Shown: one piece after another, positions 1-29,724 of the stretch
Position numbering within the stretch: the stretch's first letter is position 1
Layout of the letters: every line of letters starts with the position of its first letter
IMG/VR virus record: IMGVR_UViG_3300044591_001471
Span: 1 to 29,724 of that record
Direction: 5' to 3' (one strand)
DNA: 29,724 nt
Source of the DNA: a virus
Program-made: the position numbers and the translations under genes
Notes under the pieces: generated by a model
Database searches by the model: none
The model's input: the letters and a program-made list of their open reading frames with translations, nothing else
What the model was told of the DNA's origin: nothing

Positions 1-873
1 TGTATTCAATATTAATTGATCATCATTATCATCCTGCAAGGATCCAGAGAATAAAAATCTAGACACACCATTACCGTCTTTTCCATCAGTAACAATGTAA
101 TTTATGGTAATTATGTCTCCATCTTGATTTGAATTTGTCCCAAGTTTTTTACCAACTAATCCATCCCCAAAAAATATTTCATATTTTTCGTCTTGAACTT
201 CCTGAATTAAATAAATTCTAGAATTAGAATTTAAATTTAAAATATTTTCTACCTGAGTATATTCAAAACCCAGTTCTTCGGCATTTGATTGTTTTTTAAC
301 ATAAACTCTAACAGTAGAAGTGTCAATAAATGAATTATCAAGAATAAATCTTTGATCTAAAGAACCATCATATCTAAATTTACTTGTTAAAAAAGTTCCT
401 TGATAAGCTGTTATATTATTAAAACTTGCTACTCCAGTTGAACTTACGTTGACTGTGATATTTTCAGGAATTGAAAAAACATATGAGGTGTTTTTGGCAT
501 CACCTGTACAAACTAATCCTGCCCTTAGTGTTAGTGTTTTTGTCGTTTGTTTTCCACTTCCATCAAGTAATCCAGAAATATTAAAAGATATTTGTGCCTT
601 AGATGCTGTTCTTGACTGAGGAATATATCCAATATTTCTTGCCAAAGAAACAACATTTTCACGTAATGTTGCAGAGTCTAAAAAAGACTCATTAACAATC
701 ATATTAGAATTAAACGCATTAATATAAGTGTTATATGCAAGAGTATCAATCAAAATTGAAAAGTTAGAACCTTCAAAATCAAAGTCCGTGAAATCTGAAT
801 TTTCACGGATATAATCTTTGATAGATTCTTTTATTTGATCGAAATCTAAATTAGCAAATTTAGTGAAAGGCAT
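1..873 (-). CDS. 6: Baseplate wedge subunit gp6-like (3' end outside window)
   Basis: This is the N-terminal part (about 290 residues) of a baseplate wedge protein of the T4 gp6 type. The frame opens at the ATG at 873 and stays open to the left edge, so the C-terminus lies outside the window. The N-terminus reads MPFTKFANLDFDQIKESI and is followed by a segment (DYIRENSDFTDFDFEG, then LIDTLAYNTY, then ESFLDSATLRENVVSLA) typical of the J/gp6 baseplate family. The gp25 gene lies immediately upstream, one base from this start, which is the usual pairing in T4-like cyanophages. In T4, gp6 joins neighbouring wedges into the baseplate ring. The gene is AT-rich like the other late genes here. Confidence 0.88.
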   Translation of the reverse strand, partial: MPFTKFANLDFDQIKESIKDYIRENSDFTDFDFEGSNFSILIDTLAYNTYINAFNSNMIVNESFLDSATLRENVVSLARNIGYIPQSRTASKAQISFNISGLLDGSGKQTTKTLTLRAGLVCTGDAKNTSYVFSIPENITVNVSSTGVASFNNITAYQGTFLTSKFRYDGSLDQRFILDNSFIDTSTVRVYVKKQSNAEELGFEYTQVENILNLNSNSRIYLIQEVQDEKYEIFFGDGLVGKKLGTNSNQDGDIITINYIVTDGKDGNGVSRFLFSGSLQDDNDDQLILNT

Positions 874-874
874 T

Positions 875-1276
875 TTATCTTGTTGCCTCTAATAGAAACG
901 AATATTCTTGTGTTGGAAACTCTTGACCAATAATGTTAAAAACAATTGTAACATAAAATGAATTTTGATCTGAATTTGGTTCAACATTTATATTTACAAT
1001 TTCAACTCTCGGTTCAAAGTTTAATATTGCGGTTTCAATTTGACTTTGTATAACCGAAGCAGTACCAAAATCGACAAAATCAAATAAACTAGATCTTACT
1101 TCGGAACCAAATAAAGAATTAAAAAATTTTTCAGTAGGAATTGTTTCAACAATATTTCTCACAGATCTGCGAATAGCATTTTCATTCTTTAAAACTTGCA
1201 AATCTTTTGTTATTGGATGAGGTTCAAATGATAAACTAATATCCTTAAAAGATCTAGATATTCTTTTTGATGCCAT
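875..1276 (-). CDS. 25: Baseplate wedge subunit gp25
   Basis: A 133-residue protein of the phage T4 gp25 family (lysozyme-like fold of contractile-tail baseplates), which anchors the wedge to the sheath initiator region. Recognisable segments are FKDISLSFEPHPITKDL at the N-terminus, ENAIRRSVRNIVETIPTEKFFN (residues about 32-53, with the family pattern of paired arginines before a proline), LFGSEVRSSLFD, and a C-terminal strand region with NFEPRVEI. Length fits the family. It is followed after one base by gp6. A perfect TATAAATA late-promoter box lies 23 bp ahead of the ATG. Confidence 0.92.
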   Translation of the reverse strand: MASKRISRSFKDISLSFEPHPITKDLQVLKNENAIRRSVRNIVETIPTEKFFNSLFGSEVRSSLFDFVDFGTASVIQSQIETAILNFEPRVEIVNINVEPNSDQNSFYVTIVFNIIGQEFPTQEYSFLLEATR

Positions 1277-1298
1277 TGACCAAAAGTTTTCTTTGCTT

Positions 1299-1306
1299 TA
1301 TTTATA
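1299..1306 (-). promoter_or_regulatory. T4-type late promoter box for gp25
   Basis: On the minus strand the sequence is a perfect TATAAATA, the T4 late promoter consensus recognised by the gp55 sigma factor. It lies just past the stop of the upstream gene and 23 bp ahead of the gp25 ATG. Its late structural-gene context supports the call. Confidence 0.7.
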
Positions 1307-1307
1307 T

Positions 1308-1550
1308 TCAGTGCCAGGGAGAACCATACGTTGGTTCAGTTCCATATTCCCAATCATCATAATCTTCATCATTACGAATTTTTTCGTGAAGTTCAACTTG
1401 TTTTTTTAAATCGTGTCGTGGTGCAGTATCGTGCATTACTTCTTGTATTATTCTCTTTTGTTCTGTAGAACCATAATCTGTAATTAATTTAGAAGTTCCC
1501 CACATATCCTTCATATAATTGGGGTCTCTATCGACTGGTAAATTAGACAT
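1308..1550 (-). CDS. Conserved small phage protein, unknown function
   Basis: An 80-residue hydrophilic protein rich in Asp, Glu, Tyr and Lys (begins MSNLPVDRDPNYMKDMWG). I do not recognise a domain. It lies between speD and gp25 in a late-gene setting. The ATG follows AGGAG with suitable spacing. That ribosome binding site sits at the edge of a hairpin (see the regulatory entry at 1559-1579), so translation could be modulated by RNA folding. Confidence 0.7.
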   Translation of the reverse strand: MSNLPVDRDPNYMKDMWGTSKLITDYGSTEQKRIIQEVMHDTAPRHDLKKQVELHEKIRNDEDYDDWEYGTEPTYGSPWH

Positions 1551-1558
1551 TTTAGCTC

Positions 1559-1579
1559 CTGTTTTAATGAATAAAACAG
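1559..1579 (-). promoter_or_regulatory. Hairpin abutting a ribosome binding site
   Basis: In minus orientation CTGTTTTA, loop TTCA, TAAAACAG forms an 8-bp stem. The following AGGAG ribosome binding site of the 80-residue gene begins within the last bases of the 3' arm. The stem is AU-rich and therefore modest. Confidence 0.4.
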
Positions 1580-1588
1580 AACTTTTAT

Positions 1589-1611
1589 AAAGGAGGTTGC
1601 TATCTCCTTAC
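1589..1611 (-). terminator. Possible weak terminator after speD
   Basis: Minus strand: AAGGAG, an 8-nt loop, CTCCTT, then TTATA, shortly after the speD stop. The stem is only six pairs and the T-run is broken, so this could be a weak intrinsic terminator or an RNA processing site. Confidence 0.35.
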
Positions 1612-1617
1612 TTCTAT

Positions 1618-1959
1618 TTAACGGTCTACTTCTCGTAAAGAGTATGATTCTGAATCAAGGTATTTGAGAATTTCTAAGGCTATTAAACGAGGATTTCCTT
1701 CACCACAAGTATATACATCAACTGCAAGACAACCGTTTTCTGGCCAAGTGTGACAAGAAACATGACTTTCTGCAAGGGCAATAACGACCGTACAACCTTG
1801 TGGAAGAAAGCAATGTGAGAAAGTATTCAGAATTGTCATTTTGGCACGGTTAATGCCTCTTATCATAACGTCTTGTAGAGAATTTACGTCATTGATAAGA
1901 TCATAGTTTACATTATACACCTCTAAAAGTAGGTGTTTGCCCATCGGAAACTTTTTCAA
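1618..1959 (-). CDS. speD: S-adenosylmethionine decarboxylase proenzyme (class 1B type)
   Basis: A 113-residue AdoMet decarboxylase proenzyme. It makes decarboxylated SAM, the aminopropyl donor for spermidine synthesis. The enzyme self-cleaves at a Glu-Ser bond to create a pyruvoyl cofactor. Visible features are GKHLLLE near the N-terminus, AESHVSCHTWPE with cleavage expected at E64-S65, the catalytic His70, and Cys85 in VYTCG. All key residues are present and length matches the short bacterial/cyanophage form. The start is ambiguous: the frame opens with TTG at 1957-1959 after a GGTG, while the first ATG is five codons later (1944). No speE is visible here, so product use would rely on the host. 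An AATAAATA box lies about 20 bp ahead. Confidence 0.93.
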   Translation of the reverse strand: MKKFPMGKHLLLEVYNVNYDLINDVNSLQDVMIRGINRAKMTILNTFSHCFLPQGCTVVIALAESHVSCHTWPENGCLAVDVYTCGEGNPRLIALEILKYLDSESYSLREVDR

Positions 1960-1979
1960 TTCACCGGATTTAAAAAACT

Positions 1980-1987
1980 TATTTATT
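1980..1987 (-). promoter_or_regulatory. Late-promoter-like box ahead of speD
   Basis: The minus strand reads AATAAATA, one base from the TATAAATA late consensus, 21 bp ahead of the speD TTG. Similar boxes at similar distances precede gp25, the gene at 1983-2573 and CP12. Confidence 0.45.
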
Positions 1988-2573
1988 CAATATAAAAACC
2001 TTTGCGAAAATACTCACTATCATTAATAAATTTCATATTTTCTATGTTTTTTTCTTCCCAAACTGGTATAGCAATTGAATTTCCGTGTCTAAAGTCTGGG
2101 TTTCTGCGAAAATGTACTTCTATAAGTTTATCACCAATAAATTCACAGTTAATCCAATCATAATCTCCGTTTAAATCTTTTAAAATTTCTGGAAATTCTA
2201 CTTTACGATCAATTTTTTCCCATTTTTTCCACTTATAGTAAGGATCTAATGGATCTCTTGTGCCAAGAACGACTAAATCTGACTGTTTTTTATAGTAATC
2301 GACACTTAAGTGATCACCCTCGAAAATTTCACACCAGAATTCCCCAGGATGAAAGTGATCAGTTTCATTCTCAATCCATTCTTTACGAGCAAAGCGGCCC
2401 ATTCCGAGCAAATTGAATGATGGCCTGACAATATAAAAGTCGGATTTGGGAACTGTGGTTCCTATAGGACCACAATTATAACCCAACATCCGACTTAAAA
2501 ATAATTTATTGTATGTCCAGAGGTCTAATGGATGAATTTTATTCCACTCATCATTACCCTCTAAGTAATACAT
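1983..2573 (-). CDS. Conserved cyanophage protein, unknown function
   Basis: A 196-residue protein rich in aromatic and charged residues (begins MYYLEGNDEWNKIHPLDLWT). It has a central segment IVRPSFNLLGMGRFARK followed by FHPGEFWCEIFEGDHLSVDY. This loosely recalls nucleotide- or sugar-binding folds, but I cannot assign a family. It directly precedes speD, so it is probably co-transcribed with it. There is no signal peptide and no membrane segment. An AATAAATA box lies 18 bp ahead of the ATG. Confidence 0.75.
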   Translation of the reverse strand: MYYLEGNDEWNKIHPLDLWTYNKLFLSRMLGYNCGPIGTTVPKSDFYIVRPSFNLLGMGRFARKEWIENETDHFHPGEFWCEIFEGDHLSVDYYKKQSDLVVLGTRDPLDPYYKWKKWEKIDRKVEFPEILKDLNGDYDWINCEFIGDKLIEVHFRRNPDFRHGNSIAIPVWEEKNIENMKFINDSEYFRKGFYIE

Positions 2574-2590
2574 ATTTTTTAGTTTTTACC

Positions 2591-2598
2591 TATTTATT
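2591..2598 (-). promoter_or_regulatory. Late-promoter-like box
   Basis: The minus strand reads AATAAATA, 18 bp ahead of the ATG at 2573, overlapping the stop codon of the small basic gene. It has the same form and spacing as the boxes ahead of speD and CP12. Confidence 0.4.
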
Positions 2599-2740
2599 TT
2601 CCTTGACCTCTATAAGCTTTTCTTGCTTTATTACGAGACGTTGCTGCATATTTGGTCCCCTTACCAGCACCTTGCATTGATTTCTTGGGGGGACCTGCAA
2701 TATAAGAACTCTTATTTAAACCGACTTTGGATTTGGCCAT
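2594..2740 (-). CDS. Small basic protein
   Basis: A 48-residue, strongly basic protein (begins MAKSKVGLNKSSYIAGPPKK, ends KARKAYRGQGK) with about a dozen Lys/Arg and very few acidic residues, which suggests nucleic-acid or capsid association. It overlaps the end of the upstream gene by 25 bp, so the two are probably translationally coupled. Similar short basic proteins occur in T4-like cyanophages, but the function is unknown. Confidence 0.75.
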   Translation of the reverse strand: MAKSKVGLNKSSYIAGPPKKSMQGAGKGTKYAATSRNKARKAYRGQGK

Positions 2741-2907
2741 ACTGTATCTCCTTTTAAAATTTCAGTTTCAAGATCTTCAGGAAGTGGAGAACCTGTCTGA
2801 TAAAATTCAATTGACAGGTCCTCCATTATATCGAAATATTCTTCTTCTGTCAGACTAGAGTAAATTCGTCGTCCTTTACAGAGAATATTATAGCGATCGT
2901 TAGACAT
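2716..2907 (-). CDS. Conserved small cyanophage protein
   Basis: A 63-residue acidic protein (MSNDRYNILCKGRRIYSSLT, then EEEYFDIMEDLSIEFYQTG). I recognise it as a type seen in T4-like cyanophages, but its function is unknown. It starts 5 bp downstream of the glycosyltransferase-like gene and overlaps the next gene by 25 bp, consistent with one transcript. Confidence 0.72.
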   Translation of the reverse strand: MSNDRYNILCKGRRIYSSLTEEEYFDIMEDLSIEFYQTGSPLPEDLETEILKGDTVWPNPKSV

Positions 2908-2912
2908 ACTAA

Positions 2913-3671
2913 TCAGATAACCCTTGTTTTTTCGTGACCGACTCTAATACGAGGATCGCACCAGATATCAAATCCAGCATCTTTAGCATCCAAACAGAAT
3001 GATACGTCTTCTCCACACATATCTTGTACTTGACCAGACTCAAAAACTTGCATCTTTGGTGCAAACCAAGGATACTTCATTTCTGAGTGTTCAAAGACTC
3101 CATTCTTAATCAGAAGCCATCCAAAACCAGTGTAGTCAACAGTAAATGGTTTACGACGTTTTGAGATGGTTTCAAGTGTTTCGTGGTTCATGACTCCACC
3201 ATTGTTACGGAAATCATCTTCATCAAGCCAGTGTGCAACAGAAGTTGTCATTCCATCTTCGGTGCAGTACCAACCAGCGGCAATATCTTTTTCCATTAAA
3301 ACAAGTTGGAAAAACTTTTCCGTATTGAAAACAATATCAGAATCAATCCAAAGTTGCCAATCATAATGGAGTTTGCCATCCCAGGGAATCTGATCAGGTC
3401 CACGCAGTACATTCGCACCTAAACATTTGCATCTTGCAAAGTTTACCATCGATGAATAATCTTGCGAGATCTGAATGCTAGCACCCGATTGCACAAGGTC
3501 AAAACAGAGTTGTACAAAGTTTTTGAGGTAAGTATATGATACTCCTCTTCCTGGTAGGCAGAATACAATAGTCTTGCCCCGAATTAATTCACGGGCTTTG
3601 TCATAGTCCCATTCTTCTACAGACCCTCCAGCTACAGGGGCCTTTGCTTTTACAGTAAATCCTTTAGCCAT
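2913..3671 (-). CDS. GT-A-like glycosyltransferase
   Basis: A 252-residue protein with features of a GT-A fold glycosyltransferase. An N-terminal beta-strand region (GKTIVFCLPGRGVSYTYL) is followed by WIDSDIVF at residues 108-115, a DxD-type metal/nucleotide-sugar motif (D110, D112). Later come TGFGWLLIKNGVFE and CGEDVSFCLDAKDAGFDIWCDP, matching the acceptor-side ED motif of such enzymes. T4-like cyanophages carry related proteins. The substrate is unknown; modification of phage DNA, virion protein or host surface glycan are all possible. A near-consensus sigma70 promoter lies just upstream. Confidence 0.78.
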   Translation of the reverse strand: MAKGFTVKAKAPVAGGSVEEWDYDKARELIRGKTIVFCLPGRGVSYTYLKNFVQLCFDLVQSGASIQISQDYSSMVNFARCKCLGANVLRGPDQIPWDGKLHYDWQLWIDSDIVFNTEKFFQLVLMEKDIAAGWYCTEDGMTTSVAHWLDEDDFRNNGGVMNHETLETISKRRKPFTVDYTGFGWLLIKNGVFEHSEMKYPWFAPKMQVFESGQVQDMCGEDVSFCLDAKDAGFDIWCDPRIRVGHEKTRVI

Positions 3672-3693
3672 AATTGAGTGTAATTACTTTCAT

Positions 3694-3722
3694 ATCATAC
3701 AGTATTATCTATACAATGTCAA
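3694..3722 (-). promoter_or_regulatory. Sigma70-like promoter for the glycosyltransferase-like gene
   Basis: Minus strand: perfect -35 TTGACA (3717-3722), 17-bp spacer, -10 TATGAT (3694-3699), 23 bp ahead of the ATG at 3671. It overlaps nothing but the 3' edge of the AbrB-like gene. This is one of the strongest promoters in the window and looks early rather than late. Confidence 0.7.
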
Positions 3723-3893
3723 TTACTTTCTTTCTGAGAGAATGATTTCATTTGCAGATAATTCCAATCTAATCTCGGTGTCTTCGTACCAACTTAAATC
3801 ATTAATAATATGTTCTGGTATTATCAAATAATACTCCCCAGAAATTGGATCGACTTGTAGGGGTTGAAAAATTTCTCCGGAATTTTTTCTCAT
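3723..3893 (-). CDS. Small AbrB/SpoVT-like protein
   Basis: A 56-residue protein (begins MRKNSGEIFQPLQVDPISGE). The segment EYYLIIPEHIINDLSWYEDT followed by a short strand and NEIILSE resembles the AbrB/MazE swapped-hairpin DNA-binding fold (strand, PxxIxxxLxWxxGDxI, strand). It is probably a small DNA-binding regulator or orphan antitoxin-like protein. A second AbrB-like domain occurs in the protein at 20383-20982. Confidence 0.68.
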   Translation of the reverse strand: MRKNSGEIFQPLQVDPISGEYYLIIPEHIINDLSWYEDTEIRLELSANEIILSERK

Positions 3894-4084
3894 CTATATG
3901 AATCTTTATTTTATTTTTTATATAGGGAAATTTTTTTTTATATGAGTGTTATAAAGAGATGGCAAAAGCAAGACTTTATAGCTTATGGGAGGTAGGGGTT
4001 TTTATATACGGGGGGCAACACGGCGGCAACCCCCCGCAGGGGGCGCATATAAAACAACTGCCAGGTCACGAACGAATGATATAC
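3894..4084. other. Junction between late-type and early-type regions
   Basis: A 191-bp stretch without a gene that I can support. Its left part is AT-rich like the late genes. Its right part is G/C-rich, with two mutually exclusive hairpins: six G at 4010-4015 can pair with six C at 4030-4035, and five C at 4031-4035 can pair with five G at 4039-4043. Neither stem is followed by a clear T-run. Base composition and promoter type change across this point. Confidence 0.5.
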
Positions 4085-4282
4085 CTAACCACGTCCTACG
4101 TAATCACAATGGAGACCCGCAAGTTCCCACGCAGGATAACCATCAATGCCCTCACGATTGAGTGAACGACCGAACGAATCATCACGGTGAGAGTTAAGTT
4201 GCGGACGACCTTTAACAACATTGGTGCTCACCCATACGGTTTGACGGGTGTTAAGATCAGACGCAATACTGTAGAGTGCCAT
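4085..4282 (-). CDS. Small phage protein, unknown
   Basis: A 65-residue protein (begins MALYSIASDLNTRQTVWVST) with no domain that I recognise. It starts the early-type region and is followed by the hairpin-rich junction. No strong ribosome binding site is visible. Confidence 0.6.
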   Translation of the reverse strand: MALYSIASDLNTRQTVWVSTNVVKGRPQLNSHRDDSFGRSLNREGIDGYPAWELAGLHCDYVGRG

Positions 4283-4320
4283 GATGTTGAGTGAAGAATG
4301 TTCGAACGGTTCAGTGTAAT

Positions 4321-4581
4321 TCAGTCACGGGCAGAATCAAACACCGAATAGAAACAATCCCACGCCCAAGTATCGGCAACGAATGTATCAATCCCGCACT
4401 GATCACAAACCCATTCGTATGCTGCGTCACAGTCTGCATTAGTCTCAACCACGAAGTTGTAGAGAGAAGCAATAGCACCACGGAAGCAATCATTCTCCAT
4501 TTCAGACACCCACCACTTTCCAGTTTCAGTGCTCTTGTTGATCATCTTGCCGTCAATGGAGAATGCTTTGATCACGGACAT
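4321..4581 (-). CDS. Small cyanophage protein, unknown
   Basis: An 86-residue acidic, Trp- and Cys-containing protein (begins MSVIKAFSIDGKMINKST; later CFRGAIASLYNFVVETNADC and AYEWVCDQCG). The single CxxC (CDQC) might bind a metal or form a disulfide, but one pair alone is not a zinc ribbon. A good AAAGG ribosome binding site precedes the ATG, and a strong terminator for the upstream gene lies just ahead. Confidence 0.72.
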   Translation of the reverse strand: MSVIKAFSIDGKMINKSTETGKWWVSEMENDCFRGAIASLYNFVVETNADCDAAYEWVCDQCGIDTFVADTWAWDCFYSVFDSARD

Positions 4582-4617
4582 TTGAGTTGCCTTTCTTTGA
4601 CTCTTTTAGTATTGCAC

Positions 4618-4651
4618 AAAAAAGGTGCCCACGGGGAGAATCGTGGACACC
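4618..4651 (-). terminator. Rho-independent terminator
   Basis: Minus strand: GGTGTCCACG (4651-4642), 8-nt loop, CGTGGGCACC (4633-4624), then six T. The 10-bp stem has a single G-U pair. It lies 10 bp after the stop of the 45-residue gene and directly ahead of the next gene's leader. This is the clearest intrinsic terminator in the window. Confidence 0.85.
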
Positions 4652-4661
4652 TTATCAACTG

Positions 4662-4799
4662 TCACCAGATAACAGGATTGCCCTGCAGATCTGTTACAGT
4701 TCCCTGTTCATCATCAGTTGCGATGGTATCAAGAATCTGCAGGATTTGCTCCCCATTGTCACCTTGACGAAGCAGGGAGATTGCAAGTTCGAAAGTCAT
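4662..4799 (-). CDS. Small conserved cyanophage protein
   Basis: A 45-residue acidic protein (begins MTFELAISLLRQGDNGEQIL, ends LQGNPVIW). Small proteins of this form are common in T4-like cyanophages; function unknown. The N-terminal half looks helical. Its end is directly followed by a strong terminator. Confidence 0.7.
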   Translation of the reverse strand: MTFELAISLLRQGDNGEQILQILDTIATDDEQGTVTDLQGNPVIW

Positions 4800-4837
4800 T
4801 TTAGAAACGAAGTAAGTGTTAACGAAGGGGGAAAAGT

Positions 4838-4978
4838 TTAGGGTGCCAGGTGAGCAGGAGATCCGCAGGATCGATAGAACTCAACCATACGTTCTGCCTC
4901 ATCCAAAGTCTTAAACCATTGCGACCTCCATTCACACTGATTGTATGGGGTCTGATAACGAACTTCGTATCGGATCAT
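4838..4978 (-). CDS. Small conserved phage protein
   Basis: A 46-residue protein (begins MIRYEVRYQTPYNQCEWRSQ, then FKTLDEAERMVEFYRSCG). The pattern of a strand followed by an amphipathic helix (LDEAERMVEFY) is typical of small alpha/beta proteins, but the family is unknown. The end carries a degenerate GTGCCAGGT, possibly half of the palindrome family described below. Confidence 0.68.
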   Translation of the reverse strand: MIRYEVRYQTPYNQCEWRSQWFKTLDEAERMVEFYRSCGSPAHLAP

Positions 4979-5036
4979 TTGTGACAGAAAGGAATGAAAG
5001 TTGCGGTGAGTTTAATGTCATCACCAGGACAGATGT

Positions 5037-5354
5037 TCAGTTCAGACGCATACCAGAGAAGAACGGAATTGTGCCGAATTGATTAGAGTGAAAGAACCAT
5101 TGAAAGTTCTTTTGAAACACACTCTCATCACCAACACCGTGCTCACGCAGAATAGCATTGAGACGGGATTTGGTGGTGACAGTTTGATGCCCACCATCGA
5201 AAAGTTCAATCCAGGTTTCACCAATGCGGGCAATCAAATTACCGTGCAGAAAGACATCGGTAACGTTGCTGCAGGAAACAACCTCAGTGTTTGCCATTTT
5301 GAAATCTTTGCCTGCAGTGATAGCAGCATTCATCAGACGTTCGATCTTACGCAT
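5037..5354 (-). CDS. Conserved phage protein, unknown
   Basis: A 105-residue protein from the ATG at 5354 (MRKIERLMNAAITAGKDFKM). The core has a strand region (VFLHGNLIARIGETWIELFD) and then TVTTKSRLNAILREHGVG and FQKNFQWFF. I recognise it as a recurrent phage family with repeated aromatic-basic motifs but know no function. An in-frame ATG at 5435 overlaps the -10 box and a leader hairpin, so the MRKIE start is preferred. A hairpin-containing leader of about 70 nt separates promoter and start. Confidence 0.68.
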   Translation of the reverse strand: MRKIERLMNAAITAGKDFKMANTEVVSCSNVTDVFLHGNLIARIGETWIELFDGGHQTVTTKSRLNAILREHGVGDESVFQKNFQWFFHSNQFGTIPFFSGMRLN

Positions 5355-5402
5355 TTGGCAATTGCGATTGAAATGGGATGGGCAGTCCTCACCTCTGCCC
5401 TT

Positions 5403-5425
5403 GGGGGGTTCTCCTTCCTCCCCCC
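5403..5425 (-). promoter_or_regulatory. GC hairpin in the leader of the 5037-5354 gene
   Basis: Minus strand: six G, an 11-nt purine loop containing AGGAAGGAG, six C. It begins about 10 bp after the -10 box at 5436-5441, so it would form at the very 5' end of the transcript and hold a Shine-Dalgarno-like sequence in its loop. Confidence 0.45.
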
Positions 5426-5435
5426 TGATGAACAT

Positions 5436-5464
5436 AGTATGGCACGGGATGGGGGGCAGGTCTA
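5436..5464 (-). promoter_or_regulatory. Sigma70-like promoter (CATACT class)
   Basis: Minus strand: -35-like TAGACC (5459-5464), 17 bp, -10 CATACT (5436-5441). The context GTGCCATACTA is shared with the promoter at 8034-8062. It lies just downstream of palindrome copy A at the end of the ligase-like gene. Confidence 0.5.
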
Positions 5465-5472
5465 GGGGGTTT

Positions 5473-5494
5473 GTGCCACTTCCTCAACTGGCAC
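5473..5494. repeat. Palindrome copy A (GTGCCASTT family)
   Basis: Plus strand: GTGCCACTT, CCTC, AACTGGCAC. It spans the stop codon of the ligase-like gene. Confidence 0.8.
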
Positions 5495-6389
5495 ACTGGA
5501 AACGACCTGAGTTGAAATTGTGATAAGAAAAGACCTCACGATTCACCAGTTTGAACATACCAAACTCATTGGTCATCACATAACCTTCGGCATCGATTCT
5601 GTTGTGCCCGATGTATGCTGCGGGACCATCATTGCGGCACAGGAACAAACAATCATCTTTGATCGACTTCACCAATGCCCACAAACGAATCAGGTTAGGA
5701 TCACAATCAAACTCATTCACACTCTCTACACTGATCTGTTCACCAGCACGAATGCAGGCATTAAGTTGTTGTTTGATCTTTGCTGCTTCCTTATCAGTTA
5801 CAAAGGTCACAGTGGTTGCCATCTGACGGGCAAATTTGCAGATCTCATCAACATCGGCAAAGGACGTTTGACCGTGCAGAATGTATGCATTCGGTTTCAC
5901 ATATTTGACCGATTCGGTATCATTCCAGACTGCACGATCAGGGAATGCCTGAGCATCACGCAGATCGTTCTCAGCATAATAGCAGGTGTGAGGTGCAATG
6001 ATAATTTGCTGAGAAACTACCTCAGGGAACTGATAGGTGATGGTGTTGGATTTGTATTCAGTAGATCCACCAAACCCGATAAAGTCTGCCTGATAAATGG
6101 TGTCTGTATGAGGTAAGCAATCAAAACAAGAGTGAAGAATTTCTGCAACATTTCCATCGTAGAATTGATCAATCTCTTCATGATTGTGAGCAATACGAAT
6201 CTTTTTCTTGTTGAACACTGCTTTAGTGCCAACGAAAAATGTGCCAGTTGCAGGATCAATTCCCCACACAATTGCGGGAGCACCGTCTATCTTAACAGAC
6301 AAAGTGCCAGGAGTTACAAACCAATCCAGGACAGAAAGATCACCCGTGAGGATGGTATCTTCGGGGTGCTCAAGGTGGGTGTTTTTCAT
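5484..6389 (-). CDS. KxDG nucleotidyltransferase-like protein (RNA/DNA ligase fold)
   Basis: A 301-residue protein (begins MKNTHLEHPEDTILTGDLSV) with the ordered motifs of the covalent nucleotidyltransferase (ligase/capping) superfamily. Motif I is SVKIDGAPAI with K33-x-D-G36. A following strand FFVGTKAVFNKK may be motif Ia/III. QADFIGFGG lies near residue 100. EGYVM at residues 268-272 matches motif IV, and FKLVN at 279-283 (K280) matches motif V. Related T4-like phage proteins are listed as uncharacterised (DUF6267 type, by memory). Likely activity is ATP-dependent adenylylation with strand joining or capping-like chemistry; the substrate is unknown. It is the largest gene in the early region and ends in palindrome A. 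Confidence 0.75.
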   Translation of the reverse strand: MKNTHLEHPEDTILTGDLSVLDWFVTPGTLSVKIDGAPAIVWGIDPATGTFFVGTKAVFNKKKIRIAHNHEEIDQFYDGNVAEILHSCFDCLPHTDTIYQADFIGFGGSTEYKSNTITYQFPEVVSQQIIIAPHTCYYAENDLRDAQAFPDRAVWNDTESVKYVKPNAYILHGQTSFADVDEICKFARQMATTVTFVTDKEAAKIKQQLNACIRAGEQISVESVNEFDCDPNLIRLWALVKSIKDDCLFLCRNDGPAAYIGHNRIDAEGYVMTNEFGMFKLVNREVFSYHNFNSGRFQCAS

Positions 6390-6432
6390 GCTTTCAGTCT
6401 ACAGGGTCGGAAGTCGGATCTGGGGTCTCAGT

Positions 6433-6454
6433 GTGCCAGTTCAGAGATCGTCCC
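6433..6454. repeat. Palindrome copy M, diverged (GTGCCASTT family)
   Basis: Plus strand: GTGCCAGTT, CAGA, GATCGTCCC. The left arm is perfect and the right arm decayed. It spans the stop of the 55-residue membrane protein, as other copies span theirs. Confidence 0.55.
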
Positions 6455-6608
6455 ACCAAATGAAATCGTCGGCATTGCTCAAACTACCCTTCACCTTGAC
6501 GGTGATCATGACCCCGATGCCCATAGCAAGAGCAAACAGCAGGAGGACCTTACCAGTACCCTCAGGCAGATGATAAAATAGATCAACGATGGGAGTGATG
6601 TCAGGCAT
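6441..6608 (-). CDS. Small membrane protein
   Basis: A 55-residue protein (begins MPDITPIVDLFYHLPEGTGK) with one clear transmembrane helix, about residues 20-39 (KVLLLFALAMGIGVMITVKV), followed by a short acidic, Trp-containing tail (DDFIWWDDL). The basic residues flanking the helix suggest a single-pass inner-membrane protein. Function unknown. It lies just upstream of the ligase-like gene. Confidence 0.7.
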   Translation of the reverse strand: MPDITPIVDLFYHLPEGTGKVLLLFALAMGIGVMITVKVKGSLSNADDFIWWDDL

Positions 6609-6644
6609 TGGTCAAATGTTGTGATTGGTAAGTGTTACTTAAGG

Positions 6645-6866
6645 TCAGAGATCGGCCATCATTTCATTCAGTTCATCCCAATCAAGTTTAGGATCAGTGT
6701 AGCTAACTCCATCGGGAGTTGTAGCATCAAACCACATGTGCTTTACGAACTTAAGGTAATCATCATAACGACGGGCAATGTTATACAAACCCTCATCATT
6801 CTGAATCCACAGAGCAACATTCCAGGTTTCGTAGTTTGCCCAACCGTTGTAAGTTGCGGTGCTCAT
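6645..6866 (-). CDS. DUF7249-type small protein
   Basis: A 73-residue protein from the ATG at 6866 (MSTATYNGWANYETWNVALW). The NGWxNYETWNVALWIxND motif is a hallmark of a widespread phage and cyanobacterial family that I know as DUF7249. No function is known. The second half is acidic (LDWDELNEMMADL). An in-frame ATG seven codons earlier lacks support; the later one fits the family start. A TTGCAA-N17-CATACT promoter lies upstream. Confidence 0.82.
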   Translation of the reverse strand: MSTATYNGWANYETWNVALWIQNDEGLYNIARRYDDYLKFVKHMWFDATTPDGVSYTDPKLDWDELNEMMADL

Positions 6867-6891
6867 TGGTGTCGTTCGTTTCAACAAAGGT

Positions 6892-6920
6892 AGTATGGAT
6901 CAGATCGGGGGACTTTGCAA
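6892..6920 (-). promoter_or_regulatory. Sigma70-like promoter with hairpin around the -35
   Basis: Minus strand: -35 TTGCAA (6915-6920), exact 17-bp spacer, -10 CATACT (6892-6897). The -35 hexamer lies in the loop of a hairpin formed by GGGGGA and TCCCCC (6907-6926). It drives the DUF7249-type gene and directly follows palindrome B. Confidence 0.68.
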
Positions 6921-6928
6921 TCCCCCTT

Positions 6929-6950
6929 GTGCCACTTATCCGACTGTCAC
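6929..6950. repeat. Palindrome copy B (GTGCCASTT family)
   Basis: Plus strand: GTGCCACTT, ATCC, GACTGTCAC. It spans the stop of the gene at 6936-7133. Confidence 0.78.
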
Positions 6951-7133
6951 ATCCTCCAGCAGTTCGGGATTGTATTCTGTAATCTCAGTAATCAATTCCT
7001 CATCAGAATAGGACGAAAGATTATCCTTCAAAGTATCATAAACGAAACACTCCATTGTTTTCATATCCATCCCATCTAGGATCTGCTGAGCATAATCAGC
7101 AATGAGAGAATCACGGTCAAAGGTGTCAGTCAT
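6936..7133 (-). CDS. Small acidic cyanophage protein
   Basis: A 65-residue acidic, helical protein (begins MTDTFDRDSLIADYAQQILD; later YSDEELITEITEYNPELLED). I recognise the pattern as a recurrent small cyanophage protein; function unknown. Its ATG overlaps the stop of the upstream gene as ATGA, so translation is coupled. It is the last gene of a three-gene unit (7416 to 6936). Its last residues (DVTVG) are encoded by palindrome B. Confidence 0.75.
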   Translation of the reverse strand: MTDTFDRDSLIADYAQQILDGMDMKTMECFVYDTLKDNLSSYSDEELITEITEYNPELLEDVTVG

Positions 7134-7288
7134 TTGATGTTAAGGTGGGGTTGATTGTAAATCATGTGGTCAAGAATCATACCGATTTTTTGTCGGTAAG
7201 TTTCATCATAATTCTTAGAACACTCTTCATACGCATCGTAGAGTTTGGTATAAAGAGTGTCCCAATGTTGGCGACTGATTGTGTTCAT
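7130..7288 (-). CDS. Small phage protein, unknown
   Basis: A 52-residue protein (begins MNTISRQHWDTLYTKLYDAY) predicted to be mostly helical. It is coupled on both sides, overlapping the upstream stop (TGATG) and the downstream start (ATGA). This supports it as a real middle gene of a three-gene operon. Confidence 0.7.
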   Translation of the reverse strand: MNTISRQHWDTLYTKLYDAYEECSKNYDETYRQKIGMILDHMIYNQPHLNIK

Positions 7289-7416
7289 CAGTAATCGTAG
7301 TTTGCGTTCAGGTACTCATTGACATCGAACTTCTCAGTATCACGAAGTTCGGGAATGTCCATATCGAAGATCTCACCAGGAGCATCTTGAATCTCAGACC
7401 AGAGTTCATCAAACAT
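7288..7416 (-). CDS. Small acidic phage protein
   Basis: A 42-residue, strongly acidic protein (begins MFDELWSEIQDAPGEIFDMD, ends NEYLNANYDY). It is the first gene of a coupled three-gene unit and has its own promoter (TTGCGG-N17-TACATT). Its leader is nearly identical to that of the next gene upstream. Function unknown. Its acidity would suit a small inhibitor or DNA mimic, but that is only a guess. Confidence 0.65.
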   Translation of the reverse strand: MFDELWSEIQDAPGEIFDMDIPELRDTEKFDVNEYLNANYDY

Positions 7417-7417
7417 T

Positions 7418-7440
7418 GAAATCTCTCAGGAACGAATGTA
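7418..7440 (-). repeat. Duplicated leader sequence, copy 1
   Basis: Minus strand: TACATTCGTTCCTGAG, then AGATTTC, between promoter and start. The copy at 7701-7721 differs only by a 2-nt deletion. It is probably a duplicated promoter/leader cassette. Confidence 0.7.
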
Positions 7441-7468
7441 ATGTAGAACGGATTAATCAGAACCGCAA
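7440..7468 (-). promoter_or_regulatory. Sigma70-like promoter of the three-gene unit
   Basis: Minus strand: -35 TTGCGG (7463-7468), exact 17-bp spacer, -10 TACATT (7440-7445). It lies just downstream of palindrome C. Confidence 0.5.
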
Positions 7469-7476
7469 GGGGGTGT

Positions 7477-7498
7477 GTGCCACTTGTCAGACCGTCAC
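7477..7498. repeat. Palindrome copy C (GTGCCASTT family)
   Basis: Plus strand: GTGCCACTT, GTCA, GACCGTCAC. It spans the stop of the gene at 7495-7698. Confidence 0.75.
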
Positions 7499-7698
7499 AC
7501 CTCATTCATAACTTTAAGGCGACGAATGATATCAAACACTTCCATATCATCCATATCAATTTCATTCATATCAACAGGAGCAAATTCTTCGAGATTTACT
7601 GTACCGTTGGTGTAGATTGGGGCATAATACAACTCATCCCCATCTTCTTGTCCCAAAGTATACACACAACCGTGATTGGTAGAAGTCAGAAAAATCAT
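7495..7698 (-). CDS. Small acidic cyanophage protein
   Basis: A 67-residue protein (begins MIFLTSTNHGCVYTLGQEDG) with a beta-rich N-terminal half and an acidic C-terminal half (FAPVDMNEIDMDDMEVFD). It resembles a small protein family of T4-like cyanophages with unknown function. It sits alone between two palindromes (C at its end, D upstream) and has a duplicated leader. Confidence 0.72.
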   Translation of the reverse strand: MIFLTSTNHGCVYTLGQEDGDELYYAPIYTNGTVNLEEFAPVDMNEIDMDDMEVFDIIRRLKVMNEV

Positions 7699-7700
7699 CG

Positions 7701-7721
7701 GAAATCTCAGGAACGAATGTA
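7701..7721 (-). repeat. Duplicated leader sequence, copy 2
   Basis: Minus strand: TACATTCGTTCCTGAG then ATTTC, immediately ahead of the ATG at 7698. It matches 7418-7440 except for two missing bases. Confidence 0.7.
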
Positions 7722-7733
7722 AACTAGCAGGAA

Positions 7734-7982
7734 TCAGGAACGTTTGGTAGTTTTCTGTGCCACTTTCACAACTGGCACATCGGTATCAACCAACGCTTGC
7801 AATTGCCCAACAATAGTATCAACGAACTGCAGAACAGTTTGAATCACCTTGCGGGTCTTTTCTGCCCCGTTGTTTTCAACATAGGCACGAACAGCAAACT
7901 GATACAAACCCACGACAATTGCAGCAATCGTGGCAACATTTAGCACCAGAGTTTGGTAGAATTTCGAGGCAAAGAGTTTCAT
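7734..7982 (-). CDS. Small membrane protein with palindrome-encoded tail
   Basis: An 82-residue protein from the ATG at 7982 (MKLFASKFYQTLVLNVATIA). It has one transmembrane helix at about residues 12-30 and an amphipathic helical C-terminal half (RKVIQTVLQFVDTIVGQLQA). The longer upstream frame crosses the promoter and palindrome E and is rejected. The tail VPVVKVAQ is encoded by palindrome D and closely matches the tails of the proteins at 16760-17236 and 15671-16243. Function unknown; its form would fit a small membrane effector. Confidence 0.7.
   Translation of the reverse strand: MKLFASKFYQTLVLNVATIAAIVVGLYQFAVRAYVENNGAEKTRKVIQTVLQFVDTIVGQLQALVDTDVPVVKVAQKTTKRS
7757..7778. repeat. Palindrome copy D (GTGCCASTT family), translated
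   Basis: Plus strand: GTGCCACTT, TCAC, AACTGGCAC. It lies within the last codons of the 82-residue membrane protein and encodes V-P-V-V-K-V-A-Q. Confidence 0.8.
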
Positions 7983-8033
7983 GATATTTTCGTGGTTGGA
8001 AGAGAATGTAGAGAATTTCTCAACCACGAATGT

Positions 8034-8062
8034 AGTATGGCACGGAGATATCACGTATGCAA
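8034..8062 (-). promoter_or_regulatory. Sigma70-like promoter (CATACT class)
   Basis: Minus strand: -35 TTGCAT (8057-8062), exact 17-bp spacer, -10 CATACT (8034-8039). It lies 52 bp ahead of the ATG of the 82-residue membrane protein and directly downstream of palindrome E. The leader includes repeats of TTGAGAAATTC. Confidence 0.65.
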
Positions 8063-8070
8063 TGGGTCTT

Positions 8071-8092
8071 GTGCCAGTTCTCCGACTGTCAC
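8071..8092. repeat. Palindrome copy E (GTGCCASTT family)
   Basis: Plus strand: GTGCCAGTT, CTCC, GACTGTCAC. It is the only copy not at a gene 3' end. It forms one edge of the composite inverted repeat at 8071-8171. Confidence 0.78.
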
Positions 8093-8152
8093 ATATTCTC
8101 AATAAGATCTTGTTATTGAGAATCAATAAGTATTACTAATTGAGAATATGTG
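8090..8152. repeat. Nested inverted repeats of ATTCTCAA
   Basis: An outer pair of perfect 14-bp arms (CACATATTCTCAAT at 8090-8103 and its reverse complement at 8139-8152) encloses a perfect 11-bp inverted repeat (ATTCTCAATAA at 8095-8105 and its complement at 8113-8123). The arms overlap, so alternative foldings compete. There is no T-run on either strand, so a terminator is unlikely. Further ATTCTCAA copies occur at 8824-8877. Confidence 0.75.
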
Positions 8153-8171
8153 CCAATCTACAAACTGGCAC
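8150..8171. repeat. Palindrome copy F (GTGCCASTT family)
   Basis: Plus strand: GTGCCAATC, TACA, AACTGGCAC. It begins immediately after the stop of the gene at 8173-8325 and forms the other edge of the composite inverted repeat. Confidence 0.75.
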
Positions 8172-8172
8172 A

Positions 8173-8325
8173 TTACCAATCGATATCGAATTCTTGTACC
8201 TTACAATGGACATCTTCACCTGGTTCGAGTTGCAATAACTCACGCCAGTTAATATCATCTAGGTCTAGATCATCATAACACATGATATCTAGTGTAACCT
8301 GTACGATACGCTTCTGTGCTATCAT
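8173..8325 (-). CDS. Small acidic conserved cyanophage protein
   Basis: A 50-residue protein (begins MIAQKRIVQVTLDIMCYDDL, then DLDDINWRELLQLEPGED). It resembles a small family of cyanophage proteins with a strand, a DDLDL/DW helix and a final strand ending in EFD. Function unknown. It ends two bases before palindrome F. Confidence 0.68.
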   Translation of the reverse strand: MIAQKRIVQVTLDIMCYDDLDLDDINWRELLQLEPGEDVHCKVQEFDIDW

Positions 8326-8355
8326 GATGCTCTCGTGTATGTGTGCTAGATTCTA

Positions 8356-8517
8356 TCATGCATAATGACGATATGCAAGTGATTCGTAATCTTGCCCATC
8401 TCGTGCATAATCCTCGTCGAGGTTCGCATCACCTTGCACATAATGCTCGTAGTATGAGTCCTCGTCGAGATTGTAATCGTTACTGAAAGAGTAGTCGAGA
8501 TCGTAGTCGTCGTACAT
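8356..8517 (-). CDS. Small Asp/Tyr-rich protein beside the CTCGWCGAG array
   Basis: A 53-residue, extremely acidic and Tyr-rich protein from the ATG at 8517 (MYDDYDLDYSFSNDYNLDED). Two CTCGWCGAG sites (8413-8421 and 8461-8469) are translated as Leu-Asp-Glu within NLDED repeats. Upstream lies a TTGCAA-N17-TACACT promoter whose spacer holds another site. A longer frame to 8595 crosses this promoter and is rejected. The protein may be a DNA mimic or a repeat-driven sequence of little function; I cannot tell. Confidence 0.55.
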   Translation of the reverse strand: MYDDYDLDYSFSNDYNLDEDSYYEHYVQGDANLDEDYARDGQDYESLAYRHYA

Positions 8518-8670
8518 AATGCTCGTCGAGAATGATTGATGACTGTTATAGTGTAGCACGATCTCGACGAGTTTGCAAGCCCTTATGATGCACAATCTCG
8601 TCGAGTCTCATAATGATATATATGTATTCTCGACGAGAAATGTTAAGATATGATTATAATTCTCGTCGAG
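8413..8670. repeat. CTCGWCGAG array (seven perfect sites)
   Basis: Perfect 9-bp near-palindromes CTCGTCGAG or CTCGACGAG occur at 8413-8421, 8461-8469, 8522-8530, 8563-8571, 8597-8605, 8629-8637 and 8662-8670. Half-sites (GTCGAG, TCTCGT) lie between them and up to 8730. Two sites are coding; five are in the 5' flank of the acidic gene. Flanking bases extend several sites to TCTCGWCGAGA. This looks like an array of binding sites for a dimeric protein. Confidence 0.8.
8550..8578 (-). promoter_or_regulatory. Promoter with CTCGACGAG in its spacer
   Basis: Minus strand: -35 TTGCAA (8573-8578), 17-bp spacer, -10 TACACT (8550-8555). The CTCGWCGAG site at 8563-8571 lies wholly inside the spacer and a second lies at 8522-8530 in the leader. 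This geometry is that of an operator overlapping a core promoter. It would drive the Asp/Tyr-rich gene at 8356-8517. Confidence 0.6.
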
Positions 8671-8705
8671 ATATGTGTGGGTCTCGTAGCAAATCTCGTG
8701 GGGGG

Positions 8706-8735
8706 TTGACATTTCGGGGTCTCGTGTGTTATAAT
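8706..8735 (+). promoter_or_regulatory. Plus-strand sigma70 promoter
   Basis: Plus strand: perfect TTGACA (8706-8711), 18-bp spacer, perfect TATAAT (8730-8735). It is the only strong plus-strand promoter I see, pointing into the direct-repeat region and then antisense to the end of the gene at 8948-9220. The spacer contains CTCGT, a half-site of the array. Confidence 0.6.
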
Positions 8736-8750
8736 GCGCGGACTAAACTC

Positions 8751-8774
8751 ACAAGTCTCAGAGGCATTTATAAG
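8751..8774. repeat. 24-bp direct repeat, copy 1
   Basis: Plus strand ACAAGTCTCAGAGG then CATTTATAAG. Identical to 8796-8819, start-to-start distance 45 bp. Read on the minus strand each copy begins CTTATAAATG, close to the late-promoter consensus. Confidence 0.85.
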
Positions 8775-8795
8775 GTTTTATCACACTTATAAAAT

Positions 8796-8819
8796 ACAAG
8801 TCTCAGAGGCATTTATAAG
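8796..8819. repeat. 24-bp direct repeat, copy 2
   Basis: Perfect second copy of the repeat at 8751-8774. The 21 bp between them also contain a CTTATAA. Confidence 0.85.
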
Positions 8820-8947
8820 ACTTATTCTCAACTATAATACTCAATTGATTCTCAATTAATTACACCTTATTGAGAATGTTATAGAAAGAACATATTAGTT
8901 TTTTAATACATTTTTTAATTAAATTTAACTTTATTTTGTATTATTCG

Positions 8948-9220
8948 CTACCATTTTCCAATCGGACACTCTGCAACAATGAACTTAGTCTTATGTTCTA
9001 ACCAACAACCACAGTGCCTACAACGATTCTGTTGTTGATGATAATATTCGCAAGTCTTACAAGTATCTAACCTTTGCTTCTTAACCTCATTACTAGCATA
9101 GATCTGATGTTCAGTATTTGGCACAACAACATCCTTAACAACCTCAAACGTGAACTGTGCCAGATTCTTTCCTTGTTCGATTAATGATGGAAACTCTTTC
9201 TCTTCTTTATTGTCCGACAT
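8948..9220 (-). CDS. Cys-rich (DUF6171-like) zinc-ribbon protein
   Basis: A 90-residue protein. The N-terminal half is helical (SLIEQGKNLAQFTFEVVKDV). The C-terminal half has a cysteine pattern C54xxC57, C67xxC70xC72 and C85 in ECPIGKW. This fits a small zinc-binding domain of the kind I know as DUF6171, common beside cyanophage tail-fibre genes. It is a paralogue of the protein at 9785-10102, and the two flank an oxygenase gene. It overlaps the oxygenase stop by 14 bp. Confidence 0.78.
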   Translation of the reverse strand: MSDNKEEKEFPSLIEQGKNLAQFTFEVVKDVVVPNTEHQIYASNEVKKQRLDTCKTCEYYHQQQNRCRHCGCWLEHKTKFIVAECPIGKW

Positions 9221-9806
9221 AGAACCATCCCGTTACAACATACTTTGTACCTTTCAGAACTAATCCACCACGATGGCAATGTGTTAATCCAGCAGGCCAA
9301 ATTAACAATGTTCCTTTTGATGGATTGATTCTCTTCTTATAATACAGAAACTCAGTCTCTCCTCCTTCAAAGTCATCATTCAAATAAAACATCCAAACAG
9401 CAACTCTAGATGAATGTTGAATAGAAGTATTCTCATCGTGCCAGACGTGATAACCACCACCAGCAGGAGTCTTTTGTACCTTCTGATTAATCGAATAAAG
9501 AACCAATGGTTTAAGATGACCAAAGACAGTCATATACTCATCTAGACATTCTTTCAGTACATTATTCACAATCTGTTGAGGATGAGTCGGTTTCATTGTT
9601 GATCCAAGTTCTGATAGATCAATTGCCCAATCGAATCGTCCTGCATTGGAATTCTCAAATTGTCCATCTTCACAGAAGACGGCATCCATATCGTGATAAT
9701 AATCAAATGCACCTATGATCTCATCACAGAGATTGAAATCTAGAATGTTTTCGTATGTTCCAATAAAGTCTTCATACGTTCCTTTTAGTTTAATTGATTC
9801 TTCCAT
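9207..9806 (-). CDS. 2OG-Fe(II) oxygenase (prolyl 4-hydroxylase-like)
   Basis: A 199-residue 2-oxoglutarate/Fe(II) dioxygenase. The iron ligands can be placed as H123-x-E125 in YHVWHDE and H176 in LTHCHRG; K188 in KGTKYVVTGW is the likely 2OG anchor. The segment FYLNDDFEGGETEF is typical of the P4H-like clade. It overlaps both Cys-rich neighbours (22 bp upstream, 14 bp downstream), so the three form one coupled unit behind the tail-fibre-like gene. The likely role is hydroxylation of a protein or other substrate; the target is unknown. Confidence 0.88.
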   Translation of the reverse strand: MEESIKLKGTYEDFIGTYENILDFNLCDEIIGAFDYYHDMDAVFCEDGQFENSNAGRFDWAIDLSELGSTMKPTHPQQIVNNVLKECLDEYMTVFGHLKPLVLYSINQKVQKTPAGGGYHVWHDENTSIQHSSRVAVWMFYLNDDFEGGETEFLYYKKRINPSKGTLLIWPAGLTHCHRGGLVLKGTKYVVTGWFYVGQ

Positions 9807-10102
9807 TCTTCTGCATCAGGGTACTTTTCAATGACTTTTTCGGCAAACAGATTACAATACGTATCATTCCAGGTTTCGGAACTTCGATCCCATTTTTCGA
9901 GAGGACAGAACTCATACAAGTGCTTGACCTTATTTGGCACATAACAATTACACAATCCACACATCTGGGATTCGGCATCATAATGGTCACAACTCAGGCA
10001 ATGTGCCAGTCTTTCCTTTTCTTCTTTGACCTTGACTGGAAATGCGAATCGAGCATCATTCATTTCACAGACAATATGAAAAATAAATTCAGACAGTTTC
10101 AT
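9785..10102 (-). CDS. Cys-rich (DUF6171-like) zinc-ribbon protein, second copy
   Basis: A 105-residue protein with the same cysteine layout as its neighbour at 8948-9220: C35xxC38, C48xxC51xC53, C66 in FCPLEKW. It has a C-terminal extension of about 35 residues with an amphipathic helix (FAEKVIEKYPDAEEWKNQL). The N-terminus is short and partly hydrophobic. It follows the tail-fibre-like gene and precedes the oxygenase. Confidence 0.75.
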   Translation of the reverse strand: MKLSEFIFHIVCEMNDARFAFPVKVKEEKERLAHCLSCDHYDAESQMCGLCNCYVPNKVKHLYEFCPLEKWDRSSETWNDTYCNLFAEKVIEKYPDAEEWKNQLN

Positions 10103-10146
10103 ATGACATCAGTTTTTTTCTATTCTATCAACAATCGAATTAAATG

Positions 10147-11415
10147 TCAAATAGTATTGACTCTTTGTACAAGTGCTCCTGATGCACCTCTGTTTGCCCA
10201 TCGTGTATTAGATACATTCAACCAAGGACCAGCAGATCCACCATTGGCTACATTTGTATTTCCACCAGGAAGACCATAGGTTCCACCATCTCCACCAGCA
10301 ACACCAGCAGTCGTATTCGATGTTGCATTCTGGGCATAAGTACCACCAGGGCAATTTAGTGATGCTGCACCACTTGCATTACCTCCAACACCTGCATTGG
10401 CATTGTTTGATCCTTGACCAACACCACCATCTCCACCAGATGCTGCTGCAACTGCACCATTGTCGGTGGTGATAAACTTACGGCACGTGACTGTCCAGGG
10501 ATAGGAATACCAAGTACCCTGAGAAAATCCACCCGTACCACGGAAATATCGAATATCATTGCTATAATTACAGGCTAATTGAGTATCACCACTATCACAA
10601 GCAACTGGACATCCACCGTAAAGATAAGCCCAATAATTGTTATTATAAGAATAATCATTGTAATTGGTGCATTGAGTCGTACCACTAACTGTTCCTGTGG
10701 CACCACCACCTCCACCGCCTCCACCACCAGCAATCAGTGCAGTATTGTTGAGAGTTAGATTAATTGTAGACGCATTTCCAGATGTTCTGGATGTCGTATT
10801 TCTCAGATACAATGCACCACCACCAGCACCACCACCAGTCGCAGATGTATTGGCAGTTGCCTTTGTTCCACCAACTCCTTCTCTTCCCAGAACCTGTGTG
10901 GCATTGAACGTTAGATCTAAATTTAGTGCCGAACCACTAAACACGACAGCGTGTTCTGATGTTGTACTTGCCTTTAGTGTCGAACTATCAAAGGTGACTC
11001 TTTTTGGTACATTCAAATCAATATTTGTTGCCCAGTTATCTGCAATCGTTCCACCACCAGGGCTAATGTCAATTTGACTGGATGTGTTTCCAGTATAGGA
11101 TACATCATAACGTTTGATCATATTCTTCAGACTGGAAATCTTATGATCGTTCAGTGTCGTAATTCCGTTTCCATCGACACCACAAGTCTGATTTTCAATT
11201 GAATCAGGTACAATACCAGTCTGTGCAAGTTTTTGTTCTGCACTGGCACTTACATCGACAAATACTTCATTTGCACTTGTCTTTCTTCGATAATCACCAA
11301 ATCGAATATTTGTCGAAGAGTTTCCTAATGTAGAGGCAATTGTACTGAAACTCAGAGAATCTGCACTTGGTCCAATATTCTGAAAATACTTTGTCTGTGT
11401 TGTATTAACTGGCAT
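10147..11415 (-). CDS. Glycine-rich tail fibre / adhesin-like structural protein
   Basis: A 422-residue, Asn/Ser/Thr/Gly-rich protein without a signal peptide. The N-terminal 170 residues look like a virion attachment and beta-rich region (begins MPVNTTQTKYFQNIGPSADS). From about residue 185 it has polyglycine tracts (GGGAGGGALYL, nine consecutive Gly near 230, GGDGGVGQG, GGDGGTYGLPGG) interleaved with variable segments. One segment is rich in Tyr and Cys (YNDYSYNNNYWAYLYGG; several Cys). This resembles the polyglycine-sandwich architecture of T-even tail-tip adhesins and long cyanophage fibres. The likely role is host receptor binding. The plus strand shows long spurious Pro/His/Gln frames here. 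Confidence 0.75.
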   Translation of the reverse strand: MPVNTTQTKYFQNIGPSADSLSFSTIASTLGNSSTNIRFGDYRRKTSANEVFVDVSASAEQKLAQTGIVPDSIENQTCGVDGNGITTLNDHKISSLKNMIKRYDVSYTGNTSSQIDISPGGGTIADNWATNIDLNVPKRVTFDSSTLKASTTSEHAVVFSGSALNLDLTFNATQVLGREGVGGTKATANTSATGGGAGGGALYLRNTTSRTSGNASTINLTLNNTALIAGGGGGGGGGATGTVSGTTQCTNYNDYSYNNNYWAYLYGGCPVACDSGDTQLACNYSNDIRYFRGTGGFSQGTWYSYPWTVTCRKFITTDNGAVAAASGGDGGVGQGSNNANAGVGGNASGAASLNCPGGTYAQNATSNTTAGVAGGDGGTYGLPGGNTNVANGGSAGPWLNVSNTRWANRGASGALVQRVNTI

Positions 11416-11445
11416 TTCAAAGAGAAATAGAAGTCTATTTTTAGA

Positions 11446-11453
11446 TATTTAGA
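11446..11453 (-). promoter_or_regulatory. Possible late promoter for the tail-fibre-like gene
   Basis: The minus strand reads TCTAAATA, seven of eight matches to TATAAATA, 31 bp ahead of the fibre-like gene. The distance is longer than for gp25, so this is tentative. Confidence 0.35.
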
Positions 11454-11456
11454 CTC

Positions 11457-11936
11457 TTACCTGTATTTGATTGCGATCGTGAATCGATGTGAATGATAAA
11501 ATGGTGTCGCACGATGTAATAATGATGCATCAAATATTGCAAGTCGATTGGGAACGGCACAAATTCCTTGAATACTTTCTTCCAGGTAAAATTGTGTTTC
11601 ACCACCATCATTCAAACTCCATTCTAAATGTGGATAATACAACAAGGTATATCCAGTATTGTGATCAATATGAAAATAGGATCGTTCACCAGGGGCAAAA
11701 CAATTCACATACATTCGATACAGTTTGAGTGGACCAAGAAAATCAAATGTTTCTAGAATCTTTCGATTTAAGACCTTATAGACAAACTCATTTCCAGATA
11801 TGTTATGAACCATTCCAGTCGTCGGAGTCTGTGGATTGTCCTGTTCACCATAACGATAGGAAGCACTCAGACAGTATTGATAAACTCTCTGATGTTCTGA
11901 TTTTGTTAAGAAGTTATCGATAAAATTAATTTGCAT
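11457..11936 (-). CDS. 2OG-Fe(II) oxygenase family protein
   Basis: A 159-residue dioxygenase from the ATG at 11936 (MQINFIDNFLTKSEHQRVYQ). Iron ligands are H89-x-D91 in YFHIDHN and H141 in LLHRATP. R151 in SHRFTIAIKY is the expected 2OG-binding arginine, and NDGGETQFY is the family beta-turn. It overlaps the upstream oxygenase gene by 11 bp and lies just upstream of the fibre-like gene, so the fibre or a host surface component may be the target. The frame extends ten codons further upstream, but those overlap the neighbour. Confidence 0.85.
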   Translation of the reverse strand: MQINFIDNFLTKSEHQRVYQYCLSASYRYGEQDNPQTPTTGMVHNISGNEFVYKVLNRKILETFDFLGPLKLYRMYVNCFAPGERSYFHIDHNTGYTLLYYPHLEWSLNDGGETQFYLEESIQGICAVPNRLAIFDASLLHRATPFYHSHRFTIAIKYR

Positions 11937-12543
11937 GAATCGTCTGAATATGAAGGTTAAAAGCAATCGTCACTCTTGGATAATCAGGTGTTGGTTGTGA
12001 TGGTTTCACACGGTGACTCAAATGTGATGGAAAAATGATTAAATCACCTTCTGCAATTCTAGGATTATAGACATAGAAATTATTGTATCTTCGATTTAAC
12101 TTACTCAATGAATCAATGAATGTGACTGGTGCGTGACGTTTTGGATCAAACTGTAAAAAATGAATTGCAGAAAAATGTGCATCTGGTACATTGAATGAAT
12201 CACCCATATGATCGTGTTCTTCCTGATATTCACCATTGGTATAGTAATTGAACCAGGCACCAGTAAACTCAAATTGTGTTCCCTTTCCAAAGACTTGAGA
12301 GAAATGCTTTTCATAGTTTTGACGAACTTCTGAAGACTGAATGAATAACTTATAGTTTAATTCATTCTGCTCAAATGTTGTGTAAACTTTATCCGTTGTC
12401 CATCCTTGCGGTGGATTCAATTTAAAATCTTTTTGATACTGCAAAATCTTCGGAAGAAGAAGTTCTTTTAGAACTTGATTCTTCTCCCGAAGACTATATT
12501 GATAAATGTAAGTCGGAAAGATTATTTTTCTATATTTGTCCAT
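11926..12543 (-). CDS. 2OG-Fe(II) oxygenase (2OG-FeII_Oxy_5-like)
   Basis: A 205-residue protein of the phage oxygenase type whose core reads WFNYYTNGEYQEEHDHMG, then FSAIHFLQFD, then EGDLIIFPSHLSHRVKP. The iron ligands are likely H110-x-H112 (or D111) and H177, with R190 (YPRVTIAFN) as the 2OG anchor. Such proteins are abundant beside tail-fibre genes in cyanophages, where protein hydroxylation is suspected but unproven. It is coupled to the second oxygenase by overlap. Confidence 0.85.
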   Translation of the reverse strand: MDKYRKIIFPTYIYQYSLREKNQVLKELLLPKILQYQKDFKLNPPQGWTTDKVYTTFEQNELNYKLFIQSSEVRQNYEKHFSQVFGKGTQFEFTGAWFNYYTNGEYQEEHDHMGDSFNVPDAHFSAIHFLQFDPKRHAPVTFIDSLSKLNRRYNNFYVYNPRIAEGDLIIFPSHLSHRVKPSQPTPDYPRVTIAFNLHIQTIHAN

Positions 12544-12739
12544 GATTCACGGGTTGTTGATACTCAATGTCGTTCCAATGTCTTACGACCCCTGCAACAA
12601 TAAAAAGATTAGTAATGAGATAAGTGAGAAATATAACAGTCCGTATATGAGCAACGTGGTCTGCTTCTCTGTCATTTTTCGATGCCTTCTCCCCAATAGA
12701 TTTCGCCCACAATCTCCACAGTGTTTTCTTTTTTTTCAT
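12530..12739 (-). CDS. Small membrane protein
   Basis: A 69-residue protein with a basic N-terminus (MKKKKTLWRLWAKSIGEKAS), a polar charged helix and one transmembrane segment at about residues 32-52 (IRTVIFLTYLITNLFIVAGV). I recognise the WRLWAK...ADxxAxIRT pattern from other T4-like cyanophages; function unknown. It overlaps the upstream gene by 68 bp, unusually long, but there is no later ATG in frame. Confidence 0.7.
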   Translation of the reverse strand: MKKKKTLWRLWAKSIGEKASKNDREADHVAHIRTVIFLTYLITNLFIVAGVVRHWNDIEYQQPVNHGQI

Positions 12740-12965
12740 ATCTTGATTGTCTAGACTTTATATATTTTAATTCTTTCCATTGGTTATGATAACACAGCAC
12801 CATCAAACGATCATTGCGATGAATTGAACACGCTTCGTAATTCTCTTCATCTTTTGGTTTGACTCCAATTTCTATCGTAATATATTCCTTATCCTTGAAG
12901 TAAATCCACCCTTCAATGTGTGATTTCCACTTTACATAATGATTAACCTCAGGAATGTAACTCAT
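12672..12965 (-). CDS. Conserved cyanophage protein, unknown
   Basis: A 97-residue beta-rich protein from the ATG at 12965 (MSYIPEVNHYVKWKSHIEGW), with the segments YITIEIGVKPKDEENY and LMVLCYHNQWKELKYIKSR. It resembles a recurrent cyanophage family with no known role. Its ATG overlaps the upstream stop (ATGA). The first three codons of the longer frame start with TTG and are not needed. Confidence 0.75.
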   Translation of the reverse strand: MSYIPEVNHYVKWKSHIEGWIYFKDKEYITIEIGVKPKDEENYEACSIHRNDRLMVLCYHNQWKELKYIKSRQSRYEKKENTVEIVGEIYWGEGIEK

Positions 12966-13243
12966 ACAAAGCAAGACTCCAATACAGTTTGCTTAGGAAT
13001 CATTGCAGAATATGGTGTTGTATTATGAATACTTACTACATCACCCACTGTCTTTGAATTGATTGGTGCGTGGTATTGTTTTGTTTTAGTATTGTAGAAT
13101 CCCCAGATACAACGAACTGGATCACCAAGATTGTAATCAAACTTACACTTATAGTGAATCCAGATAGCAGTAACATTGCGTTTAAACTCAGTTTGCTCAT
13201 AATACATTCCTTTGGGTGCTTTATGTGGAAACTCAATTGCCAT
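12962..13243 (-). CDS. Conserved cyanophage protein, unknown
   Basis: A 93-residue basic protein (begins MAIEFPHKAPKGMYYEQTEF) with the conserved-looking segment GFYNTKTKQYHAPINSKTVG and TTPYSAMIP. It is coupled on both sides by overlapping starts and stops. Function unknown. Confidence 0.75.
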   Translation of the reverse strand: MAIEFPHKAPKGMYYEQTEFKRNVTAIWIHYKCKFDYNLGDPVRCIWGFYNTKTKQYHAPINSKTVGDVVSIHNTTPYSAMIPKQTVLESCFV

Positions 13244-13400
13244 CAGGAACAGCTCTCAAATATTGAGGATTATGACCTTGAGCAAGATACATATCCAGTT
13301 GTTCTTTACATTGTTCTTTAGTCAGTTTTACTTGATGAGAATCAATGAGTGCCCAGCCAGTCGTACAATACTCTTCAATTCGATACAGTGTTTCGGACAT
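13233..13400 (-). CDS. Small conserved cyanophage protein
   Basis: A 55-residue protein (begins MSETLYRIEEYCTTGWALID; later LTKEQCKEQLDMYLAQGHNP). Its strand-then-helix layout is similar to many small cyanophage proteins. It overlaps the next gene by 11 bp. Function unknown. Confidence 0.72.
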   Translation of the reverse strand: MSETLYRIEEYCTTGWALIDSHQVKLTKEQCKEQLDMYLAQGHNPQYLRAVPDGN

Positions 13401-13405
13401 AGTTC

Positions 13406-13636
13406 TCAGGTAGTAAATGAATCAATGATGCCAGACTCATACTCATCTACAAGAGAAAACTTCTGGGCACTGACTACATTGGGCATAATGCGATCAATAT
13501 AATTTTCATCATAGATACTTGACTGCGACAAAATAGAAAATGCTTCAGTATCAGACTCAGCAATTAGATTGATTACACCACCATACTCACTTGAAGGAAA
13601 CGGCACCCAGTAATCAACGATATAAAGTGATTTCAT
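13406..13636 (-). CDS. Conserved cyanophage protein, unknown
   Basis: A 76-residue protein (begins MKSLYIVDYWVPFPSSEYGG, then INLIAESDTEAFSILS). The alternating strand/helix pattern suggests a small alpha/beta domain. An AAGGAG ribosome binding site lies in the end of the upstream gene. Function unknown. Confidence 0.73.
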   Translation of the reverse strand: MKSLYIVDYWVPFPSSEYGGVINLIAESDTEAFSILSQSSIYDENYIDRIMPNVVSAQKFSLVDEYESGIIDSFTT

Positions 13637-13649
13637 TTCTTTTGAAAAA

Positions 13650-13820
13650 TTACTCCTTAATTTTAGATGAATGATTCAGATTTGTCAACTGACGTTGTAG
13701 TTCAACTTGAATTTGAATTAAATGAGAATACAGGAATTTTTGATACTCATTACCTTCAGTCAGAGAGGTAAGATTATCAATCTGCATTAGTGCTAGAATC
13801 AATTTGGTTTGCTCATTCAT
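13650..13820 (-). CDS. Small coiled-coil-like protein
   Basis: A 56-residue, mostly helical protein (begins MNEQTKLILALMQIDNLTSL; later YSHLIQIQVELQRQLTNLNH) with heptad-like spacing of Leu/Ile. Its ATG overlaps the upstream stop (ATGA). Its end supplies the ribosome binding site for the following gene. Function unknown. Confidence 0.7.
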   Translation of the reverse strand: MNEQTKLILALMQIDNLTSLTEGNEYQKFLYSHLIQIQVELQRQLTNLNHSSKIKE

Positions 13821-13999
13821 ACAAACTCTTGAATATAATAATCGACAGTCACCTCTAGTTCTGCAGCTTTTTGTTCATAGTAATGATCAGTATATTGCTT
13901 AGCAGCAGTCCAGGCATTATGATTGAATTGTTCGATTTCGGAGTGTTGCATAAAATCCTCAAAGGCAGTCATAAATTGTTTGATGTCTTCGTCGTTCAT
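13817..13999 (-). CDS. Small acidic helical protein
   Basis: A 60-residue protein (begins MNDEDIKQFMTAFEDFMQHS) that looks all-helical with many acidic and aromatic residues. It is coupled on both sides through ATGA overlaps. Function unknown. Confidence 0.72.
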   Translation of the reverse strand: MNDEDIKQFMTAFEDFMQHSEIEQFNHNAWTAAKQYTDHYYEQKAAELEVTVDYYIQEFV

Positions 14000-14142
14000 T
14001 TTTTATACGGGCAATCGGGATGTTGAGTGGACTGAGTGCAGGCATCATATGCCTTGAACAGTTCTGCATCACGTTGGATGAGAAACACATTCAATCCAAT
14101 TATGCACCCAATTCCACCCAAAACAAGATAACGTAGTTTCAT
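13996..14142 (-). CDS. Small membrane-anchored protein
   Basis: A 48-residue protein (begins MKLRYLVLGGIGCIIGLNVF) with an N-terminal hydrophobic segment (residues 5-22) and a short polar tail with two cysteines (C35, C44). It could be a single-pass membrane protein or carry an uncleaved signal anchor. It overlaps both neighbours, which supports it as a gene. Confidence 0.68.
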   Translation of the reverse strand: MKLRYLVLGGIGCIIGLNVFLIQRDAELFKAYDACTQSTQHPDCPYKK

Positions 14143-14390
14143 CAAACTGCACCTGCCATCGGGTTGACATTTTTCTCTTCAGTGTTGAAACCAGTCACTT
14201 CCCAACCCATACCAATGCGTTCATTCATTTCACGTTCAAAGTCACGTTTGGTGATGCACTTGTAGGACATCGTATCAACACCTTGAAACTTGAGCACCTT
14301 GAACATAAACTTGGTACTGTTCTTGACAGGGAAGTAATCAACGACCATAGAGGGTTTGCCGTCGATCTTGGAGAAGGTAGACAGTTGCAT
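14142..14390 (-). CDS. Conserved small cyanophage protein
   Basis: An 82-residue protein (begins MQLSTFSKIDGKPSMVVDYF; later FEREMNERIGMGWEVTGFNT). The N-terminal half is beta-rich and the second half helical. It is the first gene of an ATGA/TGATG-coupled chain running down to 13406. A TATAAT box with an AAAGG ribosome binding site lies directly upstream. Function unknown. Confidence 0.75.
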   Translation of the reverse strand: MQLSTFSKIDGKPSMVVDYFPVKNSTKFMFKVLKFQGVDTMSYKCITKRDFEREMNERIGMGWEVTGFNTEEKNVNPMAGAV

Positions 14391-14414
14391 TGGGTGTGTC
14401 CCGATTACCTTTGT

Positions 14415-14420
14415 ATTATA
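14415..14420 (-). promoter_or_regulatory. -10 box (TATAAT) of the 14390-to-13406 gene chain
   Basis: Minus strand TATAATACAAAGG, between the stop at 14423 and the ATG at 14390. No good -35 is visible at 17 bp. The TATAATACAA form recurs at 16759. Confidence 0.55.
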
Positions 14421-14422
14421 GG

Positions 14423-14632
14423 TCAGAAGGACGGCACCACGTCGTACCGTAGACCAGTTTGCGAAGTGTCCATTTGCTCAAAGACCGTATAAAGTTTATT
14501 ATACAGTGCTGGCACACTTCCATACTCCCTTGCGATTCGGTTTTCTTCCCTAATCTCAAGCAATTGAAGTGCGGATAGAATTATACCAATTTCTTGAACA
14601 TTCAGTTGTACATTTGTTTCAGTCATTGTCAT
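14423..14632 (-). CDS. Small phage protein, unknown
   Basis: A 69-residue protein from the ATG at 14632 (MTMTETNVQLNVQEIGIILS), with a long helix (ILSALQLLEIREENRIAREY). The start shares one base with the upstream stop (TAATG), which decides it over an upstream non-ATG codon. Function unknown. Confidence 0.7.
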   Translation of the reverse strand: MTMTETNVQLNVQEIGIILSALQLLEIREENRIAREYGSVPALYNKLYTVFEQMDTSQTGLRYDVVPSF

Positions 14633-15003
14633 TAGTCCCAAGATACATTTTGAACAAGAAAACCAGGCATCACATAAGTCCAGACACCAAGACCATCATT
14701 TCCACCAACTTTATAATCCCACTTGTATTCAAACTTATTATGACTATCCCAGGTCATATATCCTTTCTCCTTATCAAATCTTCCTTTGATAGTAAGAGCA
14801 TATTTGTTGGAGTAAATGTTGCGGGTGCGAAGTGCTCCACCTTTTTCTCTAGTTTCAATTACTACACAGGTATCGGGATAGGTTTGAATACCTTGCTCCA
14901 AGAGGCAGGGTGTTTCATATCGAAATGGTCGATATGTTTTAATTTCTTGAGCAAAGGCAGGAAAAGAGATAAAAATTGCAGCAGCAAGAAGAAGTTTTTT
15001 CAT
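14632..15003 (-). CDS. Secreted protein with Sec signal peptide
   Basis: A 123-residue protein from the ATG at 15003. It begins MKKLLLAAAIFISFPAFAQE, a textbook signal peptide with an expected cleavage after AFA. The mature part is beta-rich with two cysteines that could form a disulfide (C33, C46 region), ETREKGGALRTRNIYSN and a final strand region. It is probably exported to the periplasm of the host. It is coupled (ATGA) to the RlpA-like gene upstream, suggesting an envelope-directed pair. The function is not known; lysis or cell-wall modification is an inference from the neighbour. Confidence 0.78.
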   Translation of the reverse strand: MKKLLLAAAIFISFPAFAQEIKTYRPFRYETPCLLEQGIQTYPDTCVVIETREKGGALRTRNIYSNKYALTIKGRFDKEKGYMTWDSHNKFEYKWDYKVGGNDGLGVWTYVMPGFLVQNVSWD

Positions 15004-15314
15004 CCAATTACTCTCCAACAAACAGTAGCATTTCCTTTATTAGTTGATTCAATATGAGAAAATGCAGCATAACTTAGATCCAGGTCAGCGTGGGAATAGG
15101 GTCCACGATCATTAACTCTTACAATTACTTGTTTCCCATTGTCTTGATTTGTAACCCTAATTTTACTTCCCATAGCAAGGTAAGGGTGAGCAGCAGTCCA
15201 ACGATAAGCATTAAATCGTTCTCCATTTGCAGTGCGTTGCCCGTGGAAACCATCACCCATTCCATAAAATGTAGCAATACCACAGGTTAGACCAGCAATC
15301 AAAGTTTCAATCAT
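15000..15314 (-). CDS. RlpA-like double-psi beta-barrel protein (cell-wall active)
   Basis: A 104-residue protein that is almost entirely an RlpA/DPBB domain. ATFYG at residues 14-18, FHGQRTANGERF at 23-34, TAAHPYLAMGSKIRVTN at 40-56, then VRVNDRGPY at 65-73 and DLDLSYAAF at 77-85. RlpA proteins are lytic transglycosylases acting on denuded peptidoglycan; the conserved Asp of NDRGP (D69) and DLS (D79) are present. The N-terminal hydrophobic stretch is only about 12 residues, so export by Sec is uncertain. It is followed by a secreted protein. The plausible role is peptidoglycan remodelling at lysis or entry. Confidence 0.85.
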   Translation of the reverse strand: MIETLIAGLTCGIATFYGMGDGFHGQRTANGERFNAYRWTAAHPYLAMGSKIRVTNQDNGKQVIVRVNDRGPYSHADLDLSYAAFSHIESTNKGNATVCWRVIG

Positions 15315-15472
15315 TCTTCGTTAGATTCTTCAAATACAAGTTCAAGATAATTGTAACCGATTACTTTGCGTCCTTGATGAGTATTTGTATTGATTAGAAC
15401 GTTTTCTTTTTCAAGTTTTTCCAAACGACGACTGGTTGCATTATTCAGTTTTGTAGTCCAGTAATGACTCAT
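15311..15472 (-). CDS. Small basic-acidic protein, possibly winged-helix-like
   Basis: A 53-residue protein (begins MSHYWTTKLNNATSRRLEKL, then EKENVLINTNTHQGRKVIGYNYLE with the run interrupted here for brevity at its middle). The pattern of a basic helix followed by a hairpin is reminiscent of winged-helix wings, but the sequence is too short to be sure. It overlaps the RlpA-like gene by ATGA. Confidence 0.62.
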   Translation of the reverse strand: MSHYWTTKLNNATSRRLEKLEKENVLINTNTHQGRKVIGYNYLELVFEESNEE

Positions 15473-15483
15473 TTAATTTCTCC

Positions 15484-15645
15484 TCAGTTTTCGGGATAAA
15501 GTTTCCAACCATCGGGGCGGATGCCCATTTCTTCACAACGGACCTCATAAACAATCCGTTTCAGAAGTTGAAGAGGCATTTCATTCTCAATCGTTTTCTG
15601 AATAGTGTGGCGGATCTGTTGATCTTGCGTTGTGTCGGTGACCAT
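15484..15645 (-). CDS. Small cyanophage protein, unknown
   Basis: A 53-residue protein from the ATG at 15645 (MVTDTTQDQQIRHTIQKTIE; ends RPDGWKLYPEN). An AAGGGA ribosome binding site and a TATAAT box precede this ATG. The longer frame to 15729 crosses both and palindrome G, so it is rejected. Function unknown. Confidence 0.7.
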   Translation of the reverse strand: MVTDTTQDQQIRHTIQKTIENEMPLQLLKRIVYEVRCEEMGIRPDGWKLYPEN

Positions 15646-15669
15646 TGCGGTTCCCTTGATTACCTTGTA

Positions 15670-15675
15670 ATTATA
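15670..15675 (-). promoter_or_regulatory. -10 box (TATAAT) after palindrome G
   Basis: Minus strand CTATAATTACAAGG, 25 bp ahead of the ATG at 15645, overlapping the stop of the methyltransferase-like gene. A small CACT/AGTG hairpin and palindrome G lie just upstream. No strong -35. Confidence 0.55.
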
Positions 15676-16243
15676 GAGGAAGAACTGCCTCACTGCGAGT
15701 GCGTTGTGCCAGTTTGGAAGCTGGCACATTCAGTTCCTCCATTATGATTTGTTTTGGTAGAAAGTTCCAACAATAGTAACTGCTGCTGAACGTGATTTTA
15801 TCATTTGGACGACCATCAGGACTGTGAAACTTCATACGCTTATCAAACATCAGCAGTTGCAGATCTTTGTCCTTGAACAGTTGCTTTGGTGCAGAATCAT
15901 TCAACCAGGTGTTCGTCATAATCAGAGCAAATGGTTTGCCAAATGATAATGCTCGCTCGAAGAACTTTCTCTTGTTTGTGAATGGTGGATTGGATACAAT
16001 TACATCCCAATGAAACTTTGGTGTAAAAGTGAGAAAATCATAACCCTGTGAAATATGGGAATAAATCACTTGATTTTGTGGTGAGATTTGCTTGACAAAC
16101 TCACTCTCAGCAGTGTCAAATGGGCACCAAACAGTGGCACCTTTGGGAATGTATTTCAGAATAGGAGTAACACCGTATGAAGGAGTATAGCACTCATCAT
16201 TATTCCCTTCGGAATACATTAGTTTTCCACTATCAAGTGTCAT
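15671..16243 (-). CDS. DNA adenine methyltransferase-like protein
   Basis: A 190-residue protein with the NPPF motif (VIVSNPPFTNKRKFFERAL, N85-P-P-F88) of amino-methyltransferases. The N-terminal NDECYTPSYGVTPILKY resembles the substrate/start region of phage adenine methyltransferases. The usual SAM-binding FxGxG loop is replaced by VWCPFDTAESEFV, so cofactor binding should be tested. It overlaps the nuclease-like gene by ATGA. Its last residues (VPASKLAQ) are encoded by palindrome G. It could be an active N6-adenine methylase, or a degenerate one. Confidence 0.78.
   Translation of the reverse strand: MTLDSGKLMYSEGNNDECYTPSYGVTPILKYIPKGATVWCPFDTAESEFVKQISPQNQVIYSHISQGYDFLTFTPKFHWDVIVSNPPFTNKRKFFERALSFGKPFALIMTNTWLNDSAPKQLFKDKDLQLLMFDKRMKFHSPDGRPNDKITFSSSYYCWNFLPKQIIMEELNVPASKLAQRTRSEAVLPL
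15706..15727. repeat. Palindrome copy G (GTGCCASTT family), translated
   Basis: Plus strand: GTGCCAGTT, TGGA, AGCTGGCAC. It lies in the last codons of the methyltransferase-like gene and encodes V-P-A-S-K-L-A-Q. Confidence 0.8.
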
Positions 16244-16737
16244 ACAATTTGAGTTCCGTATTGATAAATTTCTTTCTTAGTTAGATTACCAGAGAGTCGG
16301 GGATCTTTATGCTTACCGTGAATCTTACGTTCCCAATCTTTCTTGAGTTTAGGAAGCAGAATCATCAACACATCATCACCAGTCAGTTTCCAAACTTCTA
16401 CAACTTTGCCACCATCATAACGGGCAATGTAGTGATTGGAATACTTACCAAGTTTTTCCTCAATCAAATAACGTTCCTGTTCTTCCCAGGTATCTTGAAC
16501 ACTGATACCATTATACGTCCCATTGATGAAATTGGCAATGGTAGATTTATACTCACATTCACCATCTTGATCAACAGCATCAGCACCCGAATAGGTTTCT
16601 GCTACTTGATGCCCAAGAATACCAGCAAGATGTATCTCACGCGATCGAGCATAACTGAAAGGATCTCCCCAACCTTGCTCATCACAAAGTTGGTACATTT
16701 CCTCAAACAGTTGCTGAAACCGTTGTTCAGGGGTCAT
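16240..16737 (-). CDS. PD-(D/E)XK nuclease-like protein
   Basis: A 165-residue protein with a nuclease-type signature. After a helix with EIHLAGILGH comes YSGADAVDQDGECEYKST, giving D53/D56 and E62-x-K64, the spacing of the PD-(D/E)XK core. It then has WEEQERYLIEEKLGKY and VVEVWKLTGDDV, ending in KDPRLSGNLTKKEI. It directly precedes the methyltransferase-like gene with a 4-bp ATGA overlap. This makes a plausible restriction-modification-like or site-specific DNA-processing pair. The promoter upstream (TATAAT at 16759) would give one transcript for both. Confidence 0.72.
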   Translation of the reverse strand: MTPEQRFQQLFEEMYQLCDEQGWGDPFSYARSREIHLAGILGHQVAETYSGADAVDQDGECEYKSTIANFINGTYNGISVQDTWEEQERYLIEEKLGKYSNHYIARYDGGKVVEVWKLTGDDVLMILLPKLKKDWERKIHGKHKDPRLSGNLTKKEIYQYGTQIV

Positions 16738-16758
16738 TGATCAGTTGCTTGAACTTGT

Positions 16759-16764
16759 ATTATA
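16759..16764 (-). promoter_or_regulatory. -10 box (TATAAT) of the nuclease/methyltransferase pair
   Basis: Minus strand GTATAATACAAG, 22 bp ahead of the ATG at 16737, overlapping the stop of the upstream gene. A GCCTG-ATG-CAGGC hairpin (16767-16779) abuts it. Confidence 0.6.
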
Positions 16765-17236
16765 CTGCCTGCATCAGGCGGTTCGGGAAAAACTGTGCCA
16801 CTTTGGGGACTGGCACACCTTGTTTCTCAATTAGATACTCCAGATATAGGGTTTCTTCTTGCTCCCGTGCCTCTATTTCGTGTGGTTGATGCCAATAGTC
16901 GTACTTTTCGACTGGTTCTTTAGAATAACACAATTTTCCGTATCGGAACCGCAGTGAACCGACTACCCACTGGCGCAAGTGGACCAGTTCGTGTAAAAGA
17001 GTTTTTATATACAACTCCTCAGACATATGGGTGTTGAGTTCAATCAGAAACTCACGGGGACGACGTGATGCTCCCACATAGTCGCAATACCCATAAACTT
17101 GTTCACGACGCAGACCACGATGAAGAATCTCCACCTCAATCTTATGACGGGGAAGAAACTTATTCAGAAACCAAGTGGTAACGTCCTCACAGAGGCGTTT
17201 AGAATAACCATATCCAGAATACGTGATGTAAGACAT
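16760..17236 (-). CDS. SprT-like HExxH zinc metalloprotein
   Basis: A 158-residue protein from the ATG at 17236 (MSYITYSGYGYSKRLCEDVT). LLHELVHLRQW gives H82-E83-xx-H86, a zincin active site. HQPHEIEAREQEE (H119/E120 or E127) supplies a third ligand, as in SprT/WLM-like proteins. Other recognisable cyanophage segments are NKFLPRHKIEVEILHRGLRR and REFLIELNTHM. It is probably a protease or peptidase acting in the host; the substrate is unknown. The tail VPVPKVAQ is encoded by palindrome H. The codons before M8 use TTG and are not needed. Confidence 0.8.
   Translation of the reverse strand: MSYITYSGYGYSKRLCEDVTTWFLNKFLPRHKIEVEILHRGLRREQVYGYCDYVGASRRPREFLIELNTHMSEELYIKTLLHELVHLRQWVVGSLRFRYGKLCYSKEPVEKYDYWHQPHEIEAREQEETLYLEYLIEKQGVPVPKVAQFFPNRLMQAV
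16795..16816. repeat. Palindrome copy H (GTGCCASTT family), translated
   Basis: Plus strand: GTGCCACTT, TGGG, GACTGGCAC. It is translated as V-P-V-P-K-V-A-Q near the end of the SprT-like gene. Confidence 0.8.
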
Positions 17237-17294
17237 TGACCCCAATGCAAAAACCAAATGAACGAAGAAATGAAGATGAGTTTGTCTCTAGCAG

Positions 17295-17522
17295 TCATCG
17301 AGCAATAATATCCAGAGATTCCAGTAGCATCATAGCAAGTTGCATTTGATTATGATCATCAACGACAGGAATGTTTGCATCCACAAACTCACTTGCAAGT
17401 TGACTCAAAAGTTCAATCGTTCGTTCATCTGCAAACACAGATGTGGCAAACTCTGATTTGAAACCGTTACACAGAAGACGGAGAGACTTAGTGACGGTCA
17501 GTTCGTTAATTGTGTCGTTCAT
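17295..17522 (-). CDS. Small conserved cyanophage protein
   Basis: A 75-residue helical protein from the ATG at 17522 (MNDTINELTVTKSLRLLCNG; later LLSQLASEFVDANIPVVDDH). I recognise it as a recurrent small cyanophage protein. The start follows the upstream stop by 8 bp. Function unknown. Confidence 0.75.
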   Translation of the reverse strand: MNDTINELTVTKSLRLLCNGFKSEFATSVFADERTIELLSQLASEFVDANIPVVDDHNQMQLAMMLLESLDIIAR

Positions 17523-17530
17523 TGTGCTAA

Positions 17531-17962
17531 TCACTTTGCGTACAAATAAGAACCTGCCCAGTCTGCATTTTCAAGCAACCATTCACGTTGCTCAATCAGT
17601 CGCAGATCATAACGAACACCTTTGGCAGGTGCTTTCCAACTAGCAGACTTATAAACTTCACCAGTCTTTTTATCTACAAAAGCGTGGACAGAGCGAGAAC
17701 CAGCAGCATTCATAATGATTTTGTGATACTTACGACCCGTTTCGGGGTAGAAGTCATAGTCACAGATACCCTGCTTCAGTTTATCAATACAAGCATCGTG
17801 GTATTCAACATCTTCAGTACGAAGTGCATGAGATTTGATGCTGTAATCAATAAAGTTCTGACGCAGTGCTTCACAGAGAGCATAGGTGTGCCCCAGAACT
17901 GCCTCTGCAATATTGTTCCGTGCCTCTTGCTGGGCAGCATAGTCGGCAAAGGTGGTAGTCAT
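17531..17962 (-). CDS. Conserved phage protein (DUF7717-like)
   Basis: A 143-residue protein from the ATG at 17962 (MTTTFADYAAQQEARNNIAE). The C-terminal half is distinctive: DFYPETGRKYHKIIM, SRSVHAFVDKKTGEVYKS, ASWKAPAKGVRYDL and ADWAGSYLY. I know this from many phages as a conserved domain of unknown function (DUF7717, by memory). The longer frame to 17995 crosses the TATAAT box and is rejected. Confidence 0.8.
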   Translation of the reverse strand: MTTTFADYAAQQEARNNIAEAVLGHTYALCEALRQNFIDYSIKSHALRTEDVEYHDACIDKLKQGICDYDFYPETGRKYHKIIMNAAGSRSVHAFVDKKTGEVYKSASWKAPAKGVRYDLRLIEQREWLLENADWAGSYLYAK

Positions 17963-17983
17963 CGGTTGATTGCGTATGTGCTT

Positions 17984-17989
17984 ATTATA
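17984..17989 (-). promoter_or_regulatory. -10 box (TATAAT) for the DUF7717-like gene
   Basis: Minus strand CCCTATAATAAGC, 22 bp ahead of the ATG. A CCTAG/CTAGG hairpin (17996-18012) lies just upstream, then the stop of the 41-residue gene and palindrome I. Confidence 0.58.
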
Positions 17990-18015
17990 GGGCATCCTAG
18001 AGGGGTCCTAGGAGG

Positions 18016-18141
18016 TCAGTATGCCAGTTCATGATCTGGCACCCAGGGTTCATCATCACCCAAGAATCCCATCCAATCTGCTGGTTCAGAACCATAGATT
18101 TCAATTTCCCGCAGTTCCTCAATCAGTTCAGACAGATCCAT
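18016..18141 (-). CDS. Small acidic protein
   Basis: A 41-residue acidic protein (begins MDLSELIEELREIEIYGSEP). Its last residues (VPDHELAY) are encoded by palindrome I. A TATAAT box (18165-18170) and a GAGGG ribosome binding site precede the ATG. It lies alone between two palindromes. Function unknown. Confidence 0.65.
   Translation of the reverse strand: MDLSELIEELREIEIYGSEPADWMGFLGDDEPWVPDHELAY
18021..18042. repeat. Palindrome copy I (GTGCCASTT family), translated
   Basis: Plus strand: ATGCCAGTT, CATG, ATCTGGCAC. It encodes the last residues of the 41-residue protein. Confidence 0.7.
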
Positions 18142-18164
18142 AAGAAACCCTCAATTACAAGAAT

Positions 18165-18170
18165 ATTATA
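18165..18170 (-). promoter_or_regulatory. -10 box (TATAAT) for the 41-residue gene
   Basis: Minus strand GCTATAATATTC, 23 bp ahead of the ATG at 18141 and directly behind the terminator at 18174-18196. Confidence 0.58.
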
Positions 18171-18173
18171 GCA

Positions 18174-18196
18174 GAAAACCCACCTTTTGGGTGGGT
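18174..18196 (-). terminator. Rho-independent terminator of the SPFH-like gene
   Basis: Minus strand: ACCCACC, loop CAAAA, GGTGGGT, then TTTC. The 7-bp GC-rich stem with a short T-run follows the stop at 18218 and palindrome J. Confidence 0.75.
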
Positions 18197-18199
18197 CTT

Positions 18200-18221
18200 G
18201 TACCAGTTTTTAAACCGTCAC
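18200..18221. repeat. Palindrome copy J (GTGCCASTT family)
   Basis: Plus strand: GTACCAGTT, TTTA, AACCGTCAC. It spans the stop of the SPFH-like gene and directly precedes a terminator. Confidence 0.7.
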
Positions 18222-18622
18222 TTATTCATTTGCAATGTAGGGACAGGCATCCCACCTTCAGTAGGAACATAGATGGTCACATTACCTTTGTTAGAACCTT
18301 CTTCAAGACCAGTGATATACAGATACTGGAGATACTCACGATTGTCCTTCAGCGAATTACCAATGATTTGGTTTGCTTTAGCAACACCTTGAGCACGAAT
18401 CACTTCAGCATCAGCAAGTTGTTGGGCACTATCTTTCTTTGCTTGTGCTTCCAGCACTGCAACCTGTCGTGTATATTCTGCTTTTTGCAGTTCAGCTTTA
18501 CCTTGCAAAGATTGTGCCCACACATTATAGAGAGGTCCAACAACTGCATTGATAATCATCAGACTCAAAAGAAAAGAAACGCCAATGATACTAGCGTTAC
18601 GAAGAGTATTGTCGGGTTTCAT
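18218..18622 (-). CDS. SPFH/prohibitin-like membrane protein (truncated form)
   Basis: A 134-residue protein with one N-terminal transmembrane segment (about residues 10-30, IIGVSFLLSLMIINAVVGP). An Ala/Glu/Gln/Lys-rich coiled coil follows (AELQKAEYTRQVAVLEAQAK, then DAEVIRAQGVAKANQIIG). This is the pattern of the C-terminal coiled coil of SPFH/band-7 proteins. The band-7 domain itself is missing, so it is a short version. T4-like cyanophages carry prohibitin-like genes; host membrane or stress modulation is assumed but unproven. It is followed by palindrome J and a good terminator. Confidence 0.75.
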   Translation of the reverse strand: MKPDNTLRNASIIGVSFLLSLMIINAVVGPLYNVWAQSLQGKAELQKAEYTRQVAVLEAQAKKDSAQQLADAEVIRAQGVAKANQIIGNSLKDNREYLQYLYITGLEEGSNKGNVTIYVPTEGGMPVPTLQMNK

Positions 18623-18637
18623 AATTTACCTCAAAAA

Positions 18638-19024
18638 TTAAACAGCAAGGGCAGCAGAGGGGATTTCAACAACTTCGGGCAGTTTGCTATCATCAAACTG
18701 ATGCATATTATAGCAGACCCATTCACCACTACGGAAGACATATGCATACTCTTCGCTATTATCAGGCAGAAGATATTCGCACAAGTCAGCATCAAGGCGA
18801 GGAGGGCAATTCTCACCGCGAGCACTATAATACTCAGGTTGATTGTCATCATTCCAGCAGGTGCTCATATCACCACCATCAATCAGTTCGGCAGCAAGTT
18901 CTTTGCTGTTGTAGTGGGTGCGAAGAATGCGACCCAACCAAGACTCATATCCATCCCAGTGGTGATAGGCAGACAGGATAGAACCATCAGCAAGTTCAAG
19001 ACCGATGCGGGAACGAGTTGCCAT
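18638..19024 (-). CDS. Conserved phage/bacterial protein (MATRSRIG family)
   Basis: A 128-residue protein (begins MATRSRIGLELADGSILSAY). HHWDGYESWLGRIL and ELIDGGDMSTCWND are hallmarks of a family widespread in phages and bacteria without known function. Its C-terminal part is acidic with WVCYNM. A TATAAT box lies 26 bp ahead of the ATG, after the CP12 gene. Confidence 0.82.
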   Translation of the reverse strand: MATRSRIGLELADGSILSAYHHWDGYESWLGRILRTHYNSKELAAELIDGGDMSTCWNDDNQPEYYSARGENCPPRLDADLCEYLLPDNSEEYAYVFRSGEWVCYNMHQFDDSKLPEVVEIPSAALAV

Positions 19025-19049
19025 TGGGGCATTTGTTGATTACCCACAT

Positions 19050-19081
19050 ATTATAAGGGGTCCCCAGTGCCCTGAGAACCC
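19050..19081 (-). promoter_or_regulatory. Hairpin plus -10 box between CP12 and the next gene
   Basis: Minus strand: a 10-bp stem with two G-U pairs (19072-19081 with 19058-19067, 4-nt loop) runs directly into TATAAT (19050-19055). The hairpin could stop CP12 transcription and the -10 would start the MATRSRIG gene. Confidence 0.6.
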
Positions 19082-19086
19082 TCTGT

Positions 19087-19108
19087 GTGCCAGTTTACTA
19101 ACTGTCCT
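19087..19108. repeat. Palindrome copy K (GTGCCASTT family)
   Basis: Plus strand: GTGCCAGTT, TACT, AACTGTCCT. It touches the CP12 stop codon. Confidence 0.7.
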
Positions 19109-19320
19109 CAATCCTCATAGACTCTGCATTCTGGTGCATCAGGATGAGTATCACAATAAAGTTCCAATGGTGTGGGATCGTGAGAATCTTGTGGGTGATT
19201 TTCCTTATATGCCTTCAATGCTTCTAATTCTTCTTCAGTATGTCTCCTTGCTTGTGGAGAAATCATTGGATCATTCAGAATCTCTTCATCTTTCTGAATA
19301 TGTTGATTAATATTATCCAT
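19108..19320 (-). CDS. cp12: CP12-like Calvin-cycle inhibitor
   Basis: A 70-residue protein whose C-terminus LELYCDTHPDAPECRVYED is the signature of CP12, the intrinsically disordered protein that links GAPDH and phosphoribulokinase. C56 and C65 are the redox pair that binds GAPDH. The N-terminal part (IQKDEEILNDPMISPQARRH) matches cyanophage forms by memory; the N-terminal Cys pair and the AWDxVEEL core of plant-type CP12 are absent. In cyanophages CP12 is thought to shut down carbon fixation and push carbon through the pentose phosphate pathway. An AATAAATA box precedes it by 20 bp. Confidence 0.9.
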   Translation of the reverse strand: MDNINQHIQKDEEILNDPMISPQARRHTEEELEALKAYKENHPQDSHDPTPLELYCDTHPDAPECRVYED

Positions 19321-19339
19321 CTTTTTATATCGGTTGTTG

Positions 19340-19347
19340 TATTTATT
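19340..19347 (-). promoter_or_regulatory. Late-promoter-like box ahead of CP12
   Basis: Minus strand AATAAATA, 20 bp ahead of the CP12 ATG, just past the stop of the 58-residue gene. It is the same box and spacing as ahead of speD. Confidence 0.45.
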
Positions 19348-19524
19348 TTACCGTGGAGTGCAATCACCTTTACCTTCAAGAGATCTAACCATCAATTCTG
19401 CAAATTTTTCCATTTTTTCAGCAGAAACTGTCTGTGGAGCATAGGTGATTGCGTCCTTAAGTGCAACAAGTTCATTCCACTCTTCTTTTGTAAGAACTTC
19501 GGTGCCAGTTTTTGCTAGAGTCAT
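19348..19524 (-). CDS. Small conserved cyanophage protein
   Basis: A 58-residue protein (begins MTLAKTGTEVLTKEEWNELV; ends EGKGDCTPR), helical. I recognise the opening as common in cyanophages. It lies directly upstream of CP12 and may share its transcript. The plus strand over codons 4-9 reads GTGCCAGTTTTTGC, a chance-level half match to the palindrome. Confidence 0.72.
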   Translation of the reverse strand: MTLAKTGTEVLTKEEWNELVALKDAITYAPQTVSAEKMEKFAELMVRSLEGKGDCTPR

Positions 19525-19608
19525 AGGTTTCTTGCGATATTTCCCAATATTAGCATTTCAATACATTACTATCTAGAAACTTAATGTTTTCTTTGGGATC
19601 ACGTTACA

Positions 19609-19965
19609 TTACTTAATGAAATCTTCAAGGTTGTCTAGGTCATCTTTAAGTTCTTTTTCCTTTTTTTGGTCGTGATAGTAAGACCAAAGAGCATTATGAA
19701 CATCCATAAGATTATCAATCCAGAAACCAGCAGGATAGATTCCCAGTGTATCTTGAAGACCACGATGACTGGTTCCTTCCTCTTCTGCCTTACACATAAT
19801 GTAGCAGATTGCCTGAACCATATCAAGTTTGTCCTCTTCGGAAAGCATAAAATACTTTCCTACTGCACGTTGTTTTCCTTCCTCAAGATCTTTCTGAAGT
19901 TGTTTGCAGGCATCAGAATCCCACCATTCTTGTAGTGCTTTACCAAGTTCGTTGGGTTCAGTCAT
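19609..19965 (-). CDS. Acidic helical protein, unknown
   Basis: A 118-residue, strongly charged protein (begins MTEPNELGKALQEWWDSDAC). It has a Cys/Met-containing helix (DMVQAICYIMCKAEEEGTSH), then a lysine-rich coiled-coil-like end (HDQKKEKELKDDLDNLEDFI). It is the last gene of a long coupled chain that starts upstream near 27 kb or beyond. Function unknown. Confidence 0.72.
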   Translation of the reverse strand: MTEPNELGKALQEWWDSDACKQLQKDLEEGKQRAVGKYFMLSEEDKLDMVQAICYIMCKAEEEGTSHRGLQDTLGIYPAGFWIDNLMDVHNALWSYYHDQKKEKELKDDLDNLEDFIK

Positions 19966-20189
19966 TATTCTCCAAAAATATTTCCAAAAAATCCAGAGTC
20001 TCCCGATTTACGGTTCTCTAACTTATCAAGAATTGCATCAGTGCTTTGCAATGATTCAATGCGACTGATAAGATCTGCGATCACACTGCAAACCATCGGG
20101 CGTTCTTGACGTGCAGCATATGCTAGTGCATTGCGTAGTGCTGCTTCTGCTTCTTTCAAAGACTCTTCAACAGATTGTGATAGTGCCAT
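19965..20189 (-). CDS. Small helical cyanophage protein
   Basis: A 74-residue protein (begins MALSQSVEESLKEAEAALRN; ends SGFFGNIFGE) with two amphipathic helices and a flexible tail. It shares its last base with the next start and its first with the upstream stop, so translation is coupled. Function unknown. Confidence 0.73.
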   Translation of the reverse strand: MALSQSVEESLKEAEAALRNALAYAARQERPMVCSVIADLISRIESLQSTDAILDKLENRKSGDSGFFGNIFGE

Positions 20190-20383
20190 TAGAATTCACT
20201 TCTCCTTCTAGGTTTTTTAATTTCAGGTTTATAAAAACAATAATCAGGTAAATTTACATCTTGCCCTTCAAAGTAGTAACAGAGTTGTTCTACATCTTTT
20301 TGATATTTTGAATTATTGATTTTTGATTCAATAGTATTAAGATGGCAAACTATATTATACCCACATAATAAAAATTCAAACAT
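20189..20383 (-). CDS. Small protein, unknown
   Basis: A 64-residue protein (begins MFEFLLCGYNIVCHLNTIES; ends KPRRRSEF) with a hydrophobic start and a basic tail. It is coupled to the AbrB-domain gene upstream. The N-terminal hydrophobic stretch is short; a membrane anchor is possible but not clear. Confidence 0.68.
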   Translation of the reverse strand: MFEFLLCGYNIVCHLNTIESKINNSKYQKDVEQLCYYFEGQDVNLPDYCFYKPEIKKPRRRSEF

Positions 20384-20982
20384 TAACAGTCATCCATTCC
20401 CAGTGGTTGTATTACCTTACGGAGAAGATAAGACCCATCGCCCTGATCTGCCCACTCCACTTGATCTCCTTCTTTAAGATTTGCTGCTTCCAAAAGATCA
20501 TCAGGGAAAGATACAATATAATCTTCTAAATCATCACTTACTTCAACGGGAAGAACCCACTTCTTCACTTTATCTTGTTTTACACTACTCACAGTTGAAC
20601 CTTGATATTCCAAATCACTGTGCCCCCAAGGACGCATACCATCATCCTTTACCTCTTCTGGGTAATAATGCTCTTCCCAGAAGGAAGTCCAAGAGTTTTT
20701 ACATTCGGGTGATGGATCTTCCTTATCACACACAAGATTTTCTTTTTTCTCAACATATTCATCGTATGCTGTAATATGACCCTTACCATTACCATTCAGA
20801 AGAGCAAGAAGTTCATAGCAACGACCAGTATAATGCTTGAAGTAATGATATTCTTCATCTACAACATCCTTAATGGTATTGTATATTTCTTGTGGGCTTG
20901 CTTCTGCACTAGTCAGAGCATTTCTTACCCAAGTTTCAAGTTTTTCAAGAGAATACTTTTTATAATCAAAGTCAGAGGTCAT
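20383..20982 (-). CDS. Protein with C-terminal AbrB-like domain
   Basis: A 199-residue protein. Residues 1-100 are acidic with a helical start (EKLETWVRNALTSAEASPQE). Residues 142-190 (VLPVEVSDDLEDYIVSFPDD, then LLEAANLKEGDQVEWADQG) match the AbrB/SpoVT strand-FPxxLLxxxxLKxGDxVxW-strand pattern. Such domains bind DNA or form antitoxins. The N-terminal partner region is not recognised. It may regulate phage or host promoters. Confidence 0.75.
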   Translation of the reverse strand: MTSDFDYKKYSLEKLETWVRNALTSAEASPQEIYNTIKDVVDEEYHYFKHYTGRCYELLALLNGNGKGHITAYDEYVEKKENLVCDKEDPSPECKNSWTSFWEEHYYPEEVKDDGMRPWGHSDLEYQGSTVSSVKQDKVKKWVLPVEVSDDLEDYIVSFPDDLLEAANLKEGDQVEWADQGDGSYLLRKVIQPLGMDDC

Positions 20983-21154
20983 TGAGATAATCCTCGATTG
21001 CTTGTTGCATAATAACCTGAATTTCCTTAGAAGTCAACCCATTGAGCCACTTCCAATTTGGGTCTTCCTTGTCCCAGTCCATTGTGAAGGATCCATCCTC
21101 ATTTTGTGTTATTTTTAGGGAGTCATTCCCTGGATTTTGGTTTTGAGCATTCAT
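20972..21154 (-). CDS. Small acidic cyanophage protein
   Basis: A 60-residue protein from the ATG at 21154 (MNAQNQNPGNDSLKITQNED; later FTMDWDKEDPNWKWLNGL, SKEIQVIMQQAIEDYLNDL). The NEDGSFTxxWDKEDPNW pattern is one I know from cyanophages. The frame can extend to a GTG at 21178, but the ATG fits better. It overlaps both neighbours. Confidence 0.7.
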   Translation of the reverse strand: MNAQNQNPGNDSLKITQNEDGSFTMDWDKEDPNWKWLNGLTSKEIQVIMQQAIEDYLNDL

Positions 21155-21326
21155 TACAGTAATAAGAGTATCCTTCACGAAAATGTTTTACTTTTTGAAA
21201 GTTATCAGCATTTAATGGTTTTTCTTCACCACATTTATCACAAATCCTTGTCTTTTTTGATAGACTTTCTGATTCTTTTGAGTTCTTTAAGTTCAGTTTT
21301 AATATTTTTGTAAGCAGTGTCAGCAT
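21123..21326 (-). CDS. Small zinc-finger-like protein
   Basis: A 67-residue protein. The first 25 residues are Leu/Lys-rich. The rest (RICDKCGEEKPLNADNFQKV, then YYCNECSKPKS) forms a CxxC...CxxC zinc ribbon like the N-terminal part of some HNH-associated phage proteins. No HNH residues follow. The only ATG overlaps the upstream gene by 92 bp, so the true start could be an alternative codon nearer the zinc motif. Confidence 0.65.
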   Translation of the reverse strand: MLTLLTKILKLNLKNSKESESLSKKTRICDKCGEEKPLNADNFQKVKHFREGYSYYCNECSKPKSRE

Positions 21327-21417
21327 CTAATTTTCCTCCCATTTCCAGTGCAATGATTATATCAACTCTGGTTCCAAAATGTGCAAGTGCTTTTTCGAAG
21401 TCGTCTAAATCATACAT
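21238..21417 (-). CDS. Small protein, unknown
   Basis: A 59-residue protein from the ATG at 21417 (MYDLDDFEKALAHFGTRVDI). It ends in a Lys-rich coiled-coil-like segment (IKTELKELKRIRKSIKK). The ATG lies inside the end of the upstream gene. The frame's TTG at 21426 is not needed. Function unknown. Confidence 0.7.
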   Translation of the reverse strand: MYDLDDFEKALAHFGTRVDIIIALEMGGKLDADTAYKNIKTELKELKRIRKSIKKDKDL

Positions 21418-21631
21418 CGTAATCAATTCTCATATGCTCGGCAAGAATATCTATGCGAGCATCAAGAGAATTTTCCATACGATAGAGTTCATTAGTCAAT
21501 TCTACATTTTCTTCTTCTAGTTTGATAACTCTATTTTCAAGTTCAACCAGACGATCATAGACATCATCCATTGGAACTTCTGGTTTAAGTCCCCACTTTT
21601 TATGAAACCAATAAGGATCAGTCATAATCAT
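21410..21631 (-). CDS. Small coiled-coil protein
   Basis: A 73-residue protein (begins MIMTDPYWFHKKWGLKPEVP) followed by a leucine-heptad coiled coil over residues 25-60 (VYDRLVELENRVIKLEEENV, then LTNELYRMENSL). It could dimerise or act as an adapter. The ATG overlaps the stop of the preceding GTG-started gene. Confidence 0.74.
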   Translation of the reverse strand: MIMTDPYWFHKKWGLKPEVPMDDVYDRLVELENRVIKLEEENVELTNELYRMENSLDARIDILAEHMRIDYDV

Positions 21632-21792
21632 AATACACCAACCTCTTTCAAATAATTTCTATATCTCATAAAACGATTCCAGTTTGGTTGTCCTCGAATG
21701 TTCAATTGGTGACAAATCTCACAATAACAAAGCCACTCATACCAAGGAGTAGTAGGATCTAATACGTGATATGGATAATCAGAGTTTTCCAC
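21628..21792 (-). CDS. Small CxxC protein with GTG start
   Basis: A 54-residue protein (starts GTG at 21790-21792: MENSDYPYHVLDPTTPWYEW; then LCYCEICHQLNIRGQPNWNR). YCEICHQ supplies a CxxC plus His that could bind zinc. The frame is closed upstream by TAG directly before the GTG, which follows GGTGAGG, and there is no in-frame ATG before residue 42, so GTG is the only reasonable start. It couples to both neighbours by overlap. Confidence 0.68.
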   Translation of the reverse strand: MENSDYPYHVLDPTTPWYEWLCYCEICHQLNIRGQPNWNRFMRYRNYLKEVGVL

Positions 21793-21985
21793 CTACCTCA
21801 CCTTCATAAGTTTTGGATTCAGAGAAACCTTCCTGCCGTCCTTTAAGATAAAAACGGGTTGCTTGGATACATTGCTCCTCAGTGAGAGATGTGATAAGAC
21901 CGTTACCATCTTTGTCAGTTGAATACCAGAGTCCATACTTTTTTTGCTCCACATAAAAGCAATCATCAATCAGTTTCTTTTCCAT
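21779..21985 (-). CDS. Small conserved cyanophage protein
   Basis: A 68-residue protein from the ATG at 21985 (MEKKLIDDCFYVEQKKYGLW; later LITSLTEEQCIQATRFYLKG, EGEVGGKL). I recognise the STDKDGNxLITSLTEEQCI pattern from cyanophages; function unknown. Its end overlaps the GTG-started gene. Confidence 0.76.
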   Translation of the reverse strand: MEKKLIDDCFYVEQKKYGLWYSTDKDGNGLITSLTEEQCIQATRFYLKGRQEGFSESKTYEGEVGGKL

Positions 21986-21993
21986 ATTATGTT

Positions 21994-22503
21994 TCAATGT
22001 AAGATTATTTCACATATTTTACCATTATCATCAAACTTAATTGAATGATTGATGTCTAATTTATTTTCAATATTATAATATTCTAAAATTATTCTACAAG
22101 AAAAGAAATGCTCCCAAGGAATAACAAATAAACAACCCTCTGCATCATTATGACAATCTTTTTTAATCTCACCAAGTTCCATAGAAACAGAAATAAAACT
22201 GTCTCTAGATTTAATTGGTAGTTCATTCGGATTGAAATTGTCAATGATAGATTTTAAGTGTTCAATTACATTTTTTTGTTCAACAAATTTTTGACCATTA
22301 GTAATCAAAACAACATCTTCAGAAAAAATAAAAGAAATATCCTCTAAATTTTTTTGCTGAAATGATGAAATATATTTTTTTACTACCTTAAAATCTTCGT
22401 AACTTTGATCGGATAAATTAAAAATTTTATTATTTTCTTTTACAAAATCTTCTGTTAATACTTCCCTTGTATATTCTTTAATATTAAAATCGGTATTAAA
22501 CAT
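21994..22503 (-). CDS. NTF2/SnoaL-like domain protein
   Basis: A 169-residue, AT-rich protein. VVKKYISSFQQKNLEDISFI, then FSEDVVLITNGQKFVEQKNV and EHLKSIIDNF matches the helix-strand start of SnoaL/NTF2-like folds (isomerase or binding domains). It closes with HSIKFDDNGKICEI, the typical final strand. No catalytic residues can be assigned. Codon and base use are markedly more AT-rich than its neighbours, which suggests recent acquisition. Confidence 0.65.
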   Translation of the reverse strand: MFNTDFNIKEYTREVLTEDFVKENNKIFNLSDQSYEDFKVVKKYISSFQQKNLEDISFIFSEDVVLITNGQKFVEQKNVIEHLKSIIDNFNPNELPIKSRDSFISVSMELGEIKKDCHNDAEGCLFVIPWEHFFSCRIILEYYNIENKLDINHSIKFDDNGKICEIILH

Positions 22504-22675
22504 TTTTTATATCTGGATGTGGAGCATATAGTGGACCTGGATAATTACCAGCAAACTTAATTTCATTTGCTTTTTTCACAGTTCCGTGAAGTTGTTTGAG
22601 TGCTTCAATGGTTTCGGGTGTTTCTTCCCATTCCCAAGAGTTTCCGTTTTTATCAATAAAATTTCGTGTCGTCAT
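22496..22675 (-). CDS. Small phage protein, unknown
   Basis: A 59-residue protein (begins MTTRNFIDKNGNSWEWEETP; ends YPGPLYAPHPDIKNV) with a beta-hairpin-like start (FIDKNGNSWEW) and a proline-rich tail. It is coupled on both sides by overlap. Function unknown. Confidence 0.7.
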   Translation of the reverse strand: MTTRNFIDKNGNSWEWEETPETIEALKQLHGTVKKANEIKFAGNYPGPLYAPHPDIKNV

Positions 22676-22878
22676 TTTGTTTGCCCTTTGATATAAATTT
22701 TGTAATCGGTTTTCTTGAACTTTGATTTTTGAATGTACTTGTTAGCATTAACTTCATTGTCAAAATAACAAGTCTTAGTGTCTTTTAGGTCTTTACCATC
22801 CTTGTGGACAATGATAACTGGAAACATATCATACTTGAATTCTGGAGTAACCTCTTCAACTTTTTTAGATCGTCCCAT
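22672..22878 (-). CDS. Small basic protein, unknown
   Basis: A 68-residue lysine-rich protein (begins MGRSKKVEEVTPEFKYDMFP; later ANKYIQKSKFKKTDYKIYIK). It is beta-rich and basic, so nucleic-acid binding is possible. It is coupled by ATGA to the next gene. Confidence 0.7.
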   Translation of the reverse strand: MGRSKKVEEVTPEFKYDMFPVIIVHKDGKDLKDTKTCYFDNEVNANKYIQKSKFKKTDYKIYIKGQTK

Positions 22879-22884
22879 AATTTA

Positions 22885-23046
22885 TCAGGTAGGTTGCTCA
22901 ACACGTTGAGTATAGACGGAATCGAACAGTTCGTCAAGTACCTCACTGCAGGTATGATACTCTTTACTGTTCAGTACGGTCTTATCATACTGATACCTTC
23001 GCACGGCAGAGTAGATGAGTTTATATTGTTCAGGTGTAAAGTTCAT
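22885..23046 (-). CDS. Small conserved cyanophage protein
   Basis: A 53-residue helical protein (begins MNFTPEQYKLIYSAVRRYQY). I recognise the opening from cyanophages. It shares its first base with the upstream stop. Its G/C content is higher than its AT-rich neighbours. Function unknown. Confidence 0.72.
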   Translation of the reverse strand: MNFTPEQYKLIYSAVRRYQYDKTVLNSKEYHTCSEVLDELFDSVYTQRVEQPT

Positions 23047-23234
23047 TAGTCGTAAAGGTTTTGCTCCTGTTGTATTCTATCTAGGTAGTGGTAGATAGTT
23101 GCTCTTGAGTATTGAAACTCTTCAAATCTTTGTGGTTTTTTCTTTTCCATCTTAGTGAGCATATTCACCCAATCATAGTGACTATTCACCACCCACCCGT
23201 AGTGATGGTCCTCACATAACAATTTAAACATCAT
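23046..23234 (-). CDS. Small protein, unknown
   Basis: A 62-residue protein (begins MMFKLLCEDHHYGWVVNSHY; then DWVNMLTKMEKKKPQRFEEF) rich in His, Tyr and Trp. It is coupled on both sides. The function is not recognised. Confidence 0.68.
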   Translation of the reverse strand: MMFKLLCEDHHYGWVVNSHYDWVNMLTKMEKKKPQRFEEFQYSRATIYHYLDRIQQEQNLYD

Positions 23235-23422
23235 TTGAACCCCTTGCTTTTCTTTTTATCCAAAACTTCAATATGACTTAAAAAGTGTCCTCCATTTTGA
23301 AACCAAGTCAGTTGGACATCCTCATAATTATCAAAGATTACCTTTTTACCATCTTCATAAACCAACTTATAATCGTGGTGATCATAAGGTTTATCACAAG
23401 TTTGTTTAAACGTTGAAGTCAT
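23231..23422 (-). CDS. Small protein, unknown
   Basis: A 63-residue protein (begins MTSTFKQTCDKPYDHHDYKL). Beta-rich (VYEDGKKVIFDNYEDVQLTW) with a basic tail. It is coupled by ATGA overlaps. Function unknown. Confidence 0.7.
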   Translation of the reverse strand: MTSTFKQTCDKPYDHHDYKLVYEDGKKVIFDNYEDVQLTWFQNGGHFLSHIEVLDKKKSKGFK

Positions 23423-23604
23423 TTTAAATAATTCCTTTTTTCTGTATCAAATGTTGTCCACTTTGCTATTTTAAGGCACATCAGTAAAGTTTGATGTTCA
23501 CGATCATACAATTCCCAGTCTTGTTTGAGTTTCGCAGCATATCGACGACGATAGGCACAAGACCATACGTTGTAGTATATTTTATCCTTATCACTGAGAG
23601 ACAT
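23419..23604 (-). CDS. Small basic helical protein
   Basis: A 61-residue protein from the ATG at 23604 (MSLSDKDKIYYNVWSCAYRR; then RYAAKLKQDWELYDREHQ). It is helical and basic. The TTG-started extension is not needed. It overlaps the end of the oxygenase gene by 14 bp. Function unknown. Confidence 0.7.
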   Translation of the reverse strand: MSLSDKDKIYYNVWSCAYRRRYAAKLKQDWELYDREHQTLLMCLKIAKWTTFDTEKRNYLK

Positions 23605-24193
23605 CTTTACCAATATTTACAGATACAAATTGACTTATACAATACCTACCATATCCTTTATTTTTATATTCATCTGGTAGATAAACTTTTTTAACCGAAT
23701 GCCAGATGTTTGACGGGAATATAATACAGGAATTATTTTTACAGGGAACTTTTATATCATAATCAGGGAACCAAAACTCTCCACCCAAAAATTGCTTTGG
23801 TTCTTTATATAACCAAGTACAAGCAGTAATGTAGGATGAATCATTATGCTTAGCATAATAATCATCGTCATCATAATATGATATGAGTGTCACATCCTTA
23901 TTAAAATTAGTGTCTTTAAAAAACCAAGATGATGGATGATTTATTATGGTTGGATCATATAATTTTTTTGTGATATTAAAAAGATTGGATGATTTATCCT
24001 CTAACCATAAACCTCTATTTGCTTTTATATAATTTCCATTATCATCTTTGGCACTATGAGTATCATCTGGTGATAAAAATTTATCACCTTCAACATATAA
24101 ACTATTCAATTCTTCCCATATTAAATCCAATTCTTCTTGGGAATAAAAATTCTCAAAATAGAGATAATGAAATGGATATGTTATGAGTGTCAT
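23591..24193 (-). CDS. 2OG-Fe(II) oxygenase family protein
   Basis: A 200-residue dioxygenase from the ATG at 24193 (MTLITYPFHYLYFENFYSQE). Iron ligands are H116-x-D118 in YYAKHNDSS and H165 in NIWHSVKK. R183 in YGRYCISQFV is the likely 2OG anchor; LGGEFWFPDYD is the family turn. It is AT-rich like the NTF2-like gene nearby and unlike the surrounding early genes. It is the fourth oxygenase in the window and the only one away from the tail-fibre block. Confidence 0.83.
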   Translation of the reverse strand: MTLITYPFHYLYFENFYSQEELDLIWEELNSLYVEGDKFLSPDDTHSAKDDNGNYIKANRGLWLEDKSSNLFNITKKLYDPTIINHPSSWFFKDTNFNKDVTLISYYDDDDYYAKHNDSSYITACTWLYKEPKQFLGGEFWFPDYDIKVPCKNNSCIIFPSNIWHSVKKVYLPDEYKNKGYGRYCISQFVSVNIGKDVSQ

Positions 24194-24195
24194 AA

Positions 24196-24540
24196 TCAAT
24201 CATCCCACGGTGCTTTGCGACTCATTAGTTCTTTAATTCTTTCCACCACAACAGGATCTGGTGGTTCATTTATTCTTCGCACAAGTTCATCATATGCTTC
24301 TGCGGATACAATAATCCTTTCTGGTTCTTGACCTAATCGCAACCTGCGTTCTGGACTGATAGTTAGGTTGTAAGGATCATCATAAGGATAGATATACTCC
24401 TGAAACCAACCAATACTCAACGATTCCCAGAACTCACCATAACCCCATTCATCACCGTCATCATAACAGTCAAGAATATACAGGACATTACGAAATCCAT
24501 CAAGGAAAAGTTCCCATTTTGTTGGGTTTTCAAATCTCAT
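24196..24540 (-). CDS. Protein with C-terminal antitoxin-like motif
   Basis: A 114-residue protein from the ATG at 24540 (MRFENPTKWELFLDGFRNVL). The N-terminal half has aromatic-rich segments (WGYGEFWESLSIGWFQEYIY). The C-terminus (RIIVSAEAYDELVRRINEPP, then DPVVVERIKELMSRKAPWDD) resembles the end of DUF1778/TacA-type antitoxins (xxSxxxxxxLxxxLxxPPxP). The longer frame to 24657 is rejected because it overlaps the upstream gene entirely out of frame. No toxin gene is visible next to it. Confidence 0.68.
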   Translation of the reverse strand: MRFENPTKWELFLDGFRNVLYILDCYDDGDEWGYGEFWESLSIGWFQEYIYPYDDPYNLTISPERRLRLGQEPERIIVSAEAYDELVRRINEPPDPVVVERIKELMSRKAPWDD

Positions 24541-24544
24541 AGTA

Positions 24545-24727
24545 TTATCCACAGTTGGGCATCCAGAGTGTAGAGAGTTTGTTCTTCTTTGCAGTGATGT
24601 TGAAGTGATCAATCTGACCATTCTTGTGATAGATTCCACACCAGAGGAACCCATCATCCATCATCTCAAAGTGTATCATATCTATGTCCTTGACAACAAT
24701 CTCATCAGGATTCTTTTCGTCGTTCAT
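24545..24727 (-). CDS. Small conserved protein, unknown
   Basis: A 60-residue protein (begins MNDEKNPDEIVVKDIDMIHF; then EMMDDGFLWCGIYHKNGQID and FNITAKKNKLSTLW). Beta-rich centre and a basic end. It overlaps the upstream gene by 23 bp. Function unknown. Confidence 0.7.
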   Translation of the reverse strand: MNDEKNPDEIVVKDIDMIHFEMMDDGFLWCGIYHKNGQIDHFNITAKKNKLSTLWMPNCG

Positions 24728-25136
24728 TTTCCTTTCTCACTCGTTCAAGAAATGCAGTTGCTTGTTCATCCAATCGTGCAATCAAATCCTCAATATCACT
24801 AATTGCAATCTCATTATACTCACGGTTGAGGTTCTCACAACGCAAAGCATCAATCATAGATTGAAATGCAATCATTTGTTGATGTTCTGGAGTGATAGGT
24901 GTGCCGTGAGGAAGAGAGGCACATTCCATATTGTAGAAGTCATTATATCGTTGAAGAACACGATTACTCTTCTCACGACGTTCTGCCTCATCAAACATTT
25001 CGTCAGGGTATGGTTCTTGGTTCATCATAAGTTTCCTCAGTTTCTCTTTGCCGTATTCAGTCAGTTCGTGTTTTTGTTTGCGGAGTTCTTCTACTTCTTC
25101 TTGGGTGAGATTGACCCAAGGCATATCATTGTTCAT
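24705..25136 (-). CDS. Helical charged protein, unknown
   Basis: A 143-residue protein from the ATG at 25136 (MNNDMPWVNLTQEEVEELRK) with long charged helices (EYGKEKLRKLMMNQEPYPDE; later EDLIARLDEQATAFLERVRK). This is coiled-coil-like; the function is not recognised. The TTG at 25145 is not needed, and the ATG overlaps the upstream stop (ATGA). Confidence 0.72.
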   Translation of the reverse strand: MNNDMPWVNLTQEEVEELRKQKHELTEYGKEKLRKLMMNQEPYPDEMFDEAERREKSNRVLQRYNDFYNMECASLPHGTPITPEHQQMIAFQSMIDALRCENLNREYNEIAISDIEDLIARLDEQATAFLERVRKENERRKES

Positions 25137-25315
25137 TGTTCCCAAGCATAAGATTTCAGAAGTTCGTTGTCCTTCTCCAGTTGCTCTATTCTATCACACA
25201 ACTCGGTGATAATACAAATCAAAGAAGGATAGCAAATAGTTTCAGTATCATTCCCATCCTCCATATCAATATAACGGTAATGGCAAAGTTCTTTGGCAAA
25301 GTTACGTTCAGTCAT
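25133..25315 (-). CDS. Small coiled-coil-like protein
   Basis: A 60-residue protein from the ATG at 25315 (MTERNFAKELCHYRYIDMED; later LCDRIEQLEKDNELLKSYAW). A good AAGGAG ribosome binding site precedes this ATG. It is coupled to both neighbours. Function unknown. Confidence 0.73.
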   Translation of the reverse strand: MTERNFAKELCHYRYIDMEDGNDTETICYPSLICIITELCDRIEQLEKDNELLKSYAWEQ

Positions 25316-25938
25316 CGTAGCATCTCCTTGATTTTCTGCAAACAACTGTTGAAACCATCCACAAGTAATTCAGTATTTACATTCTGACTTCCTGCTGCTG
25401 ATTGTTCTTTCGGCAACCAACTCTCCACCAAATCTACAATATCATTACAGGTATCAAAATCATAACCAAGTTCATCCACCAATCTATTAAAAAGCTTTTG
25501 TGCTTGATATTTTTTCACCAACCTATTCACAACTTCATCCATAGGTTTTGGATCGTCTTTCTCATCACACTTTACTTTATTATAATAATCATCTTCTCTT
25601 ACCTTCTCTTCGTATGCTGCCTGAAAACCTGCTTTGAAACCTTTCCACCTTGTATCATCATACTTGGAATCAGTTTCCAATTCAGGATATTGCCCCCACC
25701 AATCTTTGTATGCTTCTTCTACTGGTGATTTATGTTTCTCAATCTCTTTGAGGAGTTCAAGTTTCTTTTGAAGCACTTTGATTTCTGCTTCTGTTTTTTC
25801 AATATCAGATTTGAAAGTCATTTGTTTAAGGTAAGGAGTAGCATCCATCACACCATCTTTGATTGCTTGTCTAAAGGCATCACGAAGTCCATCAGCAACT
25901 TGCTCTGGTGTTTGTGGAGTTGGTTGAAATTCAGTCAT
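25312..25938 (-). CDS. Coiled-coil protein, unknown
   Basis: A 208-residue acidic protein (begins MTEFQPTPQTPEQVADGLRD). It has a coiled coil over residues 44-70 (DIEKTEAEIKVLQKKLELLK) and then WKGFKAGFQAAYEEKVREDD. Motifs of the WxGFxAGFxAAYE type are frequent in phage early proteins. It ends in a helical region with two further possible helices. Function unknown. Confidence 0.74.
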   Translation of the reverse strand: MTEFQPTPQTPEQVADGLRDAFRQAIKDGVMDATPYLKQMTFKSDIEKTEAEIKVLQKKLELLKEIEKHKSPVEEAYKDWWGQYPELETDSKYDDTRWKGFKAGFQAAYEEKVREDDYYNKVKCDEKDDPKPMDEVVNRLVKKYQAQKLFNRLVDELGYDFDTCNDIVDLVESWLPKEQSAAGSQNVNTELLVDGFNSCLQKIKEMLR

Positions 25939-26185
25939 TATTCGTCAGTCCTGTTTGTTCTTCCAGTTTAGCATATTTTCCTCGCATAAAACCCTCATAG
26001 AACGATGCGTAAATCCATTTTCTCATCAGGTCTTCACGGGTCTTTGGGTCTTCAACAGAACAATCTCCCGCAAACCATTCAACAGTCCAAGTCCATTCAG
26101 TATGATTTCCATAAAACCATTCGTTGAAGGATGTTTCAATATCCTCAACAAACTCCCAGTCTTCTATTGGGTATTGTTTAGTCAT
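25931..26185 (-). CDS. Aromatic-rich phage protein, unknown
   Basis: An 84-residue protein from the ATG at 26185 (MTKQYPIEDWEFVEDIETSF), with many Trp, Phe and Tyr (FNEWFYGNHTEWTWTVEWFA) and YASFYEGFMRGKYA. It is coupled to the upstream gene by ATGA, which decides this start over a longer GTG frame to 26239. Function unknown. Confidence 0.7.
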   Translation of the reverse strand: MTKQYPIEDWEFVEDIETSFNEWFYGNHTEWTWTVEWFAGDCSVEDPKTREDLMRKWIYASFYEGFMRGKYAKLEEQTGLTNND

Positions 26186-26367
26186 AAGTCTAATGGTTGC
26201 TGGGGGTCTTTTTTCCAAACTTCTTTGTATGTAATCCACCGTTCCACACCAATTTCTTGTTGAGCAACCCAGTGTATTCCATTCTCATCAATCCCATCAA
26301 GATAATGAATACGGGTCTTCGGGTCAATCACTCGTGATACTTGTGTGAATTTTAGTTTGTTAGTCAT
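26182..26367 (-). CDS. Small beta-rich protein, unknown
   Basis: A 61-residue protein (begins MTNKLKFTQVSRVIDPKTRI; then DENGIHWVAQQEIGVERWIT) with strand-like alternation (KTRIHYLDGIDENGIHWVAQ). Coupled by overlap. Function unknown. Confidence 0.7.
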   Translation of the reverse strand: MTNKLKFTQVSRVIDPKTRIHYLDGIDENGIHWVAQQEIGVERWITYKEVWKKDPQQPLDL

Positions 26368-26587
26368 TTTCTTTCATACAAGGGTACTCAAACTTTTCAC
26401 CAATACATTCTAACATAGTGCGGGCAAAGGTAATCTCACCATAAGCACAACCATCTTCAAAGGCATCATCATAATTACCAGCACTTGGAGTATAATCATC
26501 TCCAAATAGACCTTCATAGCAGTGTTTTACCTCTGCTACTTCTTTGAGAACCTTGAGGAGAAGTGTGAGTTTTTCTTCGGTAGTCAT
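26360..26587 (-). CDS. Small acidic protein, unknown
   Basis: A 75-residue protein (begins MTTEEKLTLLLKVLKEVAEV; later DDAFEDGCAYGEITFARTML). The DDAFxDGxxYGExxFAR pattern recurs in phage early proteins. Coupled to neighbours by ATGA. Function unknown. Confidence 0.72.
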   Translation of the reverse strand: MTTEEKLTLLLKVLKEVAEVKHCYEGLFGDDYTPSAGNYDDAFEDGCAYGEITFARTMLECIGEKFEYPCMKEND

Positions 26588-26910
26588 TTTACCCCCAGAA
26601 GTTTTTTTTCTTCATCAGTCAAACGAGCAAGAAGTTCTTGTCGTTTTTGTTCTTTGATTTCTTTTTGTTGTTTTTCTTCCAACTTTTCATCAAGAATATC
26701 CATCATAGTATCAAAACTATAACATCCTTTGTTCCAGTTGCTCTCACCTTTTTGAGTGATGACTACCTTTTCATCAAATCCTTCTGAACGGAACATTTCG
26801 TAAATGCGAATTACATAATCATCATCTTTGTCCTCATAAACCTCAACACTTAAATCAAGTTGTTTTGCTTTGGTAAAGAGTTTGAGAAGTTCAGTTACTT
26901 TGATAGTCAT
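26584..26910 (-). CDS. Charged protein, unknown
   Basis: A 108-residue protein. The N-terminal half is alpha/beta (VEVYEDKDDDYVIRIYEMFR); the C-terminal half is a highly charged coiled coil (MMDILDEKLEEKQQKEIKEQ, then KRQELLARLTDEEKKLLGVK). Function unknown. Confidence 0.73.
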   Translation of the reverse strand: MTIKVTELLKLFTKAKQLDLSVEVYEDKDDDYVIRIYEMFRSEGFDEKVVITQKGESNWNKGCYSFDTMMDILDEKLEEKQQKEIKEQKRQELLARLTDEEKKLLGVK

Positions 26911-26930
26911 TTCAGTTCCTCATCATCACT

Positions 26931-27131
26931 CTAGAAATCACAGACCTCTCTGGATGCAGTCCTATACTGGTTCTTCTGCCTCACCATAAGAACATTTTTG
27001 CCATTTCGTTCTTCACGATAAAACTCCATTGTAGAACCAGTACCAAGAAGAACTGCAACTTGAAAAAGAACTGCTTCCTTTTCACTTTCAGTAAATACGT
27101 AGTCTATAGAAGATTTTACATAGTCATTCAT
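26931..27131 (-). CDS. Small protein, unknown
   Basis: A 66-residue protein (begins MNDYVKSSIDYVFTESEKEA; then FYREERNGKNVLMVRQKNQY). Mixed helix and strand. It is coupled to the upstream gene by ATGA. Function unknown. Confidence 0.7.
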   Translation of the reverse strand: MNDYVKSSIDYVFTESEKEAVLFQVAVLLGTGSTMEFYREERNGKNVLMVRQKNQYRTASREVCDF

Positions 27132-27451
27132 TTCAGTTCTCCATAAGAAAGTGTTTTGATTTCTTCTACATTCAAGGTTTTGACATAACCACGAGGATAG
27201 TCATTATCATAAGCATTAAAGACAAAAACAGGAATGTTTCGTTCTTTACAGATTTGTTTGAACTTTTCTTCATTCAGTTCAAACTTACCAATATACTCTA
27301 CATTTGGATACCTGTCCCAAGAAGTTACAAGTCCTCCTGGATAATAACCCCACTCAAACTCATCAAGTTCTTGAATGATATTTTCTACCTCTTGAATGTT
27401 CTCTGGATTAGTGTAGATGCGTCCGTATCCTTTGTAATTGAAAGCAGTCAT
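27128..27451 (-). CDS. Conserved phage protein, unknown
   Basis: A 107-residue protein from the ATG at 27451 (MTAFNYKGYGRIYTNPENIQ). Alternating helices and strands (VENIIQELDEFEWGYYPGGL; later FKQICKERNIPVFVFNAYDN) suggest a compact alpha/beta domain. The ATG follows the upstream stop by one base; the longer GTG frame is not needed. Function unknown. Confidence 0.72.
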   Translation of the reverse strand: MTAFNYKGYGRIYTNPENIQEVENIIQELDEFEWGYYPGGLVTSWDRYPNVEYIGKFELNEEKFKQICKERNIPVFVFNAYDNDYPRGYVKTLNVEEIKTLSYGELK

Positions 27452-27452
27452 T

Positions 27453-27695
27453 TCAATCTCCAAGAACACCTGACCTTACACTTTCCACACCATCAACATA
27501 TCCCCTATCATACTCATCACCTGCTCCAATATCATAACCAATACCATATGCTTTATCAGCAACTACAAGAGCAAACTTTACAGCAACCTCACGAAAGGCA
27601 TTATTCATAGCACCAGTCATAACACCAGCACCAAGACTATTCATTCCAAACTGGGTTCCATCACCCCAGAGTTCAATAAGTTCTTGTTCAGTCAT
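27453..27695 (-). CDS. Gly/Ala-rich small protein, unknown
   Basis: An 80-residue protein (begins MTEQELIELWGDGTQFGMNS; then GAGVMTGAMNNAFREVAVKF, YGIGYDIGAGDEYDRGYVDG). It is unusually rich in Gly, Ala and Met with weakly amphipathic character; an interaction with membranes or a phage particle is conceivable. A TATAAT promoter element at 27719-27724 precedes it. Confidence 0.68.
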   Translation of the reverse strand: MTEQELIELWGDGTQFGMNSLGAGVMTGAMNNAFREVAVKFALVVADKAYGIGYDIGAGDEYDRGYVDGVESVRSGVLGD

Positions 27696-27705
27696 AAGGT
27701 ATCTG

Positions 27706-27724
27706 TGTGTATGAGAGTATTATA
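27706..27724 (-). promoter_or_regulatory. -10 region with TACTCTCATACACA element, copy 1
   Basis: Minus strand TATAATACTCTCATACACA, ahead of the ATG at 27695. It is 18 of 19 bases identical to 28022-28040, so two adjacent genes share a duplicated promoter/leader. Confidence 0.65.
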
Positions 27725-28009
27725 TCAAATGGAATGAGGAGAACTTATTTCAGTCAAAGGAAGAGTTTCCAGTTCTGCATAGGTGAATGGAATGCCATCA
27801 TCAAGTCGTGCTTCATTTTTATAAAGATAAAACTGCTTAAAATTAACAACAGTTCCCCTCAAATCTCCATCTTCATCTACTTGATAGACAAGCACATCAC
27901 AATACTTATTTCCATCATAAGTCAGGATTGCTGCCTTACGAATAGGTGCTTTTTCTCCCGCAACATCACCATAAGATGGAATAGGATAATCAGTAAAGGC
28001 ATCAAGCAT
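27725..28009 (-). CDS. Conserved protein, unknown
   Basis: A 94-residue protein from the ATG at 28009 (MLDAFTDYPIPSYGDVAGEK), beta-rich (AAILTYDGNKYCDVLVYQVD, then EDGDLRGTVVNFKQFYLYKN) with an acidic C-terminus. It might be a small OB- or SH3-like beta barrel, but I cannot assign it. The ATG follows AAGGAACTCC. The longer frame to 28048 crosses the promoter element and is rejected. Confidence 0.7.
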   Translation of the reverse strand: MLDAFTDYPIPSYGDVAGEKAPIRKAAILTYDGNKYCDVLVYQVDEDGDLRGTVVNFKQFYLYKNEARLDDGIPFTYAELETLPLTEISSPHSI

Positions 28010-28021
28010 TTGGAGTTCCTT

Positions 28022-28040
28022 TGTGTATGAGAGTATCATA
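28022..28040 (-). promoter_or_regulatory. -10 region with TACTCTCATACACA element, copy 2
   Basis: Minus strand TATGATACTCTCATACACA, followed by AAGGAA and the ATG at 28009. It is the paired copy of 27706-27724. Confidence 0.65.
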
Positions 28041-28070
28041 CCACCCACAGAGGCACCCAGAGCATCCCCT

Positions 28071-28092
28071 GTGCCAGTTCTTCAAGTGTCCT
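28071..28092. repeat. Palindrome copy L (GTGCCASTT family)
   Basis: Plus strand: GTGCCAGTT, CTTC, AAGTGTCCT. It spans the stop of the 35-residue zinc-ribbon gene. It is the isolated right-most copy. Confidence 0.7.
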
Positions 28093-28189
28093 TACACCTA
28101 TGCAACGGAATACGAAGAAACTGAAAGAACCTTCCAATATATCCTATCTGTGCTCCGCATTTAGGGCAACAATAAGATGCGTAAGTCAT
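28082..28189 (-). CDS. Tiny zinc-ribbon-like protein
   Basis: A 35-residue protein (MTYASYCCPKCGAQIGYIGR, then FFQFLRIPLHRC). CCPKCG at residues 7-12 and a later HRC give a CxxC...HxC set that could bind one zinc. It overlaps the upstream gene by ATGA and ends in palindrome L. Function unknown. Confidence 0.62.
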   Translation of the reverse strand: MTYASYCCPKCGAQIGYIGRFFQFLRIPLHRCKDT

Positions 28190-28359
28190 TTCGGCAAACA
28201 CAAGTGAGCATAAGTTCCCCCAAAAAATCCGTCAATCCACTTGCCACCTTCTTTGAGGCATAATGTTTTTTGATAATCAATAATAACTCCATAAAGAAGT
28301 GCAAAAAGTAGAAATATAGAAATAATAATCAAAAGTGCTTTGAGTTCTTCTTTACTCAT
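28186..28359 (-). CDS. Small membrane protein
   Basis: A 57-residue protein (begins MSKEELKALLIIISIFLLFA) with one transmembrane segment (residues 8-27) and a Cys/Gly-containing outer segment (TLCLKEGGKWIDGFFGGTYA). It is coupled on both sides by ATGA. Function unknown. Confidence 0.7.
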   Translation of the reverse strand: MSKEELKALLIIISIFLLFALLYGVIIDYQKTLCLKEGGKWIDGFFGGTYAHLCLPK

Positions 28360-28559
28360 CCCCCTACATCTCCACTCACTACAATAGGTTCTACATCACC
28401 ACAGACAACTTCTGCGTTCATATTCTCCATAATAATAGACACCTTATCCATAACTCTTTCTCTGGTTTCTTGTGTCCAAATGCTATTCCCAACGACACTC
28501 AAACTTTTATAAAGAGTATTGTGGATTACCATAAGGTCTGCTGCTGATAGTTTAGTCAT
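28356..28559 (-). CDS. Small helical protein, unknown
   Basis: A 67-residue protein (begins MTKLSAADLMVIHNTLYKSL; then IWTQETRERVMDKVSIIMEN). The pattern SAADLMVIHNTLYKSL recalls small phage and cyanophage helical proteins; function unknown. Coupled at both ends. Confidence 0.72.
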   Translation of the reverse strand: MTKLSAADLMVIHNTLYKSLSVVGNSIWTQETRERVMDKVSIIMENMNAEVVCGDVEPIVVSGDVGG

Positions 28560-29110
28560 AATACCTCATCAATCCACTTGAAACCCATCAACTTATAAAC
28601 AAACCAACGAAAAACAATATTCGGTTTTTTCTCTACATAAAACCTATAATATCCATCATCACCAATCGTATAATACCCTTGATGATTACTTCCGTGTTTT
28701 ACTACAAAACTTGGAGAACTATATTTGACATCACCAGTTATAGAAAGTCTAGAGTAATCAAGTGTTCCTGAAAGTGTATATTTGATTGGAAAACTTCCAT
28801 TCTCACGGGCATACTCAAAATTCTCAAAAATTCTATTGAACTTTACTTGATACTGATATTCTTGAGTATATCCAAGTTGATTAAACTTCTCTTTTACTCT
28901 CTCAATTCGTTTATCAATCTTCTCATCCAATTCTTGTGAGATTTCTTCTAATGTCTTGGGTGGTTCTGGAATATCAAGATAAGGTTTGATTACATCAAAA
29001 TACTCATAATCTTCTGTGTAATAAAAAGCACCAACAAAATAAGGAAGAATAATTTGAGGTGCTCCTTTGAGTTTGTTTGGGTTGAGTTTATATCCTATTC
29101 TTTCAGTCAT
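28556..29110 (-). CDS. Conserved protein, unknown
   Basis: A 184-residue protein (begins MTERIGYKLNPNKLKGAPQI). A helical charged stretch (EEISQELDEKIDKRIERVKE) precedes a beta-rich half (FPIKYTLSGTLDYSRLSITG; YYTIGDDGYYRFYVEKKPNI) and a basic hydrophobic end. I do not recognise the family. It is part of the coupled chain. Confidence 0.72.
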   Translation of the reverse strand: MTERIGYKLNPNKLKGAPQIILPYFVGAFYYTEDYEYFDVIKPYLDIPEPPKTLEEISQELDEKIDKRIERVKEKFNQLGYTQEYQYQVKFNRIFENFEYARENGSFPIKYTLSGTLDYSRLSITGDVKYSSPSFVVKHGSNHQGYYTIGDDGYYRFYVEKKPNIVFRWFVYKLMGFKWIDEVL

Positions 29111-29253
29111 TTTCTAATCACAGCAATTACTTTACGATTTGGATACTTCTCTACAATTATATCACGAGCATTCTCATAATCAATAGATTCCTTTACGGTT
29201 TCATAATACACAGTTTTATCTGCGTCATCCCAAGTTTGAACTTCGTAAGTCAT
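29107..29253 (-). CDS. Small acidic protein, unknown
   Basis: A 48-residue protein (begins MTYEVQTWDDADKTVYYETV; ends KYPNRKVIAVIRK). A strand-helix-strand layout is likely. It overlaps the next gene by ATGA. Function unknown. Confidence 0.68.
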   Translation of the reverse strand: MTYEVQTWDDADKTVYYETVKESIDYENARDIIVEKYPNRKVIAVIRK

Positions 29254-29258
29254 CTTTA

Positions 29259-29432
29259 TCACTCATAGTAGGACATATCATAACTACCTTCATTATAACC
29301 CATTTGAAAGATTTCTTGGGCAAACTTCACAAAGGCATCAAAGTTTCCAGAATACTCCCAACCATCATTCTCATCCCAATCTTCTTCAAAATGTTCTTTT
29401 ACAAGTTTGATGACTTCTTCATCTAAAATCAT
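29259..29432 (-). CDS. Small acidic protein, unknown
   Basis: A 57-residue acidic protein (begins MILDEEVIKLVKEHFEEDWD; later FVKFAQEIFQMGYNEGSYDM). The FVKFAxEIFxMGYxEGS pattern suits a small helical protein. It shares a base with the upstream stop (TAATG). Function unknown. Confidence 0.7.
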   Translation of the reverse strand: MILDEEVIKLVKEHFEEDWDENDGWEYSGNFDAFVKFAQEIFQMGYNEGSYDMSYYE

Positions 29433-29614
29433 TAGAGTGCCTCCAATTCATCACACAATTCTAACACATCAGCACACATAATCACACCAGGATTTTGTTG
29501 GAGTTGGTTGATTACCTCACGAAGAATACCAGTAAGGTGGAAGGCAGGGTCGTGTGCTAGGTCATCATAATAAGCAGAAAGTACTTTATCTGCTTTGGTT
29601 TTTATGTCAGTCAT
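29432..29614 (-). CDS. Small helical protein, unknown
   Basis: A 60-residue protein (begins MTDIKTKADKVLSAYYDDLA; ends ADVLELCDELEAL), helical. Coupled at both ends. Function unknown. Confidence 0.7.
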   Translation of the reverse strand: MTDIKTKADKVLSAYYDDLAHDPAFHLTGILREVINQLQQNPGVIMCADVLELCDELEAL

Positions 29615-29724
29615 TTTGCTTTGTGTTCGTTAAAAAACTTATTCATTTCTTTGAGGTATTCTTTTCCCTCATTACTAAAAAAATACTCATTCATATTTTC
29701 CCAGCAACTTGCCCCTGAACTTTC
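29611..29724 (-). CDS. C-terminal part of a gene cut by the right edge
   Basis: The frame is open from the right edge to the stop at 29611-29613 (38 codons; reads ESSGASCWENMNEYFFSNEG, then KEYLKEMNKFFNEHKAK). Its stop overlaps the next ATG as ATGA, which supports it as a real gene end. The N-terminus is outside the window, though an internal Met at residue 11 cannot be excluded as the start. Confidence 0.6.
   Translation of the reverse strand, partial: ESSGASCWENMNEYFFSNEGKEYLKEMNKFFNEHKAK

Follow-up and report, generated by a model that had tools for sequence, protein, structure and literature searches.

The window, by which we mean the whole 29,724-nucleotide stretch analysed (positions 1 to 29,724 of IMG/VR virus record IMGVR_UViG_3300044591_001471), harbors a family of 22-bp palindromes, in which 4 free bases separate two arms of about 9 bp each. 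A sequence-only reading of this DNA had listed 13 consensus copies. When its consensus was searched for with up to three mismatches, 12 places were found in the window, all among the 13 listed, as compared to a mean of 0.08 and a maximum of 3 in shuffled sequences, placing the motif well above chance frequency. The listed copy at 6433 proved to be weak, with four mismatches to the minus-strand consensus, and an unlisted weak copy, also with four mismatches, was added at 4644-4665. The resulting 14 copies share one orientation, as follows.

4644-4665, minus strand: weak palindrome; -10-like AATACT at 4608-4613
5473-5494, minus strand: palindrome; -10-like CATACT at 5436-5441, adjoining the first ATG of the open reading frame (5435)
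6433-6454, minus strand: weak palindrome; -10-like TAGACT at 6396-6401; gene 5484-6389 (DUF6267)
6929-6950, minus strand: palindrome; hairpin in spacer; -10-like CATACT at 6892-6897; gene 6645-6866 (DUF7249)
7477-7498, minus strand: palindrome; -10-like TACATT at 7440-7445; gene 7288-7416
7757-7778, minus strand: palindrome; poor -10 TAGTTT (3/6) at 7721-7726; gene 7495-7698
8071-8092, minus strand: palindrome; -10-like CATACT at 8034-8039; gene 7734-7982
8150-8171, minus strand: palindrome, 79 bp upstream of copy 8071; no convincing -10
15706-15727, minus strand: palindrome; -10 TATAAT at 15670-15675; gene 15484-15648 if an internal ATG is used
16795-16816, minus strand: palindrome; -10 TATAAT at 16759-16764; gene 16240-16737
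18021-18042, minus strand: palindrome; -10 TATAAT at 17984-17989; gene 17531-17968 if an internal ATG is used
18200-18221, minus strand: palindrome; terminator hairpin in spacer; -10 TATAAT at 18165-18170; small open reading frame 18016-18141
19087-19108, minus strand: palindrome; hairpin in spacer; -10 TATAAT at 19050-19055; gene 18638-19024
28071-28092, minus strand: palindrome; -10 TATGAT at 28035-28040; heads the long operon, whose first gene would be 27725-28012 if an internal ATG is used

At copy 5473, the real start codon probably lies further in, since the -10-like box abuts the first ATG of the frame. Part of the gene at 18638-19024 (18647-18820) aligns with an S-PM2 gene annotated as T4-like GC 66. 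The long operon (19.6-27.7 kb), from which the palindromes had been described as absent, indeed contains none within it, but is headed by copy 28071. Scans of the window yielded no tRNA and no Rfam match at gathering scores; these palindromes were not among the repeats reported by a generic inverted-repeat scan at the settings used, and a generic promoter and terminator scan of the 15-29.7 kb region was not specific.

We read the copies as upstream elements of the minus-strand promoter of the next gene, with a predicted order of palindrome, 29-31 bp, -10 box and start codon. On the minus strand, a hexamer with at least four of the six TATAAT positions occurred at +29 to +31 of 12 of the 14 copies (background, 0.20) and a perfect TATAAT in five (background, 0.003); copies 7757 and 8150 lacked such a box. 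A start codon was found 40-120 nt downstream of 13 of the 14 copies, a count that is partly circular in that internal start codons of copies 5473, 15706, 18021 and 28071 were chosen after the promoters had been seen; leaving out these four, the count was 9 of 10. While the gene list used in the stop- and start-codon tests was picked by hand, the -10 test is independent of it.

The same palindrome and -10 geometry was found in viral contigs, among the matches listed, and in isolates of T4-like cyanophages. In the viral contigs, a -10 box matching TATAAT in at least five of six positions lay at +30 of 56 of 182 exact sites and at +31 of another 30, the same test yielding 0-2 sites at other distances, with exceptions of up to 10. 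In a set of 128 places (116 of the 123 isolate places described below plus 12 from the window), a good -10 box (5/6) stood at +29 to +32 in 85, as compared to 2-8 at three control distances, and was missing from the other 43. A TTG exactly 8 nt past the palindrome was present in 210 of 745 candidates, some of which were counted in both orientations, and separate terminator-like hairpins occupied some of the spacers between palindrome and -10 box. Such constant spacing from the -10 box is what an upstream element of a sigma-70-type promoter would show.

Sequence likeness among the copies does not extend past the 22 bp, and both the centre and the flanks vary from copy to copy, in agreement with the earlier remark that loops and flanks differ. 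This confinement, together with the constant -10 distance kept across genomes and loci with unlike flanks, speaks against a mobile palindromic repeat having spread through the genome, one of the origins first proposed; many dispersed copies per genome would fit such a repeat, yet we find this origin barely credible.

The palindromes had also been proposed to mark gene ends, 12 of them lying at stop codons. A stop codon in fact lies no more than about 36 nt from 11 of the 13 copies originally listed, the exceptions being 8071 and 28071, and a narrower test (stop codon within -15 to +36) placed 9 of the 14 copies near a stop codon against a random fraction of 0.16. The association with gene ends is thus above chance, but it is for the most part a by-product of promoter elements of the next gene being located where genes are tightly packed. 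This proximity, and arms that could pair, might otherwise suggest that the palindrome folds as a hairpin in RNA, serving in processing, protection or termination at the 3' ends of mRNAs. Across the 128 places from the window and isolates, arm positions 7 and 16 formed a Watson-Crick pair in 48, below the 64.7 expected, and positions 4 and 19 in 54, as by chance (55.6). An earlier covariation test on 410 sites was biased, most contigs having been fetched by a pattern that excluded one pair type; its outcome was the same as that obtained with the 128 places alone. Arm positions that vary without covarying point to a DNA operator rather than an RNA hairpin. Furthermore, the palindrome keeps a fixed position relative to the -10 box, it is not followed by a T-run (the original description had noted no consistent one), and some spacers hold terminator-like hairpins of their own. 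We therefore regard an RNA role as very improbable, and of the options originally put forward, protein binding is the one that the fixed -10 distance and the lack of arm covariation favor for these predicted sites.

The search of related cyanophages proposed alongside the original description was positive. The palindrome was present in 14 of 24 phage records, at 123 places as compared to one for the reversed control, with up to 30 good sites per phage genome. Among these 24 records, it was found in none of the six phages of non-cyanobacterial hosts, nor in the cyanophages Syn5, Ma-LMM01, S-TIM5 and BUCT-ZZ01, while S-CREM1, Syn9, Syn33 and S-RIM8 each had one or two places. No earlier report of the palindrome in cyanophages was recognised in the literature searched.

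The element was matched upstream of host Cyano-1 RNAs, which we take to be the Yfr2 family. Using a matrix built from phage sites only, the best match fell 34-45 nt before the RNA at 25 of 30 picocyanobacterial loci and at 16 of 30 phylum-wide loci, against an expectation of 0.7 in each set; 23 of those 25 matches and 15 of those 16 had positive scores. The element was not shown at the remaining 14 phylum-wide loci. Rather than a random sample, these loci were the best-scoring matches among the genomes that had any (96 and 39, respectively), and one of them (L222) came from a genome found via the palindrome. The test repeated one on a set of 73 loci, 15 of which were from palindrome-found genomes and from which L292 was omitted. 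A de novo comparison of the sequences preceding picocyanobacterial Cyano-1 RNAs gave GACAGTT as the most widely shared 7-mer (15 of 30 loci; largest shuffle, 6) in a set consisting of L224 and 29 of the 30 picocyanobacterial loci, L262 being omitted. The half-site GTGACAGTT is common to the phage element and the host Cyano-1 promoters, whereas the right arm is degenerate in picocyanobacterial hosts, unlike in the phage sites. The element accordingly occupies the same place on the promoters of yfr2 homologs as it does on phage promoters.

Across 101 picocyanobacterial genomes, the full palindrome showed no enrichment (30 places versus 78 for the reversed control), and a broad picocyanobacterial regulon built on it was rejected on that count. 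One version recurring in five picocyanobacterial genomes lies, in the four examined, inside a LysR-type reading frame that is presumably RbcR. Cyano-1 RNA was found in none of 13 phage records. A GntR domain (PF00392) was likewise absent from 13 of the 24 phage records, all those searched, and present in a Cyanobium genome (G001).

Lambrecht, Wahlig and Steglich (2018) are said to have defined CGRE1, a motif of yfr2 promoters, in a paper that may mention cyanophages. The GntR-family regulator PlmA is reported to be universal in cyanobacteria, and it is essential in S. elongatus. According to one study, the GntR regulator PMM1637 binds yfr2 promoters holding CGRE1 and mediates the induction of Yfr2 (PMC6778093).

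We consider it probable, from sequence and position, that the palindromes are the phage form of the yfr2 operator on sigma-70-type promoters, and that PlmA binds them and probably activates. The operator would be the phage version of the site preceding cyanobacterial yfr2 (Cyano-1) small-RNA genes, its centre some 53 bp ahead of where transcription is predicted to start. After it would come 8 bp, then either a TTG -35, a terminator hairpin belonging to the upstream gene, or neither of these, and finally a -10 box predicted to start 30-31 bp past the operator. The most likely binder of the operator would be host PlmA (PMM1637 in Prochlorococcus MED4), which would probably aid host RNA polymerase as an activator. 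That the site matches the host's own Yfr2-gene site suggests that the viruses switch genes on via a host regulator. The promoter geometry, recurrence in cyanophages, match to yfr2 in sequence and position, lack of a GntR domain and lack of covariation were computed here; that PlmA binds the phage sites, activates and acts early in infection is what we infer. Given the universal occurrence ascribed to PlmA and the cyanophages with no or one to two places, the palindrome cannot be the sole route.

The several cyanophages devoid of sites could instead point to a phage-encoded, non-GntR activator with a role like that of T4 MotA, a protein copying the host specificity. The PF00392 search concerns GntR alone and not other phage DNA-binding proteins, of which the window encodes possible examples, such as a product with a C-terminal MazE/AbrB-like domain (20383-20982) scoring below the Pfam cut-off. 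Against such an activator, which we deem unlikely, host yfr2 promoters have the same element equally far from the start of the RNA, and the protein reported to bind them is a GntR regulator of the host.

PlmA might also bind the palindromes and repress, the operators delaying phage genes, or be titrated, the sites acting as a sponge that draws PlmA off yfr2. GntR regulators are often repressors, and up to 30 good sites per phage genome alongside unenriched host genomes would suit titration. An operator centred outside the -35/-10 region, as is this one near -53, fits activation better, and PMM1637 is reported to mediate induction of Yfr2; repression or titration thus seems to us somewhat less likely still than a phage activator. 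More widely, T4-like cyanophages might run a large number of their genes through PlmA. The timing of infection would then be coupled to nitrogen and redox signalling of the host via PII-PipX-PlmA, and PlmA would also be pulled from its few degenerate host sites by the many near-perfect phage operators, lowering Yfr2; we put this wider scenario forward tentatively, as one that may well not hold.

No settled account of non-late gene control in T4-like cyanophages was recognised in the literature searched, and the proposal offers a concrete answer, in which a single operator, present at up to 30 sites in a genome, is paired with a named host protein. The phage sites are candidate targets of PlmA, whose regulon is called unknown or still to be defined in two reviews (PMC7344720, PMC6243067).

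The closest known system is that of CGRE1 and the yfr2 promoters, the phage-derived matrix finding the element 34-45 nt before most of the picocyanobacterial Cyano-1 RNAs examined. The phage copies differ in being nearly symmetric, in numbering up to 30 per genome and in standing on promoters of protein genes, whereas host picocyanobacterial copies have a degenerate right arm; the likeness was judged on Cyano-1 promoters. T4 middle promoters similarly combine an activator box upstream of the -10 with a weak or missing -35 in T4-like phages. MotA is phage-encoded, with a box near -30. Here, about 30 bp lie between the conserved element and the -10 box, which puts the centre of the element near -53 rather than -30, and the element matches a host site; on inspection, the box position was thus wrong for a MotA middle promoter. 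The sites of P2 Ogr and P4 Delta on late promoters are, like the present ones, dyad-symmetric activator sites near -55, but their sequence is another one (TGT-N12-ACA) and their activators are phage-encoded zinc-finger proteins. According to PMC3037559, cyanophage genomes also have predicted NtcA and Pho boxes, likewise sites of host regulators on cyanophage promoters; they differ in sequence (GTA-N8-TAC and CTTA-N7-CTTA) and in the host regulator concerned, and the NtcA box was not seen upon inspection of the window copies. Finally, pMarR of podovirus P-SSP7 acts on host rne, as described in PMC9692554, and is another case of transcription control crossing over between phage and host in picocyanobacteria. 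In that case the factor comes from the phage and the promoter from the host, whereas the present proposal has a host factor acting on promoters of the phage.

Twelve places in the window match the 22-bp palindrome consensus at up to three mismatches, against an average of 0.08 in shuffled sequence; 12 of the 13 copies originally claimed were thus borne out, copy 6433 being degenerate, and an extra weak palindrome missing from that list lies at 4644-4665. The window, a virus record of 29,724 bases, appears to be part of a T4-like cyanophage genome: the protein encoded at 875-1276 has matches among gp25-like baseplate wedge proteins and is 78% identical to one of Synechococcus phage S-SKS1, and positions 141-4007 are alignable with phage S-SRM01 at 75.6% DNA identity. 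Where the sequence-only reading had put twelve copies near stop codons, 11 of its 13 have one within ~36 nt, and these stop codons are those of the upstream gene. The long operon described as free of copies has none internally, but copy 28071 stands at its head. Other features of the window were:

8093-8149: another inverted repeat (ATTCTCAATAA ... TTATTGAGAAT), between palindromes 8071 and 8150
15671-16243, minus strand: match to only positions 204-386 of the 458-position DNA methyltransferase profile phrog_799, possibly a shortened methyltransferase
20383-20982, minus strand: MazE/AbrB-like C-terminal domain scoring below the Pfam cut-off, a possible phage DNA-binding protein

The search of related cyanophages proposed earlier proved positive. 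Using the strand-symmetric pattern GTGMCASTTNNNNAASTGKCAC at up to two mismatches and the reversed pattern as a control, the palindrome was found at 123 places in 14 of 24 phage records and the reversed pattern at one.

Table. Palindrome places per phage record.
S-PM2: 8
Syn9: 2
S-SRM01: 15
P-SSM2: 12
P-SSM4: 4
S-CREM1: 1
S-SKS1: 9
S-RSM4: 5
S-CRM01: 21
Syn33: 2
S-RIM8: 2
S-SSM2: 3
ACG-2014f: 30
P-RSM4: 9

The same search found no palindrome in T4, Vibrio XZ1, Aeromonas Aswh_1, Stenotrophomonas IME-SM1, Salmonella STML-13-1 and the cyanophages Syn5, Ma-LMM01, S-TIM5 and BUCT-ZZ01, nor in Pelagibacter phage HTVC008M, whose record is filed in Kyanoviridae, as are most palindrome-positive phages. 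A looser search of 13 of these phages (asymmetric pattern, three mismatches) gave nine positives, with one place in S-TIM5. The majority of P-SSM2 sites fall at 44-69 kb, amid genes mostly annotated hypothetical. Palindromes at 4383-4404 and 7429-7450, each with a TATAAT-like -10 near +30, were also seen in a contig of a MAG named Flavobacteriales bacterium TMED113 (L197), probably a misbinned cyanophage.

The palindrome is almost certainly a promoter-linked DNA operator. On the minus strand, the strand of the window's main reading frames, the copies show the order palindrome, 29-31 bp, -10-like hexamer and start codon. At that spacing, TATAAT was matched at 4/6 or better in 12 of 14 window copies (background 0.20; copies 7757 and 8150 have no such match) and perfectly in five (background 0.003), while the opposite orientation reached 4/6 in six of 14, 5/6 in one and a perfect hexamer in none. 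Viral contigs scanned for GTGMCAGTTNNNNAASTGGCAC yielded at least 120 stretches. Among the matches listed, 182 exact sites had enough flank, and TATAAT at 5/6 or better lay 30 bp from the palindrome (+30) in 56 and at +31 in 30, compared to 0-2 at most other distances; exceptions were +41 (10 sites), +33 (7), +29 (6), +13 (5) and +4, +34 and +42 (4 each). Scoring the better of two orientations, 119 of 171 distinct places among the matches listed carried such a hexamer at +29 to +32; in the window plus isolates, 85 of 128 places did so in one orientation, against 2, 8 and 8 at three control distances. A purine-T-A pattern 12-14 nt past the first base of the -10 at the contig sites suggests the transcription start, a placement that would put the palindrome centre near -53. 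Of 745 oriented candidates, 210 had a TTG exactly 8 nt past the palindrome; each of the remaining offsets between 0 and 23 accounted for 1-28.

Hairpins of -10 kcal/mol or stronger were found in 21% of spacers between palindrome and -10 (2.7% when shuffled), and strong hairpins also exceeded the shuffled level in the 31 nt preceding the palindrome (9% versus 1.9%). Upstream-gene terminators thus seem to lie on both sides of the palindrome, more often in the spacer. Terminator-like hairpins between operator and -10 include:

window 6898-6928
window 18171-18199
window 19056-19086
P-SSM2, 53916 region
S-SRM01, 54644 region

These occupy the place where a -35 element would be, and the upstream gene's terminator seems nested within the next promoter. 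The palindrome as an RNA hairpin, for RNA processing or 3'-end protection as the sequence-only reading had offered, was disfavoured by pairing at the strongly variable arm positions of the 128 window and isolate places. Watson-Crick pairs joined positions 4/19 in 54 places (55.6 expected under independence) and 7/16 in 48 (64.7 expected), and a larger but biased site set showed the same lack of excess. Since a selected hairpin should pair more often than chance, a DNA site is preferred. Positions 7 and 16 favoured G/G and C/C over the symmetric C/G (7 of 128 places), making the operator systematically asymmetric in its inner arms.

Scanning one genome per species (84,980 species) returned 31 stretches, about the chance estimate; six were cyanobacterial, two of which (L190 and L192) precede Rfam Cyano-1 RNAs by 40-41 nt. 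We take Cyano-1 to be the Yfr2 family of small RNAs. The Yfr2a primer given in PMC2662882 is consistent with its GTGTGAGGAG start, which is also similar to the Yfr2-type 5' end cited in PMC2518516. A Cyano-1 locus was present in 96 of 101 picocyanobacterial genomes and 39 of 98 across the phylum. Such loci were searched with a weight matrix built from phage sites only (13 window, 57 isolate), taking the best match within 550 bp. In 25 of the 30 best-scoring picocyanobacterial loci and 16 of the 30 best-scoring phylum loci, this match lay 34-45 nt ahead of the RNA (0.7 expected in each). Without phage information, GACAGTT was the most shared 7-mer upstream of picocyanobacterial Cyano-1 RNAs (15 of 30 loci; largest shuffle, 6), lying 55-61 nt away in 13 promoters and 21 nt away in two. 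The full palindrome was not enriched in the 101 picocyanobacterial genomes (30 places; reversed control, 78), and good sites are thus far denser in these phages. Cyanobium sp. CH-040 holds an exact palindrome (L177:2042-2063) with a tRNA gene on one side and an integrase-like reading frame on the other, perhaps a genomic island with the same operator.

Neither a GntR domain nor a Cyano-1 RNA was found in the 13 phages searched for each. A Cyanobium genome encodes a GntR domain in a 329-aa protein, which had no fitting named family model and was taken for PlmA. The GntR regulator PMM1637 of Prochlorococcus MED4 is reported to bind yfr2 promoters that contain the CGRE1 motif and to mediate Yfr2 induction (PMC6778093). 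PMC7344720 assigns that role to PlmA, which it presents as a PII-PipX partner and whose regulon it calls unknown. According to PMC5083789, PlmA occurs in all cyanobacteria and nowhere else, is essential for S. elongatus and, in a cited figure, amounts to ~200 dimers per cell. Host PlmA is probably the protein that binds the phage operators. The operator may well act in activation, given its site upstream of -35 and the reported yfr2 induction, and the gene content makes early or middle expression of the linked genes likely.

No earlier report of the palindrome in cyanophages was recognised in the literature searched, which did not include the paper defining CGRE1, the yfr2-promoter motif reportedly bound by PlmA. 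CGRE1 is described in PMC6778093 as a marine picocyanobacterial motif; in contrast, while the right arm is degenerate at picocyanobacterial Cyano-1 promoters, near-perfect palindromes also stand at those of some other cyanobacteria (e.g. loci L226, L221 and L290). Host-regulator boxes are already known from cyanophages as predicted NtcA and Pho boxes (PMC3037559); PlmA-type operators across a whole phage genome would, if true, be a variation on that known theme.

Follow-up and report, generated by a model that had tools for sequence, protein, structure and literature searches.

A conserved array of short dyad sequences in T4-like cyanophages, a putative multi-site operator

Results

An array of seven short sites around a minus-strand promoter

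The window analysed here (record IMGVR_UViG_3300044591_001471, 29,724 bp in full) is a fragment of a T4-like cyanophage, with S-SRM01 as the closest isolate by DNA similarity. It carries an array of short dyad sequences which, judging from the sequence comparisons reported below, is probably an operator with several binding sites for one sequence-specific regulator, the most likely being a homodimeric protein that represses early transcription of the phage. Seven exact copies of CTCGWCGAG (9 bp each) were found, all inside nt 8413–8670 (258 bp) and none elsewhere in the 29,724 bp, against a mean of 0.05 and a maximum of 1 in dinucleotide shuffles, thus bearing out an earlier note on this DNA that had listed seven perfect copies plus half-sites. 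The looser motif CTMGWCKAG retrieved the same seven positions and nowhere else in the window, and ACGAG half-sites occur on the minus strand at nt 8332, 8400, 8446, 8683, 8695 and 8721. Read along the minus strand, the sites at 8662, 8629 and 8597 precede a promoter with a site in its spacer, followed by a leader site, a 53-aa gene holding two further sites and a 50-aa gene (Table 1). The coordinates agree with the earlier description of the site at 8563–8571 as lying within the 17-bp spacer of TTGCAA-N17-TACACT, with the next one in the leader, and the sites at 8461 and 8413 are indeed translated as Leu-Asp-Glu in the Asp/Tyr-rich protein, as had been stated.

Table 1. Coordinates of the array and of associated features in the window.
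Feature	Position (nt)	Strand	Remarks
50-aa protein gene, phrog_12516	8173–8325	-	second gene behind the promoter
Asp/Tyr-rich 53-aa protein gene (MYDDYDLDY...LAYRHYA)	8356–8517	-	first gene behind the promoter
Putative operator site 1	8413–8421	-	inside the Asp/Tyr-rich ORF, Leu-Asp-Glu; gene strand CTCGACGAG
Putative operator site 2	8461–8469	-	inside the Asp/Tyr-rich ORF, Leu-Asp-Glu
Putative operator site 3	8522–8530	-	leader; ends 4 nt before the ATG (8515–8517)
Putative operator site 4	8563–8571	-	promoter spacer, 1 nt from the -35
Putative operator site 5	8597–8605	-	upstream of the promoter
Putative operator site 6	8629–8637	-	upstream of the promoter
Putative operator site 7	8662–8670	-	upstream of the promoter
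Sigma70-type promoter	8550–8578	-	-35 TTGCAA 8573–8578; 17-bp spacer 8556–8572; -10 TACACT 8550–8555
Divergent promoter TTGACA-N18-TATAAT	8706–8735	+	upstream of the array, facing away; counterparts recognisable in relatives
56-aa AbrB/MazE-like protein gene	3723–3893	-	best regulator candidate, from co-occurrence only

Promoters of the TTGACAAACTGCGCGTCTTATGATA type were found at the position equivalent to that of the divergent promoter in at least 52 of 118 relatives. In the window, this promoter would transcribe a stretch of 0.2 kb that holds no plus-strand gene (fold z-score -2.7), possibly giving a small RNA.

Other repeats lie next to the array. Two 45-nt tandem repeats with the late-promoter-like TTATAAATG lie upstream of it on the minus strand (nt 8751–8840) and are also present in relative L305 (nt 2419–2522), while S-SKS1 has 4.7 perfect copies of the 22-nt unit CTCTTATAAACCTTCTCTAATA at the equivalent place. 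A GTGCCA...TGGCAC hairpin recurs in the window at nt 5473, 7757, 8150, 15706 and 16795, and stands beside arrays in relatives too. Inverted ATTCTCAAT/ATTGAGAAT repeats were observed at nt 8095–8147 and 8844–8877, the second being conserved in S-SRM01 and in the array-free DSL-LC03. Further on, genes of the DUF6171/phrog_13558 type (nt 8948–9220 and 9785–10102) flank a 2OG-Fe(II) oxygenase gene.

Conservation of the module among cyanophages

Contigs were collected by pattern scans and by using the 50-aa protein as a query. Of the roughly 200 low-GC viral contigs so obtained, 182 carry the 50-aa gene, nearly all of these together with the array. The minus-strand promoter, the Asp/Tyr-rich 53-aa gene and the 50-aa phrog_12516 gene thus form a conserved module that bears the array on some 180 viral contigs, 118 of the modules being non-identical, from freshwater as well as ocean viruses. 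Isolates with the module are S-SRM01, S-T4 and S-SKS1, and a diverged form, each with a diverged Asp/Tyr-rich ORF, was found in P-SSM2 (four CTMGWCKAG in 138 bp, array at nt 66031–66168, gene PSSM2_098, about 3 kb from the AbrB-like gene) and in AG-345-F15 (four in 167 bp). Near-complete genomes have the sites in one to three nearby intergenic places only: of the 11 sites in the 240,842 bp of S-SRM01, every one falls within 85.57–91.01 kb, five of them in the orthologous region, another three ahead of gene QPX48142 and three in a 0.9-kb gap. No CTCGWCGAG site was present in S-PM2, S-CREM1, DSL-LC02 or DSL-LC03, and the one ACG-2014f genome tested showed five scattered CTMGWCKAG matches and no cluster.

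The spacer site is the best conserved copy of the array. In 33 of 51 diverse modules the site begins 0–1 nt past the -35 hexamer of a promoter with a 17–18 bp spacer (expected, 0.23), and this register holds while the -35 hexamer itself (TTGCAT, TTGCAA, TTGACA) and the -10 vary among relatives. S-SKS1 retains just the right half-site in its spacer, with the register unchanged, and both P-SSM2 and AG-345-F15 read TTGACA-AT-CTCGACTAG-N6-TATAAT. Lack of conservation in relatives, named by the earlier note as an argument against an operator, was therefore not what we observed, since sites, promoter register and dyad are retained in scores of relatives while their surroundings change. The same three features support, at the level of sequence, the reading of the array as having the geometry of a dimeric-repressor operator.

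The Asp/Tyr-rich gene is a real coding gene, as indicated by synonymous variation and fixed residues among 95 distinct sequences, the last 21 codons showing invariant residues and synonymous variation. Elsewhere in long ORFs, Leu-Asp-Glu is encoded by CTCGACGAG in a single case out of 74, so that the sites within the gene are kept as DNA, in line with the earlier remark on an array extending through coding sequence. Two diverged relatives (L212 and L114) have the sites and no Asp/Tyr-rich ORF. A protein-level origin of the sites, as Leu-Asp-Glu repeats, was rejected on both counts. As for the second gene, DSL-LC02, DSL-LC03 and S-CAM9 have phrog_12516 behind a plain promoter without array, which ties the array to the Asp/Tyr-rich gene and not to phrog_12516.

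Recognised sequence, strand bias and spacing

The core site is a nearly palindromic dyad of 9–11 bp. The noncoding sites comprise 408 perfect copies, 80 with a C3-to-A change and 24 with the mirror G7-to-T change, every other change being seen at most 7 times. Because mismatches are almost only of these two kinds, the recognised sequence is predicted to be the dyad CTMGWCKAG, with RATCTCGACGAGATY as its best form, and the mismatch pattern is the signature of a symmetric reader that tolerates CTAG in one arm. These tolerated CTAG arms, the strand bias described below and the extra intergenic arrays of relatives go beyond what had been noted before.

On the gene strand, A stands at the centre of 125 of 128 coding sites, 83 of 89 leader sites and 142 of 177 upstream sites, and outside the module 54 sites have A and 27 have T. 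The promoter-spacer sites show no such bias (45 A and 44 T; n = 89). Isolated ACGAG half-sites are likewise oriented, 291 being sense and 17 antisense, or 69 and 10 in the noncoding upstream part. This strand bias is the main feature that a simple symmetric dimer does not explain, and it may have its source in the duplication of one unit or in an orientation-dependent action. Spacing between adjacent sites peaks at 31–33 and 40–43 bp, about 3 and 4 helical turns, but helical phasing is suggestive only, as the peaks stem from related, non-independent sequences.

The bias for one strand relative to transcription, of sites and half-sites alike, is what would be expected if the regulator also halted the elongating polymerase at oriented intergenic sites, in the manner of the mycobacteriophage L5 repressor. 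In relatives, further arrays lie between co-directional genes, often just ahead of a start codon, and no strong promoter was recognised there by eye, which is also consistent with such an action. The array indeed resembles those of L5 and other cluster A phages in having many copies of one short site, located at promoters and in short intergenic gaps with an orientation tied to transcription. In L5, however, the sites are 13 bp long and asymmetric, a monomer is predicted to bind them, and they are spread over more than 20 positions in a temperate phage genome (PMC9283540), whereas the sites described here are nearly palindromic, are clustered in one to a few spots and belong to T4-like phages for which a temperate lifestyle is not known. 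Tandem duplication of an ancestral unit could also give the orientation bias. Since the sites are not asymmetric, we did not file the array under the L5 stoperators, and a roadblock of this type, although the strongest competitor of a promoter-occluding repressor, is considered somewhat unlikely.

Phage or host regulator

An activator, or a regulator of the host, might bind the array in place of a phage repressor. Several sites do lie upstream of both divergent promoters, and the phages yielded no RHH_1 protein, but the best conserved site occupies the 17–18 bp spacer, the usual position for a repressor. With regard to a host protein, S-PM2 has no array and yet is recorded on the host strain WH7803 like S-SKS1 and S-T4, so that a regulator of phage origin is favoured over one of the host. 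We rate an activator or host regulator as unlikely, and less probable than the oriented roadblock. A host regulatory element was itself rejected after a triple-array scan of 84,980 genomes, in which no cyanobacterial genome appeared among the arrays and these were mostly high-GC coding repeats. The search for such arrays proposed in the earlier note was thus positive for related phages, on the approximately 180 viral contigs reported above, and negative for the host, with no cyanobacterium among the arrays of that scan.

The genome-scan matches linked to the module were contigs binned in metagenome-assembled genomes of other phyla (L450 and L463). The cyanophage module is present on contigs assigned to Flavobacteriales and Sphingobacteriales, and an array with a 24-bp period on one assigned to Rhodobacteraceae. 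L450 and L463, and probably L422 as well, have the look of mis-binned cyanophage.

A role of the motif in RNA, as a translation or processing signal, would agree with the strand bias of the copies and with the leader site, which stands 2–5 nt ahead of the start codon in most modules, as well as with the second array of S-SRM01, where a site lies 6 nt before the next gene. Against it, the most conserved copy is in the promoter spacer and others are upstream of the promoter, a dyad-symmetric tolerance of mismatches is not needed in RNA, and a loop of 1 nt cannot form a hairpin; we regard this explanation as improbable. A search for known RNA families at nt 7500–9500 returned matches at chance level only.

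Repeated sites beside AT-rich DNA and other repeats could also be iterons of an origin of replication or belong to a partition site. This is very improbable, given that the sites occupy as many as three separate intergenic places in one genome, registered with promoters and variably spaced, and that the cumulative GC skew turns at the array only in S-T4, where the array is near a genome end; it does not do so in S-SRM01, S-SKS1 or G001. The origin was rejected for want of support from GC skew.

Candidate regulators

All ORFs of four array-bearing and five array-free phages were compared, a screen that could miss divergent regulators. The few families separating the two groups were the Asp/Tyr-rich protein, tail/structural proteins, unassigned proteins and an AbrB/MazE-like protein of 56–58 aa. 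The latter was found in all four array-bearing near-complete genomes, the five array-free ones giving one remote match (S-PM2, 9e-5). Used as a query, it matched proteins of P-SSM2, P-SSM5, AG-345-F15 and Sf-CH5/8 and, more weakly, of ACG-2014f isolates, and it was this search that led to the arrays of P-SSM2 (where the candidate is PSSM2_102) and AG-345-F15. On contigs retrieved by this protein alone, an array lies about 4.5–9 kb upstream in 15 of the 16 with enough flanking sequence. Sf-CH8 is the main exception, in that the Asp/Tyr-like, phrog_12516 and AbrB-like genes are close together and there is a degenerate spacer site but no array. Part of the co-occurrence is linkage, because the AbrB-like gene shares a syntenic block with the array.

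Of the two AbrB-like proteins that had been put forward as regulators, the 56-aa one, encoded about 4.5 kb downstream of the array, is thus kept as the best candidate, on co-occurrence only, and we propose it tentatively, at somewhat less than even confidence. The longer MazE-like protein (nt 20383–20982) was discarded from its distribution, being absent from the array-bearing S-SKS1 and S-T4 and present in the array-free DSL-LC03. The 56-aa protein is acidic (net charge -6), and no site was found within 320 bp upstream of its gene. Its S-SRM01 homologue matched phrog_661 at 1e-12. Pfam MazE_antitoxin gave weak matches in 13 of 31 homologues (best 4.9e-5) and none for the window copy, and a search of the PDB returned no sequence match to a solved structure. 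Like swapped-hairpin repressors of the AbrB/MazE type, the candidate is small, and it is related to PHROG 661; unlike autoregulated AbrB/MazE operons, it has neither a visible toxin partner nor a site at its own gene, and its DNA binding is putative.

A repressor of the RHH_1 family (PF01402) was also considered and rejected, none being found in 15 phage genomes.

Discussion

A site within a 17–18 bp spacer, accompanied by others near integral numbers of helical turns, is the classical geometry of repression by occlusion of RNA polymerase. A regulator bound to the spacer site of the array would exclude the host RNA polymerase from the promoter of the Asp/Tyr-rich and phrog_12516 genes, and the flanking copies, which share one face of the DNA with this site at distances of 3, 4 and 6 helical turns, would add cooperative occupancy. 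Repression rather than activation, cooperativity, the shut-off of early genes and the identity of the regulator are what we infer from this arrangement.

The array would work like a multi-operator repressor system, a known general kind. Lambda CI and LacI use a dyad operator overlapping the promoter together with helically phased auxiliary operators. The array similarly has a dyad overlapping the promoter and further phased sites; the operators of CI and LacI, however, are much longer, whereas the array consists of up to eight short sites, two of which are read as codons. Middle-mode control by MotA/AsiA in T4 and the overlapping promoters of cyanophages likewise bear on how T4-like phages pass from early to later transcription. 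MotA boxes, on the contrary, are activator sites at -30 and not spacer dyads. The literature search with the motif string gave no phage paper among the matches listed, and none was found for the locus tag PSSM2_098; as far as these searches reach, the motif is undescribed.

Cyanomyoviruses are without motA, asi, alt, modA and modB (PMC2984593), leaving a gap that a repressor of early promoters made by the phage would fill. According to the same review, early genes are transcribed by the unmodified host polymerase and the timing of middle genes results from overlapping early and late promoters (PMC2984593).

As a wider and more speculative proposal, which as a whole we hold to be fairly unlikely, T4-like cyanophages may shut off their early genes by means of their own small AbrB/MazE-like repressor, acting on CTMGWCKAG spacer arrays and also as an oriented intergenic roadblock. 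If true, lytic myoviruses would have a system akin to stoperators, conserved all the way from freshwater Synechococcus phages to the Prochlorococcus phage P-SSM2. The proposal is directly testable, including in the cultured model phage P-SSM2, because the conserved operator family comes with a named promoter, two target genes and a candidate regulator.

Follow-up and report, generated by a model that had tools for sequence, protein, structure and literature searches.

Two overlapping genes of a cyanophage, one resembling restriction nucleases and the other DNA methylases, raise the question of whether a lytic virus may carry its own restriction-modification (R-M) system. The window analyzed here, which is the whole stretch of 29,724 nucleotides, is part of the genome of a cyanophage of Kyanoviridae type: it matches Synechococcus phage S-SRM01 at the DNA level and encodes Kyano_Gp96 and DUF6267 proteins. 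Both open reading frames (ORFs) and the overlap between them, described in an earlier note made from the sequence alone, were recovered in the ORF list at exactly the same coordinates. The features of the pair are as follows.

16240..16737, minus strand: PvuII-fold PD-(D/E)XK endonuclease-like gene, 165 aa (ORF list; phrog_35715, unknown function)
15671..16243, minus strand: class-I DNA (adenine) methyltransferase-like gene, 190 aa (ORF list; phrog_799)
16240..16243, minus strand: ATGA stop/start overlap coupling the nuclease and methylase genes (ORF coordinates)
16546..16581, minus strand: catalytic stretch D53...E62-Y-K64 of the nuclease, PvuII D58...E68-L-K70 (alignments)
16441..16443, minus strand: nuclease Y99, equivalent of PvuII Y94 (alignments)
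16094..16132, minus strand: variant motif I (SAM loop) of the methylase, residues 38-50, VWCPFDTAESEFV (alignments)
15980..15991, minus strand: catalytic motif IV NPPF of the methylase, residues 85-88, N85-P-P-F88 (translation, alignments)

Both ORFs are conserved across more than 80 viral contigs, with internal stops absent, and most relatives keep the zero-gap junction with the same ATGA overlap. We consider that the pair probably forms a compact virus-encoded type II R-M-like cassette of T4-like cyanophages. An R-M-like module had already been suggested in the earlier note, and it remains the best reading, as the nuclease fold and the linkage of the two genes hold. The shared TATAAT promoter also proposed for the pair was not supported. 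TATAAT is present on the minus strand at 16759-16764, but the promoter scan gave no full sigma-70 match at that spot; upstream of the nuclease, TATAAT occurs in only 5 of 29 relatives and TATACT in 2 of 29.

Of the surrounding genes, a SprT-like metallopeptidase gene (16760-17257, minus strand) lies directly upstream of the pair, and genes of this kind are found in that position more often than any others (23 of 70 loci). The window also carries a DPBB_1/RlpA-like lytic transglycosylase gene (15000-15314, minus strand; PF03330, E=2.3e-22) and several 2OG-Fe(II) oxygenase genes (9207-12543 and 23591-24199, minus strand).

Predicted fold and catalytic residues of the nuclease

The 165-residue protein matches phrog_35715 with an E-value of 8.8e-83. 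Its match to the PvuII family (PF09225) is full-length but weak (E=0.0023), with a score of 18.4 bits that lies under the gathering cut-off of 25. Sequence searches of the PDB with single proteins and with profiles gave nothing useful, and only fold comparison led to PvuII. When the AF2 model of the nuclease (20 homologues, pLDDT 89.9) was compared with the PDB by Foldseek, ranks 1-12 were all PvuII (E 1.4e-6 to 2.3e-5), matched over the full length with a probability of 1.0 and a TM of about 0.6. The nuclease core that had been postulated for this protein was thereby found in its predicted fold, and no solved structure came closer to it than PvuII. A degenerate-pattern scan of GTDB genomes did not find relatives of the nuclease, and PADLOC has no model covering it. 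A match in S-SRM01 at 167318 was discarded as a chance match inside an unrelated 552-aa ORF.

Alignments by hhalign and MAFFT, for which the PvuII reference sequence was checked against the PDB, paired D53, E62, K64 and Y99 of the nuclease with D58, E68, K70 and Y94 of PvuII. These four residues are invariant in 16 of 16 diverse phage sequences, among them those of a branch that shares about 50% identity, and so is E34, in the helix before the catalytic stretch. The core had originally been drawn as D53/D56...E62-x-K64. All these residues are present, but D56 is C, G, N or E in some of the 16 homologues and therefore lies outside the catalytic core.

The likeness to PvuII (PDB 1PVI/2PVI) also includes size (157 versus 165 aa) and a C-terminal N-P-K/R region that aligns with the nuclease. 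On the other hand, identity is about 20-25%, the nuclease has an extra segment at about residues 82-90, and several PvuII positions are replaced (D34 by Y29, N140/N141 by K144/D145, with a different H83-H85 loop). The partners differ as well: M.PvuII is an N4-C methylase type, and the methylase in the window is not. The nuclease is thus predicted to have a PvuII fold, yet is not assigned to PvuII proper. Most likely, it is an endonuclease of the PvuII branch that acts as a homodimer and depends on Mg2+.

The 13th PDB match was the N-terminal domain of Eco15I (E=1.5e-3), which belongs to the 5mC-dependent BisI family, itself PvuII-related (PMC11347163). This next-nearest fold would fit an alternative raised in the earlier note, namely a modification-dependent, BisI-like nuclease directed against methylated DNA of rivals or of the host, with the methylase in another role. 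However, the E-value of PvuII is about 1000-fold better than that of Eco15I, and the invariant E62-Y-K64 is a motif of conventional enzymes, unlike the QXK motif (QVK/QIK) of NhoI and Eco15I (PMC11347163). In addition, a phage that encodes a methylase next to a nuclease cutting methylated DNA could put its own genome at risk. We therefore regard a BisI-like activity as quite unlikely.

RecU and Hjc were also among the fold matches (E 0.06-0.6, RecU 0.06), and T4-like phages have many free-standing endonucleases. Both points would suit a Holliday-junction resolvase or a homing-type nuclease instead of a restriction enzyme. The PvuII matches are nevertheless orders of magnitude better and full-length, and there is no reason for resolvases to travel with changing DNA methylases, as described below. 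We hold these readings to be highly improbable, and they were dropped because the fold ranking favours PvuII.

Family and motifs of the methylase

The 190-residue protein matches phrog_799 “DNA methyltransferase” (E=3.2e-37). Its Pfam matches to Eco57I and EcoRI_methylase are below cut-off, the score for the latter (PF13651) being 17.4 bits versus a gathering cut-off of 26.4. The AF2 model is of low confidence (63.9) and gave class-I methyltransferase fold matches, with METTL5 first. The NPPF motif reported earlier is indeed present in the translation. The protein had also been said to lack an obvious SAM loop; the loop is non-canonical but not absent, its place at motif I being taken by WCPFDxxxS, a conserved variant. 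The core of this variant is invariant across cyanophages, is also found in phage relatives from Thermus, Fusobacterium, Flavobacterium, Enterocloster and Streptococcus, and aligns with EPTAGKS of phage Lau218. The protein thus resembles phrog_799 and EcoRI methylase in its NPPF-type motif IV, its motif-I variant and its small size. It is most likely a short class-I amino-methyltransferase, and its target base is probably adenine N6, the NPPF motif pointing to adenine as the substrate. Unlike in the window, the phrog_799 relatives in the other phages examined have no such nuclease alongside.

Linkage of the two genes and replacement of the methylase

Nearly all of the first 80 nuclease loci found in IMG/VR carry a methylase directly downstream. 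Among 93 distinct nuclease sequences, a phrog_799 methylase is located directly downstream in 79 and within 1.5 kb downstream in 5 more (84/93), while 9 have none nearby. Next to the adjacent pair, 24 gene families were counted upstream and 27 downstream; with so many different flanking families, the pair moves as a cassette, and its linkage is not passive synteny. Co-occurrence in relatives, the check proposed in the earlier note, thus showed that separation of the genes is rare: the methylase is 7 kb upstream of the nuclease in P-SSM5/P-SSM2, and the two genes are 13 kb apart in contig G009. In the lineage of this contig, a peptide-deformylase-like gene (L226/L228, 4574-5005) overlaps the start of the methylase that is distant from the nuclease. 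Both genes are under purifying selection, with a median Ka/Ks of about 0.12 for the nuclease and 0.10 for the methylase. Their distances are correlated (Mantel r 0.51, p 0.001), which common phage ancestry could also give.

A methylase without a nuclease nearby was found at 22 of 80 methylase loci; in some of them, the methylase is coupled directly to the SprT-like gene, which in the window lies ahead of the nuclease. A nuclease without any known methylase was almost never seen. Such a pattern, with lone methylases common and lone nucleases rare, is expected from the toxicity of an unpaired restriction enzyme. The lone methylases, the separated genes of P-SSM5/P-SSM2 and G009, and the many unrelated phages that have phrog_799 but not this nuclease could also indicate two accessory genes independent of each other, the methylase being an orphan that counters restriction and the nuclease serving recombination or host DNA cutting, brought together by chance or by shared transcription. 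We find this unlikely, since the 84 linked nucleases are spread across more than 20 gene neighbourhoods and the partner can be replaced by other DNA methylases.

This replacement argues for the cassette. Five of the 9 nucleases without a nearby phrog_799 have a canonical PF01555-type (DPPY) methylase downstream (L431, L432, L434, L435 and L437), and L068 has a split NPPY methylase as partner. In the divergent nuclease branch (L195, L432-L437), the downstream partners are clearly DNA methyltransferases (PF01555; E=1.7e-30 for L195 and 3.6e-32 for L435), unrelated to phrog_799. HMM matches confirmed the assignments for L195/L431 and L435; the remaining ones rely on motif and sequence similarity, with L434 assigned from its close relative L433. 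The contig of L438, another of the 9, stops too early to show a partner, and no recognisable methylase was detected in the 5 kb available downstream of the nuclease in L192/L193, the last two of the 9, where the contig begins about 2 kb upstream. In P-TIM68, an additional PF01555 methylase is located directly upstream of the pair; an annotated anti-restriction protein is encoded about 4 kb downstream of the cassette (L002:10956-11369).

The linkage of genes for a restriction endonuclease (REase) and a DNA methylase, which a type II R-M system requires, was found in 84/93 cases, with alternative methylases in 6 more. The pair would resemble such a system in its working; membership also requires that both enzymes share one site, with methylation blocking the cut. 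A point against the R-M reading is that, if three unrelated methylases all pair with one nuclease family, either a common site for all of them or a branch-specific specificity of the nuclease would be needed.

In both nuclease branches, ParB/DGQHR-like genes were repeatedly found between the nuclease and the methylase or directly before the methylase. They were recognized by eye from the motifs VADGQH, IGNGNHT and VEGNHR, at the following positions.

L066:7520-8660, ParB/DGQHR-like gene
L071:2255-3220, ParB/DGQHR-like gene
L082:670-1745, ParB/DGQHR-like gene
L218:3998-5011, ParB/DGQHR-like gene (Pfam: weak DUF6551 match only)
L235:2434-3336, ParB/DGQHR-like gene (Pfam: no match)
L433:2747-3784, ParB/DGQHR-like gene (Pfam: no match)

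The ParB/DGQHR-like gene is possibly a third component of the module.

Possible role and target site

In the proposed mechanism, the PvuII-branch nuclease would cut unmethylated short sites, and the methylase would modify an amino group, probably adenine N6, at the nuclease's own site, thereby sparing phage DNA. Most likely, the phage would use the pair to digest the unmethylated chromosome of its host, for nucleotides and for shutdown; keeping out rival phages ranks second, and we moderately prefer the former. Known viral systems leave room for both roles. The REases of chloroviruses, encoded next to methylases, are thought to degrade host chromatin/DNA (PMC7019647), while the GATC R-M system of a Marseillevirus (melbournevirus) does not degrade host DNA (PMC7253447). 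The type II R-M systems of chloroviruses (CviJI and others) resemble the cyanophage pair in having a viral REase and methylase side by side, with orphan methylases also common (PMC7019647), but these are viruses of eukaryotic algae that package their REases in the virion. The melbournevirus system likewise combines an REase with a methylase, also in a virus that is lytic (PMC7253447).

Cyanomyoviruses are devoid of denA, ndd and denB, and a review considered that an undescribed method of degradation may exist (PMC2984593). Tentatively, the cassette could be this missing host-genome-degradation machinery in many T4-like cyanophages, taking the place of T4 denA/denB and the modified-DNA strategy, with an interchangeable small methylase marking phage DNA; we see this as conceivable, though short of probable. 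The cassette is thus a candidate for the missing function in the cultured phages P-SSM2, P-SSM5 and P-TIM68, in which the genes are annotated merely as hypothetical protein or DNA methyltransferase. Virus-encoded R-M pairs are already known, and the cyanophage pair is a variant among them. It would nonetheless be uncommon for lytic phages to carry a type II R-M-like pair that is mobile as a cassette and whose methylase can be exchanged, and such a pair would also offer a source of new restriction specificities.

The residues D34, H84/H85 and N140/N141 of PvuII are DNA contacts. CAGCTG occurs 70 times in carriers versus 71 expected, a count that neither proves nor excludes cutting at this site. 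Since the base-reading residues of PvuII are replaced in the nuclease and CAGCTG is not depleted, the target is predicted to differ and is probably another short site. A comparison of 6 carrier genomes or contigs with 7 controls revealed no palindrome avoided specifically by carriers, hence no target could be drawn from avoidance. The strongest depletion in carriers was that of GTGCAC, CATG and GGTACC, seen in controls too. These three sites are strongly depleted in P-SSM5, G001, G009, Syn9 and S-SSM7, whether the cassette is present or absent, and host R-M or restriction pressure is probably behind this depletion.
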